Source: Hoyosella levis
GTDB lineage: Bacteria; Actinomycetota; Actinomycetes; Mycobacteriales; Mycobacteriaceae
Direction of reading: 5' to 3'
Assembly: GCF_026008515.1 (NCBI RefSeq)
Contig: NZ_BQYM01000009.1
Coordinates: forward strand, 124,001 to 188,000
DNA length: 64,000 bases
Both the position numbers and the translations under genes were made by a program. Within the stretch, counting starts at the first letter, position 1, and each line of letters starts with the position of its first letter. Below, in pieces: positions 1-64,000 of the stretch. Under the pieces are notes generated by a model. That model was given only the letters and a program-made list of their open reading frames with translations, was not told the origin of the DNA and did no database searches.

Positions 1-1
1 G

Positions 2-364
2 CCGATCGATCGGGCGGATGTGGCGGCCTCCTTCCAGGAGGCCGTGGCGGATGTGCTGTCGATGAAGCTGGTGCGCGCCGCGGGCGATATGGGTGTTGGC
101 ACGGTGGTCATCAGTGGGGGAGTCGCAGCGAACTCCCGGCTGCGCGCTCTCGCGGAGGAGCGATGCGCGGCCGCGGGGCTGGAGCTGCGGATCCCGCGGC
201 CGCGGTTGTGCACGGACAACGGGGCCATGATCGCGTCGCTGGGCGCGCACCTGATCGCTGCCGGAGCGGAGCCGTCTAGCTTGCTGGTAGCGACCGATCC
301 CGCGCTCTCAGTGCAGGTGAGCCAGGTATCCGGCCCTGGTCCCGGGCAGGCCGTGGCGGTGTAG
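2..364 (+). CDS. tsaD: tRNA N6-threonylcarbamoyladenosine synthase TsaD, C-terminal part
   Basis: The C-terminal roughly 120 residues of TsaD (Gcp/YgjD/Kae1). With TsaB and TsaE it transfers threonylcarbamoyl from threonylcarbamoyl-AMP to A37 of ANN-decoding tRNAs in the cytoplasm. The frame is open at the window edge, so the GTG at 20 is internal and the real start lies outside. Diagnostic stretches are [23 protein letters not shown] and [10 protein letters not shown], the last being part of the ASKHA nucleotide/metal site. The final 20 or so residues are low-complexity. It lies directly upstream of groES-groEL1, the same order as Rv3419c-Rv3418c-Rv3417c in M. tuberculosis. The family assignment is firm; only the truncation limits it. 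Confidence 0.95.
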
Positions 365-422
365 TGGTTGGTGCGCGCGTTCCGTTCGCTGCAAGCTAAC
401 GACATTCATCCACGCCTGCCTT

Positions 423-454
423 GAGTGCTAGCACTCTCGTGTATAGAGTGCTAG
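423..454 (+). promoter_or_regulatory. CIRCE operator (HrcA site) upstream of groES, with an extra half-site
   Basis: A perfect CIRCE inverted repeat runs from 428 to 454: CTAGCACTC, a 9-nt spacer, then GAGTGCTAG. HrcA repressor binds this element in front of groE operons. A further GAGTGC at 423-428 makes GAGTGCTAGCACTC a 14-bp palindrome, so three half-sites are present. groES starts 123 bp downstream, which implies HrcA repression relieved by heat shock. The operator is seen directly; the regulator is inferred from the known family. Confidence 0.93.
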
Positions 455-576
455 GTGACGCAGAATTGGTCCCGGCACCCGCGACGACGGGGCTCGAAGA
501 CGTGTCGCGAATCGTAGAACGAACCGAGCTGCCCGCAACGGGCGGGCATCACACCCAATAACGTGGAGGGTTCAAC

Positions 577-879
577 GTGGCGAGCGTGAACATCAAGCCG
601 CTCGAGGACAAGATCCTCGTCCAGACGAACGAAGCGGAGACGACTACTGCTTCCGGTCTGGTCATCCCAGATACCGCCAAGGAGAAGCCTCAGGAAGGCA
701 CCGTCATCGCAGTGGGCCCCGGCCGCTGGGACGATGCGGGCGCCAAGCGCATCCCCCTGGATGTGCAGGAAGGCGATGTCGTCATCTACAGCAAGTACGG
801 TGGCACCGAGATCAAGTACGCCGGCGAGGAGTACCTCATTCTCTCGGCCCGCGACATTCTCGCTGTCGTGTCCAAGTGA
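577..879 (+). CDS. groES: co-chaperonin GroES (Cpn10)
   Basis: A 100-residue GroES that caps the GroEL ring during ATP-driven folding in the cytoplasm. The start is GTG with GGAGGG at 565-570, six bases upstream. Family hallmarks are the N-terminal [11 protein letters not shown] strand, the mobile loop around [10 protein letters not shown] and the C-terminal [13 protein letters not shown] strand. Length is typical. A CIRCE element lies upstream and groEL1 downstream, separated by 155 bp that contain a GC-rich hairpin at 911-959. That gap is unusually long for a groES-groEL pair and could allow partial termination between them. Confidence 0.97.
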
Positions 880-910
880 CACACGTTCACTGAAGATGTG
901 ACCCCCTTGT

Positions 911-959
911 GCGAGCCCCGGAGCCGAGGCCAGTCAGGCCATGGTCGCCGGGGCTTCGC
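911..959 (+). terminator. GC-rich hairpin between groES and groEL1
   Basis: The arms AGCCCCGG (914-921) and CCGGGGCT (948-955) pair perfectly. The stem extends outward through GCG/CGC with one bulged base, and a second small GGCC/GGCC hairpin sits in the loop. A short run of four Ts follows at 960-963. It could be an attenuating terminator or an mRNA processing/stability element separating the two chaperonin cistrons; sequence alone cannot distinguish these. Confidence 0.45.
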
Positions 960-1016
960 ATTTTCCCAAGAGCTGGCGGGCGCGGGCACCGTGCCGACGC
1001 GCAGCCGGCCAGTTGA

Positions 1017-2645
<1,629 letters not shown>

Positions 2646-2665
2646 TCACTGGCACTGATCTCGGG

Positions 2666-2707
2666 CCGCTCGGCTCTGCATGAAGCCCGCTCGGCTCTGC
2701 ATGAAGC
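2666..2707. repeat. 21-bp perfect tandem duplication after groEL1
   Basis: A 21-bp unit at 2666-2686 (starting CCGCTCGGCTCTGCATG) is repeated exactly at 2687-2707, just before the groEL1 terminator. No function is evident. It is probably a recent slippage duplication in the 3' untranslated region. Confidence 0.85.
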
Positions 2708-2710
2708 ACA

Positions 2711-2742
2711 GGGTGCCAGCACCATTGATGGTGCTGGCACCC
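2711..2742. terminator. intrinsic terminator between convergent groEL1 and whiB
   Basis: Two perfectly complementary 14-base arms (2711-2724 and 2729-2742) enclose a TTGA loop and are followed by TTGTTG. It lies between convergent groEL1 and whiB and can serve both strands. Confidence 0.88.
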
Positions 2743-2763
2743 TTGTTGCTGGATAGGGTGGCG

Positions 2764-3057
2764 CTACGCGATGTTGCGGGACTGCTTCATCCTCAGGTGG
2801 TGCAGCCTCTCGGACTCGGACATGCCGCCCCAGATGCCGTAGGGCTCCCCGACGGTCAAGGCGTGCTCCCGGCATTGCGCTAGCACGGGGCATCGGTAGC
2901 ACAGCGCCTTGGCGCGGAGCTCGCGCTCGTGCCGCGCTCGTCCACGCTCGCCATCGGGATGGAAGAAGACCGACGAGTCCACCCCGCGGCAGAGGCCGTG
3001 CCGCTGCCAATCCCAATGATCGATGATCGGCCCAGGGAGCTGGTGGGGCTGCGGCAT
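2764..3057 (-). CDS. whiB3: WhiB-family iron-sulfur transcription factor, WhiB3-like
   Basis: A 97-residue Wbl protein that binds a redox-sensitive [4Fe-4S] cluster and acts with the primary sigma factor. Four cluster cysteines are visible at C23, C53, C56 and C62 (C-x29-C-x2-C-x5-C). The GIWGG turn lies near residues 75-79, followed by a basic C-terminal helix. The start is set by AGGAGA six bases upstream of ATG at 3057 and by the MPQPHQLPGP N-terminus, which matches WhiB3 (Rv3416). The context groEL1/whiB3/Rv3415c-like/sigD also matches M. tuberculosis. WhiB3 regulates redox balance and lipid metabolism there; the same role here is inferred. Confidence 0.93.
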   Translation of the reverse strand: MPQPHQLPGPIIDHWDWQRHGLCRGVDSSVFFHPDGERGRARHERELRAKALCYRCPVLAQCREHALTVGEPYGIWGGMSESERLHHLRMKQSRNIA

Positions 3058-3506
3058 ATCTTCTCCTTTGTCCTGCATGTCCGAATTAGGATCGGAAAGA
3101 ATTCCCCTATGAAGCGGCAAGAATAGTTTGGGGTCGATCAGGCATCACCTTATGTGCTGCAAAGAAAAACCGTCAACCCTCCGGGTCGCGCGACGTCATC
3201 AATGCTGGTATCTCCAGTAGGGGAAACCGAGGAGCTTGCGACGTCGCCTCACGCTCGTCGCGGGACTCTAGCATGTAATCCCAGTTCAAACGTGTAATGT
3301 GTGACTGGCGCCGCAACCTCATCGAGGGGCGGGCGGGGTGGCCTCGCCTTGGTGGATGGAAAACGCTTGACCAAAATCACATACCGCCTCGAACATTCAA
3401 GCGTGGTAATAGTTTCATCTAGTTTAAAATTTGTTTACCGAAGTGTGAACGTATGGCGTGGGATCCCGCTGGGCGGTGCATCCGAATCTCGGGGAAGGAG
3501 TGCTGC
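3058..3506. other. 449-bp divergent intergenic region with an AT-rich core
   Basis: This is the divergent spacer between whiB and the Rv3415c-like gene, so it must hold promoters for both strands. The segment around 3370-3440 is clearly AT-richer than its surroundings, with TTTAAAATTTG near 3423-3433. The only credible reading frames are the two flanking genes. I could not assign -35/-10 boxes or a palindromic operator with confidence. Confidence 0.5.
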
Positions 3507-4283
3507 ATGGAGCTGCTCGATGCGTGGACGCGGGCCGTGGACCTGGGAGCCCGTGGGCGCTACGCGGCGGCCCGGCGGCTGCTCGAGGACATCGAGCGCG
3601 CGGCTGCTCCATCCCCGGCCCTGCCCAGCGGGATAGCGGTGCGATCGCTCGCCCTGAGCACGGCCGCATCGCTCGATCGCCAGCTCGGCCACTACCGGCG
3701 CGCGGCGGTGCACGACGGTGCCGCGGCGCGGATCGCGATATCGGCGGATCGCGGCGCCCTCTCGGTGGCCCCCGCTGGTCTCGCGGATGAGGCCTGGTGC
3801 GACGCGATGACCGGGCTCGCGGCGGATATGCTCGGATCTTTCCGGATGAGCACGGTGGACGTCCTGCTCGCCCGCGTGCAGGAGCGGCTGGACGGGATCC
3901 CGTCCGGGGCGCTCTGGCGGCAGCGTGTGCGGCTCTCCTGGGTACGGGCCGAGCGGGCGCTGTTCTCCGGAACCGGGGCGTCCATTGTCGACGTCGCGCG
4001 CGCTGCGGTGCGGCTGTCGGTGGAGGCTGGATCGGAGCGGCATCGCATCAAGTCGGAGCTCATCCTGGCCGCAGCGCTCGGCGCGGGCGGGCAAGCAGCG
4101 GAATCGCTGGAGCTCGGCGCGCGGTGCCATCGGGATGCCGCGGCCGCTGGCCTGCTGCCGCTTGCCTGGGCCGCGGCGATGCTGCTCTCGAGCGACCCTG
4201 CCCCCGAGCGGTCACGATGGTGGCAGGAGCGTGCCGCTGAGGGAAGGCTGGCCATGGAGCGGAGAGGCGGGAGGTTCGCATGA
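3507..4283 (+). CDS. conserved hypothetical protein, Rv3415c-like
   Basis: A 258-residue soluble, alanine- and arginine-rich, probably all-helical protein. ATG at 3507 is chosen because AAGGAG ends six bases before it; an upstream in-frame ATG at 3453 lacks a ribosome site. I see no catalytic motif, membrane segment or signal peptide. The repeated helix pairs (ARGRYAAARRLLEDIERA, GQAAESLELGARCHRDAAAAG) look like TPR-type repeats. Position between whiB3 and sigD identifies it as the counterpart of M. tuberculosis Rv3415c, which has no established function. A role in WhiB or SigD signalling is guilt by position only. Confidence 0.72.
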   Translation: MELLDAWTRAVDLGARGRYAAARRLLEDIERAAAPSPALPSGIAVRSLALSTAASLDRQLGHYRRAAVHDGAAARIAISADRGALSVAPAGLADEAWCDAMTGLAADMLGSFRMSTVDVLLARVQERLDGIPSGALWRQRVRLSWVRAERALFSGTGASIVDVARAAVRLSVEAGSERHRIKSELILAAALGAGGQAAESLELGARCHRDAAAAGLLPLAWAAAMLLSSDPAPERSRWWQERAAEGRLAMERRGGRFA

Positions 4284-4386
4284 GCGGGCTGCAGATGGGT
4301 GACAGGAAGCTCGTTGTCGGCGGCTGCCGGTATTGTCGTATGGATACCAATGACACGCTGGCAACCCAAGGGTGCGACCTCGACGT

Positions 4387-5064
4387 ATGACTAAAGCACA
4401 CAAGCTGGTCCCCGGCGGGGACACACCTGGAGAAGGTGCGCGCGATTCAGGGGACTCGCGTGTAACACCTGCTCCTCATCATGCGATGACACTGTCAGAT
4501 GAGGAGCTCACGCTTGCCGTCGCTGCAGCCAGCAAAGGCGACAGGAAGGCTCTCTCGACTGTTTTGGAGACGATCCGTCCCCCGGTGTTCCGCTATTGCC
4601 GGGCTCGGATCGGATTGGGAGAGCGCGGGAACGTATCCGCCGACGATGTGGCGCAGGAGGTGTGCATGGCCGTCATGACAGCCCTTCCCCGGTATCGGGA
4701 CCAGGGGCGCCCGTTCATGTCGTTCGTCTATGGCATCGCTGCCCACAAGGTCGCGGACGCGCACCGCGGAACAGCGCGGAACCGGCAGGACCCGACAGCC
4801 GATATGCCAGATTTCGCCTCATCCGCAGAGGGGCCCGAGGATCACGCGTTGCTCGGTGAATCCTCCCGGCGGGTGCAGGAACTCCTGGACTCTCTCTCGC
4901 CAGAGCAGCGGGAAATACTCATCCTCCGCGTCATCGAGGGCGTTTCGGCCGCCGAGGCCGCGGAGATCGTAGGCAGTACCGCTGGTGCCGTGCGCGTGGC
5001 ACAGCATCGTGCTCTGGCAAAGCTGAAGAAATCAATGGGGAGAGTAGGTGACATCGATGGCTAG
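4387..5064 (+). CDS. sigD: ECF RNA polymerase sigma factor SigD
   Basis: About 225 residues. Region 2 contains ETIRPPVFRYCRARIG and VSADDVAQEVCMAVMTALPRYRD; region 4 contains SPEQREILILRVIEGVSAAEAAEIVGSTAGAVRVAQHRAL with a helix-turn-helix. These stretches match M. tuberculosis SigD closely. The start is uncertain: ATG 4387 lacks a clear Shine-Dalgarno and ATG 4486 would give a shorter protein nearer the core domain. The downstream rsdA-type gene overlaps its end, so sigma and anti-sigma are co-translated. SigD is held at the membrane by RsdA and released by proteolysis; in mycobacteria it supports ribosome and chaperone gene expression. Confidence 0.92.
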   Translation: MTKAHKLVPGGDTPGEGARDSGDSRVTPAPHHAMTLSDEELTLAVAAASKGDRKALSTVLETIRPPVFRYCRARIGLGERGNVSADDVAQEVCMAVMTALPRYRDQGRPFMSFVYGIAAHKVADAHRGTARNRQDPTADMPDFASSAEGPEDHALLGESSRRVQELLDSLSPEQREILILRVIEGVSAAEAAEIVGSTAGAVRVAQHRALAKLKKSMGRVGDIDG

Positions 5065-6337
5065 GCGCAATGACGACGGCACGACCGGCGACCGCGTCGG
5101 CCGCGATCCAGAGGACCTGTCACAGGGGGTTGGCCAGGGCGAGGAAGCATCGATACCGGATATTGGCGATCTGCTCGCCGATGACGCGTTCCTCGACGCG
5201 CTCGCCCGGGGCATCGAGCAGGACACTGCGTCGGAGGACGCACTGTCCGGGGACACTGCCGCGCTTGCTGGACTTCTCGGGGACTGGCGGAACGACATCA
5301 TGTCGGCACCACTTCCGCCCGCCCCGTCACTCGATGAGGTCGAGGCCGCGATGCAGCGTGCCGCTGGCCCGGCTGCCGTGGCTTCGGCCAAGCCCGGCCA
5401 GGGCGGGCCTGGTAGGCGTTCTACCCGGTGGCTCTCGTCCGTCGCTGGCGTTGCTGCGGCCGCCGCAGTGGTCCTCGGAGGGCTTGCTGTGGTCTCGCAG
5501 AACGCGCAGCCAGGCGATCCGCTCTGGGGCTTCCGCCAGCAGATCCACGGCTCGAGCGAAACCACGGTGATGGTCGCGGGCCTGTGGAACGAGCTCGAGC
5601 AGGCGGAGCGCGCGCTCGAATCGGGGGACATGGCCCAGGTGCAACGCATCCTGAGCGAGGTAGCACCACGGATAGGCCAGCTTCAGGGGTCGGACCAGGA
5701 CACGCTGACCAGCAAGTTCCAGCAACTCAGCGAGAACCTGCAGCAGAATCCGAGAGACCTTGACCGGATTCTCGACATGCCCCGTCCCGCTGCTCCCGCA
5801 GCGACCTCGGACGAGGAGACCAGCGAGCCACCACGAGGGCAGCTCCCGACTGGTGTCGTGATCCCCGGACTGCCAACCGATTTTCCGACCAACTTCCCGA
5901 CCCAGCTGCCCACTGGGTTGCCGGTACCGGATTTCACGGTTGATCCGGAAGTGCTCTTGAACAACCCGTGGAACCCGGGCCCGGAAGCTTCGGCGACACC
6001 TGGAGCGAGCCAGCCGCCGGCTACCACGACGGGGCAGGACGGCACGAGCACTGCGCCGACCACAACGGGGACGCCTTCCACGACGACGGGGAAGGAGACG
6101 CCGGGGAAGACGACGGCAGGGGCAACCACGGGAGCCAGCTCGGCACCGAGCTCGACGACCACAAGTGTTCGCCCGACGTCACCCCGTGCCTCCGCTACCA
6201 CTGCTGGGGCGCCGGTTCCTGATGACATCCAGGTAGAGCTCGACGATGTGGCGACCTCGACCAGCGAGGCTGCACCCGATGGGCCCGCCGATGGACCCGG
6301 AGGACAGGTCACTGTTCCCGGCGTCCCCGGTTCCTAG
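5057..6337 (+). CDS. rsdA: anti-sigma-D factor RsdA, membrane-anchored, with Thr/Pro-rich tail
   Basis: About 426 residues with three parts. A cytoplasmic N-terminus (roughly 30-85) carries the sigma-binding stretch DIGDLLADDAFLDALARG and LLGDWRNDI. One membrane span follows at about 122-145 (Ala/Val/Gly-rich, after RRSTRW). The extracytoplasmic region opens with QPGDPLWGF and ends in a long Pro/Thr/Ser tail with LPT and FPT repeats. It is the Rv3413c counterpart but has a longer tail. Start ATG 5057 has AGTAGG eight bases upstream; GTG 5048 is an alternative. Either start overlaps sigD, implying coupling. The Thr-rich tail could be glycosylated and cross the cell wall, an inference from composition. 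Confidence 0.87.
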   Translation: MARRNDDGTTGDRVGRDPEDLSQGVGQGEEASIPDIGDLLADDAFLDALARGIEQDTASEDALSGDTAALAGLLGDWRNDIMSAPLPPAPSLDEVEAAMQRAAGPAAVASAKPGQGGPGRRSTRWLSSVAGVAAAAAVVLGGLAVVSQNAQPGDPLWGFRQQIHGSSETTVMVAGLWNELEQAERALESGDMAQVQRILSEVAPRIGQLQGSDQDTLTSKFQQLSENLQQNPRDLDRILDMPRPAAPAATSDEETSEPPRGQLPTGVVIPGLPTDFPTNFPTQLPTGLPVPDFTVDPEVLLNNPWNPGPEASATPGASQPPATTTGQDGTSTAPTTTGTPSTTTGKETPGKTTAGATTGASSAPSSTTTSVRPTSPRASATTAGAPVPDDIQVELDDVATSTSEAAPDGPADGPGGQVTVPGVPGS

Positions 6338-6347
6338 AAGCTCTGCA

Positions 6348-6404
6348 CACACGAACAAGGCCCCTGCTCGGATATCAATCCCGAGCAGGGGCCTTGTTCG
6401 TGTG
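6348..6404. terminator. very strong bidirectional terminator, 24-bp perfect stem
   Basis: Arms at 6348-6371 and 6381-6404 are perfectly complementary over 24 bases with a 9-base loop. The element sits between the convergent rsdA and DUF5319 genes and should stop transcription from both sides. A perfect stem this long is uncommon for an intrinsic terminator. Confidence 0.9.
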
Positions 6405-6516
6405 CTGTAGCGAACGAGGCGCGTGGCGAATACTGGCCACCACGCTCGCGGCCTATCCAGTGGGAGACACATGGGCAAGCAGGCAGCGGGTCGCGCGATC
6501 GGTCGCCCGCTGCCTG

Positions 6517-8856
<2,340 letters not shown>

Positions 8857-8969
8857 AGCCTCCACTGGGCCGATGGGTCGCAGCGATTCCACAGCGGCCC
8901 GGCCATGCGAGCGCAGCACGCCCATCGGTTCGGGCAACGAGCACGGACACAGCAGAGAAGGGAACGCGG

Positions 8970-10103
8970 GTGCAGGACCACGTAGAGATCGGCATGGGGC
9001 GTTCCGCGCGACGTACCTACGAGCTCGCGGATATCAACATCGTTCCCTCCCGCCGGACCCGGTCCGCCAAGGAGGTGTCCACGGCCTGGCAGCTCGATGC
9101 CTACAAGTTCGAGATGCCCGTGCTGGCGCACCCGACCGATGCCGTGGTCTCGCCCAGCATGGCGATCGAGCTCGGCAAGCGCGGCGGGCTCGGCGTGCTC
9201 AACGCGGAAGGCCTGTGGGGGCGCCACGCGGATGTCGACGCGCGCCTCTCGGAGGTTGTCGGCCTCGCTGACGATGAGGTCCATCCCACCAAGGCGATCC
9301 GCAAGCTCCAGGAGCTGCACGCGGCGCCCATCAAGACAGGCTTGCTCGGTGCCGCGGTCGCACAGGTCCGCGATGTCGGCATCACCACGGCAGTGCGGGT
9401 GAGCCCGCAGAACGCCCGGTGGCTCACCCCCGTTCTCCTCGAGGCCGGTATCGACCTCCTCGTCATCCAGGGCACGATCATCTCGGCCGAGCATGTGTCC
9501 ACCAACGAGCCGCTGAACCTCAAGCGGTTCATCGCCGAGCTTGATGTCCCTGTTGTTGCTGGCGGGGTCAGCGACCATCGCACCGCGCTGCACCTGATGC
9601 GCACTGGCGCTGCCGGAGTGATCGTGGGCTATGGCGCATCCGCGGCGACCACCACGCGCGAGGTCCTGGGCATTGGCGTGCCGATGGCGACAGCGATCGC
9701 GGATGCCGCCGCGGCCCGGCGGGAGTACCTCGACGAGACCGGTGGCCGCTACGTGCACGTCATCGCCGACGGGGACCTGCATTCCTCCAGCGACGTCGCC
9801 AAGGCCATTGGCTGCGGCGCGGACGCTGTCGCGCTGGGCTCGCTGCTCGCGGCAGCGCGCGAGGCGCCCGGCATGGGCTGGTACTGGCCATCCGTGGCCG
9901 CCCATCCCTCGATGCCACGTGGGACCATCGCGCGCTTCTATGACAAGGGCGAGCAAGCGCCGCTCGACAATGTCCTCAATGGGCCCTCGCACGACCCATT
10001 CGGTTCCACCAACATCGTGGGCGGGCTGCGCCGGGCCATGGCCAAGGCCGGATACTCGGACCTGAAGGAATTCCAGAAGGTCGGGCTGTCCGTACGGGGG
10101 TGA
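8970..10103 (+). CDS. guaB3: GuaB3, IMP dehydrogenase family protein without CBS domains
   Basis: 377 residues, GTG start with GAAGGGAA upstream. It is an IMPDH/GMPR-type barrel (ELADINIVPSRRTR, MAIELGKRGGLGVLNAEG, PVVAGGVSDHRTALHLMRTGAAGVIVGYG) lacking both CBS domains. At the position of the IMPDH loop GSICTT this protein reads GASAATTT, so the usual catalytic cysteine is absent there. The same feature is typical of the conserved guaB3 (Rv3410c) partner of guaB2 in this order, whose reaction is not settled for actinobacteria. Annotating it as an active IMP dehydrogenase would be unsafe. Confidence 0.9.
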   Translation: MQDHVEIGMGRSARRTYELADINIVPSRRTRSAKEVSTAWQLDAYKFEMPVLAHPTDAVVSPSMAIELGKRGGLGVLNAEGLWGRHADVDARLSEVVGLADDEVHPTKAIRKLQELHAAPIKTGLLGAAVAQVRDVGITTAVRVSPQNARWLTPVLLEAGIDLLVIQGTIISAEHVSTNEPLNLKRFIAELDVPVVAGGVSDHRTALHLMRTGAAGVIVGYGASAATTTREVLGIGVPMATAIADAAAARREYLDETGGRYVHVIADGDLHSSSDVAKAIGCGADAVALGSLLAAAREAPGMGWYWPSVAAHPSMPRGTIARFYDKGEQAPLDNVLNGPSHDPFGSTNIVGGLRRAMAKAGYSDLKEFQKVGLSVRG

Positions 10104-10257
10104 TCCGCTGGCGGATCCGGCGGACGCGCTGGACCAATGCGTTGGTCGAAAGTCCAGGTCGTACTAGCCGGCGGCAGGATGGTTCCGGGATGATGATCGG
10201 GGCAGGGAGTATCCTGAGCCGTGCAGAGTTCTTCGACGACCCTTCGGGGGGAGATCA

Positions 10258-10707
10258 TTGATCGCGAGAAACACTAGTAGCGCGCAAAGCGGAATCTCGG
10301 TCGATATATCCATCCGTGCCGATATCCACTACCTCCCCGTGTTCCGGGAGGTCGTGAAGTCCGTGGCGCATGCGTCGGGCTTCGACCCGGACAGCATCGA
10401 CGACGTGCAGCTCGCGGTGGACGAGGTAGCAGCGACCCTCATCGAGATCTCTGCCGTGGGAGCAGAAGTGAGTTGCTCCGTCGAGGACAACCGGGGAGAG
10501 CTCTGCGTCACGATGACGGCGAAGTGTGCTGCCGCGCCGCTGCCCCGCAGCAATAGCTTTCGCTGGCATGTGGTGCGCACCCTTGCTGATGTCCTTGACT
10601 GGCGCCAGGAGGCCCACACGGAGGAAGAACATGTGCTCCACAATGGAAAGTGCCCCACCACCACGGTCCAGATTGTGAAGCGAAAGGCATCACCTGACTG
10701 TGAGTGA
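10258..10707 (+). CDS. RsbW-like anti-sigma factor (HATPase_c_2)
   Basis: 149 residues; TTG start 4-5 bases after GGGGGGAG (10246-10253). The protein resembles serine-kinase anti-sigma factors of the RsbW/UsfX type: an N-terminal strand VDISIRADIHYLPVFREVV, then DDVQLAVDEVAATLIE, the N-box-like region. Its Asn is replaced by an aspartate/glutamate-rich DEVAATL, and the later glycine box is weak, as in UsfX. The stop overlaps the sigF-like start by 8 bases, so the two are translationally coupled, the classic anti-sigma/sigma arrangement. Kinase activity towards a STAS antagonist is plausible but not evident from motifs. Confidence 0.82.
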   Translation: MIARNTSSAQSGISVDISIRADIHYLPVFREVVKSVAHASGFDPDSIDDVQLAVDEVAATLIEISAVGAEVSCSVEDNRGELCVTMTAKCAAAPLPRSNSFRWHVVRTLADVLDWRQEAHTEEEHVLHNGKCPTTTVQIVKRKASPDCE

Positions 10708-11461
10708 ACCTGACTATTCGGGTATCCCAGACCTCATTGCCCGGTTGAGGGGAATGGACGATCGCGACGAAGAGGCGATCACGCTCCGGGAAGAGATCAT
10801 CGCCCATTGCGTGCCTCTCGCCGAGCACATCTCGTGGCGCTTCGCGCACCGTGGCGAGCCCATCGATGATCTCCAGCAGGTAGCCCTGGTCGGACTGATC
10901 CATGCCGTCGACCGGTTCGATCCCGCCATGGGCGCGGACTTCCTGGCATTCGCCGTGCCGACCATCATGGGGGAGGTGCGGCGGCATTTCCGCGATACGC
11001 GATGGGCGGTGCGGGTGCCACGCAGGCTCCAGGAAGCCCATCTCGCCATCGGCTCGGCCACCTCGGAGCTCGCGCAGCACCTAGGCCGCGAGCCAACTCC
11101 GGAGGAGATCGCCGAGACGCTCGATCTCACGGTCCAGCAGGTCGAGCAGGGGCAAATGGCAGGCAAGGCATTCGTCGCGCAGTCTGCCGACGCGAGCCAG
11201 GGCCATGGTGACGATGACCGGTCGATCCTTGACACGCTCGGTGCCTTTGATGCCGACCTCGAGCAGCTCGAGGACCATGAGGTGCTGCAAGAGGCCCTGG
11301 ACCAGTTGCCCGCGCGGGAGCGCAGCATCATCATCATGCGCTTCTTCGGCAATAACACCCAGGCGCAGATCGCCGAGCACCTAGGCATCTCGCAGATGCA
11401 CGTCTCCCGATTGCTGGCGCGCACCCTGGTCGAGCTGCGGGCGCGGATGGTCAGCGAGTAG
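10700..11461 (+). CDS. sigF: SigF/SigB-type general stress sigma factor
   Basis: A 253-residue group 3 sigma-70 factor. GTG start lies inside the preceding anti-sigma gene. Region 2 reads LAEHISWRFAHRGEPIDDLQQVALVGLIHAVDRFDP and ends with the promoter-melting stretch FLAFAVPTIMGEVRRHFRD; region 3 is AQHLGREPTPEEIAETL; region 4 is LPARERSIIIMRFFGNNTQAQIAEHLGISQMHVSRLLARTL. This matches mycobacterial SigF and Bacillus SigB. Several downstream genes carry promoters of the matching class (GTTTNN-N13-GGGTAK), which makes it the probable master regulator of the following 18 kb. I could not find such a promoter in front of its own operon. Confidence 0.93.
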   Translation: MSEPDYSGIPDLIARLRGMDDRDEEAITLREEIIAHCVPLAEHISWRFAHRGEPIDDLQQVALVGLIHAVDRFDPAMGADFLAFAVPTIMGEVRRHFRDTRWAVRVPRRLQEAHLAIGSATSELAQHLGREPTPEEIAETLDLTVQQVEQGQMAGKAFVAQSADASQGHGDDDRSILDTLGAFDADLEQLEDHEVLQEALDQLPARERSIIIMRFFGNNTQAQIAEHLGISQMHVSRLLARTLVELRARMVSE

Positions 11462-11483
11462 CTCGAGCCCACCGGTGCGCCGC

Positions 11484-11502
11484 CCCGCCCCATTTGGGCG
11501 GG
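11484..11502. terminator. short GC-rich hairpin after sigF
   Basis: CCCGCCC (11484-11490) pairs with GGGCGGG (11496-11502) around a CATTT loop, 22 bases beyond the sigF stop. No T-run follows. It is a plausible weak terminator immediately upstream of the next promoter. Confidence 0.45.
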
Positions 11503-11508
11503 CCGCAG

Positions 11509-11533
11509 GTTTGACGTGCTCATGCTCGGGTAG
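11509..11533 (+). promoter_or_regulatory. SigF-type promoter for the ATP-grasp/CocE pair
   Basis: -35 GTTTGA (11509-11514), 13-bp spacer, -10 GGGTAG (11528-11533). This agrees with the SigB consensus GTTTAA-N12-14-GGGTAT and mycobacterial SigF sites. The ATP-grasp gene starts 67 bp downstream. Confidence 0.75.
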
Positions 11534-11600
11534 CCGACGCTCATTGCACTAGACGGGCTCTATGCCCCATTGCCGGCGCATGAGGAGATGAGCGCTAGCC

Positions 11601-12914
11601 ATGTCCTACACCGTATTGGTACCGGGGATGACACGGGAGCAGCACGACGCGCTCGCGCAGCTCGAGCGGGATCGGGATGTGCGCTTCTATCCGTTGCTCG
11701 CGCCCGAGCGCCTGGTCGCGTCCACGCATATCGAGCTGGCGCCGCTGCTGGAGGAAGCACGCGAGAAGATCGCGGCGTTCGAGCATCCGATCGATGGGAT
11801 CATCCCGCACTGGGATTTCCCCACAAGCGTGCTGGCGCCCATCATGGCGAACGAGCTTGGCTTGCGGTCGCCGACGCTCGGTTCCGTCCTGCGCTGCGAG
11901 CACAAGTACTGGAGCAGGGTGGAGCAGCGCGCGAGCATCCCTGCCTATGTGCCCCGTTTCGAGCTCGTGGATCCTTTGGATGAGAACGCCGCGAGCGAGG
12001 TCGGCCTGGAGTATCCGTTCTGGCTCAAGCCCGTCAAGTCGCACTCCTCGATGCTGGGCTTCCGCATCGACGACAAGGAACAGCTCGAGGCGGCCCTCGC
12101 CGCGATGCGCGCCTCCCTCGGCAACATGGCCGAAGCGTTCGACGAGGCGCTGGAGCTCGTCGGTATCCCGGATGGGATCACCGACGCGGCCGCCTTCCGA
12201 TGCGTGGCGGAGGAGTTGCTGACCGGCCAAGAGTTCGCGATCGAGGGCTCGGTGGCGGGTGACGTGATGCGGGTGCATGGCGTATTCGACATGCAGGTCG
12301 AGCGCGGATCGCATTCGATCGACTCGTTCCTCTACCCCGCAGCACGGGTTCCCGCGCAAGTGCAGGAGGAAGCAATCGGGGCGGCCCGCGATTTCCTCGC
12401 GGATGTGGGGTTCCTCGATGGCTGCTTCAACGCGGAATTCTTCTGGAACCACGAACGGCAGCTCCTCCGCTTGATCGAGGTCAATACCCGGATCTCGCAG
12501 TCCCATACCGAGATGTTCATGAAGGTCGATGGAGCCCCGAATCACCTCGTGGCGCTCGATGTGGCGCTCGGCAGGGCGCCCAGCATGCCGCATCGGCGCG
12601 GAGCGTTCCCCTTCGCCGCCCTGTTCTACGTGACCACGGAGGAGGATGGCGTGGTCGAGGGGGTTCCCGGGCCCGCGGACCTCGAGGCGCTCGAGCGGAC
12701 ATGCCCGGGCGCGAAGCTTCACCTGGCAGTGCGCCCGGGCGACCGGTTATCGCGGATGGCGAACCAGGATGAATATCGATTCCGGCTCGGCACCCTGGTC
12801 ATCGGCCTCGATGATCCCGATGAGCTCGACGATCGATTTCGCGCGTGCCGGGACTGCCTGCCGTTCGCTATCAAGCGATCCTCGGAGGAGGAAAACCATG
12901 GAGTACGTGACTGA
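11601..12914 (+). CDS. ATP-grasp domain protein of unknown substrate
   Basis: 437 residues. The ATP-grasp fold joins a carboxylate to an amine or similar nucleophile through an acyl-phosphate. Visible parts are HWDFPTSVLAPIMANELG (pre-ATP region), YPFWLKPVKSHSSMLGF with the first ATP-binding lysine, a central sensor QEFAIEGSVAGD and the Mg-binding LIEVNTRISQSH. ATG 11601 is preceded by GAGGAG at 11582-11587, a rather long spacing. The gene overlaps the next (CocE/NonD hydrolase) by 17 bp, so ligase and hydrolase are made together under a SigF-type promoter. The product is unknown; a small peptide or amide that the partner hydrolyses is one reasonable idea. Confidence 0.82.
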   Translation: MSYTVLVPGMTREQHDALAQLERDRDVRFYPLLAPERLVASTHIELAPLLEEAREKIAAFEHPIDGIIPHWDFPTSVLAPIMANELGLRSPTLGSVLRCEHKYWSRVEQRASIPAYVPRFELVDPLDENAASEVGLEYPFWLKPVKSHSSMLGFRIDDKEQLEAALAAMRASLGNMAEAFDEALELVGIPDGITDAAAFRCVAEELLTGQEFAIEGSVAGDVMRVHGVFDMQVERGSHSIDSFLYPAARVPAQVQEEAIGAARDFLADVGFLDGCFNAEFFWNHERQLLRLIEVNTRISQSHTEMFMKVDGAPNHLVALDVALGRAPSMPHRRGAFPFAALFYVTTEEDGVVEGVPGPADLEALERTCPGAKLHLAVRPGDRLSRMANQDEYRFRLGTLVIGLDDPDELDDRFRACRDCLPFAIKRSSEEENHGVRD

Positions 12915-14955
12915 TCTTCCGCATGAGGTGGTGGACTGGGAGAACGAGTTCATCCCGCTGCCAGACGGAACCCGGCTCGCAGCGCGCCTGTGGATGCCAC
13001 GCGACGCCGCTGCCTCGCCCGTGCCCGCGGTGCTCGAGTACATCCCCTACCGCAAGCGGGACGTGACCCGGGGCCGCGATGCCTTGAACCATCCGTATAT
13101 CGCCGGGCATGGCTATGCCTGCGTGCGGGTGGACCTGCGCGGCAGCGGGGACTCGGACGGCGTCCTCCGGGACGAGTACCTGGCGACCGAGCACGAGGAC
13201 GCCCTCGACGTCATCGACTGGATAGCACGACAGCCCTGGTGCGACGGCAATGTGGGAATGATGGGCATCTCCTGGGGCGGCTTCAACAGCCTGCAGGTCG
13301 CGGCGAAGCGCCCGCCCGCGCTGAAGGCCATCATCAGTGCCTCGGCCACCGAGGATCTCTACTTCGACAACATGCACTACATGGGTGGGTGCCTCTTGTC
13401 GGACAACCTGTCCGAGGCCACGGTGATGTTCGCGTTCAACAGCTTGCCACCGGACCCGGAGATCGTCGGCGAGCAGTGGCGCGAGATGTGGCACGAGCGC
13501 CTTCGTGGCAGCGGGCTGTGGATCGAGAACTGGCTCAGGCACCAGCATCGCGACGACTACTGGAAGCGCGTGGCGATCAACGAGGACTACGGGATGATCC
13601 AGTGCCCCGTGTTCGCGGTCGGTGGCTGGGCCGATGGATACACCAACTCCATCTTCCGGCTGCTGGAGCATCTTGAGGTTCCCTGCAGGGCGCTGATCGG
13701 GCCGTGGGGCCACAAGTACCCGCATACGGGCGTGCCAGGGCCCGCGATCGGGTTCCTTGACGAGGTGGTGCGCTGGTGGGACCAGTGGTTGAAGGGCAAG
13801 GACACCGGCTTGCTCGACGAGCCGGCCCTACGGGTGTGGATGCAGGATGCCGTTCCGCCGCAGACCTCCTACGACGAGCGGCCCGGCCGCTGGGTGGCAG
13901 AGCAGGGCTGGCCGTCGAGCTCCATCGAGGAGCTGCGCCTCGAGCTGGGCGAGGGCTCGTTGCTCGGCCTCGAGGGTGCGGAGCGGGGCATTGGCTGTGC
14001 GGTGGGGCGGGACAACCACGTCGTGAACTCCCTGCTGAGCGTCGGCATGTTCGCCGGCAAGTGGGCATCTTATGCAGCGCCTCCTGATCTGCCCTCGGAC
14101 CAGCGCGAGGAGGATGGCGGCTCGCTCGTCTACGAGACGGGCGAGCTGACCGATCCGATCGAGATCCTGGGAATGCCGCTATTGCGGCTTGCCGTGGTCG
14201 CGGACAAGCCGGTCGCCATGGTCGCGGTCCGGATCTCGGATGTCGCGCGCACGGGGGAGGCGACCAGGGTCACCTATGGGCTGCTCAACCTCACGCACCG
14301 CGACAGCAGCGCGCGGCCGAGCCCCCTCGTCCCGGGCACCAGCTACGTCGTTGATGTTCCCCTCAACGGGGTCGCGCAGTCGTTCCCGGCGGGGCACAGG
14401 ATCAGGCTGGCGATCTCGAGCTCGTACTGGCCGCTTGCCTGGCCTCCTCCCGAGGCCGCTACGCTAACCATCGATCCCGCGCGCAGCGAGCTGATGCTGC
14501 CGATCCGGGCACCGCGGGCCGAGGATGATCTGCTCAGGCCATTCGGGAAGCCCACGGCTGCGCCGCCGCTCGAGACCACGCGACTGGAACCGGCCGAGCA
14601 TCATTGGAAGCTCATCCGTGACCTCGCATCGGGGGAGTCGACGCTGGAGATCGTGAACGACCAGGGCGAGCTCCGCCTCGACGATACGAAAACCGTGCTG
14701 CGCCGCGCCACCACGGAGTGGTTCTCCAGCGTGCAGAACGATGTGGGCTCGGTGCGGGGCGAGACCCGCACCGTGCGCCGCATTTCGCGCGACGAATGGC
14801 AGATCGAGGTCTCCACGCGCACCGTGATGACGTCCACTGCCGCCGAGTTCTTCCTGACCGCGGAGCTCGATGCCTGGGAGTTCGACGAGCAGCACGGTGA
14901 TTCACGGGTGTACTCGCAGAACTGGAGCACCCGCATCCCGCGGGATCTCGTGTGA
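12898..14955 (+). CDS. CocE/NonD (X-Pro dipeptidyl-peptidase S15) family hydrolase
   Basis: 685 residues, no signal peptide. ATG 12898 with GGAGGAGG at 12884-12891. The N-terminal alpha/beta hydrolase carries nucleophile S125 in MGISWGGF, probable acid D246 in GGWADGY and histidine H272 in GPWGHKYPH. The C-terminal roughly 250 residues form the jelly-roll seen in this family (FPAGHRIRLAISSSYWPLAWP). Family members cleave X-Pro dipeptides, cocaine-like esters or acyl-beta-lactam amides; the substrate cannot be told here. The 17-bp overlap with the ATP-grasp gene implies a shared pathway, perhaps turnover of the compound that the ligase makes. Confidence 0.9.
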   Translation: MEYVTDLPHEVVDWENEFIPLPDGTRLAARLWMPRDAAASPVPAVLEYIPYRKRDVTRGRDALNHPYIAGHGYACVRVDLRGSGDSDGVLRDEYLATEHEDALDVIDWIARQPWCDGNVGMMGISWGGFNSLQVAAKRPPALKAIISASATEDLYFDNMHYMGGCLLSDNLSEATVMFAFNSLPPDPEIVGEQWREMWHERLRGSGLWIENWLRHQHRDDYWKRVAINEDYGMIQCPVFAVGGWADGYTNSIFRLLEHLEVPCRALIGPWGHKYPHTGVPGPAIGFLDEVVRWWDQWLKGKDTGLLDEPALRVWMQDAVPPQTSYDERPGRWVAEQGWPSSSIEELRLELGEGSLLGLEGAERGIGCAVGRDNHVVNSLLSVGMFAGKWASYAAPPDLPSDQREEDGGSLVYETGELTDPIEILGMPLLRLAVVADKPVAMVAVRISDVARTGEATRVTYGLLNLTHRDSSARPSPLVPGTSYVVDVPLNGVAQSFPAGHRIRLAISSSYWPLAWPPPEAATLTIDPARSELMLPIRAPRAEDDLLRPFGKPTAAPPLETTRLEPAEHHWKLIRDLASGESTLEIVNDQGELRLDDTKTVLRRATTEWFSSVQNDVGSVRGETRTVRRISRDEWQIEVSTRTVMTSTAAEFFLTAELDAWEFDEQHGDSRVYSQNWSTRIPRDLV

Positions 14956-14974
14956 GGCCCCGGGCGAGGCGAAG

Positions 14975-14999
14975 GTTTCGGAGGCGCGAGCGGGGGTAT
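14975..14999 (+). promoter_or_regulatory. SigF-type promoter for methyltransferase-CDGSH pair
   Basis: -35 GTTTCG (14975-14980), 13-bp spacer, -10 GGGTAT (14994-14999). The -10 is an exact SigB/SigF match. The GTG of the methyltransferase gene is 42 bp downstream. Confidence 0.75.
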
Positions 15000-15040
15000 C
15001 CCGTGCTCCATCCGATCAAGCGCGACACTGGAGGTGCAGG

Positions 15041-15778
15041 GTGACCCTTGAGATCGAAGGCGTTCCCCCGCAGGACGTCCCCCCGAGGGAAACGGTGCCG
15101 GAGAACGCCGCGGGAGGGGATGCGCGGCCACTCAAGGTGTTCCGCCTCCCCGGGGTCTACCGCCCGCAGGAGGACAGCGTGCTGCTCGCGCGCGAGTACC
15201 TGCGCAGCGGGCTGGCGGGCCGTGGCGCGGTCCTCGACGCGTGCTGCGGGACCGGGTACCTGGCCCTCACAGCCGCTAGGAGCGGCTGCGCATCGGTGAC
15301 GGCGGTCGATTCCTCGATGCGGGCGGTGCTCTCGGCACGGATGAACGCTGCGCTTCTCAAGGCCCGGGTCGATGTCGTCCACAGCGATCTCGCGAGGCTA
15401 GTCGGGGCGCGCTCGTTCGACACCATCCTGACCAACCCTCCCTACGTGCCCTGGCGGGCAAGCGATTCCGCGCGGCCCTGCCCGAACTGGGACGCGGGCG
15501 CGAACGGCCGGAGCGTGATCGATGTCTTGTGCCTCGCCGCCAACCGGCTCCTTCGCCCTGGGGGATCGATGTTGATGGTGCACTCCGGGATCAGCGGAGT
15601 CGAGGAGACGCTTTCCCTGCTCCGGGGAAACGGCCTCGTGGCATCCGTCGTTGCCCGCCAGGGAATCCCTTTCGGGCCAGTGATGCGGCAACGGCGGAAC
15701 GCGCTGGTCAAGGCTGGATACCTCTCTCCCTCCCAGGTCCTCGAGGAGATCGTCGTTGTCCGAGCCGATAAGCGATAA
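15041..15778 (+). CDS. HemK2/MTQ2-like class I methyltransferase
   Basis: 245 residues, GTG start with GGAGG at 15030-15034. The SAM-binding motif is VLDACCGTGYLALTAA and motif IV is TNPPYVPW (N132-P-P-Y), which in the HemK/PrmC and MTQ2 families positions a glutamine or other amide for N-methylation. Actinobacteria encode a separate PrmC, so this is probably the HemK2-type paralogue. Its last 23 bases overlap the CDGSH gene, whose stop meets the stop of the haem-oxygenase-fold gene on the other strand. The three seem to form a conserved module of unknown purpose; the target protein is not known. Confidence 0.82.
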   Translation: MTLEIEGVPPQDVPPRETVPENAAGGDARPLKVFRLPGVYRPQEDSVLLAREYLRSGLAGRGAVLDACCGTGYLALTAARSGCASVTAVDSSMRAVLSARMNAALLKARVDVVHSDLARLVGARSFDTILTNPPYVPWRASDSARPCPNWDAGANGRSVIDVLCLAANRLLRPGGSMLMVHSGISGVEETLSLLRGNGLVASVVARQGIPFGPVMRQRRNALVKAGYLSPSQVLEEIVVVRADKR

Positions 15779-16043
15779 GCCAGCCAGCGACCAGCCACTG
15801 CCGTCCATGCGCTACACCGCCGACGGGCCCTTGCTGGTGCCGGGCCCGGTCCGCATCGAGCTTCCGGACGGGACCGTCGCCGAGTCCGACCGGGTGACGG
15901 TCGCGCTCTGCTTGTGCCGCAGGAGCAGGATCTTCCCCTTCTGCGACACCAGCCACCGGCGGAAGCGCAAGCAACGACGGGCCAGCCCTCTTGGCAGCTG
16001 CGACGAACCGGGGGAGGACGGCGATGGCCAGGGCAAGCGCTAG
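15756..16043 (+). CDS. CDGSH iron-sulfur protein
   Basis: 95 residues. The motif C52-L-C54-x2-S-x3-P-x-C63-D-T-S-H67 fits C-x-C-x2-[ST]-x3-P-x-C-D-x-[ST]-H, which binds a [2Fe-2S] cluster through three Cys and one His. The tail is highly basic and then acidic. The start is probably TTG 15756, inside the methyltransferase gene; ATG 15807 is the alternative and would still keep the whole motif. Bacterial single-CDGSH proteins act as redox or iron-sulfur transfer components. Here it may feed electrons or iron to the adjacent diiron-type enzyme, by inference from neighbourhood. Confidence 0.88.
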   Translation: MSEPISDKPASDQPLPSMRYTADGPLLVPGPVRIELPDGTVAESDRVTVALCLCRRSRIFPFCDTSHRRKRKQRRASPLGSCDEPGEDGDGQGKR

Positions 16044-17098
16044 AGCCCGCCAGGTTCCCGCAGGCTCGTGCGCCCGCGTTCCCACGAGCCGAGCAGCCTC
16101 GCCGACGAGCGCTCCTCGAGGAACTCGCTCGCCCCGATGCCGAAGCTGACATCGTCGCGCAAGTCCGGTCGGGCCCGCAGCAGCTCGCCCACGACATCGG
16201 TGCGCATCAATTGCTCGTGGACGGCATCGGCCTCGATGTGCTCGCGATAGAAGTGCACGCACGCATGAGGGGCGCCAAGCCGCTCGAGGGCATCCATCAT
16301 CACCCGCGCGCCCGGCCCGTTGGAGATCTCCGCCGCGGCGAACATCCCGACGAGCGCGCCGAGCCGCGATCGGTGCAACCCGCACAGTGACATCAGGTTC
16401 ACGGTCGCCAGGGTCTCCGCCGGCACCAGGTCGAGGTAGGCGAGGTATCGCGAGTCGAGGTCCGCGGCGTCCAGCAGGTCGGCGAAGAGGCGGGAGTGCA
16501 TGCGCGAATGCTGCCCGCCGCCATACTCGTCGAACTCCACGGCCACGAGCGCGGCCTTGGGCCGTCCGGTGAGGCGCGGGATCGCCCATGCCTGCGGGTC
16601 GGCTTCCTTCAACTGATAGATGGATCGATGGATGAATAGCTCGCGCATCTGTGCCCACGTGCCTGAATCTCGCAGGAACGTGCCCACCGTGCCGGTGCTC
16701 GGGGGCGGGGCGCACAGGTCCTCGAGCACAAGCACGGGGTCCTCGATCTCCACGTGCTCGCGAAGAACATCGAGGAACAGCGACTCGAGCGAGGCTCGCG
16801 CACCCAGCAGAGCCAGGTGCCATTCCCAGCCCGGATCGACCCCGGCGAACCCCTGGTAGTGGAGCTCGTAGCACACGGTCAGCGCGAGCTGCGCGTCCTC
16901 GCCCAGCGCATCGCAACCGCGCGCGAGCCGGGCCAGGCCAGCAAGGCCATCATCGGGCACCTCGGGTGCCGGGCGGGACAATGCCTCGATCAGGCCTGCG
17001 GATATCGGTCCTCGCGGGGAGGGCAGCGGCGGGCCAGGGTAGTCGTGCTCCCCGGCTGGCTGAGGCTCGGCGAGGGCGGCGGCCTGGTGGGTGCTCAT
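16040..17098 (-). CDS. iron-containing redox enzyme, haem-oxygenase-like fold
   Basis: 352 residues, helical. The sequence fits the iron-containing redox enzyme family (Haem_oxygenase_2/HDO type): EDAQLALTVCYELHYQGFAGVD, LVAVEFDEYGGGQHSRMH, HRSRLGALVGMFAAAE and HFYREHIEADAVHEQL supply the Glu/His residues expected for a diiron centre. ATG 17098 is chosen because it follows GGGGAAG and the residues further upstream look non-coding. Relatives perform N-oxygenation, desaturation or C-C cleavage, so the reaction is open. It converges with, and overlaps by 4 bp, the CDGSH gene, a pairing I recall in other actinobacteria. Confidence 0.8.
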   Translation of the reverse strand: MSTHQAAALAEPQPAGEHDYPGPPLPSPRGPISAGLIEALSRPAPEVPDDGLAGLARLARGCDALGEDAQLALTVCYELHYQGFAGVDPGWEWHLALLGARASLESLFLDVLREHVEIEDPVLVLEDLCAPPPSTGTVGTFLRDSGTWAQMRELFIHRSIYQLKEADPQAWAIPRLTGRPKAALVAVEFDEYGGGQHSRMHSRLFADLLDAADLDSRYLAYLDLVPAETLATVNLMSLCGLHRSRLGALVGMFAAAEISNGPGARVMMDALERLGAPHACVHFYREHIEADAVHEQLMRTDVVGELLRARPDLRDDVSFGIGASEFLEERSSARLLGSWERGRTSLREPGGL

Positions 17099-17108
17099 GC
17101 CGCAGGGC

Positions 17109-17133
17109 TTCCCCAGCATGACGGGTGGTAAAC
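17109..17133 (-). promoter_or_regulatory. possible SigF-type promoter for the haem-oxygenase-fold enzyme
   Basis: On the minus strand: -35 GTTTAC (17133-17128), 13-bp spacer, then GGGGAA (17114-17109). The -10 departs from GGGTAT and doubles as the ribosome-site region of the gene, so this is weaker than the other sites. The identical spacer is the main argument. Confidence 0.4.
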
Positions 17134-17167
17134 GTCGTGCCCGGCCCGCGAGAGGGCGGCCCGCCAC

Positions 17168-17192
17168 GATTAATCCACGCATGCCCGGGTAT
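17168..17192 (+). promoter_or_regulatory. SigF-type promoter for flavodoxin-like reductase and DUF5709 genes
   Basis: -35 GATTAA (17168-17173), 13-bp spacer, -10 GGGTAT (17187-17192). One base differs from the SigB consensus GTTTAA. The downstream ATG is at 17227 with a strong AAGGAGG. Confidence 0.68.
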
Positions 17193-17226
17193 GTCCTTCA
17201 TTGCCACTCGATCAAGGAGGAGCTCC

Positions 17227-17841
17227 ATGAGCCAACCACGCGCGCTCGCGCTGATCTGCAGCCTCAAGCCCAGCGCCGAGGAATCGAGCAGCGAGCTGCT
17301 CGCGAAGCAGATTCTCTCCGCGCTGGACGAGCACGGGGTGCGCGGATCGTCCGTGCGGGTGGCGGATCACGTGATCCCGCCAGGCGTGGGCCATGAGATG
17401 AGCGATGACGACGCCTGGCCCGCCATCCGGGAGGAAGTGCTCGAGAGCGAGGTGCTCGTGCTGTGCACGCCGATCTGGCTCGGGCATCCCTCGAGCGTGG
17501 CGCAGCGCGTGCTCGAGCGCCTCAACGCCGATCTCGGCGAGGCCGGGGAGGACGGGCGCCCGATCATGTGGGACAAGGTCGCTGTGGTGGGAGTCGTCGG
17601 CAACGAGGACGGCGCGCACAAGGTGACGGCTGATCTGTTCCAGGGGCTCAACGACCTTGGCTTCACGATCCCCGCGCACGGCTCTGCCTACTGGGTGGGG
17701 GAGGCCCGTGGCGGAACGGACTACCGCGACCTCGACGAGATGCCCGCGGGGCTCGCGAAGAACATCAGCAATCTCGCGCGCAATGCCGCCCACCTTGCGG
17801 GGATTCTCGCCACCGCGCCCTATCCGGCGCCACGCGACTAG
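17227..17841 (+). CDS. NAD(P)H-dependent FMN reductase / flavodoxin-like oxidoreductase
   Basis: 204 residues. ATG 17227 follows AAGGAGGAGCT. The flavodoxin-like fold is shown by ALALICSLKPS (phosphate-binding loop after strand 1), VLVLCTPIWLGHPSSVAQRVLERL (the family TPIWxGxPS flavin-binding turn) and DKVAVVGVVGNEDGAH. No membrane segment. It probably reduces quinones, FMN or azo-type electrophiles with NAD(P)H. Together with the SigF-type promoter this suggests a redox-defence role. DUF5709 follows 43 bp downstream on the same strand, likely one transcript. Confidence 0.85.
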   Translation: MSQPRALALICSLKPSAEESSSELLAKQILSALDEHGVRGSSVRVADHVIPPGVGHEMSDDDAWPAIREEVLESEVLVLCTPIWLGHPSSVAQRVLERLNADLGEAGEDGRPIMWDKVAVVGVVGNEDGAHKVTADLFQGLNDLGFTIPAHGSAYWVGEARGGTDYRDLDEMPAGLAKNISNLARNAAHLAGILATAPYPAPRD

Positions 17842-17884
17842 CCCGTGCTCTCGCGCGCGGCTGCAACGAGAGGAGATTCAACCT

Positions 17885-18166
17885 ATGGCACATGATGACC
17901 ACGACCGCCAGGACGCCACCCCGCCGCAAGACACCGGGGAGCCGGACCAGGTGGAGTCCGATCCCGCCTCGCTCAGCAGCGCGGAGTACCTCGACGAGGA
18001 GCGACTCGGCGAGAACCCGCTCGCGGGAGCGATGGCGCCACCGGATGACTGGACGGAGGCCGATGCCCGAGGGACGACTCCCGAGGAAGCGCGGGAGGGA
18101 GAGTCGCTCGACGACAAGCTCGAGCAGGAGGAGCCGGAAGTCCTGCCGGGTGAATCACCGCCCTAG
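17885..18166 (+). CDS. DUF5709 protein
   Basis: 93 residues, strongly acidic and predicted mostly disordered. ATG 17885 with AGGAG nine bases upstream. The core SAEYLDEERLGENPLAGA followed by PPDDW and the later EEAREGESLDDKL matches the actinobacterial DUF5709 family, which has no known function. These small acidic proteins often appear in general stress regulons; here the gene lies behind a SigF-type promoter. No Cys and no membrane segment. Confidence 0.85.
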   Translation: MAHDDHDRQDATPPQDTGEPDQVESDPASLSSAEYLDEERLGENPLAGAMAPPDDWTEADARGTTPEEAREGESLDDKLEQEEPEVLPGESPP

Positions 18167-18183
18167 CGGGATCCCCTCGTGAT

Positions 18184-18218
18184 GCGCGTGCCCCGGGCTC
18201 CTCCTGCCCGGGGCACGC
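18184..18218. terminator. bidirectional terminator, 13-bp stem
   Basis: Arms 18184-18196 and 18206-18218 pair perfectly around a 9-base loop. It lies exactly between the convergent DUF5709 gene and the minus-strand operon that ends at 18225. Confidence 0.85.
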
Positions 18219-18224
18219 GTGATC

Positions 18225-18551
18225 TCACATGTCGAGAGGTCCTTTGCCCTCAGCGGATACCTCGCGGTCCTTGGTGTCGAGGTGGGTCCTGCGCTTGCGC
18301 CGCGCCTGCCATCGCCACGAGACGACCGCCGTGACGAGAAGCACCAGGCAAATCGTGCCAGCGAGCCACGCTGGCACGGCTCGTCCCGAGGCCGCTGCGA
18401 CCAGAGCGAGCGGGAGCGCGATCAGCGCGAGCACGATCGATGCGTACGCGAGCCAGGCCACGGCCCGCCCGGCCCGGTCGGGAAACGTTCGTTCCGCGTC
18501 GGGGTACTGGGGCTCGGGGTGCTGGGGCTCGGGGTGCTGGGGCTCCTTCAT
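18225..18551 (-). CDS. small two-helix membrane protein
   Basis: 108 residues. The N-terminus carries a QHPEPQHPEPQYPD repeat, followed by two membrane segments (about 34-55 and 60-80) and a very basic cytoplasmic segment RWQARRKRRTH. ATG 18551 overlaps the stop of the upstream Vms1/Rv2629-like gene as ATGA, so it is translated by coupling. Family not recognised. Its position at the end of a three-gene operon suggests a stress-linked envelope protein. Confidence 0.75.
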   Translation of the reverse strand: MKEPQHPEPQHPEPQYPDAERTFPDRAGRAVAWLAYASIVLALIALPLALVAAASGRAVPAWLAGTICLVLLVTAVVSWRWQARRKRRTHLDTKDREVSAEGKGPLDM

Positions 18552-19630
18552 GATGGCGCTTCCATATTGCTCATCGCTTGGGCCGGTGCGCGCAGGATCG
18601 CGCCGATCCCATCGCGGAGATCCACATCGTCCTTGGCGCAAACGATGATCTCGCCGCCTTGAAGGATCGCGGTGGAGACGACGGCGTCAGCCTCGCGGGT
18701 GTCGGTGACGTCCGACGAGGGTTGCTCGCCATCCAGCGGGCGCGCCACTAGCAGCGTGTCGACATTGCCCTGCTGCAGGCTGGCCGCGACGGAATGCAGG
18801 CCTTCGACGGCATGGCCCGATGCCCGGCCCGACTCGATGCGGAAGCGCTCCAGTGCTTCCGCTACCTTCTCGTCCTGCCGCTGCCGCAGGAGGTCGGTGA
18901 TGGCCTCGTCGAGCCCGTCACCATTGGTGCCTCCGGCGCGGCCTCCCTCGGACACCGAGTACGCGAGGGCGCGCACGTCGTTGGGCAACAGTTGCTCGAT
19001 GCTGGTCCGTGCCTGCACCTCGCCGCCAAGCACCAGCATCGAGGGATGGATCTTGCGCACCGCCGCGGCGAGATACTCCGCTGTGTCGCGATGATTCCGC
19101 TCGATCATCTCCTCCGTGCGACCTTCCACGTGGGCCCAGCTGAACCGGTCGCCGGCGTTCGCCTTGTGCACGGGATGGTGATCTGGATCCTCCGAGCGGC
19201 TGGCGAGCGTATGCCCGTACTCATCGATGTAGCTCACGTCCACGCCAGTGCGGTCCACCTCGGCGACCATGATGGTCTGCCGGGCCACGCCATGCTCGAA
19301 CAGGGGAAGCAGGTGCGGCACGGGCGAGAACCGGGCAGCGGGCTGGTCGGGGACCATCGGCAGCTCCTCATCGACGATCACGGCATCCTCGGAGAACACC
19401 AGCGCCCTGCCTCGTCGGCCGATCGGGGGCTGCTCCCATTCGCCCAGCCCCGGGATCCGGTCGATGAGGGCGTCCGGCGCGCCCTGATCGCGCGCGCGAT
19501 CAGCGATGTCGCGCCAGCGCAGCTCGCGTGCCTTCGCTGCATCCTCCGTGTTGTGGGAGTCATCGACGTAGATCGAGAGGAACGGCCCGTGTGCTGTCTC
19601 CAGGCGATTTCTCAGTTCGTTCATGTCCAT
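18548..19630 (-). CDS. Vms1/Rv2629-like peptide release factor family protein
   Basis: 360 residues, soluble. The fold resembles the bacterial archaeo-eukaryotic release-factor (baeRF) group that includes M. tuberculosis Rv2629, a dormancy-regulon protein. Visible stretches are GPFLSIYVDDSHN near the N-terminus, TIMVAEVDRTGVDVSYIDEYG, DRFSWAHVEGRTEEMIERNHRDTAEYLA, HPSMLVLGGEVQARTSIEQLLP and the C-terminal VDTLLVARPLDGEQPSSDVTDTREADAVV. Family members may hydrolyse peptidyl-tRNA on stalled ribosomes, as Vms1 does, but no activity is proven for this group. It abuts the FAD/Rieske gene without a gap and overlaps the following membrane protein gene. Confidence 0.8.
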   Translation of the reverse strand: MDMNELRNRLETAHGPFLSIYVDDSHNTEDAAKARELRWRDIADRARDQGAPDALIDRIPGLGEWEQPPIGRRGRALVFSEDAVIVDEELPMVPDQPAARFSPVPHLLPLFEHGVARQTIMVAEVDRTGVDVSYIDEYGHTLASRSEDPDHHPVHKANAGDRFSWAHVEGRTEEMIERNHRDTAEYLAAAVRKIHPSMLVLGGEVQARTSIEQLLPNDVRALAYSVSEGGRAGGTNGDGLDEAITDLLRQRQDEKVAEALERFRIESGRASGHAVEGLHSVAASLQQGNVDTLLVARPLDGEQPSSDVTDTREADAVVSTAILQGGEIIVCAKDDVDLRDGIGAILRAPAQAMSNMEAPS

Positions 19631-21160
19631 TCAGGATCGACTTCCTTTCCATTCCAGGGATTGGCAGGGCGTGAGGTCCCGGGTGGCCGGGCCCTCGATC
19701 AGGGCTCCATCCGGCTCGAAGCGAGAGCCATGCAAGGGACAATCCCAGGTTCGTTCGGCGGGGTTCCAGGCGAGCAGCCCCTTGAGGTGCGGGCAGATCG
19801 CGGAGACCGTGCTGGTGGAGCCATCCACCGTGCTCGAGGCGACCGGTCGCAAGCGGTGCCAGTGCACGACGCCCTCGCCCTCCTTCGGGGGCGAGGTCCT
19901 GAGCCGGGCAAGCCGCGGCAGGGCCTTGGCCACCGCGGCGCCCACTTGCGCGTTCTGCGAGAGGAACCCGGGCAGCCTGCGCGCCACGAGCGAGCGCTGG
20001 CTATCGAAGAGCTCCATGCCGGGAGCCGTGGTGCTGGTCAGCCGGGCCGCGAGGATGCGGCCCGCGGCGACCCCGTTGGTCATGCCCCATTTCGCATAGC
20101 CACTGGCGATCAGGATCGGGGTGCTCCGGGGCAGGAGAGGACCGACGAGCGGCAGGCCATCGATGCTGCGGTAATCCTGGGCAGACCACTGGTGCGACGG
20201 CGACAGGGCAGGAAAGTGCTGCGCCGTCCATTCGGTGAGGTCGCGCACTCGTGCCTGCGTGTCTTTTGCCCGTCCCGTGACATGACCGTTCCCGCCGACG
20301 AGGAGGTACCCCGGCGCGGAGCGCAGGGATCGCGGGGGAGCAACATCGGGTCGATCGATCGATACGTACATGCCTTCCGGGCTCAACGCGTCCGCAGCGA
20401 GCGGGAAGGCGGCCAGGTAGGAGCGCTCGGCCTCGAGCTTGGCGAAGAACCCGCCACGATCGAGGATCGGTGTACCTGTTGCTAGCACGACCCGATCAGC
20501 GGCGATCTCGCCATGGGACGTGCGTACCCTCGTGGCGCCGGTAGCGGTTACTCCCCGCACGGTGATGCCCTCGATGATGGTGCCACCGAGCGAGATGATC
20601 TCCTCCGCGAGCGCTATCGACAGCTCCACCGGATCGCACTGCGCCTGCCCCTCGAGGCCCACGAAGCCCGCGATGGGGAACGGCACGTAGTCGAGCGGGG
20701 CGCCCTGCCCCCAGCCGACATCGAGCCCCGCGGCGCGGGCCGCCTCGGCCTCGCGGTGCAGCGCCGGGAGCGTGGAGCGCGACTGGGCGATCGAGTATGC
20801 CGCGCGCTCCTGCACTGGCACGCCAGCGCGAGCGCAGAAGTCGCGTAGCCACTGCAGCGCCGCCTGGTTGATGGCCACGTACTCGCGTGCCCCATCAGTG
20901 CCGTGGGAGCGCGCGATCTCGCTGATCCGGGCCCCCTGGAGGCACGTGGCCTTCGCGGTGGTCTTGCCCGTGGTGAGCCCGGCGACGCCGTGCCGGTCGA
21001 GCACCGTCACCTCGAGCCCGGCGCGCGCGCACTCGAGGCCACATACCAGCCCCGTGATGCCAGCACCGACGATCAGCACCTCCGCGGCCGATGGCACCTC
21101 GATGGCGCGCGTGCCGGGGTGCGGTTGCGCGTTCCTCGTATCGAGCCAGAGCGATCCCAT
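19631..21160 (-). CDS. FAD-dependent oxidoreductase with C-terminal Rieske domain
   Basis: 509 residues. The N-terminus is a DAO-type FAD domain (EVLIVGAGITGLVCGLECARAGLEV, Rossmann GxGxxG; then TTGKTTAKATCLQG). The FAD-binding second half includes DYRSIDGLPLVGPL and ASGYAKWGMTNGVAAG. The C-terminal roughly 90 residues form a Rieske [2Fe-2S] domain with CPHLKGLL and DCPLHGSRF (C-x-H ... C-x2-H). This fused architecture is widespread but its substrate is unknown. ATG 21160 lies only nine bases after a SigF-like -10, so the mRNA may be nearly leaderless. First gene of a three-gene minus-strand operon. Confidence 0.88.
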   Translation of the reverse strand: MGSLWLDTRNAQPHPGTRAIEVPSAAEVLIVGAGITGLVCGLECARAGLEVTVLDRHGVAGLTTGKTTAKATCLQGARISEIARSHGTDGAREYVAINQAALQWLRDFCARAGVPVQERAAYSIAQSRSTLPALHREAEAARAAGLDVGWGQGAPLDYVPFPIAGFVGLEGQAQCDPVELSIALAEEIISLGGTIIEGITVRGVTATGATRVRTSHGEIAADRVVLATGTPILDRGGFFAKLEAERSYLAAFPLAADALSPEGMYVSIDRPDVAPPRSLRSAPGYLLVGGNGHVTGRAKDTQARVRDLTEWTAQHFPALSPSHQWSAQDYRSIDGLPLVGPLLPRSTPILIASGYAKWGMTNGVAAGRILAARLTSTTAPGMELFDSQRSLVARRLPGFLSQNAQVGAAVAKALPRLARLRTSPPKEGEGVVHWHRLRPVASSTVDGSTSTVSAICPHLKGLLAWNPAERTWDCPLHGSRFEPDGALIEGPATRDLTPCQSLEWKGSRS

Positions 21161-21169
21161 GGAGGGGGG

Positions 21170-21194
21170 CTACCACTGCGGGCGCGCTTCTAAT
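21170..21194 (-). promoter_or_regulatory. possible SigF-type promoter for FAD/Rieske operon
   Basis: On the minus strand: GATTAG (21194-21189), 13-bp spacer, TGGTAG (21175-21170). Both boxes are one base from those of stronger copies in this island. The gene ATG is at 21160, so transcription would begin almost at the start codon. Confidence 0.5.
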
Positions 21195-21196
21195 CA

Positions 21197-21243
21197 TCCT
21201 GGGCCCGATTCCCTGAGCATGATCGCCTGGGCCCGATTCCCTG
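21197..21243. repeat. 19-bp direct repeat in a divergent promoter region
   Basis: CCTGGGCCCGATTCCCTGA occurs at 21197-21215 and again at 21225-21243, a 28-bp period. It sits just upstream of the FAD/Rieske gene promoter and about 170 bp from the divergent glycosyltransferase start. It could be a paired operator or a simple duplication. Confidence 0.7.
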
Positions 21244-21409
21244 ATGAGCGGCACGCGAGGTATGGGATGAGGGGGATATGGGCATACCCCGGTCGAGACA
21301 CGACGCGGCGCATCGCGCTCGCTGATGGCGAGCCACGCCGATTGTGCACGGATGAAATTTTTGGAGCGGGGCCCGCCGCGCCCGTCGCTCGCTACAGGAA
21401 AGGCCGGAT

Positions 21410-22705
21410 ATGCGAATCGCTATGGTCTCCGAGCAGGCCAGTCCTCTCGCGCCCCCCGGCATGGTCGGCTGGGGCGGACAGAATGTGCATGTCGCGGCGC
21501 TGGCCACGGCACTGGCGCGCCGTGGGCATGAGCTGACGGTCTATACGCGGCGCGATGATGCGAGCCAGCCCGAGCGGATGATCAGCGAGGATGGGTACCA
21601 GGTGGTGCATGTGGCGGCCGGGCCGCCGAAGCGCCTGCCGAAGGACGAGGTCATGCCGCACATGACTGAGTTCGCCAGTTTCCTCCGGGCCGAGTGGTCG
21701 CGGGAGGCTCCCGATGTGGCGCACGCGCACTTCTGGACGTCGGGCATCGCTACCCAGCTGGTGTCGCGTGCCCTTGGCACCCCGACGATCCAGACCTTTC
21801 ATGTTCTCGGTGCGGCGCAGCACAGGTCCCGGGGCGGCCCGGAGGCCAGCCCGGGCGAGAGCGCGGACGGCCGCTTCCGCACGGAGCGCGCCATCGCGCG
21901 GGCAGCATCCCGGGTGATCGCGGCAAGCTCGGAGGAAGCGTTCGAGCTTGCCCGGATGGGAGTGCCGGGCACACGCATCTCACGAGTGCCCTGTGGTGTT
22001 GATCTCGACCTATTCAAGCCCCCGGTGCTGCGCGAGCGCCCCGCGGGGCAACGAAAGCGAATCGTTTCCGTGGGCCGGCTCGCGCCCGAGAAGGGCTTTG
22101 ATGTCGCCATCGCTGCCGTAGCGAGGATCCCGTCGGCGGACCTGGTCATCGCGGGCGGCCCGGAGGAAGCTGGTCCCACGCATGGCAGGGAGGCCCAGCG
22201 ATTGCGCTCGCTCGCACGGGAGCTCGGGATCGAGCAGCGCGTCCATCTGCTCGGTCACGTGCCACGGGATCGCATGCCGGAGCTGCTGCATACGGCTGAT
22301 GCCGTGCTGTGCACCCCGCGCTACGAATCGTTCGGCATGGTTCCGCTCGAGGCGATGGCGTGCGGCGTGCCTGTGGTGGCGCACGCGGTCGGTGGGATCG
22401 TCGATACCGTGATCGATGGGGTGACCGGCGTGCTGGTGCCGCCGCAGCGGCACCGCCAGCTGGTCGACGCGCTGCGCCTCGTGCTGTCCCGGCCCGCGCT
22501 CGCGGAGGGGTGGGGCACAGCTGGCCGCGATCGCGCGGTCGCCCGCTACTCGTGGGACCAGGTGGCTACCGAGACCGAGCATGCCTACCAGCATGCCTTG
22601 GCCGACCAGGCAGGGAGTCCCGGGTGGAACGAGACAGGGCAGAACGAGACAGGTCGGCCATCCGCGGGAGCGCCCCGGCAGCTATCGGGACGAGCGGAAC
22701 AGTGA
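21410..22705 (+). CDS. GT4-family glycosyltransferase
   Basis: 431 residues, cytoplasmic GT-B enzyme. N-terminal acceptor domain with GMVGWGGQNVHVAALATALARRGHELTVYTRRDD; C-terminal donor domain with ISVGRLAPEKGFD-type stretch (IVSVGRLAPEKGFDVAIAA) and the retaining EX7E motif in YESFGMVPLEAMACG. ATG 21410 after AGGAAAGG. The last about 35 residues are low-complexity with an imperfect NETGQNETGR repeat. Similar enzymes build mannosylated or glucosylated lipids and trehalose-type sugars; the acceptor here is unknown. It stands alone, divergent from the FAD/Rieske operon. Confidence 0.88.
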   Translation: MRIAMVSEQASPLAPPGMVGWGGQNVHVAALATALARRGHELTVYTRRDDASQPERMISEDGYQVVHVAAGPPKRLPKDEVMPHMTEFASFLRAEWSREAPDVAHAHFWTSGIATQLVSRALGTPTIQTFHVLGAAQHRSRGGPEASPGESADGRFRTERAIARAASRVIAASSEEAFELARMGVPGTRISRVPCGVDLDLFKPPVLRERPAGQRKRIVSVGRLAPEKGFDVAIAAVARIPSADLVIAGGPEEAGPTHGREAQRLRSLARELGIEQRVHLLGHVPRDRMPELLHTADAVLCTPRYESFGMVPLEAMACGVPVVAHAVGGIVDTVIDGVTGVLVPPQRHRQLVDALRLVLSRPALAEGWGTAGRDRAVARYSWDQVATETEHAYQHALADQAGSPGWNETGQNETGRPSAGAPRQLSGRAEQ

Positions 22706-22929
22706 ACGCGGTGAAATCTACTTTTCAGTTCATTCAAGTGCTCACATTATTTTCAGCAAGAAACAAAATTTACGCGCATGAAAAACGGTCCAGCCCGCAG
22801 TTCTAGTGCGTCGAGCTTAAAATCTCGGTAAAATGCCGACAAAATTGGTTCGAAATGGTTGCGATGCGCATCACGAGCGAGGATCGTAGAAGAGAGCATA
22901 GACAAGTACTCAACGGGTGAGGAGTCACC
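22706..22929. other. AT-rich intergenic spacer, no gene seen
   Basis: 224 bp markedly lower in GC than the flanks, with A/T runs near 22735-22850. No supported reading frame. It includes GGTTGCGATGCGC at 22857-22869, a 13-mer repeated in another AT-rich spacer at 54808-54820. It presumably holds the promoter of the STAS gene. Confidence 0.4.
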
Positions 22930-23325
22930 ATGGGGTCGACAGGAACAGACAGGCAAAATCATGCGGCGGACAGAGAACGACGTGGCCACGGCGTGCGCGC
23001 GCCAGTGCGCTTAGCGGTCTTCCAGGGCGAGCTCGACGCTTCGAGCCATGAGGAGCTCGCATGCACGATGAGCGACCTCCTGGAAACGCGCACCCCGATC
23101 ATTGTTGATCTATCTGGATCCCGGTTTTGCAGCGCCTCCTGCATAGAGCTAATCGCAGGATGGGCGCAGCGGGCCAGCGCGATGGATATCGATTTCTCGA
23201 TCATGGCAACCCGATCCATTGCCCAGTGCTTCGCGCTCTACGATCCTGCCCCGCGAGTCATTCCTGGCCACCGACCACTTTCTGCTGGCTCGGAAAGGCG
23301 CTTCGTGCACATCTATACGGTCTAG
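22930..23325 (+). CDS. STAS-domain protein, probable anti-sigma factor antagonist
   Basis: 131 residues. ATG 22930 after GAGGAG. The STAS fold is indicated by VRLAVFQGELDASSHEELACTMSDLL and the signature region IIVDLSGSRFCSASCIELI. In canonical antagonists (SpoIIAA, RsbV) this loop is DSSG-like with a phosphorylated serine; here the site reads CSAS, so phosphorylation would need one of those serines. Located 11 kb from the RsbW-like and SigF-like pair, it is the obvious candidate for the antagonist that frees SigF, though partner specificity cannot be read from sequence. Confidence 0.75.
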   Translation: MGSTGTDRQNHAADRERRGHGVRAPVRLAVFQGELDASSHEELACTMSDLLETRTPIIVDLSGSRFCSASCIELIAGWAQRASAMDIDFSIMATRSIAQCFALYDPAPRVIPGHRPLSAGSERRFVHIYTV

Positions 23326-23406
23326 CCACCATGCGGGAGGGAGCCGTGCGCTCGCTCCGCGGCGCTCTCCCCATCATGCTGGCCCGCTGAGCAAAGGTGG
23401 CATCCC

Positions 23407-23431
23407 GTTTAGGCCGTCTCGTGCTGGGTAA
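23407..23431 (+). promoter_or_regulatory. SigF-type promoter for SRPBCC/FAD/alcohol dehydrogenase operon
   Basis: -35 GTTTAG (23407-23412), 13-bp spacer, -10 GGGTAA (23426-23431), 41 bp ahead of the SRPBCC start. Both boxes are within one base of the SigB consensus. Confidence 0.75.
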
Positions 23432-23472
23432 ATCACCAGCAGCACTCGCCCCCCCGGTACAAGGCGGACCCC

Positions 23473-23907
23473 ATGGCAACGACGCTGCGCACCAGCGCTA
23501 CCCCCACCGACATCTGGAACGTGCTCAGCGACGCCTGGCTCTATTCCGGCTGGGTCGTCGGGTCCTCCCGGATCAGGGACGTGGACCCGCAATGGCCCCG
23601 CCAGGGCACGCGCTTTCACCACTCGATAGGGGCATGGCCGCTGCTCAACAATGACTACACCGAGGTCGTGTCGAGCGAACCGCTCCGGTGCCTGGAGCTT
23701 GTCGCGCGTACCTCGCCCTTCGCCAAAGCGCGTGTGCGGGTCACGATCGACGAAGTCGAGCACGGTTCCGAGATCACTCTCGAGGAGTGGGTCATCACCG
23801 CGCCCGCCAAGTGGATCCCACGCCCCGCGCAGGAGACGCTCGCGGCACCCCGGAACAAGGAGTGCCTGCGGCGGCTCGCGATGATCGCGGAGGGTCGCAG
23901 CACATGA
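23473..23907 (+). CDS. SRPBCC (START-like) family protein
   Basis: 144 residues with the helix-grip START-like fold: TSATPTDIWNVLSDAWLYSGWVVGSSRIRDVDP at the N-terminus, then alternating strands and a long C-terminal helix. Such proteins bind hydrophobic ligands or act as cyclases. ATG 23473 has no strong ribosome site. Its stop overlaps the next gene's start as ATGA, so it is coupled to the FAD oxidoreductase. A ligand-delivery role for that enzyme is plausible but unproven. Confidence 0.82.
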   Translation: MATTLRTSATPTDIWNVLSDAWLYSGWVVGSSRIRDVDPQWPRQGTRFHHSIGAWPLLNNDYTEVVSSEPLRCLELVARTSPFAKARVRVTIDEVEHGSEITLEEWVITAPAKWIPRPAQETLAAPRNKECLRRLAMIAEGRST

Positions 23908-25433
23908 CAGCCGTAGACGCGGTCGTCATCGGCTCCGGGCCCAACGGGCTGGTGGCTGCCAACGTGCTTGCTGATCGCGGATGGAGCGTCCAGGTGCTCG
24001 AGGCGGCGTCCGAGCCCGGTGGTGCCGTTCGGTCCGTCCAGCGGGAGCCAGGCATCACCTGGGACCTCTTCAGCTCCTTCTACCCGTTCGCGCTCGCCAC
24101 CCCCGCTATCCCCAGCCTCGGTCTCGAGGCGTTCGGGCTGCGTTGGTGCCACGCCCAGTACCCGCTCGCGCACATCTATGGCGAGCACGCCGGCGATGCC
24201 ATCCGCATCGAGTCGACGCCCGCGAGGACCGCGGCTGCCCTCGCGCGGACCAGCATGCACGACGCCCGCGCATGGCTCGAGCTCTGCGACGAATGGAACG
24301 TGATCGGTCCGCACCTCCTGCGCATGATGTTCGCGACCTTCCCCCCGGTGCGGGGCGCGACCGGCCTGCTGCGCTCCCAGGGCCCGGCCGGGGCACTCCG
24401 CCTCGCGCGCTTCCTCGCCCTGCCGGTCCGGCGCATGGAGACCGAGCTGTTCGAGAGCCAGGCAGCCAGGGCCCTGCTGCGCGGCAATTCCCTGCATGCT
24501 GACGTCCCGGCGGATGCACCAGTAAGCGGAGTGGTCGGCTATGTGCTCGCCATGCTCGCCCAGCAGTACGGCTTTCCCACCCCGGAAGGTGGCTCGGGGG
24601 AGCTGACGGGCGCGCTCGCCGGCAGGCTGTCCGAAGCAGGAGGACACATCGCGTGCGACTCGAAGGTCGAGCGCGTGATCGTCGAGGGCGGCCGCGCGAC
24701 GGGCGTGGGGACCGCGGGCGGGGACGTTGTCCACGCCCGCCGGGCCGTGATCGCCGATACCAGCGCCCCGGCGCTCTACCAGCAGCTGCTCCCGCGCGAG
24801 GCAGTGCCCGAGAAGGTCACGCGCGACATCGGGTCCTTCGCCTGGGACCCGCCCGTCGTCAAGGTCAACTACTCGGTCCGCGGGGCCATCTCCTGGACCG
24901 CGCCCAGCGCGCGCCACGCCGGAACCGTGCATGTGGGCTCGCTCGAGGAGAACGCCTCGCCCCTGGTCATCGTGGGGCAGATGAGCGAGGCCGATCCGTC
25001 CCGGTCCCCCCACGGCATGACGAGCGCCTGGGCATACGCCAAGGCATCGCCGACGAGCACCAGCGAGGAGCAGGAGCAGCTCGCCGCGTGGATCACCAGC
25101 ACCATCGACGCGCGTGCCCCGGGCTTCGCCGAGCACGTCGTGGCAATGGAGACGCAGACCGGGGCGGACATGGAGCGCGCCAACGCGAACCTGCACCGAG
25201 GAGCGATCAACGGGGGGACGTTCGAGCTCCACCAGCAATACGTGTTCCGCCCCATGCCTGGAATGGCGGACAACCACACGCCCATCGCGGGCCTCTATCT
25301 CGGCAGTGCCTCCGCGCACCCCGGGGGAGGAGTGCACGGCATGTGCGGGTGGAACGCCGCGCATGCCGCGCTGGGGGCCCGCTGGCCCCGCCAGCGCATC
25401 CGTGCCGCGATCAACAAGAGACTCACCCGCTGA
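23904..25433 (+). CDS. phytoene-desaturase-like FAD oxidoreductase
   Basis: 509 residues. N-terminal dinucleotide-binding VVIGSGPNGLVAANVLADRG followed by GGAVRSVQ; C-terminal FAD signature LYLGSASAHPGGGVHGMCGWNAA. This matches the CrtI-like NAD(P)/FAD oxidoreductase group common in actinobacteria but without a carotenoid cluster nearby, so a carotenoid substrate is not supported. ATG 23904 has GGAGGG ten bases upstream and overlaps the SRPBCC gene. An alcohol dehydrogenase gene follows 11 bp later; the three form one SigF-type transcription unit. Confidence 0.86.
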   Translation: MTAVDAVVIGSGPNGLVAANVLADRGWSVQVLEAASEPGGAVRSVQREPGITWDLFSSFYPFALATPAIPSLGLEAFGLRWCHAQYPLAHIYGEHAGDAIRIESTPARTAAALARTSMHDARAWLELCDEWNVIGPHLLRMMFATFPPVRGATGLLRSQGPAGALRLARFLALPVRRMETELFESQAARALLRGNSLHADVPADAPVSGVVGYVLAMLAQQYGFPTPEGGSGELTGALAGRLSEAGGHIACDSKVERVIVEGGRATGVGTAGGDVVHARRAVIADTSAPALYQQLLPREAVPEKVTRDIGSFAWDPPVVKVNYSVRGAISWTAPSARHAGTVHVGSLEENASPLVIVGQMSEADPSRSPHGMTSAWAYAKASPTSTSEEQEQLAAWITSTIDARAPGFAEHVVAMETQTGADMERANANLHRGAINGGTFELHQQYVFRPMPGMADNHTPIAGLYLGSASAHPGGGVHGMCGWNAAHAALGARWPRQRIRAAINKRLTR

Positions 25434-25444
25434 CAGGAGCGACC

Positions 25445-26623
25445 ATGAAGGCTGTGACGTGGCAGGGACGCCGCTCGATCTCGGTGGATTCCGTGCCCGA
25501 TCCACGTATCGAGGAAGGCACGGATGCCATCATCGAGGTGACGACTACCGCCATCTGTGGCTCCGACCTGCATCTCTACGAGGTTCTTCTGCCCTTCATG
25601 CACGCCGGGGACATTCTCGGCCACGAGCCCATGGGTCGCGTGGTGGAGGTCGGGCGCGACGTGCGCCAGCTCTCCGTCGGGGACCGGGTCGTCATCCCGT
25701 TCCAGATCTCGTGCGGAAGCTGCTTCATGTGCGACCGGGGGCTGCAGACGCAGTGCGAGACCACTCAGGTCCGCGAGCAGGGCAGCGGCGCCGCGCTGTT
25801 CGGGTATTCCGAGCTCTACGGCAGCATTCCCGGTGGCCAGGCCCAATACCTACGCGTGCCTCACGCCGATGCCACCTCCATCGTCGTCCCTGAAGGGCCA
25901 GGCGACCAACGCTTTCTCTACCTCTCCGATGTGTTGCCCACAGCCTGGCAAGCTGTCGAGTACACCGGGGCCAAGCCGGGCGATACGGTGGCGATCCTGG
26001 GGCTAGGCCCCATCGGGGACATGGCCGCCCGCATTGCCCTGCATCGGGGGATGCGCGTGATCGGGATCGATCCCGTGGCCGAGCGGCGCGACCGCGCGAG
26101 CGACCGGGGCGCCGAGATAGTAGGGGCAAACGATGTGGACGAGCCCAGTGACGTGGTGCGGGACATGACCGGGGGGCGCGGACCGGACGCGGTCATCGAT
26201 GCTGTCGGCATGGAGGCACACGGCTCGCCGGCCGCCAAGCAGGTGCAGCATGCTGCGGGACTGCTGCCGGACCGGATCGGCAAGAAAGTGTTCAGCACGG
26301 CCGGGATAGACCGGCTCGCCGCGTTGTTGACGGCGATCGACATGGTCCGCAGGGGTGGCACGCTGAGCATCTCGGGCGTCTACGGAGGCATGCTCGACCC
26401 ACTACCGATGATGACCTTGTTCGATAAGCAGGTCCAGATCCGCATGGGGCAGGCGAACGTGCTGCGCTGGGCGCCCGACATCCTGCCGCTCCTTGACGAC
26501 ACAGACATCCTGGGGGTGGACCAGTTCGCCACCCACGTCCTGCCGCTCGAGGATGCGCCCCGCGCCTATGAGACGTTCCAGGCCAAGACCGATGGTGCCG
26601 TCAAGATCCTTCTCACGCCATGA
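25445..26623 (+). CDS. zinc-dependent alcohol dehydrogenase, formaldehyde-dehydrogenase-like
   Basis: 392 residues, MDR superfamily. Catalytic zinc ligands lie in AICGSDLHLYE and GHEPMGRVVEVG; the structural zinc lobe is CGSCFMCDRGLQTQCE. The Rossmann glycine motif is AILGLGPIGDMAA. Insertions after the lobe (QGSGAALFGYSELYGSIPGGQAQYLRVP) resemble glutathione-independent formaldehyde dehydrogenases and related actinobacterial enzymes. AGGAG precedes ATG 25445. It probably oxidises an alcohol or aldehyde with NAD+. Its 3' end overlaps the convergent gene by 11 bp. Confidence 0.88.
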   Translation: MKAVTWQGRRSISVDSVPDPRIEEGTDAIIEVTTTAICGSDLHLYEVLLPFMHAGDILGHEPMGRVVEVGRDVRQLSVGDRVVIPFQISCGSCFMCDRGLQTQCETTQVREQGSGAALFGYSELYGSIPGGQAQYLRVPHADATSIVVPEGPGDQRFLYLSDVLPTAWQAVEYTGAKPGDTVAILGLGPIGDMAARIALHRGMRVIGIDPVAERRDRASDRGAEIVGANDVDEPSDVVRDMTGGRGPDAVIDAVGMEAHGSPAAKQVQHAAGLLPDRIGKKVFSTAGIDRLAALLTAIDMVRRGGTLSISGVYGGMLDPLPMMTLFDKQVQIRMGQANVLRWAPDILPLLDDTDILGVDQFATHVLPLEDAPRAYETFQAKTDGAVKILLTP

Positions 26624-27296
26624 ACGATGTGCCCCGCGCGTCCCTGCTGCCCCGGTATGCGCCCGCCCGGATCGACGCGAGCCATCCGGGCGCCAGCGCG
26701 CAACCGGGCCCGGTATTGAGCACCGGATCGAAGGACCACTCCGCGCTCACGGGCTCGGTGAGCAGCAGGGAGCCGATCCCGCGGCTCTTGCTTCGCGCTC
26801 CGCTCGCGTGCAGCACGATCTCGAGGGGGCGTTCCGCCACCGCCTCGGCCAGCGCGCCACGTCGGCAGGGGATCCTGCGGTCATCGACCGTACGGGCATG
26901 GAACCACACGAGATCGCCGTCGTCGCATCGATACGGCATGACCGTGCTGAAGCGGGGCGCTGTCCATGCGGCCGAGGGCACGAGGACGAAGCGCCCGAAG
27001 AGGCCCGCGCTGGCGCTGCTGATGAGCAGCAGGTCCCACGGGCGGGGGCCCAGGAACCGCACCGAGATGCCCAGCATGTCAGGCAGCCCGCCGCCAACCC
27101 CCAGGCCCTTGGACAGACGCACCTGGCACGTGCTGGCGCCGGTCTCGGCGAGGGGCCCGCTGGCGCTCGGCCGGACCTCGCCCATGAAGCATTCACCGCG
27201 CGGATGAAACAGGCGCTCGCCCCTCGCGCGCGCAGCGGTCCGCGCGATGCCGCCGGACCATTGATCAAGCTGCGCGCGCAGAATTCGTGTGTTCAT
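26613..27296 (-). CDS. conserved actinobacterial protein of a family often labelled phosphodiesterase
   Basis: 227 residues, no membrane segment. Recognisable stretches are RLFHPRGECFMGEV, CQVRLSKGLGVGGGLPDMLGISVRF, WDLLLISSASAGLFGRFVLVP and a C-terminal WSFDPVLNTGPGCALAPGWL followed by an arginine-rich tail. This pattern is found in mycobacterial proteins often named phosphodiesterase and believed to have a catalase-like barrel; no activity is established and I see no metal-phosphoesterase motif. It converges with the alcohol dehydrogenase gene. Treat the function as unknown. Confidence 0.7.
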   Translation of the reverse strand: MNTRILRAQLDQWSGGIARTAARARGERLFHPRGECFMGEVRPSASGPLAETGASTCQVRLSKGLGVGGGLPDMLGISVRFLGPRPWDLLLISSASAGLFGRFVLVPSAAWTAPRFSTVMPYRCDDGDLVWFHARTVDDRRIPCRRGALAEAVAERPLEIVLHASGARSKSRGIGSLLLTEPVSAEWSFDPVLNTGPGCALAPGWLASIRAGAYRGSRDARGTSFMA

Positions 27297-27371
27297 CCTG
27301 GGCCGGCTTCCTTGTAGTAATTGGCCTCGTAGCGATTGGGTGTGCTGGCTCCGCTGGGAAACCCCTCGGGG

Positions 27372-27407
27372 CCATGCCGGCAGCGGGGTCGAGTACTGCC
27401 GGCATGG
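27372..27407. terminator. hairpin terminator, 12-bp perfect stem
   Basis: CCATGCCGGCAG (27372-27383) pairs with CTGCCGGCATGG (27396-27407). It lies just beyond the stop of the minus-strand SRPBCC gene and may end its transcript. No clear T-run is present. Confidence 0.6.
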
Positions 27408-27416
27408 GGTCTGGGG

Positions 27417-27878
27417 CTATGGGGCAGGGGGCTCGACGTTGCCGCGCCAGCTTCCGTCGGCGGACCCTTGCTCCTCGATGAAGGTCTTGAAGCGCTTCAT
27501 ATCCGCCTTGATCTGCACATCAATGATGTTCAGGGCATCGCCGATATCCTCGGCGATCCCTTCGGGCTCGACGTCGATCTGGGCCGTCACCCGGGACTTC
27601 CCCTCATCGAGGCGATGGAAGGTCACCACTCCGGCATGGGTCGGTCCCTCGGTCGAGTGCCACGCGACGCGCTCGTCGGGGTGCTGCTCATCGACCACGG
27701 CATCGAACTCGCGGGAGACCGGGCCAAAACGGACATGAAACCGCAGATGGGTATCGTCGAGCTGCTCGACCCGCTCGACATGCTGCATGAATTGTGGATA
27801 TTCCTCGAACTGGGTCCATTGGTTGTAGGCCACATTGACCGGTACATCGACGTCGATTGATTTCTCCACAGTTCCCAT
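27417..27878 (-). CDS. SRPBCC family protein, RatA/cyclase-dehydrase-like
   Basis: 153 residues. START-like fold: TVEKSIDVDVPVNVAYNQWTQFEEYPQFMQHVERVEQLDD is typical of polyketide cyclase/dehydrase and RatA-like proteins; the C-terminal long helix DIGDALNIIDVQIKADMKRFKTFIEEQ is present. ATG 27878 is chosen because GGAAGGA lies upstream and MGTVEKSI fits the family start. It is monocistronic with its own SigF-type promoter. Family members are frequent general stress proteins with unknown ligands. Confidence 0.85.
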   Translation of the reverse strand: MGTVEKSIDVDVPVNVAYNQWTQFEEYPQFMQHVERVEQLDDTHLRFHVRFGPVSREFDAVVDEQHPDERVAWHSTEGPTHAGVVTFHRLDEGKSRVTAQIDVEPEGIAEDIGDALNIIDVQIKADMKRFKTFIEEQGSADGSWRGNVEPPAP

Positions 27879-27937
27879 TGATGCATTCCTTCCATGGTGC
27901 TTCGTATTGATCACCGCTCAAGCTTTCTCCATGAGGC

Positions 27938-27962
27938 CTACCCGGGATGCCACCGCCTAAAC
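27938..27962 (-). promoter_or_regulatory. SigF-type promoter for the SRPBCC gene
   Basis: On the minus strand: -35 GTTTAG (27962-27957), 13-bp spacer, -10 GGGTAG (27943-27938). The ATG lies 59 bases downstream at 27878. It is divergent from another SigF-type promoter only 65 bp away. Confidence 0.75.
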
Positions 27963-28026
27963 GGCCTTTGGCGATGCAGGCCTTTCGTGGCTGGCCGAGG
28001 CGAGTGGTCGCGTTGCACGGGTACTG

Positions 28027-28051
28027 GTTTCACGGGCCCGGGGATGGGTAG
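28027..28051 (+). promoter_or_regulatory. SigF-type promoter for SDR-ChaB-DUF4383 operon
   Basis: -35 GTTTCA (28027-28032), 13-bp spacer, -10 GGGTAG (28046-28051). The SDR start is about 120 bp downstream. Confidence 0.72.
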
Positions 28052-28169
28052 CCCGATTGCATGCGTCCAAGTGGCCAGCAGCGCGCATTGCCCCACGAGG
28101 CGAGCGGGAAGCAAGCACCCAGCCGTCCATCCGTGCCTAGGAGCAGGCCGACCGTGACAAGGAACTGCC

Positions 28170-29009
28170 GTGGATGAATCCATGATCGACTATCCGGGCC
28201 GAACGCAGGACATGCCCTCGAGGCCGCGGGACGAGATGCGCGACTACGTGGGGCGCGGCCTGCTTGCCGGGCACACTGCACTGGTCACCGGCGGAGACTC
28301 GGGAATCGGTCGAGCGGTTTCCATCGCGCTCGCCAAGGAGGGCGCCGATGTTGCCATTGGCTATCTCTCCGAGCATGAGGATGCCCGCCATACCGTCGAG
28401 CTGATCGAGGCCGAGGGCCGCAAGGCGTTCCACCGGGCCGTCGATCTCACGAATGCCGATGCGTGCCGCCAGCTCGTCGAGGAGTCCGCGCGCGAGCTCG
28501 GAAGCATCTCGATCCTGGTGAACAACGCGGCCTACCAGCAGCCGGTGGACCGGTTCGAGGACATCAGCGACGAGCAATGGCGCCATACCTTCGCCGTGAA
28601 CCTCGATGCCATCTTCTACATCACCAAGGCCGCGCTGCCCCACATGCCCGATGGTGGCGCCATCATCAACACGTCCTCGATCAATGGATTGCGCGGCAAC
28701 AAGCACCTCATCGACTACGCGGCGACCAAGGGCGGGATCCTTGCCCTCACCTATTCCCTCGCGCAGTCATTGATGGACCGGCGAATCAGGGTCAACTGCG
28801 TGGCCCCGGGCCCCGTGTGGACCCCGCTGATACCCGCCACGTTCCCGGAGGAGGCCGTCGAGGGATTCGGCGAGCAAGCGCCCTACGACCGCGCCGCCCA
28901 GCCCGATGAGATCGCGCCCTCCTTCGTCTTCTTCGCCGCGAACCAACTGTCCTCGTACTACTCGGGAGAGGTCCTCGCGCCCATCGGTGGCGAGACGCTG
29001 CCCGGATAG
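28170..29009 (+). CDS. short-chain dehydrogenase/reductase, YghA/glucose-dehydrogenase-like
   Basis: 279 residues with an N-terminal extension (YPGRTQDMPSRPRDEMRDYVG) typical of the YghA/general-stress SDR subgroup. Motifs: TGGDSGIGRA (cofactor), NNAAYQQP, the active site S...Y-x3-K in DYAATKGG and PGPVWTPL. GTG 28170 is preferred because AAGGA ends six bases upstream; ATG 28182 is an in-frame alternative. In Bacillus, homologues belong to the SigB regulon, agreeing with the SigF-type promoter here. Substrate unknown. ChaB gene follows after 24 bp. Confidence 0.9.
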   Translation: MDESMIDYPGRTQDMPSRPRDEMRDYVGRGLLAGHTALVTGGDSGIGRAVSIALAKEGADVAIGYLSEHEDARHTVELIEAEGRKAFHRAVDLTNADACRQLVEESARELGSISILVNNAAYQQPVDRFEDISDEQWRHTFAVNLDAIFYITKAALPHMPDGGAIINTSSINGLRGNKHLIDYAATKGGILALTYSLAQSLMDRRIRVNCVAPGPVWTPLIPATFPEEAVEGFGEQAPYDRAAQPDEIAPSFVFFAANQLSSYYSGEVLAPIGGETLPG

Positions 29010-29033
29010 CGATCCATTAGGAGGTGGAGCCCC

Positions 29034-29474
29034 ATGCCGAAGACCACAAGCTCGGGGAGCGCCCGCAAGAGCGAGCTCCCGAGCACCCTCAAGCGCTCGA
29101 GCGCGAAGGCACAGCGGACCTTCGCCAAGGCGTACGACTCAGCGATGGACGAGTACGGCAGCGAGGAGCGCGCGCATCGCGTGGCGTATGACGCGCTGAA
29201 GCACACATTCCAGAAGGTGGGCGACCGGTGGGAAGCAAAGGAGCACCGCGGGCCTTCCGACGCGCGCTCCCGCGACAGCAGCGACCCCGACGCACCCACG
29301 CGCGGGGGAGTCGATGCGTACGCCACCAAGGACGAGTTGCTCCGCATCGCGCGCCGGCTTGATATCCACGGGCGGTCGACGATGCGCAAGGCGGAGCTTG
29401 TCACGGCCATCGAGAAGGCAAACGACCGCGAGACACGGGCCGCCCGGGAGGGCAAGAGCGCCCGTCCAGACTAG
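29034..29474 (+). CDS. ChaB family protein with Rho N-terminal-like domain
   Basis: 146 residues. GGAGG ahead of ATG. An N-terminal ChaB domain (ELPSTLKRSSAKAQRTFAKAYDSAMDEYGSEERAHRVAYDALKHTF region) is joined by a charged linker to a C-terminal SAP/Rho_N-like helix pair (YATKDELLRIARRLDIHGRSTMRKAELVTAI). The second domain suggests nucleic-acid binding. ChaB was named from a cation-transport locus in E. coli but its role is unclear. Second gene of the SigF-type operon. Confidence 0.88.
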   Translation: MPKTTSSGSARKSELPSTLKRSSAKAQRTFAKAYDSAMDEYGSEERAHRVAYDALKHTFQKVGDRWEAKEHRGPSDARSRDSSDPDAPTRGGVDAYATKDELLRIARRLDIHGRSTMRKAELVTAIEKANDRETRAAREGKSARPD

Positions 29475-29486
29475 GCAAGGAGCATC

Positions 29487-29933
29487 ATGAAGCATGAATC
29501 AAGGCGTGGGAAGGATGTTCCAGCCTCCCGCGTGCGCCAGTTCTTCGCGCTAGCGGTGGGCATCGCGTTCGTCGCTGCGGGAATCCTCGGATTCATCCCG
29601 TGGGCCACCACGGGCACCTCCGAGCTAGCAGCAATGGGCCCGCACAGCGAGACCTACCTGCTTGGCATCTTCGCGGTGTCCATCCTGCACAATGTCCTGC
29701 ACCTGGCGTTCGGCATCCTCGGCATCGTGCTGGCGATGCGTGCGATCGGCTCCCGCATCTACCTCGTTGGTGGCGGCATCGCCTATCTCGCCCTCACCGT
29801 GTACGGGCTGGTCATCGAGCTCGACAGCGACGCCAATTTCATCCCGCTCAACCAAGCGGACAATTGGCTGCACCTCGGGCTCGGCATCGGCTTGGTGGTG
29901 CTCGGCCTCGTGCCGCTGCGCGGTCCGCGGTAG
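29487..29933 (+). CDS. DUF4383 membrane protein
   Basis: 148 residues with four predicted membrane helices (about 18-37, 55-80, 88-108, 124-143). The loop between helices 1 and 2 and the stretch ILHNVLHLAFGILGIVLA with paired histidines fit DUF4383. ATG after AAGGAG. Function unknown; these proteins are widespread in actinobacterial stress operons. Last gene of the SDR-ChaB-DUF4383 unit, 12 bp after chaB. Confidence 0.85.
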   Translation: MKHESRRGKDVPASRVRQFFALAVGIAFVAAGILGFIPWATTGTSELAAMGPHSETYLLGIFAVSILHNVLHLAFGILGIVLAMRAIGSRIYLVGGGIAYLALTVYGLVIELDSDANFIPLNQADNWLHLGLGIGLVVLGLVPLRGPR

Positions 29934-29961
29934 CTCGCCGGGGGCTCGGACCAAAGCCCAC

Positions 29962-30024
29962 TTGTATCGATCATTTGACACAATCCCACACTATTGCCAC
30001 CCTTGTGTCGATCAATTGATACAA
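29962..30024 (+). promoter_or_regulatory. two 22-bp imperfect palindromes, probable GntR operators
   Basis: TTGTATCGATC-ATTTGACACAA (29962-29983) and TTGTGTCGATC-AATTGATACAA (30003-30024) are two near-identical imperfect palindromes, 41 bp apart start to start (about four helical turns). The first contains TTGACA (29975-29980), a possible -35; the second abuts the ribosome site of the first gene. The operon encodes a YtrA-like GntR regulator, so autorepression is the simplest reading. Confidence 0.72.
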
Positions 30025-30035
30025 GGGGGTTTTCC

Positions 30036-30905
30036 GTGCTCGTCGTTCCGCTTGTGTTGTGGATATTCCTGCTCAGCCTCATCCTTGTCACCGCCGCCAC
30101 GCGCGCCACCACGTCCCGCAACGATCCACGCGCGTTCCTGCGCCCACAGCTCTTCCTCTGGTCGGGAATCACGGTCGGCATCATCGCCGCCTCCTACGCG
30201 AGCGCCAGCAACCCGCTCGGCCGCGGCCTCGCGCTCGCCGCCCCGGTCTTCACCCTCGCCGTGCTGGGCGGGGTAATCGCCTCGGAGCTCAGTGCACGGC
30301 CCCCACGCGGACCAGTCCGCACCGCGACCCTCGCCGCCCGCGCCTCCCGCCGCTACCTTCCCCGGGCGCTGGCCGGAGCCGTCCTTGCCAGCCTTATCGC
30401 CCTCGGCGGCCTCATGCTGCTCGGAACCCTCGCCGCATCCAGCGACGATCTCGATCGTGACGGGCGCGCACTGGCCTACCAATGCGGCGAGCTGATCACT
30501 GGCAGGGTCTCCCCATGGCCCGGAACCTTCTACACCGCGCCCCTCGCTGCGGTCCTGGGTGCTGTCATCGTCCAGGTAGCGATCGGGCTCTGGGCGCTCG
30601 CGCACCGCCCGCCAAGCAGCGGTGACCATGCCGCCGACAATGCGGAGCGCCATCGCTCCGCATCCCGCATCGTCGCCGCCGCCGGGCTCGCGATCACCGT
30701 GCCCCTCGCGGGCTACAGCCTTGTCATGGCCACCGCGGCCCACAATGTTCCCACCGTGGAACAAGGCGCCGACTGCCTGCCCGCCTGGCCCTCCACGGTG
30801 CTGCCCGTGCTCGTCGCCACGCAGGCCGGTGCCGCGATCATCGCCGTCTGGTGCCTCATCGTGCTGCTTTCCCCCCTCTCGCCCAGCAAGCAGGAAACGC
30901 GATGA
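30036..30905 (+). CDS. multi-pass membrane protein in a GntR-MFS operon
   Basis: 289 residues with about six to seven hydrophobic helices and no recognised domain. The N-terminus LVVPLVLWIFLLSLILVTAATRATTSRNDPRAF suggests immediate membrane insertion. GTG 30036 follows AGGGGG at 30023-30028. Its stop overlaps the GntR start (ATGA). A proline/arginine-rich loop follows helix 3. It may be a sensor or accessory part of the efflux system made by the MFS gene two positions on; that is inference from the operon. Confidence 0.75.
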   Translation: MLVVPLVLWIFLLSLILVTAATRATTSRNDPRAFLRPQLFLWSGITVGIIAASYASASNPLGRGLALAAPVFTLAVLGGVIASELSARPPRGPVRTATLAARASRRYLPRALAGAVLASLIALGGLMLLGTLAASSDDLDRDGRALAYQCGELITGRVSPWPGTFYTAPLAAVLGAVIVQVAIGLWALAHRPPSSGDHAADNAERHRSASRIVAAAGLAITVPLAGYSLVMATAAHNVPTVEQGADCLPAWPSTVLPVLVATQAGAAIIAVWCLIVLLSPLSPSKQETR

Positions 30906-31324
30906 ACGAAGCAATCCTTGCTATCGACACCACCGATCCCACCCCGCCCTTCGAGCAACTGCGGCGCCAGATCCTCCGTCACATCCGCTGCGGCAGGCTC
31001 GTCGAAGGGGATCGGCTCCCACCCGTGCGGCAGCTCGCCCGCGACCTCGGCCTAGCCCCCGGTACCGTCGCCCGCGCCTACAAGCAGCTCGAGAGCGAGG
31101 GCCTCGTCACAACCCGGCGCGGCGCGGGAACACGCATCGCGACCCGCGATGTTGCACTTCTCGTCCAGCGCACCGACGGGCCGCTCGACCAGGCCGCCCG
31201 CGACTACGCGGCCCTCGCCTCCGAGCAGGGCCACGGGCTCGCTGATGCCATCGAGGCCCTCGAGCAGGCATGGCAGGAACCCACAGGACGGAGCGCGCGC
31301 CACCGCGACGAAAGGCAGCAATGA
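30902..31324 (+). CDS. GntR-family transcriptional regulator, YtrA subfamily
   Basis: 140 residues: N-terminal winged helix-turn-helix (PPFEQLRRQILRHIRCGRLVEGDRLPPVRQLARDLGLAPGTVARAYKQLESEGLVTTRRGAGT) and a short C-terminal helix pair, the length of YtrA-type regulators that lack a large effector domain. It overlaps both neighbours as ATGA, so the three genes are tightly coupled. YtrA regulators usually repress their own transporter operon and respond to cell-envelope or antibiotic stress. Confidence 0.92.
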   Translation: MNEAILAIDTTDPTPPFEQLRRQILRHIRCGRLVEGDRLPPVRQLARDLGLAPGTVARAYKQLESEGLVTTRRGAGTRIATRDVALLVQRTDGPLDQAARDYAALASEQGHGLADAIEALEQAWQEPTGRSARHRDERQQ

Positions 31325-32586
31325 GCCGAGGACTGCTCGCCGACGTGACGCCCCTGCGCAACCAGCATTACCGACGGTTGTGGACAGCTGGAGTCATCAC
31401 CGTCATCGGCGCTCAGCTCAGCATCGTCGCCGTTCCGGTGCAGATCTACCAGATCACCCAGAACTCCGCCTATGTCGGCCTCGCCGGCATCTTCGCGCTC
31501 GTGCCGCTCGTCATCTTCGGGCTGTGGGGCGGCGCGCTCGCCGACGTCATGGACCGGCGGCTGCTCATGATCCTTGCCACCAGCGGCCTCGTCCTCACCG
31601 CCGTCGCGTTCTGGGCGCAGGCCGCCGCCGGCCTCGACAACGTCTGGCTCATCCTGAGCCTGCTTGCCCTCCAGCAGGCATTCTTCGCCATCAACCAGCC
31701 GACGAGGGCCGCGATCATCCCGCGCCTGCTGCCCGGGAACCAGCTTCCGGCCGCCAACGCGCTCAACATGATGGTCTTCAACTTCGGCGCCATCGCCGGG
31801 CCGCTGATGGCTGGCGCCATGATCCCGGTGCTCGGGCTGCCCACTCTCTACCTAATTGACGCCCTCGCTCTGCTCGCCACCCTGTGGGCCGCCTTCATGC
31901 TGCCCCGGCTGCCACCCACCGGGACCTCGCGCCGGGCCGGGCCCGCACAGGTCTTCGAGGGCTTCGCGTTCCTCGCCACCCAGCGCATCCTGCTCGCCTC
32001 TTTCGTCGTCGACATCATCGCCATGGTCGCGGGCATGCCGCGCGCGCTGTTCCCGCAGATCGCCCACGAGACGTTCGGCGACCCCGTCAGCGGTGGCCTC
32101 GTGCTGGGCATGCTGTTCGCCGCGATCTCCGCCGGGGCCGTGCTCGGCGGCGTGTTCTCCGGCTGGCTCTCCCGCATCGAGCGGCAGGGCCGCGCCGTGC
32201 TGTTGTGCATCCTGGTGTGGGGCATCGCCATGACCGGGTTCGGGCTCATGATCGCCTTCGCCCCGCTCGGTGGCACCCGCTTGTTCCTGTGGCTCGCGCT
32301 CGCCTTCCTCGCCCTCGGTGGCGCTGCCGACATGTTCTCCGCCGCGCTGCGCTCGACGATGCTCCAGGAGATCGCCTCCGACGAGATGCGCGGCCGCCTC
32401 CAGGGCGTGTTCATCGTCGTTGTCGCTGGCGGGCCGCGCATCGGCGACGCCCTGCACGGTGCTGCCGCCGCGATGGTCGGCACCGCGGCCGCTGCCGCCG
32501 GAGGAGGGATGCTCGTGATCATCGGCATCATCGCCGCCACGCTCGCGTTCCCGGCATTCGTGCGCTACCGGGTGCGCCGCGACTGA
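31321..32586 (+). CDS. MFS transporter, enterobactin-exporter/EntS-like
   Basis: 421 residues, about 12 membrane helices. The N-terminus [28 protein letters not shown] and the loop [11 protein letters not shown] (motif A-like) match the DHA3/EntS-type group (MFS_3). A mid-protein cytoplasmic loop at about 195-215 carries [11 protein letters not shown]. Probably a proton-driven drug or siderophore exporter. Last gene of the autoregulated unit; 55 bp later guaA begins with its own promoter. Confidence 0.9.
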
Positions 32587-32629
32587 GCCTCCCCTGCCAC
32601 GGCGGTACGGAGCACCCACCGGGTCCGCT

Positions 32630-32635
32630 TACACT
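32630..32635 (+). promoter_or_regulatory. -10 box of guaA; leaderless transcript likely
   Basis: TACACT at 32630-32635 lies six bases before the guaA GTG at 32642, where transcription should start. There is no Shine-Dalgarno. Leaderless mRNAs starting at GTG or ATG are common in this order. Confidence 0.68.
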
Positions 32636-32641
32636 GTTCGG

Positions 32642-34213
<1,572 letters not shown>

Positions 34214-34240
34214 CGGGCACCCCGCGGTCGGCGCCGGCGC

Positions 34241-34246
34241 TACGGT
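34241..34246 (+). promoter_or_regulatory. -10 box of the PAP2 gene; leaderless transcript likely
   Basis: TACGGT at 34241-34246 is six bases upstream of the ATG at 34253, and no ribosome site precedes the gene. This mirrors the guaA arrangement. Confidence 0.6.
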
Positions 34247-34252
34247 AGCCCC

Positions 34253-35164
34253 ATGACTTCAGCGACCAAGGCGGTGCCACGCGCCCGCAACCGCGACGTC
34301 ACCGGGCCACCCATCGCTAGCGCTGCTCGCTGGTGGCTGCTCGCCCTGCTCGGGCTCGTCGGGGCCGCTGCGGCATTCGCCACGCTCGTGCTCACCACCA
34401 CCGGGCACCGCGTCGAGAACGCCGCCCTGCGCGGGGCTGATCAAGTGGATGCCGCGCTCGTCGCCGAATCCGACGCCGCCCTCGATGCCATCACCGTCAC
34501 CTCGCTCGCGGTCGCCGCCGTGCTCGTGGTGCTCATCGCGCTCGCCCGCAAGCGGCTCGATCTCGCCATCGCCGCCGGGACCATCATCGTTGTCTCGTCG
34601 ATGATCACCCAAGGTCTCAAGCGGATCGTGCTCCAGCGCCCCGAGCTCATCGAAGTGACCGGCCCCTACACCAGCAACAGCTTCCCCAGCGGTCACGCCA
34701 CCATCGCCGCATCGGTCCTGTTCGCGCTGCTCATCGTGGTGCCCTTCCGCTGGCGCGGCATCGCGATGTTCTTCGCTGCCTCCTACGCCGTCGCGATAGG
34801 CGCCCACACCCTCACTGCGAAATGGCACCGCTTCAGCGACGTGCTCGGCGCCAACCTCATCGCGCTCGGCGTCGCTTGCCTCGTCACCGCGGCCCTCGTC
34901 CACCGTGGCGCCCTCATGCACGTCACCGCCGGGCGCTACCCGCTGCGGATCATCTTCGTCGTCATCCCCATCGCCCTCTCCACCATTGCCACGCTTCTTA
35001 TTGGTGCGCTGCTCCTCGCCCTGAGCGATATCCCCGCGGTGCCCAGCGCCACCCTCGACTACAACATGTACCTCGCCCTGCACGCCCTCGCCGCGGGCAG
35101 TTCCGGGCTCGTGTTCCTCCTCTTCTGGTGGACGTGGCGGCGCGTGGATATCGCCGAGAAGTAG
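34253..35164 (+). CDS. PAP2-family membrane phosphatase
   Basis: 303 residues with about seven membrane helices. PAP2 motifs are K-x6-RP (KRIVLQRPE), PSGH (SFPSGHATI) and a variant third motif in KWHRFSDVLGA (H-x3-D). This signature dephosphorylates lipid phosphates such as phosphatidic acid, undecaprenyl or decaprenyl pyrophosphate. A C-terminal extension adds two or three helices with YNMYLALHALAAG. Substrate unknown. It ends 105 bp before a palindromic repeat that may serve as its terminator. Confidence 0.87.
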   Translation: MTSATKAVPRARNRDVTGPPIASAARWWLLALLGLVGAAAAFATLVLTTTGHRVENAALRGADQVDAALVAESDAALDAITVTSLAVAAVLVVLIALARKRLDLAIAAGTIIVVSSMITQGLKRIVLQRPELIEVTGPYTSNSFPSGHATIAASVLFALLIVVPFRWRGIAMFFAASYAVAIGAHTLTAKWHRFSDVLGANLIALGVACLVTAALVHRGALMHVTAGRYPLRIIFVVIPIALSTIATLLIGALLLALSDIPAVPSATLDYNMYLALHALAAGSSGLVFLLFWWTWRRVDIAEK

Positions 35165-35249
35165 GGCGGCTGGGGTGTCGGCGGCGTGTGCGGGCTGGCT
35201 TGGTTCGGGGCGCTTCGGTTGCTGGCGCTTCGGCGCTTCGGCGCGGCGG

Positions 35250-35320
35250 CCAAAAGCACCGGAAACTGCCAAACGCGATAGAAATCAGCCTGGGATCGAG
35301 GCGGTTTCTATCGCGTTTGC
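35250..35320. repeat. palindromic intergenic repeat, copy 1
   Basis: AAACGCGATAGAAA (35271-35284) and its exact complement (35305-35318), extended by a C-G pair, enclose a 20-base loop containing CCTGGGAT. The upstream flank CAAAAGCACCGGAAACTGC is shared with copy 2. It lies between convergent PAP2 and DUF559-type genes. Confidence 0.92.
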
Positions 35321-35367
35321 GGCGGGTGGCCCGGCGGCTGGCAGCCACTAGCGGGCCACACTGGTGC

Positions 35368-36297
35368 TCATGACGGGCGCCACGTTCCCCGCGGCGCTGG
35401 CAACCGGCGGGCACGCTCGATCGATCGGCGCACCCGCTCGCCGAGACGAGCTGGATCCGCGAGATCAGCCCATGTCCAGCGGACCACCGTCCAGCCTGCA
35501 TCGCGAATCGCATCCTCGCGCAGCTTCTCGCGGAACACCACATCACCAGGATGATCGCCCGCCCGGAGTAGAGCGCCGTACTTGATGCGCCCATCGAACT
35601 CGCCGACCACGCGTTCCTCGAGCAGGAAATCCGCACGACCGATCATCGCGCCACCTTCATCGAAGAGCAGCGGTTGCAGCACCGGAGGCGGCAGCCCCTC
35701 AGCCTTGAGCACGAGCCTGCTGCGTGATTCACCCACGCTCTCGCTGCGCCCGTCGATCAACCCGACTGTCTCGCGCGCATGTTGGATGCCCTGGCGGCGT
35801 GGCAACCGACCCAGGCACTCGCGCATCTGGGCCGTGGTCGCAAGCCCCTGATGGATGGCAGCATCACCCGTGACTATCCCGGCCTCGATGCCACTGGTGC
35901 GCGCGACATCGAGAACGGTGCGCGCGGGCGTGGTCACCTCGATGCCATGGCGGCAGGTGATATCCAGCGGGTCTAGCGCATCGATATGCAGGTGGCGGGT
36001 TTGCTCGATGCGACCACCACTGGTGCCCGCGCGCGTCACATGGACTCGTGCCAAGGTGCTACCCCACGTAGGAAGGCCCCACAGTGCCGCGGCCGAGGCA
36101 TGGCTGATCACGGCTCCGCCGCCGCGCAGCGAGCGGTGCACATCCACCGCTCGGGCGACGTGCTGATCCTCGACCGAGAGTTTTTCCCACGCTTCTCGCT
36201 CGACGAAGCAGCCGCGCCTCAGCCGCACGAGACCCCGCGTGCCAGGGCCTCGTGGCGAGCGGATCAGCAGGTGCCGATGCGGGTGCGTATTCCTCAT
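35368..36297 (-). CDS. DUF559-type endonuclease-fold protein with AbiEi-like N-terminus
   Basis: 309 residues. The N-terminal part (about 1-110) resembles AbiEi-type antitoxin proteins with ISHASAAALWGLPTW. The C-terminal part has the DUF559 (Vsr/PD-(D/E)XK-like) pattern: GRADFLLEERVVGEFDGRIKYG, then EKLREDAIRDAGWTVVRWTWADL. ATG 36297 is chosen from the end of a low-quality upstream extension; no ribosome site is clear. Many scattered copies of this family occur in Corynebacteriales genomes with unknown function. This one is bracketed by two copies of the 70-bp palindromic repeat, hinting at past mobility. Confidence 0.78.
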   Translation of the reverse strand: MRNTHPHRHLLIRSPRGPGTRGLVRLRRGCFVEREAWEKLSVEDQHVARAVDVHRSLRGGGAVISHASAAALWGLPTWGSTLARVHVTRAGTSGGRIEQTRHLHIDALDPLDITCRHGIEVTTPARTVLDVARTSGIEAGIVTGDAAIHQGLATTAQMRECLGRLPRRQGIQHARETVGLIDGRSESVGESRSRLVLKAEGLPPPVLQPLLFDEGGAMIGRADFLLEERVVGEFDGRIKYGALLRAGDHPGDVVFREKLREDAIRDAGWTVVRWTWADLADPARLGERVRRSIERARRLPAPRGTWRPS

Positions 36298-36406
36298 GCA
36301 GGCATCATGCCGCTGGATCGCGCCACTGCGGCTTGAGCGTTCCTGACCTGTGGATAGCGCGGAATCTGTCCACAGGGCGGTCGGAAACCATCGGTGGCAC
36401 GGTCGG

Positions 36407-36477
36407 CCAAAAGCACGGGAAACTGCCAAACGCGATAGAAAACGACCTGGGATTCCCGTGGTTTCTATCGCGTTTGC
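36407..36477. repeat. palindromic intergenic repeat, copy 2
   Basis: AAACGCGATAGAAA (36428-36441) and its complement (36462-36475) with a 20-base loop containing CCTGGGATTCCC. The left flank CCAAAAGCACGGGAAACTGC matches copy 1. Between the BCCT gene stop and the DUF559-type gene start, both on the minus strand. Confidence 0.92.
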
Positions 36478-36541
36478 GGCGCGGGGCCCGGCGGGTGGCA
36501 CGGCACCGCCAGGACAGCCCGCCAAGGGCAGCCCGCCCGGC

Positions 36542-38122
36542 CTACCGCGGGCTGGCGTGCATCTCGGGCACCCATTGCCGGGTGCGCAGCGCGGGCGGGG
36601 GAGTGACGTCGTGGCGCAGCGCGCGCCAGAGGTTGTACATCATCAGGAAGGCGATGATGAAGAATGGCAGGCCGACGACGATGATCACCTGTTGCAGCGC
36701 ATCGAGCCCGCTGCCGCCCGCGGAGGCAAGCAGCGTCCCCGCGATGACACCGGTGGTGATGGCCCAGAAAACGCGTTGGCGGGTGGGGCCGACCTCGTCC
36801 TCGCCGGTGCACAGCATGTCGGTGACGAGCGCCGCCGAGTCCATGGAGGTGGTGAAGAAGATGACCACGATGAGGATCGCGAAGAGCGACATCACGGTGC
36901 CGAGCGGGTAGTTGGAGAGGAAGGCGAACAGCGCGCCGGGGATATCTCCCTGGTCGACGACCTCCTCGACGAGCCCGCCGCCCCGGTTGAGCTCGATGTC
37001 GAAGGAGGCGAGGCCGAAGATGCCGAACCAGATGATGCTGAAGGTGGTGGGCAGGCCGAGGACGCCGAGCACGAATTGCCGGATGGTGCGGCCCTGCGAG
37101 ATGCGGGCGACGAAGATACCGACAAAGGGTGCCCAGGTGATGGTCCACGCCCAGTAGAAGACGGTCCAGCCGCCTTGCCAGCCGGTGTCGTTGAAGGTGT
37201 CATTCCAGAACGCGAGCTCGACGACGGAGCCGAGGTAGGCGCCGGCGGACTCGATGGTGCCGCGCATGAGGAACAAGGTCGGCCCGAGCACCAGCACGAA
37301 CAGCAGCAGCCCGATGGCCATCACGATGTTGATGTTGGACAGCCACTTGATGCCCTTGTCGAGGCCCAGGGATACGGAGATCACCGCGATGGTGGTGATG
37401 ATCGCGAGGATGGCTAGCTGGGTGAAGGTGTTCGACGGCAGCCCGATAAGCCGCGCGAGGCCGCTGTTGACCTGGAGGGTGCCCAGGCCGATGGAGACGG
37501 ACACCCCGAATATGGTGCCGATGACGGCGAGGATGTCGATGGCGCGGCCGATGGGGCCGTTGATCTTGTCGCCGAGCATGGGGTGGAAGATCGAGCTCAC
37601 GCGCAGTGGCAGCTTGCGCTTGAACGCGAAGTAGGCGAACGCGAGCGCGGGCAGGCAGAAGATCGCCCAGGTGTGCAGGGCGAAGTGGTACATGGTGAAC
37701 GTCAGTGCCTCGCGGGCCGCCTCGGTGCTCTCGGGCTCGACGTCGCGCATCGGGGGGTTGGCGAAGTGGCTGATGGGCTCGGCGACCCCCCAGAACATGA
37801 GGATGGTGCCGATGCCGGCGGCGAAGAGCATCGCGAACCACACGGGCGTGGAGTACCGGGGCTGCTCGTCGTCATCGCCGAGGCGCACGGAACCGAAGCG
37901 GCTCAATCCTATCCATAGGAGAAAGACCACGAACGAGGTCACACCGAAGATGTAGAACCATCCCAGGCTGGTGAGGATCCACTCGGACGCGGCGGCGAAG
38001 AAGTTCTCCACGGGCCCGGGGAAGGTGATCGTCGCCGTGACGAACACGGCGAGGATCGCTGCGGACAGGAAAAAGATGACGGGGTTCGTGCGCAGCCCCA
38101 GCCTGTCGTGTAGTCGATGCAT
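36542..38122 (-). CDS. BCCT-family betaine/carnitine/choline transporter
   Basis: About 526 residues with 12 membrane helices. The family signature is intact: GGWTVFYWAWTITWAPFVG followed by ISQGRTIR, plus GIGTILMFWGVAEP and the aromatic substrate box around W-x-W-x2-W. It takes up quaternary ammonium compatible solutes (glycine betaine, choline) with Na+ or H+. ATG 38122 is preferred; TTG 38152 would add ten residues. No clear ribosome site. Fits an osmotic-stress role. Transcribed alone, away from the PspC cluster. Confidence 0.92.
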   Translation of the reverse strand: MHRLHDRLGLRTNPVIFFLSAAILAVFVTATITFPGPVENFFAAASEWILTSLGWFYIFGVTSFVVFLLWIGLSRFGSVRLGDDDEQPRYSTPVWFAMLFAAGIGTILMFWGVAEPISHFANPPMRDVEPESTEAAREALTFTMYHFALHTWAIFCLPALAFAYFAFKRKLPLRVSSIFHPMLGDKINGPIGRAIDILAVIGTIFGVSVSIGLGTLQVNSGLARLIGLPSNTFTQLAILAIITTIAVISVSLGLDKGIKWLSNINIVMAIGLLLFVLVLGPTLFLMRGTIESAGAYLGSVVELAFWNDTFNDTGWQGGWTVFYWAWTITWAPFVGIFVARISQGRTIRQFVLGVLGLPTTFSIIWFGIFGLASFDIELNRGGGLVEEVVDQGDIPGALFAFLSNYPLGTVMSLFAILIVVIFFTTSMDSAALVTDMLCTGEDEVGPTRQRVFWAITTGVIAGTLLASAGGSGLDALQQVIIVVGLPFFIIAFLMMYNLWRALRHDVTPPPALRTRQWVPEMHASPR

Positions 38123-38221
38123 GCGCGCAACCCTAGGTATGTGTTGCGGCAAAAACTATGGGGAAGCACACGATCCGGCGTTTGTTCACATGCCCGTGAT
38201 GGGCGGTATGGCGCGCATCAC

Positions 38222-38452
38222 TCAGCTCGGGGGCGAATTATGACCCTTCGTCCCATTGGGGGCAATGATGAGGATCAGGCCCACGAGGATGGCGATGGTG
38301 ATCAGCAGCCACGGCACCATAGCGAGGGGGCCGGCCCCGGACGTGGGGTCGATCATCGCCCAGATGGCGAGCGCGATCACAGTGAGGCCAGCGAGCAGGA
38401 GCCCGGGAGAGAATCGATTGCGGCGGCGGGCGTGGGCTTGGTTCTCATTCAT
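38222..38452 (-). CDS. small two-helix membrane protein after the PspC gene
   Basis: 76 residues. Two membrane segments (about 20-35 and 44-62) with a basic N-terminus (ARRRNRFSPG). ATG 38452 overlaps the stop of the preceding PspC-domain gene by eight bases, so it is coupled. Not recognised as a named family. Probably works with the PspC protein at the membrane. Confidence 0.7.
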   Translation of the reverse strand: MNENQAHARRRNRFSPGLLLAGLTVIALAIWAMIDPTSGAGPLAMVPWLLITIAILVGLILIIAPNGTKGHNSPPS

Positions 38453-39833
38453 GGCGGACCTCGATGCTTCCGGCGAGCAGTGATGCGTCAACAGTCAGGA
38501 TGGGGGAATCGTCGGGGGCCCCGTCACGGGATAGCCCTGGCGGCGGGCAGGCGGCCTCGCCCATGCGCACCTCGCAGGTCACGCGGCTGGCTGTGCCAGG
38601 CGGCAGCAGCACGACGAGCTCCCCGAGCATCAAGCTGGCTTGCACGGTGGCGTCCTGCTCGAGATCGACCTGGCGCAGGTCCACGACTAGCTCGCCCGCG
38701 CCGAAGCGGTACTCGGTCACTGGTGCTTCCAGCGCGGTGACCGCATGGTTGCGCTCGCCCGCGCCATCCTGGAAGCGGCTCCAGTCCACGGGACCGATCA
38801 TGGTGGCGAGGATGACGAACACCGACAGCGGGGCCGCGACGACAAGCAGGCCATGCCCGGTGCCGCGCAGGGATCCGGCGATCAGGCCGAGGCCGACGAT
38901 GGCGAGGGCGATGGCGCCGATCCGCCCCGGGGTGAGCCAGTCCGCACCGGTTCCCAGCGAGACGGCAGTGAGAATGCCGGCCACGATGATAGCCAGGCCC
39001 AGGGTCAGCGGCGCGATGCGGGAGCGTTGCCGTGGCACGACCGGAGCCGTGGCGCTGCGGGGCTCGGGCAGGTCCCAGGCGAATGGTGCCACGCCCAGCG
39101 GATCCCAGGAGGGCGGCTCGGTGCGCTTCGCCGCTGCCGTTGCGGCGGCGCGGTCACTGGGCTGGTAGGGGACCTGCGGGCGCGGGCCCGGCGGTGGAGC
39201 AATGGGCATCCCGCTCGGGTTCTGCGGCGTCCAGGGAGCAGCTGTCCCGGCGGCCGTGGGCGGCCAGAGAATGCCTGGGGCCTGGGGCATGCCCGGCGCT
39301 GGGGGCACTCCGGGGGCTGGGGACATTCCGGGGGCTGGGGACATTCCGGGAGCTGCGGCCGAGGGGCTGCCGACGGGTGGCCGGATGGCAGACAGGGGGA
39401 GCGGCGGAGCAACGGGGGTGCGCTGGTAGAGCATCCACCAGCCCAGCAGCATCAGGGCCAGGCTCACCATGCCCGATCCGCTCATCGCGATCCCGATGGG
39501 GGTGAATACGCTCACCGCGATCGCGAGCACGACCACCAGCATCAGCGAGCGGCCGGACGATTGCGACGAGCGGCCCCGCCCGAGCAGCGACTCGCCGCCC
39601 GAGACCTCATCATTGTCCTGCGGGAACAGCAGCCACGCCAGCAGGTACAGCACGATGCCGGTGCCACTGAAGAATGCGGACACCACGAACGCGACCCGGA
39701 CGAGCGCGGGGTCCACCTGGTAGCGGTGCGCCATGCCCGCGCACACTCCACCGATCTTGCCGTCGGCGGAGAGCCGGGCAGGACGGGTCCGCCACAGGTC
39801 ATGCAGCTGATCGCCGAAAGTTGTCGTTGCCAT
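38445..39833 (-). CDS. PspC-domain membrane protein with LiaF-like C-terminus
   Basis: 462 residues. PspC domain at about 14-72 (RLSADGKIGGVCAGMAHRYQVDPALVRVAFVV and YLLAWLLFP). A second membrane block follows, then a Pro/Ala/Met/Gly-rich linker with near-repeats PGMSPAPGMSPAPGVPPAPG, three further helices and a soluble C-terminal domain of the cell-wall-stress (DUF2154/LiaF) type, VVDLRQVDLEQDATVQASLMLGELVVLLP. ATG 39833 chosen at MATTTFGDQ. Divergent from a PspC-containing histidine kinase; probably the sensor or regulator of that envelope-stress system. Confidence 0.88.
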   Translation of the reverse strand: MATTTFGDQLHDLWRTRPARLSADGKIGGVCAGMAHRYQVDPALVRVAFVVSAFFSGTGIVLYLLAWLLFPQDNDEVSGGESLLGRGRSSQSSGRSLMLVVVLAIAVSVFTPIGIAMSGSGMVSLALMLLGWWMLYQRTPVAPPLPLSAIRPPVGSPSAAAPGMSPAPGMSPAPGVPPAPGMPQAPGILWPPTAAGTAAPWTPQNPSGMPIAPPPGPRPQVPYQPSDRAAATAAAKRTEPPSWDPLGVAPFAWDLPEPRSATAPVVPRQRSRIAPLTLGLAIIVAGILTAVSLGTGADWLTPGRIGAIALAIVGLGLIAGSLRGTGHGLLVVAAPLSVFVILATMIGPVDWSRFQDGAGERNHAVTALEAPVTEYRFGAGELVVDLRQVDLEQDATVQASLMLGELVVLLPPGTASRVTCEVRMGEAACPPPGLSRDGAPDDSPILTVDASLLAGSIEVRHE

Positions 39834-39868
39834 GGCACCATCTTCGGTCCCGGGGAGCGCCCCGCGCA

Positions 39869-39928
39869 TCAGGGGATGCCCCTGATCTTTTACCCGCGTT
39901 CCCCGGTATCCCAGGGGATTTCCCTGAT
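39869..39928. promoter_or_regulatory. two 18-bp operator-like palindromes in the divergent PspC promoter
   Basis: TCAGGGGATGCCCCTGAT (39869-39886) and CCAGGGGATTTCCCTGAT (39911-39928) agree at 15 of 18 positions; centres are 42 bp apart, four helical turns. The first is a perfect 8-bp-arm palindrome from 39868. They lie midway between the divergent PspC-protein and kinase genes, and are probably binding sites of the NarL-type regulator encoded by the same locus. Confidence 0.72.
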
Positions 39929-39971
39929 GTGCGCCGTGGTGGATCCGTGCCAGGATCAGGGTGTGCCTCCT

Positions 39972-41267
39972 ATGCTCCAGCCTGGCCCCGCCACGCCCGT
40001 CCTGTACCGGCGTGGCCGTGGGCGTGTCATTGGTGGGGTAGCGGGCGGGCTCGCCGACCACCTGGGCGTCGATGAGCAGAAGGTCCGCATCGCGTTCGTC
40101 CTCACCAGCGCCGCGGCCGGGATCGGCGTCATGTTCTATGGGCTGCTGTGGATCGTCACCAGGCCCGGCGGCCCCGATGTCGACATGCCCAGCACCCAGC
40201 GGCGCCGCGCGCTGGGCCTCGCCACCATCGGCGGGGCGCTCGCCCTGCTGTTCGGCATGCTCTCCAGCGGTCCCCTCGGCTCAGTGCTGGTGCCGATCCT
40301 CGTGGCCATCGCGGGTGCTGGCCTGGTGTGGCGCGAGCTCGATACCACCACGCCGCGATCCCCGCGCCGCCTTTCCGCTACTACCTGGGCCCGGGTGATC
40401 GGCGGCATCAGCCTCGTCGTGCTCGGGCTTGCCGTCATCTGGATCGGCCAGGTCGATCTGGGCGCGCTGCGCTCCTCCCTGATGGCCGTCGTGGTGACTC
40501 TCGTGGGCGTGGCCCTGCTGACCGTGCCGCTGTGGGTGCGGTTGTGGCACGAGCTCAACGAGGAGCGGGCCGCCCGCATCCGCACCGAGGAGCGCGACGA
40601 GATCGCCTCCCACCTGCATGATTCTGTCCTGCAGACGCTGGCGCTGATCCAGAAGCAGGCGCACAGCCCGCAGGAGGTGCAGCGTCTCGCGCGCGGGCAG
40701 GAGCGGGAGCTGCGTCGCTGGTTGTTCCATGCGGAGGAGGCCAGCCATGACAGCCTCGCTGCCGCGCTGAAATCCCTTGCCGGGAGTGTCGAGGACCATT
40801 ACGGCATTACTATCGAGACCGTCACCGTCGGGGATGTTCCCCTGCGGGATTCCCCGGTCTACGGGGCGTTGCTCGGCGCGGTCCGGGAGGCGCTGGTCAA
40901 TGCTGCCAAGCATTCGGGAGAAATCGCGGTGGATGTGTATGCCGAGGTCGAGGAGGAGCGCGTGAGTGTCTTCGTCCGTGACCGTGGCACGGGGTTCGAC
41001 CCCAGCGCGGTGCCCGAGGATAGGCAGGGGCTCGCCCGCTCCATCCAGCAACGCATCGAGCGCAAGGGCGGCACCGTGGAGATCCGCACCCGTCCCGGCC
41101 GGGGCACCGAGGTCCGGCTGTTTGTTCCCCGCGAGGACGTCACCACTGGTACCGATGGAATTGCTGTCGACGATGGCACGGGTGCCGGGCCGCAAGCAGC
41201 TCCCGGCAGCATGCCGGACAACAGCAGGCCGGACAACAGCGGGCAGAACAAGGAGAAGCAGCTATGA
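39972..41267 (+). CDS. PspC-domain sensor histidine kinase (HisKA_3)
   Basis: 431 residues. N-terminal PspC domain (VIGGVAGGLADHLGVDEQKVRIAFVL), then further membrane helices to about residue 188, a HisKA_3 dimerisation domain with phospho-acceptor H216 in SHLHDSVLQTLALIQ and a C-terminal ATPase with the N-box VREALVNAAKHS and DRGTGFDPSAV. The tail is Asn/Gly-rich with a DNSRPDNSGQN repeat. It resembles the actinobacterial PspC-fused kinases that sense envelope stress. Overlaps the response regulator gene as ATGA. Start ATG 39972. Confidence 0.92.
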   Translation: MLQPGPATPVLYRRGRGRVIGGVAGGLADHLGVDEQKVRIAFVLTSAAAGIGVMFYGLLWIVTRPGGPDVDMPSTQRRRALGLATIGGALALLFGMLSSGPLGSVLVPILVAIAGAGLVWRELDTTTPRSPRRLSATTWARVIGGISLVVLGLAVIWIGQVDLGALRSSLMAVVVTLVGVALLTVPLWVRLWHELNEERAARIRTEERDEIASHLHDSVLQTLALIQKQAHSPQEVQRLARGQERELRRWLFHAEEASHDSLAAALKSLAGSVEDHYGITIETVTVGDVPLRDSPVYGALLGAVREALVNAAKHSGEIAVDVYAEVEEERVSVFVRDRGTGFDPSAVPEDRQGLARSIQQRIERKGGTVEIRTRPGRGTEVRLFVPREDVTTGTDGIAVDDGTGAGPQAAPGSMPDNSRPDNSGQNKEKQL

Positions 41268-41908
41268 CCCTGCGGGTATTCCTCGTCGATGACCACGCGG
41301 TGTTCCGCTCCGGAGTGCGCGCCGAGCTCGCCACCCAGCCGGACATCGAGATCGTGGGCGAGGCCGGCACGGTGCCCGATGCGGTCCGCGGCATCAACAC
41401 CACCCGCCCCGACGTCGTCCTGCTCGATGTGCACATGCCCGATGGTGGTGGCATCACCGTGCTGCGCGATATCGACGACGGGCCGGTGTGCCTCGCGCTG
41501 AGCGTCTCCGACGCCGCCGAGGATGTCATCGCGGTCATCCGGGCCGGTGCGCGCGGCTATGTCACCAAGACCATCTCCGGCAGCGAGCTCGCCGATGCCG
41601 CGAGGCGTGTAGCGGGCGGAGACGCGGTGTTCAGCCCCCGGCTCGCCGGATTCGTGCTCGACTCGTTCACCGGGCGCTCCCCGCTGCCGGAGCCGCCTCT
41701 GGACCCCGAGCTCGACTCGCTCACCCCGCGCGAGCTCGAGGTGCTGCGCCTGCTCGCCCGCGGCTACACCTACCGCGAGATCGCCGAGGAACTGTTCATC
41801 TCCATCAAGACCGTCGAGACGCACGCTTCCAACGTGCTGCGCAAGACCCAGCAATCCAACCGCAACGCCCTCACCCGATGGGCGCACCGCCGGCACATAG
41901 TCGGATAG
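41264..41908 (+). CDS. NarL/LuxR-type response regulator
   Basis: 214 residues. Receiver domain with acidic pocket DD (residues 9-10), phosphorylation site D55 in VVLLDVHMPDGGG and lysine in GYVTKTI. C-terminal LuxR helix-turn-helix: LTPRELEVLRLLARGYTYREIAEELFISIKTVETHASNVLRKTQQSNR. Translationally coupled to the PspC kinase. The paired 18-bp palindromes at 39869-39928 are its likely operators. Confidence 0.94.
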   Translation: MTLRVFLVDDHAVFRSGVRAELATQPDIEIVGEAGTVPDAVRGINTTRPDVVLLDVHMPDGGGITVLRDIDDGPVCLALSVSDAAEDVIAVIRAGARGYVTKTISGSELADAARRVAGGDAVFSPRLAGFVLDSFTGRSPLPEPPLDPELDSLTPRELEVLRLLARGYTYREIAEELFISIKTVETHASNVLRKTQQSNRNALTRWAHRRHIVG

Positions 41909-41965
41909 TCGCGCCGGGGCGCTGCTTCGCGCGAGCGGTCGTGGCCGCCTGGCCGTGGCAGGCCG

Positions 41966-43183
41966 CTAGATCTGGCTGACGATCAGCCCCACGATCACCG
42001 AGGCGCCGAACCCGAGGCTGAGGAGCATCAGCGCGACGATGAGCGACAGCCTGCGGGTGCTCATCAGGTTCGCCAGCTCGTCCTCGTCGTACTCCTGGTA
42101 CTCGACGATCTCGGGCTCGGGGATGAACGGGCGGGGCTTGAATCGCGGCTCGAAGGCGGGGGAGCTGGCACTGCTCGACCAGAGCGGTGCTGACTGCGGG
42201 GCGCGCCGCGACGCCGCGACGCTGGAGGAGCTTCCGGCGGCCGGGCTGGAGAGGCTGCGCCGCTGCCACGGAGGGGTCTCCCCGGGTGCTACTTGCAGCG
42301 GCGCGGTCAGCACGAAGCGTGTGTTGTTGTCGTCCCCGGCCGCGATCTGGGCCAGCGCGTCGCGCGCCTCGCTCATCGTGGGCCGGTGCGCGGCATCGGG
42401 GTCGAGCATGCGGCGGACCACGGCTGCTACCGCGCCATCGCGGCGCGGGGCGCGAATAGTGCCGCTGACGGCATGGTTGAGCTGCCCGACAGGATCGTTG
42501 TCGGGACCGAAGGGGGAGCTGCCCTCGAGCGTGGCGTACAAGGTAGCGCCGAGCGAGAACACATCGGAGGCGGGAGAAGCATCCTCGCCGCGGGCAACCT
42601 CGGGAGCGAGGTAGCCGGGGGTGCCAATGACGTTGAGGTGCCCGAACCCCGCATCGGCAGGGTGGGCGAGGCCGAACCCGGCGAGCTTGACCCGTCCCGG
42701 CTGGCGGCCATTGGTGATGAGCACATTGCCTGGATGGACATCGCGATGCAGCAAGCCGGTGCGGTGCGCGGTCGTGAGCGCGTCCGCGAGCTGCGCGCCG
42801 AGCTGCGCCACCATCAAGGAGGTGAGCCGCGTGCTCAGCTCGAGGGCTTGGGGCAGGCCGATGGAGGGGATGTGCTCCATCACCATCCAGGGCTCGTCCT
42901 CGTCGAGGGCCACGTCGTACAGGGTGACGATGCTGGCATGGGACAGCCGGGCCGCGGCGCTGCCGTCACGGAGCGCGCGCTGCCGGGCGGCAGCGATCAT
43001 CTGGGGTGGCAGGCCGGGGATGCTCACCGCTGGCTTGAGCACCACGTCGCGGTCGAGGAGCTGGTCCTTCGCGAGCCACGGCGAGGAGAGGCTGGAGCCG
43101 CCCAGCCTGGAACGGAGGCGGTAGCGACCAGCTATGAGGGAGCCGGACCCAGCGCCGCGCCGAGCTTGTTCCAGGTTCGTCAT
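41966..43183 (-). CDS. membrane-anchored Ser/Thr protein kinase homologue, possible pseudokinase
   Basis: 405 residues. The kinase-like domain spans about 18-270: a degraded glycine loop LGGSSLSSPW, lysine K50 in VVLKPA, catalytic HRDVHPGN (H146-R147-D148, N153) and GTPGYLAPE in the activation segment. The DFG motif reads GFG (G169-F-G), so the Mg-binding aspartate is missing. A Ser/Pro-rich linker leads to one membrane helix near the C-terminus with only a few residues outside. It may be inactive and act by binding, or use an unusual metal site. Converges with the response regulator gene. Confidence 0.85.
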   Translation of the reverse strand: MTNLEQARRGAGSGSLIAGRYRLRSRLGGSSLSSPWLAKDQLLDRDVVLKPAVSIPGLPPQMIAAARQRALRDGSAAARLSHASIVTLYDVALDEDEPWMVMEHIPSIGLPQALELSTRLTSLMVAQLGAQLADALTTAHRTGLLHRDVHPGNVLITNGRQPGRVKLAGFGLAHPADAGFGHLNVIGTPGYLAPEVARGEDASPASDVFSLGATLYATLEGSSPFGPDNDPVGQLNHAVSGTIRAPRRDGAVAAVVRRMLDPDAAHRPTMSEARDALAQIAAGDDNNTRFVLTAPLQVAPGETPPWQRRSLSSPAAGSSSSVAASRRAPQSAPLWSSSASSPAFEPRFKPRPFIPEPEIVEYQEYDEDELANLMSTRRLSLIVALMLLSLGFGASVIVGLIVSQI

Positions 43184-43307
43184 TCTCCCGAACGTAGTGG
43201 CTCCGGGTCATTCTGCGAAGACCCACATCCAAACCGTGACCAAGATAGTGCCGGCTCGTGACGGTGCCAGAGGGAGGCGTGAATCTGGTAGGCTCGCGCG
43301 ATAGTCA

Positions 43308-43323
43308 TCGAACACATGTTCGA
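43308..43323. promoter_or_regulatory. LexA (SOS) box upstream of imuA'
   Basis: TCGAAC-ACAT-GTTCGA is a perfect actinobacterial LexA site. TATGAT at 43324-43329 directly follows and may be the -10, so LexA binding would block polymerase. The imuA' start is 113 bp downstream. Confidence 0.93.
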
Positions 43324-43435
43324 TATGATGCAGGCTTGATGCGGTTGCGCCTTCCCCCAGCTGCGACTGGCAACCCGTCTCGCGTGGGCCTGTGCCATGT
43401 GGTCCTTGTTGCCGCGATCTGGATGGAGGGGAGCC

Positions 43436-44173
43436 GTGGGAGCTAGCCCGCTGGAGGTGGCCGGAACTGGCCTGGGCGTGCCGGCGTCGGGCGCGCAAGG
43501 GCTGGCCCGGGCCCACGGCGCGTCCCCCGGCGCGCATCGGCTGGCCCGGCTGCGCGAGCGGGTCCCGGGAATGGTCGAGCGGGGAACGCTGCCGGTGCCC
43601 GCGCCCCTGCGGGAAGCGATCCCCGGCGGAGGGCTCGCTCATGGCACCACCTGCGTCTTCTCGGGGACGCCCCTGGTCCTGATGGGGGTGCTCGCCGAGG
43701 TGACCCGGGCGGGTGGTCATGCCGCGCTGCTCGGGCTGCCCGACCTCGGCCTGCTGGCTGCCGCCGAGATGGGGGCGGACCTGCGTCGCATCGCGCTGAT
43801 CCCGCGCCCGGGGCAGGATCCCGCCCAGATCATCTCCGTCCTGGTCGAGGGCATGGATCTGGTGGTGATCGGCCCGGGTGGCCTCGATGTCGCCCCCGCG
43901 CGGGCGCGGGCGATCAATGCCCGGCTGCGCGGGAAGAAGACCGTCCTCGCGGTGCTCGGCAGCGAATGGCCGGGCGCGCGCACGACCATCGCCGCACACG
44001 TGCGCAGGTATGCGGGCGTCAGCCGCGGCAGGGGACGGCTCCGCTCCCTCGAGCTGCTCGTCACCGTCGAGGGGCGCGGCCTGCCACCGAGCTCGATACC
44101 GGCCTGCCTCTCCGCGGCGGCGCGAGGCACTGCCCAGGACCGGTTGGTGTGCTGGAGCAGCCCGGATGAATGA
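43436..44173 (+). CDS. imuA: mutasome protein ImuA' (RecA-like)
   Basis: 245 residues. GTG 43436 lies just after GGAGGGGAG; an ATG further upstream at 43397 has no such site. The protein shows a RecA-superfamily core without a normal Walker A (GGGLAHGTTCVFSG) and with VLVEGMDLVVIGPGGLDVAPARARAINARLRGKKTVLAVLG. This matches ImuA' (Rv3395c), which with ImuB and DnaE2 gives SOS-induced translesion synthesis. Stop overlaps imuB by eight bases. LexA-controlled by the box at 43308. Confidence 0.87.
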   Translation: MGASPLEVAGTGLGVPASGAQGLARAHGASPGAHRLARLRERVPGMVERGTLPVPAPLREAIPGGGLAHGTTCVFSGTPLVLMGVLAEVTRAGGHAALLGLPDLGLLAAAEMGADLRRIALIPRPGQDPAQIISVLVEGMDLVVIGPGGLDVAPARARAINARLRGKKTVLAVLGSEWPGARTTIAAHVRRYAGVSRGRGRLRSLELLVTVEGRGLPPSSIPACLSAAARGTAQDRLVCWSSPDE

Positions 44174-45770
44174 GACCGAGAACAGAGTGCCGGCCGCGGC
44201 CACACCGATGGGGCGGGTCGTGGCGATCTGGTTCCCCGACTGGCCCGCGCTAGCGGCACTAGCGGACGCCGGGCTCCCCGCGGATGCCCCGCTGGCCGTG
44301 GTGGCGGGAAACCGGGTGACCGCATGCACCGCCACCGCCCGCGCGCAAGGAGTGCGCCGCGGCATCCGTCGTCGCGAGGCACAGTCCCGCTGCCCCGGGG
44401 TGCGGATCGCCGCCGAGGACGCCCAGCGCGACGCGCGTGCCTTCGAGCCGGTCCTCGCCGAGCTCGACGAGATCGCCCCCCGCGGGGAGATCCTGCGCCC
44501 CGGACTGCTCGTGCTCTCCCTGCATGGCATCGCCCGCTACCACGGCGGAGAGCCCGCAGCGGCCGAGGCGCTCGTTGATGCCGCGGCCCGGGCCGGGCAC
44601 GAGTGCCAGACCGGCATCGCGGACCGCATCCTCACCGCCGTCCTCGCCGCGCGCCAAGGCCGGATCGTGCCACCTGGCGGTGACCGGGACTATCTCGCCG
44701 ACCGCCCCATCGCCGACCTCGCCGCCGAGCCATCACTGTCCGCACCCGACCGGCACGAGCTCGTTCACCTGCTGCACCGGCTCGGGATCCGCACCATCGG
44801 TGACTACGCGGCCCTCTCCGCCAGGCACGTGGCCTCCCGGTTCGGCAACGACGCGATCACCGCCCACCGCCGCGCGCGGGGCGAGCCGGACCGCCCGCCA
44901 TCAGGCTTGCCCACACCGCCAGGGCTCGAGATCGAGCACGACTACGACCCGCCGATCGAGCGGGTCGATGCGGCCGCCTTTGCCGGGCGGGCCCTGGCCA
45001 CCGAGCTGCACGGAAAGCTCGCTGCCATCGGGGTCGCCTGCACCAGGCTGCGCGTGCAAGCCCGCGCCGCGGAAGGCGCCAGCCATGAGCGCACCTGGCA
45101 TTGCGCGCAGCCCCTCACGCCCGAGAGCACGGCGGACCGGATCCGCTGGCAGCTCGACGGCTGGCTCTCCCGCCGCGATGCCGGGCGCTCCACCGGCCCT
45201 GCGGGAGGAATAACCACCCTGCGCCTCGAGCCAGTGGAAGTGGTCACCGCCAGCGGTCTCCAGCTCGGGCTATGGGGACAGGCGGGCGCGCGCGAGGAAC
45301 GCGCCAGGCGTGCGGTAGTGCGCGTCCAGGCGCTGCTCGGCGGTGATGCCGTCCAGGCCCCCGCCACCCAGGGCGGGCGCGCGCCCCGGGCACGCATCAT
45401 CACCAGCCCGCACGGAGAGCATCAGGTTGTCGTGCATCCGCCGGGGGCACCCTGGCCAGGAGCGTTGCCCCCGCCTGCTCCGGTATGGCTGCCCGACCCG
45501 CCGAGGCCGGTGCGGCTGCTCGATGGCGCGGGCACGCCGATCCAGGTATCCGGGCGGGGCATTCTCACCGCCGTGCCCGGATACCTCCATGACCAGGGAA
45601 GGTCGTCCCGGATCATTGCCTGGGCGGGCCCCTGGTGCCTGGACGAGGAATGGTGGGACCCGGATGCGGGGCAGCGCGCCGCCCGGCTACAGGTGATCAC
45701 GCACCCCGGCCGCGCCTACCTGCTGGTGAGCAGTCGCCAGGAGTGGGCGATCGAAGGCATCTGGGACTGA
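44166..45770 (+). CDS. imuB: ImuB, inactive Y-family polymerase of the SOS mutasome
   Basis: 534 residues. N-terminal IWFPDWPALAAL and GNRVTACTATARAQGVRRGIRRREAQSRCP mark a DinB-like palm/fingers region. The palm segment reads LRPGLLVLSLHGIARYHGG where active Y-family enzymes carry the catalytic Ser-x-Asp-Glu, consistent with ImuB being non-catalytic and serving as the clamp-binding hub. The C-terminus GRAYLLVSSRQEWAIEGIWD is typical. Coupled to imuA'. With DnaE2 it causes damage-induced mutagenesis in mycobacteria. Confidence 0.9.
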   Translation: MNETENRVPAAATPMGRVVAIWFPDWPALAALADAGLPADAPLAVVAGNRVTACTATARAQGVRRGIRRREAQSRCPGVRIAAEDAQRDARAFEPVLAELDEIAPRGEILRPGLLVLSLHGIARYHGGEPAAAEALVDAAARAGHECQTGIADRILTAVLAARQGRIVPPGGDRDYLADRPIADLAAEPSLSAPDRHELVHLLHRLGIRTIGDYAALSARHVASRFGNDAITAHRRARGEPDRPPSGLPTPPGLEIEHDYDPPIERVDAAAFAGRALATELHGKLAAIGVACTRLRVQARAAEGASHERTWHCAQPLTPESTADRIRWQLDGWLSRRDAGRSTGPAGGITTLRLEPVEVVTASGLQLGLWGQAGAREERARRAVVRVQALLGGDAVQAPATQGGRAPRARIITSPHGEHQVVVHPPGAPWPGALPPPAPVWLPDPPRPVRLLDGAGTPIQVSGRGILTAVPGYLHDQGRSSRIIAWAGPWCLDEEWWDPDAGQRAARLQVITHPGRAYLLVSSRQEWAIEGIWD

Positions 45771-45854
45771 CCGGCGGCGTGGGTTGCTGGCGCGAGCCAG
45801 GTCTCCGCGAGCCAGGCGCGGGGGCCGGGTGGCTCCGGCGCGAGCCAGGCGCGG

Positions 45855-45925
45855 GTAGAAGCACCAGAAAACGTCAAACGCGATAGAAACCGACCTGGAT
45901 TTCCCACGGTTTCTATCGCGTTTAC
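45855..45925. repeat. palindromic intergenic repeat, copy 3
   Basis: AAACGCGATAGAAA (45876-45889) and its complement (45910-45923) with a 20-base loop containing CCTGGATTTCCC. The left flank AGAAGCACCAGAAAACGTC is a diverged version of that in copies 1 and 2. Lies 105 bp beyond imuB. Confidence 0.92.
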
Positions 45926-46029
45926 AACCAAGGGGCAGCCCGGACGGGACCACCGCGGCCGGGGGCGCCCGCCGACGAGAGCCGGCCAGCGGTGACCAGA
46001 CAGAGCTAGCGAGAGCCAGCCAGCGAGGA

Positions 46030-46134
46030 TCAGGGGATGTTCGGGAACAGCTGGAGCGCCTCGAGGGTGAGGCCCAGGTTGTTGTAGACCCAGTCGCGTA
46101 CCAGTGCATCGATCTGCGTGATATCGGGGAGCAT
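46030..46134 (-). CDS. possible 34-residue small protein
   Basis: An ATG at 46134 preceded by AGAGGA at 46141-46146 opens a 34-residue frame (MLPDITQIDALVRDWVYNNL..., ending LFPNIP) with a TGA at 46030. The sequence is amphipathic and slightly acidic with no Cys. It is too short for most gene finders. It lies in the spacer between imuB and dnaE2, on the opposite strand. No homologue comes to mind; the good ribosome site and sensible composition are the only support. Confidence 0.42.
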   Translation of the reverse strand: MLPDITQIDALVRDWVYNNLGLTLEALQLFPNIP

Positions 46135-46304
46135 GGTGGTGTCCTCTCGTCGTTGGTCCTGCTGGGTATCGGCAGGGGAGTATCCGGTGGTGCCAGTATG
46201 GCCACCAGATGCCGCCTTGTCCTAGGAAGGGCTGACAATTCTCAGCGAGCGCTCAGGAGCCGCGGAGGCACGTGCTTCATTTCGCTGCCCCGGATCCGTG
46301 ACTA

Positions 46305-46320
46305 TCGAACGTATGTTCTA
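46305..46320. promoter_or_regulatory. LexA (SOS) box upstream of dnaE2
   Basis: TCGAAC-GTAT-GTTCTA matches the actinobacterial LexA consensus TCGAAC-N4-GTTCGA at all but one base. TAGTAT at 46319-46324 overlaps its right edge and is a reasonable -10. dnaE2 starts 125 bp downstream. Confidence 0.88.
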
Positions 46321-46444
46321 GTATTCTTGGGGTGCGTCGCCTTCCCCGCGCACGAGCACCCGCTTGCCAGCCAGACGGCCCGGCGGGTGCACCAACCAGA
46401 TGGCCCTGGTCGTGGCCAGCGCCTCGATGGGGAGGGGAGCGCGC

Positions 46445-49400
46445 ATGGGATGGTCCGATGGCCCGCCGTCATGGCCGGAGCTGGAGCGAATCCTCTCGGG
46501 CCGCCCGGCCCCGCGGGAGGAAGCGCACCCGGGGGACGGGAACGATAGCCCGGCCTGGTCCCGCGTCCGCGAACCCTATGCGGCGCCTCCTCGTGACGAG
46601 GATCCAAGACCTGCTCCGGTGCCCTACGCGGAGCTGCATGCCCACACTGCCTTCAGCTTCCTCGACGGCGCGAGCCAGCCGGAGGAGATGGCGGAGCAGG
46701 CGGCCCGGCTGCGGCTCGATGCGCTGGCCATCACTGACCACAACGGCCTCTATGGGGTGGTGCGCTTCGCCGAGGCGGCGCGCGAGCTGGGCCTGCGCAC
46801 CATCTACGGCGCTGAGCTGGCCCTGGGCACGAGCGAGCCCCGCACGGGCAGCCCGGACCCCCTTGGGGCGCACCTGCTGGTCCTCGCGCGCGGCGCGGAG
46901 GGATACCGCAGGCTCTCCCGCTGCATCGCCGACGCGCATCTCGAGGGCGGGCACAAGGGCACTCCGCGCTTTGATCTCGCTGGCCTCGCGGATGCTGCCG
47001 GGGGGCATTGGCAGATCCTCACGGGTTGCCGCAAGGGGCATGTGCGGGCAGCGCTGGAGCGGGGCGGGCCCTCGGCCGCGGAGGTAGCGCTGCGCGAGCT
47101 CGTTGAGCTGTTCGGCCACGAGAACGTGGCCGTCGAGCTGACCTGTCATGGCCTGCCGGATGATGATGAGCGCAATGATGCCCTGCACCAGCTTGCTCGC
47201 GCGCATGGCCTGCGGGTGGTCGCCACCACGGCCGCGCATCATGCGACCCCGTCGGGGAGGCGCCTGGCGCACGCGATGGCGGCGATCCGCTCCCGGTCGA
47301 GCCTCGATGAGGTCTCCGGCTGGCTGCCCCCGGCGGGGCATGGCTTCCTGAGGCCGGGTGAGGAGATGGCGCACCTCTTCGCGCACTATCCGGAGGCAGT
47401 GCCCACCGCTGCCGAGATCGGTCGCGAATGCGCGTTCGACCTGCGCCTGATAGCGCCGAGGCTGCCCCCGTTCACGGTGCCGGAGGGCCATGACGAGGAC
47501 AGCTGGCTGCGCGAGCTCGTCATGGCCGGAGCACGCGAGCGGTATGGGCTGCCCGCTGGCCATCCGGGTGCCTATCAGCAGATCGAGCATGAGCTGCGGG
47601 TGATCAAGCAGCTTGGCTTTCCCGGCTACTTCCTCACCGTGCATGACATCGTCGGTTTCTGCCGCGGCCACGGCATCCTCTGCCAGGGGCGAGGATCGGC
47701 CGCCAACTCCGCGGTGTGCTACGCGCTGGGCATCACCAATGTCGATGCGGTGGCCAATGGACTGCTGTTCGAGCGGTTCCTGGCCCCCGAGCGGGACGGG
47801 CCTCCTGATATCGACCTCGATATCGAGTCGGACCGGCGGGAGGAAGCGATCCAGTATGTCTACGCCCGCTATGGCCGCACCCACGCCGCCCAGGTGGCCA
47901 ACGTGATCACCTACCGGGGCAGGTCCGCGGTGCGTGACGCGGCCCGGGCGCTCGGCTTCCCGCAGGGGTCCCAGGACGCCTGGAGCAAGCAGGTGGATCG
48001 CTGGCATGGCGTGCGCGTGGGCTCGGATTCCAGCATTCCCCGGCCAGTGCTGGAGCTGGCCGCGCAGCTCGAGGGCTACCCACGCCACCTGGGCATCCAC
48101 TCCGGCGGCATGGTGATCTGCGACCGTCCCATCGCCGAGGTGTGCCCGGTGGAGTGGGCACGCATGCCCGGTCGCAGCGTCCTGCAGTGGGACAAGGATG
48201 ATTGCGCCGCCGCTGGCCTGGTCAAGTTCGACCTGCTGGGGCTGGGCATGCTCTCGGCGCTGCACTACGCCATCGATCTTGTCGCCGAGCACAAGGGCAT
48301 CACGGTCGATCTCGCCCGCCTCGATCTTGCCGAGGCCGCCGTCTACGACATGCTGTGCCGGGGCGATTCGGTGGGAGTGTTCCAGGTCGAGTCCCGCGCC
48401 CAGATGGCCACCCTGCCGCGATTGCGGCCGCGCGCCTTCTTCGACCTGGTCGTGGAGGTCGCGCTCATCCGGCCTGGTCCCATCCAGGGCGGGGCGGTGC
48501 ATCCGTACATCCGGCGCCGCAACGGCATCGAGCCCGTCGCCTACGATCATCCCGCCCTCGAGAGATCCCTCGGCAAGACGCTGGGAATCCCGCTGTTCCA
48601 GGAGCAGCTGATGCAGATCGCAGTGGACATCGCGGGCTTCAGCGCTGCCGAGGCCGACCAGTTGCGCCGCGCGATGGGGTCCAAGCGGTCCCCGGAGAAG
48701 ATGGAACGCCTGCGCGGCCGCTTCTACGACGGCATGCGCGAGCTGCATGGCATCACCGGCGACAACGCGGACCGCATCTACGAGAAGCTGCGGGCCTTCG
48801 CTAACTTTGGCTTCCCCGAGAGCCATTCCCAGAGCTTCGCCGCGCTGGTCTTCTACTCGGCCTGGTTCAAGCTGCACCATCCCGCGGCGTTCTGCGCGGC
48901 GTTGCTGCGCGCGCAGCCGATGGGGTTCTACTCGCCGCAGTCCCTGGTCGCGGATGCCCGCCGCCATGGCGTGCGCGTGCACCGCGCCGATATCAATGCC
49001 AGCCTCGAGCAGGCGACCCTCGAGGAGCGCGGCACCGAGGTACGGCTCGGGCTTGCCGCTGTCCGCGGGATCGGTACCGCCACCGCGGCCACGCTGGTGC
49101 GCGAGCGGCAGCAGCACGGCCCTTACTCGGATCTCGAGGAACTGTCCCGCCGCACGGGCCTGTCCACGGCGGAGCTGGAGTCCCTCGCCACGGCCGGGGC
49201 GTTCGCGAGCCTCGGGCTGGACCGGCGGGAAGCGCTCTGGGGTGCTGGCGCGGCCGCGCGCGCCACGGGCGGCCACCTTCCGGGGACGGTAGTGGCAACT
49301 ACCCCGTCCCTGCCTGGCATGAGCGCCATCGAGCTGGCCGCCGCCGATGCCTGGGCCACCAGCATCACCCCGGACCAGTACCCGACCGAGTTCCTGCGCC

Positions 49401-49735
49401 AGCATCTCGATTCGCTCGGAGTCACGCCTGCCAGCAGGTTGCTCGAGGTGGAGGATGGGCAGCGCATCCTTGTCGCGGGGGCGGTCACCCACCGGCAGCG
49501 TCCCGCCACCGCGCGGGGCGTGACGTTCCTCAGCCTCGAGGACGAGACAGGACTAGTGAACGTGCTGTGCTCGCCAGGGTTGTGGAAGCGCTACCGGGTC
49601 CTTGCCCGTACCGCCACCGCGTTGCTCGTGCGGGGCATCGTCCAGAATGCCGAGGGGACCGCCACCATCATCGCTGACCAGCTCCATGCCCTGGATCTGC
49701 GCATGGCGGCGGCACGATCGCGAGACTTCCAATGA
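46445..49735 (+). CDS. dnaE2: error-prone DNA polymerase DnaE2
   Basis: 1096 residues, a C-family replicative-type polymerase used for translesion synthesis with ImuA'/ImuB. ATG 46445 is set by GGAGGGGAG upstream and by the start MGWSDGPPSWPELERIL, which matches M. tuberculosis DnaE2. PHP domain at about 60-330 (YAELHAHTAFSFLDGAS; ITDHNGLYGVVRF); palm with QGRGSAANSAVCYALGIT and the catalytic acids in PPDIDLDIESDRREE; then LIRPGPIQGG, and a C-terminal OB fold (RGVTFLSLEDETGLVNVL). LexA box upstream. Confidence 0.97.
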   Translation: MGWSDGPPSWPELERILSGRPAPREEAHPGDGNDSPAWSRVREPYAAPPRDEDPRPAPVPYAELHAHTAFSFLDGASQPEEMAEQAARLRLDALAITDHNGLYGVVRFAEAARELGLRTIYGAELALGTSEPRTGSPDPLGAHLLVLARGAEGYRRLSRCIADAHLEGGHKGTPRFDLAGLADAAGGHWQILTGCRKGHVRAALERGGPSAAEVALRELVELFGHENVAVELTCHGLPDDDERNDALHQLARAHGLRVVATTAAHHATPSGRRLAHAMAAIRSRSSLDEVSGWLPPAGHGFLRPGEEMAHLFAHYPEAVPTAAEIGRECAFDLRLIAPRLPPFTVPEGHDEDSWLRELVMAGARERYGLPAGHPGAYQQIEHELRVIKQLGFPGYFLTVHDIVGFCRGHGILCQGRGSAANSAVCYALGITNVDAVANGLLFERFLAPERDGPPDIDLDIESDRREEAIQYVYARYGRTHAAQVANVITYRGRSAVRDAARALGFPQGSQDAWSKQVDRWHGVRVGSDSSIPRPVLELAAQLEGYPRHLGIHSGGMVICDRPIAEVCPVEWARMPGRSVLQWDKDDCAAAGLVKFDLLGLGMLSALHYAIDLVAEHKGITVDLARLDLAEAAVYDMLCRGDSVGVFQVESRAQMATLPRLRPRAFFDLVVEVALIRPGPIQGGAVHPYIRRRNGIEPVAYDHPALERSLGKTLGIPLFQEQLMQIAVDIAGFSAAEADQLRRAMGSKRSPEKMERLRGRFYDGMRELHGITGDNADRIYEKLRAFANFGFPESHSQSFAALVFYSAWFKLHHPAAFCAALLRAQPMGFYSPQSLVADARRHGVRVHRADINASLEQATLEERGTEVRLGLAAVRGIGTATAATLVRERQQHGPYSDLEELSRRTGLSTAELESLATAGAFASLGLDRREALWGAGAAARATGGHLPGTVVATTPSLPGMSAIELAAADAWATSITPDQYPTEFLRQHLDSLGVTPASRLLEVEDGQRILVAGAVTHRQRPATARGVTFLSLEDETGLVNVLCSPGLWKRYRVLARTATALLVRGIVQNAEGTATIIADQLHALDLRMAAARSRDFQ

Positions 49736-50034
49736 AGCCAGCCATGCCGCCCAGGGCTCTACCTGCCGACGGCGGGCCTGGAGCAGGAAAGGATCAGGGG
49801 AACGGGAACGGCACGAACGCCACGGGCCCGGAGCAGGGCTGGAACAGTGCCGGGCCGATCTGGCACAGGAACCAGGCGAGGTGCTGGCCGAGCTGGAAGG
49901 CCTGGTCAGGAGTCAAGGGAAAGTACACGAGCGCCCCCTATGTCGATGCTGCCGGGATCAATGCGGACCAGGCAACTGCTGCTGCCGGAATGATCCGTGG
50001 ATTGTCCGGAATTCTAGCGCCGTGCCCGGCCTAG
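49732..50034 (+). CDS. doubtful 100-residue hypothetical protein after dnaE2
   Basis: ATG 49732 overlaps the dnaE2 stop as ATGA, which is the main argument for translation. The product is rich in Gly, Asn, Ala and Trp, with no domain that I recognise. Another frame is also open across this stretch, so coding status is unclear. A 520-bp interval (49736-50255) separates dnaE2 from the thioesterase gene, and I see nothing else certain in it. Confidence 0.22.
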   Translation: MKPAMPPRALPADGGPGAGKDQGNGNGTNATGPEQGWNSAGPIWHRNQARCWPSWKAWSGVKGKYTSAPYVDAAGINADQATAAAGMIRGLSGILAPCPA

Positions 50035-50255
50035 CAGGAGCGGAACACCACCCACCGGTGATTATAGACGCGTATATCAAGCCGGACAGCGCCAAGGGGC
50101 ACCTCGTCGAGACCGGCGAGGATGGGGCGCTGTCTCCCTGCTCAAGGGCACCACCTCGCGGAGAAAGCGCTTTGCCATCGACATTTCCGGGGAGCGATAG
50201 AGTGGTTCCGGATCCCAGCAGGACCATCCCCGCACGACCACCCCGAGGACACCGC

Positions 50256-51017
50256 ATGGCATTCGCGAGCTCCCCCTGGCTGCGCACCTTCAAGACACCT
50301 CCCGGCACGCCCCGCGCCGACCTGGTGTGCTTCCCGCCCGCCGGGGGATCCGCTAGCGCCTACCATGCGCTTGCCCAGGAGCTCGCCCCCGGAGTCGCGG
50401 TGGCGGCGGTGCAATACCCAGGCCGGCAGGACCGCCTCGGTGACCCCATGATCGACACCATCGAGGGCATGGCCACCGCCGTGGCCGAAGCGATCACGTC
50501 TGCCCGCGGCACCGGCGCGCAGCTCGCGCTGTTCGGGCACAGCATGGGCGCCAGCGTGGCCTTCGAGGCCGCCCGCGCGCTGCACGAACGCGGCGCCGCG
50601 CCAGCCCACCTGATCATCTCCGGCCGCATCCCGCCGCACCATCCGCGCGACACCGAGTTCCACAAGGCCTCCGATGCGGACCTGATCACCGAGCTCGAGC
50701 GGCTCGCCAACGACCCCGCGAGCGTGCAGATCCTCCGGGAGGTCCCCGAGATCGCCGAGATGGTGCTGCCCTCGGTGCGCAACGACTACAAGGCCGTCGA
50801 GACCTATCGCTACCAGTCAGACACCCCGTCGCTCGACTGCCCGATCACCGTCTTCGTTGCCGAGGACGATCCCACCGTCACCGTCGAGCAGTCCCGCGAA
50901 TGGGCCCGCCACACCACCGGCCCGTTCGAGCTCGTCACCTTCCCGGGGCGCCACTTCTACCTCGATGAGCAGACCGAGGCCGTCGCCAAGAGCATCGCCA
51001 CGCTCATCGGCGGATAG
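50256..51017 (+). CDS. type II thioesterase (GrsT/RifR-like)
   Basis: 253 residues, alpha/beta hydrolase. ATG 50256 after GAGGA. Motifs: LVCFPPAGGSASAYHALAQEL, nucleophile S96 in FGHSMGAS, acid region VAEDDPTV and histidine in FPGRHFYL. Type II thioesterases clear misprimed acyl or aminoacyl groups from PKS/NRPS carrier proteins. No PKS or NRPS gene is seen in this window, so the partner lies elsewhere, or it serves the three PapA-like acyltransferases encoded 0.6 kb away. Confidence 0.88.
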   Translation: MAFASSPWLRTFKTPPGTPRADLVCFPPAGGSASAYHALAQELAPGVAVAAVQYPGRQDRLGDPMIDTIEGMATAVAEAITSARGTGAQLALFGHSMGASVAFEAARALHERGAAPAHLIISGRIPPHHPRDTEFHKASDADLITELERLANDPASVQILREVPEIAEMVLPSVRNDYKAVETYRYQSDTPSLDCPITVFVAEDDPTVTVEQSREWARHTTGPFELVTFPGRHFYLDEQTEAVAKSIATLIGG

Positions 51018-51024
51018 GCGCGCT

Positions 51025-51489
51025 CTACACTGCTCCGCGGAATCCGTGCTGCCGCCATGCCTCGTACACCGCGACGGCCGCGGAGTTGGCGAGGTTCAGC
51101 GAGCGGCGACCCGCGATCATGGGTATCCGCACCCGGTTGGTGACGTGGGGATCATCGAGCACCTCGGCGGAAAGGCCCGTCGGCTCGGGGCCGAACAGCA
51201 GCACGTCCCCCGGCTCGTAGGCGATCTCGGTGTGCGGGGTGGTGGCGTGCGCGGTGAAGGCATGAACGCGCTCCGGGCGCAGCGCTGCCCACGCGGCCTC
51301 GAGGTCCTCGTGCACGGTGACGGAGGCGAGGTCGTGGTAGTCGAGCCCGGCCCGGCGCAGCTTCGGCTCGCTGAGGTCGAAACCGAGCGGGCCGACGAGG
51401 TGCAGCTCGCTGCCGGTGGCCGCGGCCAGGCGGATGGCGTTGCCAGTATTGGGCGGGATGCGGGGCTCGTGGAACATCACTCGGAACAC
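51025..51489 (-). CDS. trmL: tRNA (cytidine/uridine-34-2'-O)-methyltransferase, TrmL-like SpoU protein
   Basis: About 155 residues. SPOUT knot motifs: EPRIPPNTGNAIRLAAATGSELHLVGP, LLFGPEPTGLS, IPMIAGRRSLNLANSAAVAVYEAWRQ. It methylates the ribose of the wobble base in tRNA-Leu isoacceptors using SAM. GTG 51489 is chosen because it yields the usual FRVMFHEPRIPPNTGN start; GTG 51480, ATG 51477 or ATG 51498 are also possible and the ribosome site GGGAGG is awkwardly close. Last gene downstream of the PapA pair, after a nested hairpin. Confidence 0.9.
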   Translation of the reverse strand: MFRVMFHEPRIPPNTGNAIRLAAATGSELHLVGPLGFDLSEPKLRRAGLDYHDLASVTVHEDLEAAWAALRPERVHAFTAHATTPHTEIAYEPGDVLLFGPEPTGLSAEVLDDPHVTNRVRIPMIAGRRSLNLANSAAVAVYEAWRQHGFRGAV

Positions 51490-51548
51490 GCCTCCCATTC
51501 TCGGGGATCAGCGCTGCCAGCCCCAAGCCGGGCTGGGCTTTCCGACCT

Positions 51549-51610
51549 CGGTTGTGTGCGCTTTTGCACCCATCGACGCCCGGTGGAGGGTGCAAGAGGT
51601 AGCACAACCG
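51549..51610. other. nested double hairpin between PapA gene and trmL
   Basis: The outer stem CGGTTGTG (51549-51556) pairs with CACAACCG (51603-51610). The inner stem CTTTTGCACCC (51561-51571) pairs with GGGTGCAAGAG (51588-51598), with one wobble. It sits between the PapA stop at 51651 and trmL, both on the minus strand. It could be a terminator, a processing site or a repeat element. Confidence 0.62.
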
Positions 51611-51650
51611 GGGGCTTCCGCAGGATCGGAGGTTTGCCGGCCGGCGGATC

Positions 51651-53048
51651 TCACAGCACCGAAGGCCGGTGCTCACCGGTCTGGGCGATGGTGGCCATGA
51701 TCTCGCGGAGGGTCGCGAAGTAGCCCGCCAGCACTTCCTGCGCATGAGGGGTGCTAGGGGTCTGCGAGCTGAGGGAGAGCCCATCCTCGGTGCGGACGAG
51801 CCACATGTTGGCGTTGCTGGTACGGCCCTCCCCGGTGAAGATCAGCCCGTGGCGGTGGGGGCCGGTGCCCGCGCCGGGCATGCGGCGGGTATCGAGGTAG
51901 TTGACCATCTGCGGGGTGCTGGTCGGGGGCGCGAGGCGCCCCTCGGCGATGAAGCGCGCGAGGACGGCATGCACGGGCGTGGGCGCGAGGTCCTTGGCGG
52001 TGTCGAAGCTGGCCTGGGCGCGGGGCAGCAGCGAGGTGAAGCTCGGGTCCGCCGGCAGGGGGAACGCGACGGGCACGAAGTTGCAGAACCAGCCCTGCGA
52101 CAGCGAGTGCTCGGCGGTGCGGGTGGAGAGCACGGTGAGGCCGAAGTAGGTGCTGGAGCCGGTGAGCTGGTGCTCGGCGAGCGCGAGGACCGCGAGGATC
52201 GCCCCGCTCGGGCGTGCTCCATGTCGCGCGCAGGCCTGCTCGAACGCGGTGGCGCCGGTGTCGTCGAGCAAGTGGTGGGAGACGATGTGAACGGGAGCCG
52301 TCTCGCTGGGAGAGAGGCCGAGATCGAGCGGGAACCGGGGGATCCGCCAGTCGCCGAGGGCGAAGATCCCCGCCCATTGTTGCTGCAAGGCCGGATCGGC
52401 GGCGAAGCGATCAGCGGCCTCGGACTCGCGCAGCGTGTACGCGGAGTGCGGCTGGGCGAGCTCGGTGGGGAAGGTGAATGCCGCGTCACCAGCATGGGCG
52501 AGGTAGCGCTGGGCGAGCTCGTTGAGGGCGAGGCCGTGGGAGATGCCATCGGTGAGGGCGTGATCAGCCCCGTAGTAGAGCGTGAACGAACCGCCATGAT
52601 CGATGGCGCCGAACGCGCAGCCGGGCGCGCTCCAGGGGGCGCATTGGGCGGCGAGATGCTCGGTGATGTGACGGGCTGCATCGGCACCGCCGAGGGGGGT
52701 CCCCGCGCTCACTATCGTCTCCACCGATTCCGCGGAAAAGACCATGCGGAGGTAGCTGCCGTCGCGTTCCTCGAAAGACGTGCGGGTGTTCTCGTGGGTG
52801 GTGCTGAAGCCCGTGACGGCAGCGGCAAGGGCAGCGTGCTCGAGCGGCTGGTCGATGAGGGTGAGGCCCCCGATGAATGCCCGGTAGGGCTGGCCCGCTG
52901 CCTGACTGGCGCGCGCGGCCCGCAGGTGGTCGAGCTGCAGGAAGCTGACAGGGTGCTCGCGCGGCGTGCTGCCGGGCCGGGGGCTGGGCGAGGCGATCAC
53001 GGGGATGCCGCCGCGGGCGTTCCATGCGGAGAGGGCGGTGAGGATCAA
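51651..53048 (-). CDS. PapA/condensation-type acyltransferase 1
   Basis: 465 residues. TTG 53048 is chosen: AGGAGG lies five bases upstream and the frame upstream of it is not family-like. The condensation-domain active site is H163-x3-D167-G in GADHALTDG. Other family stretches are SWNARGG-type N-terminus (LTALSAWNARGGIPV), FCNFVPVAFPL and SNANMWLVRTEDGLSLSSQTPSTP. PapA enzymes acylate trehalose, phthiocerol or other polyketide/glycolipid acceptors. Here they come as three tandem homologues, the first two 52 bp apart. Confidence 0.8.
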   Translation of the reverse strand: MILTALSAWNARGGIPVIASPSPRPGSTPREHPVSFLQLDHLRAARASQAAGQPYRAFIGGLTLIDQPLEHAALAAAVTGFSTTHENTRTSFEERDGSYLRMVFSAESVETIVSAGTPLGGADAARHITEHLAAQCAPWSAPGCAFGAIDHGGSFTLYYGADHALTDGISHGLALNELAQRYLAHAGDAAFTFPTELAQPHSAYTLRESEAADRFAADPALQQQWAGIFALGDWRIPRFPLDLGLSPSETAPVHIVSHHLLDDTGATAFEQACARHGARPSGAILAVLALAEHQLTGSSTYFGLTVLSTRTAEHSLSQGWFCNFVPVAFPLPADPSFTSLLPRAQASFDTAKDLAPTPVHAVLARFIAEGRLAPPTSTPQMVNYLDTRRMPGAGTGPHRHGLIFTGEGRTSNANMWLVRTEDGLSLSSQTPSTPHAQEVLAGYFATLREIMATIAQTGEHRPSVL

Positions 53049-53100
53049 GCGGTCCTCCTGTGGGTCGGGGGCTAGTTCGTTGGGGCCACGAGCGGCATTC

Positions 53101-54477
53101 TCAGGCGGCGACCGGGGTAGTGCTAGCGCTGCGCAGCACGGTGGTGAGCTCGCTGAGGAATGCCTCGATCGCCTGGTGCGCCTGCGGGGTGCTGGGGTAG
53201 CGCGTGGAGACGTTGAGCCCGTGGGGAGTGCGGTTGATCCAGAAGTAGACCTCGTTGCTGCTGTAGCTGTCGGAGCGCAGCGCGCGGCCCTGGATGTCGG
53301 GCATGCGGTCGGCCTCGGGCAGGTAGCGGATGTCGACGTAGGAGACCACGAAGCGGGGTGTGGCGGTGGTGCCGAGCAGCTTGGCGACGCGGGCGAACGG
53401 GGCGAGGGCGAGGGGCTTGGTGGCGGCGAGCGCGCGGGTGGCGGACCGCAGCGCGCCGGGGAGGTCGTTGCCGTGGGCGACCGAGAGCGTGAGGGGGACG
53501 ATGTTGACGAACCAGCCCATCGACTCGGCCCAGCTCTCGTGCACGCGGGTGTGGACGGGCATGATCGTGGAGAAGGTGGTGTCACCGCTGGTGCGGGCGT
53601 GTGCCAGCGCGAGCGCGGCGAGGATGCCAGCCTGCGAGCTGATGCCGTTGGCGCGGCAGGCGGTGTTGAGAGCGTGCGCCTCGTCGGGGGTGAGCAGCCA
53701 GCGGGAGATGCTGGCCTGCCTGCTCGGGGTGGTAGCAGGCTCGACGGGAGCGAAGGCGGGGAACTGCTCGTCGTGCTGATCGAGGAACTCGCGCCACGCG
53801 TGGACGGCGGGGGCATCCGGGGCAAGGGCATCGCACGCCTGCTGCTCGACGACGGCGAAGTCGAGGTGGCTTCCAAAGGTCTTCGCGGTGGTGCGGCTGG
53901 TGCCGTCGACGATGTCGTTGTAGAGGGCCCGCAGCTCGCTGATGGCGATGACCTGGCTGTAGGCGTCCATCACGGAGTGGTCTGCGCCGAAGATGCAGAG
54001 GAACGAGCCGGCGTCGCCGCTGGGTTCAAGGGTGGCGAGGATGCAGTGCGGCCAGGCCAGTGGCGAGAGGGCGGTCTCGAACTGCTCGGAGAGGAAGTCG
54101 CGGGCCTCGGCTCCAGTGCGGGCCCGGGTGACGGGGACGGGCACGGCGTCGATGGCGTCGGCGGGGACTGTCTGGCGGGCCCAGCCAGCGGGGGCGGGGA
54201 CGACGGTGGTGCGCAGTGCCTCGTGGCGCGCGAACCAGGCGCTGATGAGGGTGCGCATGGCCTCGGCGGAGTAGGGGCGCTCGATGCGGAAGGCTGAGCC
54301 GATCCAGCTGCCTCGGCCGGGGCGGTCGGTGGTGCGATCAGCGCGGTCGCAATGCTCGCGGTGCGCGGAGGAGAGCGGGCGGGCGTCCGGGGCCCAGGCG
54401 TCGCGGGCGACCACGGGGGTCCAGGTGGTGAGGCGACCGTCGGGGAGCGGGTATTGATCGAGCTCGGTGTATTCCAT
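53101..54477 (-). CDS. PapA/condensation-type acyltransferase 2
   Basis: 458 residues. The active-site motif is H167-x3-D171-A in GADHSVMDAYS; the C-terminal DFGWG-like region is replaced by SNEVYFWINRTPHGLNVSTRYPSTP. The N-terminus LPDGRLTTWTP resembles mycobacterial PapA N-termini (PG-x-L-x-W). ATG 54477 lies after an AGGAAATTGGGG stretch. Alanine in place of the usual glycine after the catalytic aspartate is also seen in the third copy. Probably cotranscribed with copy 1. Confidence 0.83.
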   Translation of the reverse strand: MEYTELDQYPLPDGRLTTWTPVVARDAWAPDARPLSSAHREHCDRADRTTDRPGRGSWIGSAFRIERPYSAEAMRTLISAWFARHEALRTTVVPAPAGWARQTVPADAIDAVPVPVTRARTGAEARDFLSEQFETALSPLAWPHCILATLEPSGDAGSFLCIFGADHSVMDAYSQVIAISELRALYNDIVDGTSRTTAKTFGSHLDFAVVEQQACDALAPDAPAVHAWREFLDQHDEQFPAFAPVEPATTPSRQASISRWLLTPDEAHALNTACRANGISSQAGILAALALAHARTSGDTTFSTIMPVHTRVHESWAESMGWFVNIVPLTLSVAHGNDLPGALRSATRALAATKPLALAPFARVAKLLGTTATPRFVVSYVDIRYLPEADRMPDIQGRALRSDSYSSNEVYFWINRTPHGLNVSTRYPSTPQAHQAIEAFLSELTTVLRSASTTPVAA

Positions 54478-54913
54478 CGTGGCCCCAATTTCCTATCGCA
54501 GGGTTTGTTTTCTGGCGGTGTGCGATGGATTGATCGTAGGGAGCATTCGACCCTGGTGGTGCTCGTCCTCCGGAGTGCTGCGGGTCACGCTTGAAATAGT
54601 GGCGCGGATGTGAATAATCCTGTGGTGCCTGGTATTTCGCTTTGTCCCAGTACGTTGATTGACTGGTCAGGGAATGTGCCAGGTAAATTGTTTCAAGCGC
54701 GGGCAAGGACCGAATGCCTCGCGATTGTCGCCTTCATCGTATTTCGGCATGGCGGCGAACAATATTGTTCTCGGCTGCGTTAAAACCGTTGCGATCATGT
54801 TTCGCAGGGTTGCGATGCGCGCAACGCAAGGTGAATTCGGCGTGCTGTGATAGTGCATTCATCGCGCGCGCAACGTGGGTGCCATCACAGCGAGCGTGGC
54901 GGAGCGTGATATC
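54478..54913. other. 436-bp AT-rich spacer between PapA genes 2 and 3
   Basis: No convincing gene. GC content is well below the flanks, especially 54590-54840. A 9-bp inverted repeat CGCTTGAAA (54588-54596) / TTTCAAGCG (54691-54699) is present, and GGTTGCGATGCGC at 54808-54820 repeats a 13-mer from the AT-rich spacer at 22857. The region presumably holds the promoter for copies 2 and 1. A possible 63-residue minus-strand frame (54667-54858) lacks a ribosome site. Confidence 0.45.
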
Positions 54914-56296
54914 TCACCTGTGCGCGGCCGGTGGCGTGGCGCGGGCCCGCAGGGTCTCCTGCCATTCGGACCACAGCGAGTGCATGACGTGGTCGGAGGC
55001 ATCGGTGCGCGGGTAGCGGGAGCGCAGCGAGATGCCGCGCTCGTCGCGCCAGATCCAGAACTGGGCATCGTCGGCGACAGTGGAGTTGCTGATATGCACC
55101 GGATCGGTGCAGGTAGCGGCGCCGCGGCTGGGGGCAATGCCGGGCAGGGCGCGGTAGTCGATGTAGGACAGCATGTAGACGTCCTGACGGGTGCGCCGGA
55201 ACTCGTCGGCGAGCGCGGTGAGCACATGCGCGAGGGGGACCGGCGCGAGCTCGAGGGCGCTGCGGAAGGCGGCGTGGTTGGCGGCGAGATTGGTGGCGAA
55301 GCTCGGGCTGGGCACGTTGATGGTCAGCGCCACGGTGTTGGTGTACCAGCCGAAGGTGCGGTCGGAGAGGGGCCTGTGCCGGGTGTGGACGGGCATGAGG
55401 ATGTCCTGCCGGACCGGGCCGCCGCAGGCCTTGGTGGCCATGCCCAGCGAGGTGGCGAGGCCGCTGAACATGCTGCCGCCGTGGGTGCGCACCCATTTCT
55501 CGAAGTGGCGCGCCTGGTGGGCGTCGAGCAGTTGCCGGGAGTCGTCGGCTTGCGGGTGGAGGGTGCCGGGCTCGCCCACCCCGAGCGGCAGGGGGAACGA
55601 GGGCGCGGTGCCGCCGGAGGAGCGCAGGTAGTGCAGCCAGCGCTGGATGCGCCAGTCCTCGCGCGGGGTGGCGGCCATGGCGGTCTCGTGCGCCGTGTCG
55701 GTGACGAAGTCCCCGGCGGAGGCGCTGTCCATCGGGGTGCCGTGGTGCGCGGCGAGGTAGTCGCGGGAGAGCTCGTGGATGGCGAGCGCGATGGAGTAAG
55801 CGTCGGCGTGGACGTGGTCGAACGCCGCGATGATGGTGGCGGTGCTGCCGTGCTCGATGGCGAGGAACCGCATGGCCGGGTAGTGGGTGGGGCGGCATCG
55901 CTCGCCGAGCAGGCGGGCGAGCAGCTCCTGCATCTGGCGAGGCGTCGCGGCGTCGTGGGCCAGCTGCAGAGGCTCGGCAACGGTGGTGCTGGCGTGGATG
56001 TATCGGGTGACGGTGCCGTCCTGCTCGCGGAACTCGCTGCGCAGCGTGGGGTGGCGGTGCAGGAACGCGGTGAGCGCGGTCGCCAGCGCGGCGCGGTCGA
56101 GGGGGTGGGTGACGGTGAATGCCGCGGCGAGCCAGACGCTGCGCCCGTCGGGGTCGGCAGCCGCGCCTGCGAGGTGGAACTGCTGGTTGAACGAGGGGGC
56201 GATGGGCGAGCGGGTGGCGGACCCGGTAGTGGTGACGGGCCATTCCCAGATCGTGCCGGGCTGGGGCTGGTAGCGGCTGATCGTGGTGAGCTCCAT
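54914..56296 (-). CDS. PapA/condensation-type acyltransferase 3
   Basis: 460 residues. N-terminus MELTTISRYQPQPGTIWEWP is close to the PapA pattern; active site H161-x3-D165-A in AFDHVHADAYS. Later stretches are LMPVHTRHRPLSDRTFGWYTNTVAL and NSTVADDAQFWIWRDERGISLRSRYPRTD. It lies 12 bp after the TetR gene and may be cotranscribed with it. The three copies differ widely in sequence, so they are old duplicates likely using different acyl donors or acceptors. Confidence 0.82.
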   Translation of the reverse strand: MELTTISRYQPQPGTIWEWPVTTTGSATRSPIAPSFNQQFHLAGAAADPDGRSVWLAAAFTVTHPLDRAALATALTAFLHRHPTLRSEFREQDGTVTRYIHASTTVAEPLQLAHDAATPRQMQELLARLLGERCRPTHYPAMRFLAIEHGSTATIIAAFDHVHADAYSIALAIHELSRDYLAAHHGTPMDSASAGDFVTDTAHETAMAATPREDWRIQRWLHYLRSSGGTAPSFPLPLGVGEPGTLHPQADDSRQLLDAHQARHFEKWVRTHGGSMFSGLATSLGMATKACGGPVRQDILMPVHTRHRPLSDRTFGWYTNTVALTINVPSPSFATNLAANHAAFRSALELAPVPLAHVLTALADEFRRTRQDVYMLSYIDYRALPGIAPSRGAATCTDPVHISNSTVADDAQFWIWRDERGISLRSRYPRTDASDHVMHSLWSEWQETLRARATPPAAHR

Positions 56297-56308
56297 GCCG
56301 ATAGGAGC

Positions 56309-57043
56309 TTAATCGGCGCGGTCCCCTGATGCAGCGTAAGCGTGGTCCATCGTGGCCTGCAGCGGGATGTGCGGGTCGAAGGCGACGCCGAGGGATTCCA
56401 TGCTGCTGCGGATCAGGTGCAGCGTCCAGCCGCAGAGCAGGCTCTCGAGCTGCGCCGCCTCGGGGACGCGGCTGCGGCGCCAGCGGTTGACCGTGGAGTC
56501 GACGAGCCCCACGAGCGCGAAGGCGAGCGGCTCGGCACTGGAGGTGTCGGCGTCGAGCGCATCGAGGACCGCGGTGAACAGGTCGGCGATCTGGGTGGCA
56601 ATCGTGGTCTTGGCGGTGGTCGCCACGTCCGGGCCGGCGGTGCCGTCGCGGGACGCGCGGGAGCCGACGAAGTGGTGCAGGTGGGGGTGCTCGGTGGTCC
56701 AGGAGATGTAGGTGTGGACGCTGTCGTGGATGAGCTCGGTGGGAGTGCGGGAGAGGTCGAGGCGGGGCGCGAGATCGGCGAGGACCTTGTCGGCGATGTG
56801 CGCGCGGATCTGGTAGTCGAGGTCGGCGCGGTCCCGGAAGAACCGGTAGATGACGGCCCTGGTGACGTGGGCGTGCTCCGCGATGCGGGAGACGCCCACA
56901 GCGGGCCCGTCGACCTCGATGGCGGTCAGCGCGGAGTCGAGGATGTTCTGGCGGCGGGCTGCCTTGTGGTGCTCCCAGCGCACGGCACGGCGGTCGGTGG
57001 GGCGATCATCCGGGCGGGGGCTGCGGGGAGTTGTCCTGGGCAC
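56309..57043 (-). CDS. TetR-family transcriptional regulator
   Basis: 244 residues. N-terminal helix-turn-helix: RQNILDSALTAIEVDGPAVGVSRIAEHAHVTRAVIYRFFRDRADL; the C-terminal ligand domain includes HTYISWTTEHPHLHHFVG. The start is GTG 57043 six bases after TAATCT (57055-57050 on the minus strand), so the mRNA is probably leaderless. Divergent from the thiolase operon with only 110 bp between, a classic local-regulator layout; an acyl-CoA-type inducer is likely by analogy with KstR/FadR-like regulators. Confidence 0.92.
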   Translation of the reverse strand: MPRTTPRSPRPDDRPTDRRAVRWEHHKAARRQNILDSALTAIEVDGPAVGVSRIAEHAHVTRAVIYRFFRDRADLDYQIRAHIADKVLADLAPRLDLSRTPTELIHDSVHTYISWTTEHPHLHHFVGSRASRDGTAGPDVATTAKTTIATQIADLFTAVLDALDADTSSAEPLAFALVGLVDSTVNRWRRSRVPEAAQLESLLCGWTLHLIRSSMESLGVAFDPHIPLQATMDHAYAASGDRAD

Positions 57044-57153
57044 GTCGAAAGATTATCGAACAAACCCCTTGTGTGTAACACGTTGGATCACATAGATTGC
57101 TGATACACGATGACTCAGGTACCTGGGCTCGACTCTCCAGAGGAGCAAGAACC
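57044..57153. promoter_or_regulatory. divergent TetR/thiolase promoter region, 110 bp
   Basis: Contains the TetR -10 TAATCT (57050-57055, minus strand) and GTGTGTAACAC near 57070, a short imperfect palindrome. Any operator for the TetR protein should lie here. I could not define a clean symmetric site. Confidence 0.5.
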
Positions 57154-58383
57154 ATGGCCCGCAACAGTATCCGCAGCACCAACCGCAACAAGGTCTACGT
57201 CGTCGGCGTCGGCATGACGAAGTTCGAGAAGCCCGGCTCGCGCGACTGGGACTACCCCGACATGGCCCGCGAGGCCGGGATCAACGCCATCGACGACGCC
57301 GGGATCGCCTACCACGAGATCGGCCAGGCCTACGCCGGCTACGTCTACGGCGAATCCACCTCCGGCCAGCGAGCCATCTACGAGCTGGGCATGTCCGGCA
57401 TCCCAATCATCAACGTCAACAACAACTGCTCCACCGGCTCCGCGGCGCTCTTCCTCGCCGCGCAGGCCATCCGTGGCGGATCCACCGACTGCGCGCTCGC
57501 CCTCGGCTTCGAGAAGATGCAGCCCGGCTCGCTCGGCTCCACCTACGACGACCGCGAGCAGCCCATGATGCGCCACCTCCTCGCCCTTGCCGAGCTGCAG
57601 GAGTTCGCCATGCCCCCGGCGCCCTACATGTTCGGCGCGGCCGGCCGGGAGCACATGGAGCGCTACGGCACCACCGCCGAGCACTTCGCGAAGATCGGCG
57701 TCAAGAACCACCGGCACTCCCGCAACAACCCCTACGCGCAGTTCCAGGACGAGTACACCCTCGACGAGGTGCTCGGTGCCAAGCAGATCTACGCGCCCCT
57801 GACCAAGCTGCAATGCTCCCCGACCTCGGACGGGGCCGGGGCCGCCATCCTCGCCAGCGAGCGATTCGTCGAGGAGCACGGGCTGGCCCGCCAAGCCGTC
57901 GAGATCGTCGGCCAGTCCATGGTCACCGACATGCGCTCCACCTTCGACGACAACAGCGCCATCAGCCTCGTTGGTGGCGACATGACCCGCGCCGCGGCCC
58001 AGCAGGTCTACCGCCAGGCCGGCATCACTGCCGACGATATCGACGTCATCGAGCTGCACGATTGCTTCTCCACCAACGAGCTCATCACCTACGAGGCCCT
58101 CGAGCTTTGCGGGCCCGGCGAGGGCGGCAAGCTCATCGACAACGACGACACCACCTACGGCGGGCGCTGGGTCGTCAACCCCTCCGGCGGCCTCATCTCC
58201 AAGGGCCACCCCCTCGGCGCGACCGGCCTCGCCCAGTGCGCCGAGCTGACCTGGCAGCTGCGGGGCACCGCCGGTGCCCGCCAGGTCGACAGCGCCGCCA
58301 CCCCGAGCGGCGTGGCGCTGCAGCACAACATCGGCCTCGGCGGCGCAGTGGTCGTCACCGCGTACCGGCCCGCCGAGCGCTAG
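57154..58383 (+). CDS. SCP-x/Ltp-type thiolase (lipid transfer protein)
   Basis: 409 residues. ATG 57154 after GAGGAG. Thiolase fold of the SCP-x/Ltp class without an SCP2 domain: [15 protein letters not shown], nucleophile C92 in [22 protein letters not shown] and the C-terminal [10 protein letters not shown]. In actinobacteria such proteins act as thiolases or as Ltp aldolases in sterol side-chain breakdown, often with a hotdog partner. Here it opens a beta-oxidation-like operon controlled by the divergent TetR. Confidence 0.9.
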
Positions 58384-58433
58384 CCCGCCCCAGCAACCTC
58401 TCGACAGCAACCCCTCGAACAAAGGAACCCATC

Positions 58434-58865
58434 ATGGCATCCGTTTCCGTCTCCGCCCACGTCCCCGCCGCGCCCGAGAAGGCCTGGGACCTGCTCTGCG
58501 ACCTCTCCCGCTGGGACGAGTGGCTCACCATGCACGTCAAGTGGAAGGGCGAGATCCCCACCGAGATCGGCACCGGCACCACTATCACCCAGGTCGTCTC
58601 GGTCATGGGCATGGCCAACAAGATCGAATGGAACGTCGATGAGTACGACGCGCCCCGCCTCGTACGGATCTCGGGCACCGGCATGGCCGGGGTGAAGGTC
58701 GAGTTCGTCCTCTCGGTCGCCCCCGAGGGAGAGGGCTCCAGCGTCACCATCGACGCCTCGTTCACCGGCACGATGATCGTCGGGCCGATCGGCAAGGCCG
58801 TCGCCAAGAACGCCAGGGCCGATCTCGAGACGTCCATCGCGAAGTTCACCGATCTGCTCGGCTGA
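58434..58865 (+). CDS. SRPBCC family protein
   Basis: 143 residues. ATG 58434 after AAAGGAA. START-like fold: VSAHVPAAPEKAWDLLCDLSRWDEWLTMHVKWKG, VSVMGMANKIEWNVDEYD and a C-terminal helix ARADLETSIAKFTDLL. Type II toxin/cyclase-like proteins of this kind sit in many mycobacterial lipid operons; the ligand is unknown. Spacing of 50 bp to the thiolase gene and 7 bp to maoC indicates a single transcript. Confidence 0.85.
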   Translation: MASVSVSAHVPAAPEKAWDLLCDLSRWDEWLTMHVKWKGEIPTEIGTGTTITQVVSVMGMANKIEWNVDEYDAPRLVRISGTGMAGVKVEFVLSVAPEGEGSSVTIDASFTGTMIVGPIGKAVAKNARADLETSIAKFTDLLG

Positions 58866-58872
58866 CCCCGCC

Positions 58873-59748
58873 ATGACGCCCCCTACTAGCCCGCCAGACA
58901 CGCAGGCCGTCGCGTTCGACTCCTCGGGCATCGGCGAATGGACCGATCCCGAGGTCTTCGACGTCACCGCGGAGCGCATCGCCGCCTACGCCGCCGCCAC
59001 CAACGACCCCATCGCCCGGCACCGCGACGGCACGATCGCGCCACCAGTGTTCGCCGTGGTGCCGGTCTTCTTCTCGATGGCGCCCGCAGCCCTCTCGGTC
59101 GCGCCACCGGAGCTGCTGATGAAGCTCGTCCACGGGGAGCAGGACTTCCGCTTCCACCGGCCCATCCGCGCCGGGGACCAGCTGACCGTGCGATCGCGGC
59201 CGATCGGTTTCACCGGTCGGGCCAACGGCTCCACGGTGGTCGTCTACGGCGAGACCCGGGACCGCGACGGCGAGCTCGTCAACGAGCAATGGATGACCGC
59301 GTTCTTCCGCAACGTAGATGCAGGCGAATCGCACGGCGAGCAAGCCCCGGAGCACCGGTTCGATGACACGCTGCGCGAGCAAGCACCCATGGCGACCGTC
59401 GAGCAGCACATCGACGAGGACCAGACCTACCGCTACTCGCCGGCCTCGGGCGATCCCATGCCCATTCACCTCGATGACGAGATCGCCCGCATGGCCGGGC
59501 TGCCCGGGATCATCAACCACGGGCTCTGCACCATGGCCTTCGCATCGTGGGCCGTGCTCACCGGGATCGCCGACGACCAGACCGAGCGGCTCCAGCGCCT
59601 CGCGGTCCGCTTCGCCAAGCCCGTCCTGCCCGGCCAGGACATCACCACCCGCATCTGGTCGAGCCAGCAGCGAGCAAGCACCTATCACTTCGAGACCAGC
59701 GTGGCCGATACCCCCGTCCTCACCGACGGACTGATCGAGCTCCGCTAG
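58873..59748 (+). CDS. MaoC-like enoyl-CoA hydratase (double hotdog)
   Basis: 291 residues, two hotdog repeats. The hydratase 2 motif sits in the second half: YRYSPASGDPMPIHLDDE followed by GIINHGLCTMAFASW, with the catalytic Asp and His. The first repeat (TAERIAAYAAATNDP) lacks them, as in eukaryotic-type R-hydratases. It should add water to trans-2-enoyl-CoA to give (3R)-hydroxyacyl-CoA, which the next gene's SDR could oxidise. Confidence 0.9.
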   Translation: MTPPTSPPDTQAVAFDSSGIGEWTDPEVFDVTAERIAAYAAATNDPIARHRDGTIAPPVFAVVPVFFSMAPAALSVAPPELLMKLVHGEQDFRFHRPIRAGDQLTVRSRPIGFTGRANGSTVVVYGETRDRDGELVNEQWMTAFFRNVDAGESHGEQAPEHRFDDTLREQAPMATVEQHIDEDQTYRYSPASGDPMPIHLDDEIARMAGLPGIINHGLCTMAFASWAVLTGIADDQTERLQRLAVRFAKPVLPGQDITTRIWSSQQRASTYHFETSVADTPVLTDGLIELR

Positions 59749-59787
59749 CCCAAGAGATCCGCTAGCCCAACCAAGGAGCCACCCACG

Positions 59788-60657
59788 ATGACCACACTCG
59801 ACGGAAAGGTCGCCATCGTCACCGGTGCCGGCCGCGGCATCGGCCGCGAGCACGCCCTGTTGCTCGCGGCCGAGGGAGCCAGCGTCGTCGTCAATGACCT
59901 CGGCGGCGCCAACGATGGCACCGGCACCGACGCGGGCCCCGCCCAGCAAGTCGTCGACGAGATCACGGCCGCCGGCGGCACCGCGGCAGCCAACACGGAC
60001 AACGTCGCCACCTGGGACGGGGCCGAGCGCCTAGTGCAGCAGGCCATCGACACGTTCGGCGATCTCCACATCCTCGTCAACAATGCCGGCATCCTCCGCG
60101 ACGCGTTCCTCGCCGGAATGACCGAGGAGCAGTGGGATGCCGTCATGGCAGTCCACCTCAAGGGCCACGCCGCGCCCACCCGCCACGCGGCCGCCTACTG
60201 GAAGGCGCGCACCAAGGCCGGGGAGAACGTCAACGCGGCAGTGATCAACACCTCCTCCGCGTCGGGGACGTTCATGCCGAACGCGGGGCAGAGCAACTAT
60301 GGCGCGGCCAAGGCCGGCATCGCCGCGTTCACCCTCGTCGCCGCGGACGAGCTCGAGCGCTACGGCGTGCGCGTCAACGCCATCGCCCCCATCGCCCGCA
60401 CCCGCCTCACCCTCGCCACACCCGGCATGGGCGCGCTCTTCGCCGAGGAGGTCCCGGAGGGGGAGTTCGACCCCTTCAGCCCCGCCAATATCGCGCCTCT
60501 CGTCGTCCGGCTCGCCGACCCCGAGTGCAAGCTCACCGGCAAGGTCTTCGCCGTGCAGGGCGGCGCCATCACCGAGCTGCACGGCTGGACCGGCGGCACC
60601 ACCATCGAGTCCGACGGCCCCTGGACGCTCCGCGATCTCGCGGATCGCCTCGGATGA
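59788..60657 (+). CDS. SDR 3-hydroxyacyl-CoA dehydrogenase, 17-beta-HSD4-like
   Basis: 289 residues. AAGGAG precedes ATG 59788. Motifs: VTGAGRGIGREHALLLAAEGASVVVNDLGG (the NDLGG stretch is typical of multifunctional enzyme 2/HSD17B4), NNAGILRD, S...Y-x3-K in SNYGAAKAG. It likely oxidises (3R)-hydroxyacyl-CoA with NAD+. The stop overlaps a possible ATG of the next gene. MaoC hydratase and this SDR together resemble the two halves of peroxisomal D-bifunctional protein. Confidence 0.92.
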   Translation: MTTLDGKVAIVTGAGRGIGREHALLLAAEGASVVVNDLGGANDGTGTDAGPAQQVVDEITAAGGTAAANTDNVATWDGAERLVQQAIDTFGDLHILVNNAGILRDAFLAGMTEEQWDAVMAVHLKGHAAPTRHAAAYWKARTKAGENVNAAVINTSSASGTFMPNAGQSNYGAAKAGIAAFTLVAADELERYGVRVNAIAPIARTRLTLATPGMGALFAEEVPEGEFDPFSPANIAPLVVRLADPECKLTGKVFAVQGGAITELHGWTGGTTIESDGPWTLRDLADRLG

Positions 60658-60668
60658 AAGGCACCGCC

Positions 60669-62924
60669 ATGGCATCCGCCAGCACAGAAGCATCCGCTAC
60701 GGCTCTTCGAGCCATCGAGCATGGGGTCGGCATCCTTGATGAGCATCGCGCGCTCGCTGACTCCGTCCGCGCCTTCACCGAGCGCTACATCCGGCCGGAG
60801 GACGTCCGCGCCGAGGTCGACGCCACCGACGAGGAGCGCACCCCGCCGTTCTGGTCCGAGCTCGCCGCCCAGGAGCTGCTGGGGCTCGCCATCCCGGAGG
60901 AGCATGGCGGTAGCGGCGACGGGATCCTCACCCTGGCCGTGGCGCTCGAGGCCCTCGGCCGCCGCATCGCTCCCGGGCCGTTCGTGCCCACCGTGCTCGC
61001 GAGCGCGATGATCAGCGCCTCGGACTCGAAGGCGCGCGTGGAGCTCCTGCCCACGCTCGCTGGCGGGGAGACCGTCGCCGCTGTCGCCCTGCGCGGCACG
61101 TTCACCGCCACCCGCGATAGCGACGGGCTGATCCTCGACGGGCACGCTGATGCGGTGATCTCCGCCGAGCACGCCGACATCATCGTCGTGCCTGCGACCG
61201 TGGGCGATGTGGAGACCCTCTGGCTCGCGGTCGACGCCGCTGGCCTGAGCGCCACTGCCCAGGACAGCATCGACCTGCTGCGCGGCTCGGCGCGCATCGA
61301 GGCCAGCGGCGCGCGGATCAGTGCCGATCGCATCCTCGACGGGCTCGGCCACGATCGCGGGCACGCCATTGCCACCACCATCCTCGGGGCAGAGGCGCTC
61401 GGCATCATGTCCTGGTGCGTCACGACCGCGGCGGAGTATGCGCGCGTCCGCGAGCAGTTCGGGCGGCCCATCGGCCAGTTCCAGGGAGTCAAGCATCTCT
61501 GCGCCCGCATGGGCGTGGCTCTCGAGAAAGCCCGCGCCGTCATCTGGGATGCCGCCACCGCGCTCGACAACAACGACGACACCGCGTCCCTCGCTGCCTC
61601 CATCGCCGCGACGATCGTGCCCCGCGCCGCGGTCACCGTCGCCCAGGACTGCATCCAGGTGCACGGCGGCATCGGCTTCACCTGGGAGCATGACGCGCAC
61701 ATCTACTACCGGCGGGCGCTGGCTCTCCGCGGCGCGCTCGACCACCACGACGAGCATGCCCGCCGGGTCGCTGGCGCCGCGCTGGCCGGGACCACCCGTG
61801 GCTCCGCCATCGAGCTCCCGGACGAGGCGGCGGCGATCCGATCGCGCATCCGTGCCGCGCTCGAGCCGATCGCCCGGATCACCGATGAGGACGAGCAACT
61901 GATCGCGCTCGGCGACGGGGGATGGGTGCAGCCGCACCTGCCGGAGCCGTATGGCCGCGCCGCGGCGCCGCTCGAGCAGATCGTCATTGCCCAGGAGATC
62001 GATGCCGCCGGGATCGCCATGCCCCAGCTGCTCATGGGCGGGTGGGCGATCCAGGCGATCGTCGCGCACGGCAGCGAGCAGCAGAAGCGCGACCTCGCGG
62101 TCCCCACCCTGCGCGGCGACCTGGTGTGGTGCCAGCTGTTCTCCGAGCCGGGCGCGGGATCCGACCTCGCCTCGCTCAGCACCAAGGCCGTGCGCGCCGA
62201 AGGCGGATGGAGGGTGACTGGCCAGAAGATCTGGACCACGGTGGCGCAGTTCGCGGACTGGGCCATGCTGATCGCCCGCACCGATCCCGACCGGCCCAAG
62301 CACCAGGGCATCACCTACTTCGTGCTCGACATGTCTACGCCCGGGATCACCGTCCGGCCGCTGCGCGAGATGACCGGATCAGCCCTGTTCAACCAGGTCT
62401 TCCTTGATGATGTGTTCATCCCGGACGAGCACGTCGTGGGCGAGATCAACGATGGTTGGCACGTTGCCCGCACCACCCTCGCCGGGGAGCGGGTAGCGCT
62501 GAGCCAGAAGATGGAGGCCTACGCCACCGACCGTGACCTGCTGGGGTTCGCGCGCGGCCGCGACCTCTCGCCCACCTCCTTGGTGCGCCTCGGCGAGCTG
62601 CTTGCCGAGAGCCAGGCCGTCGACCTCATCGGTGCGCGCGTCGTTCTCAAGCAGCTCGCTGGCGTCGACGTGAGCACTACCTCGTCGGTGGGCAAGCTGC
62701 TTGCCATGTCGCTCGGCCAGGCGATCTCCGAGTTCGTCGTCGAGGAGCTAGGCGCCGCGGGAACCGCGGCCGTGCCCGGCCAGCCCAGCGACAAGGCCAT
62801 CGAGCAGCTGATCGCCGGGCGCGCCACCACCATCTACGGTGGCACGACCGAGGTACAGCTCAACGTCATCGGCGAGCGGATGCTGGGCCTGCCCCGGGAT
62901 GCCGAGCCCGTGGCCGCACGGTGA
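60669..62924 (+). CDS. tandem (fused) acyl-CoA dehydrogenase, FadE34-like
   Basis: 751 residues consisting of two acyl-CoA dehydrogenase units. Unit 1 (about 15-375): ALADSVRAFTERYI, LLGLAIPEEHGGSGDG, REQFGRPIGQFQGVKHLCARM, IQVHGGIGFTWEHDAHIYYRRA. Unit 2 (about 395-745): LFSEPGAGSDLASLSTKA, GWRVTGQKIWTT, IYGGTTEVQLNVIGERMLGL. M. tuberculosis FadE34 has the same two-in-one layout and dehydrogenates a cholesterol side-chain C24 acyl-CoA. ATG 60669 has GAAAGG seven bases upstream; ATG 60654, overlapping the SDR stop, is an alternative. Confidence 0.9.
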   Translation: MASASTEASATALRAIEHGVGILDEHRALADSVRAFTERYIRPEDVRAEVDATDEERTPPFWSELAAQELLGLAIPEEHGGSGDGILTLAVALEALGRRIAPGPFVPTVLASAMISASDSKARVELLPTLAGGETVAAVALRGTFTATRDSDGLILDGHADAVISAEHADIIVVPATVGDVETLWLAVDAAGLSATAQDSIDLLRGSARIEASGARISADRILDGLGHDRGHAIATTILGAEALGIMSWCVTTAAEYARVREQFGRPIGQFQGVKHLCARMGVALEKARAVIWDAATALDNNDDTASLAASIAATIVPRAAVTVAQDCIQVHGGIGFTWEHDAHIYYRRALALRGALDHHDEHARRVAGAALAGTTRGSAIELPDEAAAIRSRIRAALEPIARITDEDEQLIALGDGGWVQPHLPEPYGRAAAPLEQIVIAQEIDAAGIAMPQLLMGGWAIQAIVAHGSEQQKRDLAVPTLRGDLVWCQLFSEPGAGSDLASLSTKAVRAEGGWRVTGQKIWTTVAQFADWAMLIARTDPDRPKHQGITYFVLDMSTPGITVRPLREMTGSALFNQVFLDDVFIPDEHVVGEINDGWHVARTTLAGERVALSQKMEAYATDRDLLGFARGRDLSPTSLVRLGELLAESQAVDLIGARVVLKQLAGVDVSTTSSVGKLLAMSLGQAISEFVVEELGAAGTAAVPGQPSDKAIEQLIAGRATTIYGGTTEVQLNVIGERMLGLPRDAEPVAAR

Positions 62925-63802
62925 GCGGGGGCCTGCCAGGGCCGGGCCGCGCGATCGTCCAGGGGTCGGGGAAGGATCTCGTCATCCTGGTGCATGGGTT
63001 CTCCGATAGCGCCGACTCGTGGCATCGCGTGCAGCCACTCCTCGCGCGCGAGCGCACCGTGGTGGCGATCGACCTGCCCGGCTTCGGGCGGTCCGCCGAG
63101 GCGTGGCCGCTGCCCCTGCTTGATGCCTACCGCGACCTGATTCTCGCGGTGGCCCGCGAGCACGGCCGCGGCGGGACCACCACGATCGTCGGCAACTCCC
63201 TCGGCGGAGTCGCCGCTGCCCATGCCGCCGCTCACGCCCCGGACCTGATCGACCGCATCGTCCTCGCCGATGTGCCCGGCCTCGCGCCGGCGCCGCTGCT
63301 GTGGGCGCGCGCCTCCTCGGCCCGTGCCGAGGCGATCCTGCGCGCGCTCACGGGCAGGCTCCCGGCCCCCGCTGCGGTCACCGTGTTCGAGTTGCTGTTC
63401 AGTGCCGCGGCACGGCACCGCAAGCGCCTCGATGCCGCAGCACGCCGTGCCGTGCGCGCGAACTACCCCCAACCGGCCACTGTGGTGGCACTGCTGCCCA
63501 AGGCCCGGGATGTACTGCGCGCCATCGACGAGCTGGACCTGCCCGGCCTGATCGCGAACCTGCCGATGCCCGTGCATCTCGTCTGGGGCGAGCATGACTG
63601 GCTGACGCCCCCGCGCACCGGGCGCCGCTTGCTTGCCCACCCCCACGTGACCGGTGCTGTCCTGCCCGGCTGTGGGCACTGCCCGCAGCACGACCGGCCC
63701 CGCGCCTTCGCCGCTCTGCTCGAGGAGGTGCTGGGCACCCCGCCCGGCACCCACGACACCCGCAGCGCGGACGGATCCGAGAGAAACGAGATCGCCCAGT
63801 GA
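62921..63802 (+). CDS. alpha/beta hydrolase
   Basis: 293 residues. GTG start overlaps the acyl-CoA dehydrogenase stop (GTGA). Motifs: VILVHGFSDSADSWHRVQPLLARERTVVAIDLPGFGRS, nucleophile in GNSLGG, acid in WGEHDWLTPP, histidine in PGCGHCPQHDRP. It could be an esterase or a thioesterase for an intermediate of the operon. Followed by a 17-bp triplicated segment carrying repeated start/stop codons. Confidence 0.87.
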   Translation: MSGGLPGPGRAIVQGSGKDLVILVHGFSDSADSWHRVQPLLARERTVVAIDLPGFGRSAEAWPLPLLDAYRDLILAVAREHGRGGTTTIVGNSLGGVAAAHAAAHAPDLIDRIVLADVPGLAPAPLLWARASSARAEAILRALTGRLPAPAAVTVFELLFSAAARHRKRLDAAARRAVRANYPQPATVVALLPKARDVLRAIDELDLPGLIANLPMPVHLVWGEHDWLTPPRTGRRLLAHPHVTGAVLPGCGHCPQHDRPRAFAALLEEVLGTPPGTHDTRSADGSERNEIAQ

Positions 63803-63837
63803 AGAAGAGTGCCCAGTGAAGGAATGTGCCCAGTGAA
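63794..63837 (+). repeat. 17-bp segment triplicated at a stop/start junction
   Basis: GCCCAGTGAA recurs at 63794, 63811 and 63828 with an exact 17-bp period. Each copy carries an overlapping GTG start and TGA stop (GTGA). Only the third GTG (63833) opens a long frame; the first two would give six-residue peptides ending in the next copy. Confidence 0.85.
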
Positions 63838-64000
63838 CCCGTTGCGCAGCGTGCCCCGCGCCGCTGGCCTCGCCCGCAGTGCCCGCGCCATGATCGTGTC
63901 CGGCATCGTGCCGCTCACCCGGCCCGACCTCGGGCTGCGGTCCCTCTCTGCCCTCCGCCGCGAGGGGCCGTTCGTCGGGGCCATCCAGGTGCCGCTCGGG
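63833..64000 (+). CDS. AMP-dependent acyl-CoA ligase, N-terminal fragment
   Basis: The first 56 residues of a gene running past the window edge. GTG 63833 with AAGGAA eight bases upstream. The segment AMIVSGIVPLTRPDLGLRSL followed by RREGPFVGAIQVPLG resembles the N-terminus of actinobacterial fatty-acyl-CoA ligases (a hydrophobic arm, then the RP-x-rll-RaL-x-LRR region). The AMP-binding core lies outside, so the call rests on this region and on the operon context, where a ligase activating the substrate would be expected. Confidence 0.6.
   Translation, partial: MNPLRSVPRAAGLARSARAMIVSGIVPLTRPDLGLRSLSALRREGPFVGAIQVPLG

Follow-up and report, generated by a model that had tools for sequence, protein, structure and literature searches.

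Here we describe a gene island that, judged from its sequence, we are confident is the SigF general-stress island of a Lolliginicoccus species, lying beside its own sigF gene in a 64-kb stretch of DNA (the window). About nine units adjoin sigF, and most of them carry a putative SigF-type recognition box. The arrangement is of a known kind, since M. smegmatis has a published contiguous SigF cluster, and the island described here is a further member.

The sigma gene (10700..11461, +; start at GTG 10700 or ATG 10754) belongs to the SigB/SigF/SigG family, with the Pfam Sigma70 regions r2, r3 and r4 and a TIGR02980 score of 282 bits against a cut-off of 234. Beside it stands an rsbW-type anti-sigma gene (10258..10707, +), called with a TTG start, whose HATPase_c_2-like product matches PF13581 at E 1.4e-5 and 25.5 bits, just below the gathering score of 27.4. 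The same order, rsbW before sigF, is found in three congeners and two Hoyosella loci. A strict SigF box, as expected for autoregulation, was not found upstream of rsbW-sigF; by eye, a conserved TANNNT box precedes rsbW instead. Because a promoter independent of SigF likewise precedes rsbW in M. smegmatis (PMC7390352), we do not treat a SigF promoter at this position as strictly defining.

All six sites named in the initial annotation are found with exactly the stated letters at 11509 (+), 14975 (+), 17168 (+), 23407 (+), 27962 (-) and 28027 (+), and five are strict GTTT-N15-GGGTA sites (equivalent to GTTTNN-N13-GGGTAN), the site at 17168 having GATT. The first putative promoter, GTTTGA-N13-GGGTAG (11509..11533, +), lies before a unit (11601..14955, +) of an ATP-grasp protein (11601-12914; PF13535) and a CocE/PepX-type hydrolase (12898-14955; PF02129, PF08530), and a strict box precedes the orthologue in L. 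lacisalsi and in the congener G003. The second, GTTTCG-N13-GGGTAT (14975..14999, +), is strict in all three Lolliginicoccus genomes having the gene (the window's, L. lacisalsi and L. suaedae) and precedes a unit (15041..16043, +) of an MTQ2/HemK2-type methyltransferase (15041-15778) and a CDGSH protein (15756-16043; PF09360). The methyltransferase belongs to the MTQ2/HemK2 family: it scores 93.4 bits with TIGR00537 (cut-off 87), its closest solved structures are N6AMT1/HEMK2, and its NPPY motif (N132-P133-P134-Y135) is invariant in 12 sequences. On the opposite strand, a haem-oxygenase-like gene of the "iron-containing redox enzyme" family (16040..17098, -; PF14518, E 3.5e-54) follows a weak putative promoter, GTTTAC-N13-GGGGAA (17109..17133, -), which ends 10 nt before ATG 17098 and which L. 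lacisalsi and L. suaedae have conserved. The ORF was first called from 17119, but its first ATG falls within the box, and the start is therefore placed at 17098.

The GATT site, GATTAA-N13-GGGTAT (17168..17192, +), has degenerate counterparts in L. lacisalsi and L. suaedae and lies before a unit (17227..18166, +) of an FMN reductase-like protein (17227-17841; PF03358) and a 93-aa acidic protein (17885-18166); the latter had been called DUF5709, a name not borne out, with no Pfam match at E<=0.001 or 0.1. A variant promoter, GATTAG-N13-GTGGTA (21170..21195, -; an N14 spacer if TGGTAG is the -10 hexamer), is conserved in all four Lolliginicoccus genomes, the window's included. Both weak minus-strand copies reported earlier are thus conserved, with the second starting at 21195 and not at 21194. 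Behind this variant runs a unit (18225..21160, -) of an FAD/Rieske oxidoreductase (19631-21160; PF01266, PF00355), an Rv2629/Balon-like protein (18548-19630; PF18844) and a holin-X-like small membrane protein (18225-18551; PF07332, below cut-off). The second of these resembles the Rv2629-family ribosome hibernation factors, and at 296.4 bits with NF052289, under the cut-off of 320, it is not filed as a member.

A GT4 glycosyltransferase gene (21410..22705, +), MshA-like but below the MshA-family cut-off, has a degenerate box, GTAT-N16-GGGCA (21260..21284, +), which the initial annotation had missed; relatives are strict there, with GTTT-N15/16-GGGTA in L. suaedae, G003 and H. altamirensis. The putative promoter GTTTAG-N13-GGGTAA (23407..23431, +), whose counterparts in L. 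lacisalsi and L. suaedae are also strict, precedes a unit (23473..26623, +) of an SRPBCC protein (23473-23907; PF10604, 26.3 bits, below the cut-off of 27.4), an amine oxidase/CrtI-like protein (23904-25433; PF01593) and a Zn-dependent alcohol dehydrogenase (25445-26623; PF08240). Behind its counterparts the SRPBCC gene is intact in L. lacisalsi and cut to about 45 residues in L. suaedae, and in G003 a strict box at the equivalent place precedes a different gene. The last two boxes are GTTTAG-N13-GGGTAG (27938..27962, -), strict in L. lacisalsi and G003 and placed before an SRPBCC/polyketide-cyclase-like gene (27417..27878, -; PF03364), and GTTTCA-N13-GGGTAG (28027..28051, +), degenerate in L. 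lacisalsi and placed before a unit (28170..29933, +) encoding an SDR (28170-29009; PF13561), a ChaB/Rho_N protein (29034-29474; PF06150) and a DUF4383 protein (29532-29933; PF14325). Putative promoters of the form GTTT-N15-17-GGGTA, the pattern given in PMC7390352 and PMC4694148, are found before several separate units of the island. The "fixed 13-bp spacer" proposed earlier holds for the strict sites of the window, but the islands of the congeners G001 and G003 also have N16 sites, and across 59 wider loci, where only N15 and N16 were collected, N16 accounts for 54 of 128 strict sites; since the M. smegmatis cluster has the same consensus, the spacer is that of an ordinary SigF GTTT-N15-GGGTA promoter.

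The window holds five strict GTTT-N15-GGGTA sites where 0.04 are expected by chance, and five or more appeared in 0 of 100 shuffles. In a scan for G[TA]TT with spacers of 9-18, all six spacer-13 matches fell in the island, and the scan gave just one more match, at 33669 (-), with a spacer of 9; no strict site lies in the 20 kb flanking the window on either side. Across the whole 3.61-Mb genome there are 18 sites with N14-16 against 9 in the reversed control, and 12 against 2 for N15 alone. The island (16.5 kb, 0.46% of the genome) contains five of these 12 strict N15 sites (P = 1.6e-9), so the equal density elsewhere that had been named as the refuting outcome is not what is seen. The further proposal that the sigma factor and "much of its regulon" are contiguous stands as far as these five sites go; the rest are scattered, next to genes that include those for hemerythrin, DUF326, YetF, DJ-1/PfpI and DNA-alkylation repair. 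The same island holds 5 of 12 N15 sites in the congener G002, 4 of 10 in G001 and 5 of 14 in G003, and in G003, which has SigF and the island, there is no genome-wide excess (14 sites versus 25 in the control).

Three congeners also have strict sites in their syntenic islands. For four orthologous promoters, each compared across three genomes, the core is invariant at 36 of 36 positions and the spacer at 17 of 60, a comparison in which only the contrast is informative because the sites of these promoters were chosen as strict. It is hardly credible, given this pattern, that base composition alone produced the motif in this GC-rich genome, or that it is an intergenic repeat element. One identical string does recur across genera and mimics the N16 pattern, but the core stays the same where spacers vary from site to site and from species to species, and at island loci the reversed controls are near zero (61 versus 1 in one set; 136 strict sites versus 1 control in 1.19 Mb at 61 named MTQ2 loci that were not chosen by motif). 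That reading is already largely refuted by conservation together with the contrast between genomes with and without SigF.

In this contrast, 144 genomes with SigF have 2134 sites versus 937 reversed controls, and 57 genomes without it have 257 versus 318. In genus g9 the excess is alike with and without SigF (84/50 and 10/6, site/control), and in g46 the difference is small (13/7 versus 27/22). A strict or relaxed box lies within 500 bases of the MTQ2-type gene in 26 of 35 SigF-containing genomes (22 within 350 bases) versus 0 of 17 lacking SigF, of which 13 are one genus (g4), so that the comparison represents about three independent absences. The relaxed reversed control gives 2/35 and 0/17, respectively. 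Strict boxes alone account for 16 of the 35 (12 within 350 bases), and four of these 16 sit over 370 bases upstream and could be those of other genes; in nine of the 35, MTQ2 has no box in front of it. In genus g19 three of four genomes with SigF have a strict MTQ2 box (four of four including relaxed), versus none of three without. These comparisons of sequence support the view that the box tracks the presence of SigF. MTQ2 itself persists in genomes without SigF and is therefore not bound to SigF alone, and in the wider loci (61) boxes are scarce before the SDR gene (2 of 20) and absent before the CrtI-like gene (0 of 16).

The same genome encodes a second SigF-type sigma factor (G000:C6:31621-32295), 46% identical and with a motif site beside it, which could be a further reader of the boxes. 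That it should be their main reader, with the window sigF a mere neighbour, is improbable: its similarity and the motif sites close by speak for it, but only two strict sites lie near it, one of them N16, and it is the window sigF that is syntenic with the sites in the three congeners and two Hoyosella loci. Linkage of a SigF-type gene to MTQ2 recurs in 10 genera.

The two genes lie within 40 kb of each other in 42 of 112 genomes versus about 2.4 expected. Ordinary chromosomal synteny by common descent, with no selection to keep regulon and sigma gene together, is a reading that we hold quite possible without favouring it. One genus supplies 13 of the 42 linked genomes, and nine genera with both genes show no linkage (for example, 14 g6 and 12 g22 genomes); against it, besides the excess over expectation, the island changes sides, lying downstream of sigF in Lolliginicoccus and Hoyosella and upstream in Rhodococcus and g45, and within one genus genes have been swapped behind the boxes.

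The SigF island also invites comparison with known systems. The M. smegmatis SigF cluster spans MSMEG_1766-MSMEG_1804 (PMC4694148), appears as the "Stress Response Gene Cluster", MSMEG_1750-1804, in PMC5445863, and is a SigF-dependent cluster beside sigF with GTTT-N15/16-GGGTA sites (PMC4694148, Table 1). Like the island, it consists of contiguous genes near rsbW-sigF, many units having their own GTTT-N15/16-GGGTA-type promoter, with chaB, an SDR gene and in-cluster partner-switch proteins (RsfA 1786, RsbW3 1787). A methylase gene, MSMEG_1771, has GTTT-N15-GGGTA, and MSMEG_1773 has GTTTACC...GGGAA near its start, as the haem-oxygenase-like gene of the window has GTTTACC-N12-GGGGA 10 nt before its ATG; these two are likened by promoter and description, and an exact copy of the published MSMEG_1771 promoter was present in 0 of 401 family genomes. 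The M. smegmatis cluster lies upstream of sigF, whereas that of the window lies downstream, and a SigF-dependent promoter stands there before chaB-rsbW-sigF, where the window's rsbW-sigF has no strict box. ATP-grasp/CocE, GT4, Rv2629-like and FAD/Rieske genes belong to the window island, the M. smegmatis comparison being limited to other cluster genes, usfY-type aside. In Rhodococcus (g43; R. aetherivorans, R. ruber, R. gordoniae and others), sigF is likewise accompanied by ZnADH, FAD/Rieske, SRPBCC, CrtI-like, MTQ2 and CDGSH genes, in several genomes also by HemOx and SDR genes, with 3-6 strict boxes per 20-33 kb (8 genomes); however, the island is on the other side of sigF, sigF and MTQ2 are 13-31 kb apart, and stretches from the eight genomes gave no ATP-grasp or CocE match. 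The general-stress regulon of Bacillus SigB, with RsbW/STAS partner switching and GTTT...GGGTA promoters, is mostly scattered, whereas in the window a large share stands beside the sigma gene.

A STAS anti-anti-sigma-like gene (22930..23325, +; PF13466, 32.6 bits, cut-off 29.2), missed in the initial annotation, also lies in the island. Its product has Ala69 at the usual phosphoserine position and conserved Cys67 and Cys71, both kept in three copies each from Lolliginicoccus and Hoyosella and in one of the two from G003, with second-type copies (G003, L051, L052) keeping the first Cys only. It resembles RsfA (M. tuberculosis Rv1365c, M. smegmatis MSMEG_1786) as a SigF-island STAS protein with conserved cysteines; in RsfA, two redox-responsive cysteines form a disulphide that abolishes activity (PMC7693655).

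In the working model of the SigF island, RsbW would hold SigF until, under stress, anti-anti-sigma proteins, probably including that of the island, free it. SigF-RNA polymerase would then start each of the about nine units from its own GTTT-N15-GGGTA-type promoter (5 strict, 4 weaker), giving separate starts rather than one long operon. The predicted products include redox proteins (FMN reductase, FAD/Rieske oxidoreductase, haem-oxygenase-like and CDGSH proteins) and, among others, a release-factor-type methyltransferase and the Balon/Rv2629-like protein. More speculatively, we tentatively propose a SigF "regulon neighbourhood" across the mycobacterial family, in which genes would come and go behind SigF promoters already in place beside the sigma gene. 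Its own switch would be a STAS antagonist that cannot take a phosphate at the usual serine and that a conserved Cys-x3-Cys pair gates instead, so that redox state rather than kinase signalling would open the island.

A neighbourhood of a SigF-type gene and a core SigF-regulon gene, known from one model mycobacterium, recurs in ten genera with its content rearranged, which offers a candidate core SigF gene set, testable outside pathogens. Natural comparisons of genomes with and without SigF support SigF promoters ahead of experiment, and two proteins of obscure role, one ribosome-hibernation-like and the other a release-factor-type methyltransferase, are placed behind the putative boxes of a named stress regulator.

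In the window (G000:C9:124001-188000), part of a genome of 3.61 Mb in 35 contigs, rsbW and sigF (10258-11461) stand ahead of an ATP-grasp/CocE unit, an MTQ2/HemK2-type methyltransferase gene (MTQ2, 15041-15778) paired with a CDGSH gene (15756-16043), a haem-oxygenase-like gene (HemOx) on the minus strand, and an FMN reductase gene with one for a 93-aa acidic protein. Then follow a minus-strand unit of FAD/Rieske, Rv2629/Balon-like and small membrane protein genes, a GT4 glycosyltransferase gene and a STAS protein gene, and finally SRPBCC (SRPBCC-a, 23473-23907), CrtI-like and ZnADH genes, a minus-strand gene without a family (26613-27185), a second SRPBCC gene (minus strand) and an SDR-ChaB-DUF4383 unit. 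Genes were called with a self-trained codon model, apart from the STAS gene, which was taken from the ORF list, and were named with Pfam and NCBIfam.

The initial annotation had named six SigF-type boxes, at 11509, 14975, 17168, 23407, 27962 (minus strand) and 28027, and all six are present there. The strict box, GTTT-N15-GGGTA, matches five times in the window, where 0.04 matches are expected; the called start codon lies 42, 42, 60, 68 and 119 bases past the last letter of GGGTA at these five sites, and 35 bases past it at the GATT site. Across the whole genome the strict pattern has 12 matches versus 2 for its reverse, and five of the 12 fall within 16.5 kb (P 1.6e-9), which bears out the claim that the boxes are denser in the island than elsewhere. 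With up to two changes allowed and within 200 bases, a box was found at 9 of 20 island genes (reversed control 0), and outside the island the same test gave 8 of 42 genes versus 8 for the control. The nine omit HemOx, whose first-called ATG falls within the box; if the start is set at 17098, GTTTAC-N13-GGGGAA ends 10 bases before it. In the relaxed scan of 200 bases upstream, neither the STAS gene nor the gene at 26613-27185 has a box. The observation is confirmed and the SigF reading supported; the finding is ordinary in kind, and the comparative evidence for it is good.

Autoregulation of rsbW-sigF through a SigF box was considered and rejected because the strict box is absent: six upstream regions held loose matches only. 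By eye, a TANNNT-like box within 10104-10258 is conserved before rsbW in Lolliginicoccus and Hoyosella and is a candidate housekeeping promoter of the pair.

Within the genus, the flanks of the island (guaB, guaB3; MFS and g35) are 96-98% identical in L. suaedae (G001) and L. lacisalsi (G002), and the island genes are 58 to 98% identical in relatives and variably present. L. suaedae has no ATP-grasp/CocE and carries MTQ2 directly after sigF with its own box; in the third congener (G003) MTQ2-CDGSH-HemOx-FMN reductase is missing and ATP-grasp retains its box. Over their first 20 kb, the stretches from L. lacisalsi, L. suaedae and G003 contain 5, 6 and 7 strict sites with N14-16 (1, 0 and 0 for the reversed pattern); the 15 kb that follow contain none in any of the three. 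Over four orthologous promoters, in three genomes each, the core is unchanged at 36 of 36 positions and the spacer at 17 of 60, figures of which only the contrast is informative since the promoters were selected as strict. The weak minus-strand box GTTTACC-N12-GGGGA is kept in all three genomes having the gene, and the variant minus-strand box GATTA-N15-TGGTA in four of four. Counting against conservation, relatives carry degenerate sequence where the window has its boxes 17168 and 28027, and G003 has, genome-wide, 14 N15 sites versus 25 reversed.

The content behind the boxes also changes. No SRPBCC-a gene was found in G003 (best E 2.2), where the box at the place of the SRPBCC unit precedes a 67-aa gene, CsbD-like by eye (L035:12964-13268). 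At the same place in L. lacisalsi a SigF box precedes a 465-aa gene, carboxylate-amine ligase-like by eye (L031:14877-16363). Both are genes swapped behind SigF boxes.

Linkage of sigF to MTQ2 extends across the family. Among 112 of 201 family genomes with both places among the matches listed, the window's genus included, 42 carry a SigF-type gene and MTQ2 within 40 kb on one contig, where about 2.4 are expected. The linked genomes span 10 genera (Lolliginicoccus and Hoyosella supply six of the 42, one genus 13), and 9 other genera have no such linkage. MTQ2 lies upstream of sigF in Rhodococcus and a g45 genome, and downstream in Lolliginicoccus. Stretches taken from fifteen linked genomes of 8 additional genera, 325 kb in all, contain 61 strict sites versus 1 control, 1 to 6 per stretch.

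An MTQ2 alignment scan of named genomes gave 62 loci, of which 61 were used (L110, a 40-residue match, was left out); alignment A3 was made without L091, which has a stop in its stretch. CDGSH and HemOx matches each share the locus with MTQ2 in 59 of 61. A search from 300 bases before the MTQ2 match to 30 bases into it found GTTT-N14-16-GGGTA at 29 of 61 loci, with no match for the reversed pattern or the opposite strand and a mean of 0.1 for shuffles; GTTT-N15-GGGAA takes its place at 13 further loci, mostly Saccharothrix and Kibdelosporangium. The 61 loci (1.19 Mb) hold 136 strict sites versus 1 control, which are not 136 events since kin species share sites. With loci of less than 200 bases of upstream DNA excluded, a relaxed box precedes FAD/Rieske at 19 of 27 loci and HemOx at 18 of 59 (control 0 for each). 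The scarcity of boxes before SDR (2/20), SRPBCC-a (2/17) and CrtI-like (0/16) argues against universal SigF control of these genes. One string, GTTTACGGCGTGGACTACCAGGGTA, is identical across genera (L045:4344 and several other genomes) and raises counts of the N16 pattern; we take it to be probably rRNA.

Genomes with and without SigF were compared as natural knock-outs. Taking a SigF match below 1e-40 as presence and counting N15 sites on both strands, 144 SigF+ genomes have 2134 sites versus 937 reversed (excess in 123, deficit in 13), and 57 SigF- genomes 257 versus 318 (excess in 19, deficit in 29); per-genome ratios differ with a Mann-Whitney P of 1.7e-11, overstated because of genome kinship. 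Site and reversed counts split cleanly in genus g19 (23/4 with SigF, 9/19 without), weakly in g46 (13/7, 27/22) and not in g9 (84/50, 10/6). Within 500 bases upstream of MTQ2, a strict box (N14-17) stands in 16 of 35 SigF+ and 0 of 17 SigF- genomes, and a strict or relaxed one in 26 of 35 and 0 of 17; the relaxed reversed pattern gives 2/35 and 0/17. A single genus supplies 13 of the 17 SigF- genomes, so few absences are independent. Within 350 bases the SigF+ counts are 12 of 35 strict and 22 of 35 strict or relaxed. The 35 comprise four g19 genomes and, from each further genus, the one or two lowest-numbered genomes among the MTQ2 places listed, with one MTQ2 copy each; the 17 are those among 19 SigF- genomes with MTQ2 listed by place, G019 and G090 being left out. 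Since genus g4 (G006, G052, G072 and others) keeps MTQ2 with no SigF found and no box in the 13 of 13 examined, the enzyme probably has a SigF-independent role there.

A possible target within the island was the eRF1-like baeRF2 protein near the Rv2629 ribosome hibernation family (18548-19630, minus strand; 296 bits versus a cut-off of 320), whose unit carries a conserved variant SigF box. Its methylation by the MTQ2-type enzyme was dropped because neither GGQ nor GAQ occurs in the window protein or in the 9 orthologous segments found among the loci analysed (some the same DNA twice, two of only 123 residues).

The initial annotation had missed the STAS anti-anti-sigma-like gene (22930-23325, plus strand), which scores above the Pfam cut-off. 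No SigF box lies within 200 bases of this gene, so its transcription may come from the GT4 promoter or a promoter of its own. In a weak alignment (E 0.02 to 0.09), Ala69 falls on the serine of the SpoIIAA D-S-S-G motif, the phosphorylated one, and Ser70 adjoins it. That place holds Val in three Hoyosella copies and Ile in one G003 copy; Cys67 and Cys71, a Cys-x3-Cys pair, are kept in all, and second-type STAS copies have the first Cys only. By analogy with M. smegmatis RsfA, a protein within that species' SigF cluster that is inactivated by a disulphide (PMC7693655), the conserved pair makes redox control of the window protein plausible. The proposed STAS switch is a testable new detail of the island. 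A second SigF-type sigma gene (G000:C6:31621-32295, or L037:9622-10296, minus strand) lies near a STAS gene and a DJ-1/PfpI gene, and just behind it, before a DUF6131 gene, is a GTTT-N16-GGGTA site (C6:31577-31601).

Arrangement, box and spacing are already known from three reports. In M. smegmatis, of the 39 locus numbers from MSMEG_1766 to MSMEG_1804, 27 are listed as lowered in both growth phases when sigF is deleted, and many have sites of the GTTT-N15 or N16-GGGTA type. The 'methylase' MSMEG_1771 carries GTTT-N15-GGGTA at 29 bases from its start, and MSMEG_1773 has GTTT-N15-GGGAA at 11 bases (PMC4694148). A 'Stress Response Gene Cluster' has been named and its promoters printed (PMC5445863), and the SigF promoter is given as GTTT-N(15-17)-GGGTA, with a SigF-independent promoter before rsbW (PMC7390352). 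The published MSMEG_1771 promoter has no direct match in 401 family genomes, so the likeness between that cluster and the window is one of gene names, order and promoters. Judged by title, and with subscription journals mostly outside the search, the matches listed include no account of a family-wide SigF island; the literature searched contains no paper on a Rhodococcus sigF regulon with GGGTA, and the matches listed for CDGSH, SigF, methyltransferase and heme oxygenase in actinobacteria include nothing relevant. The present analysis adds a member in Lolliginicoccus, the footprints, linkage on the scale of the family, and the contrast between genomes with and without SigF.
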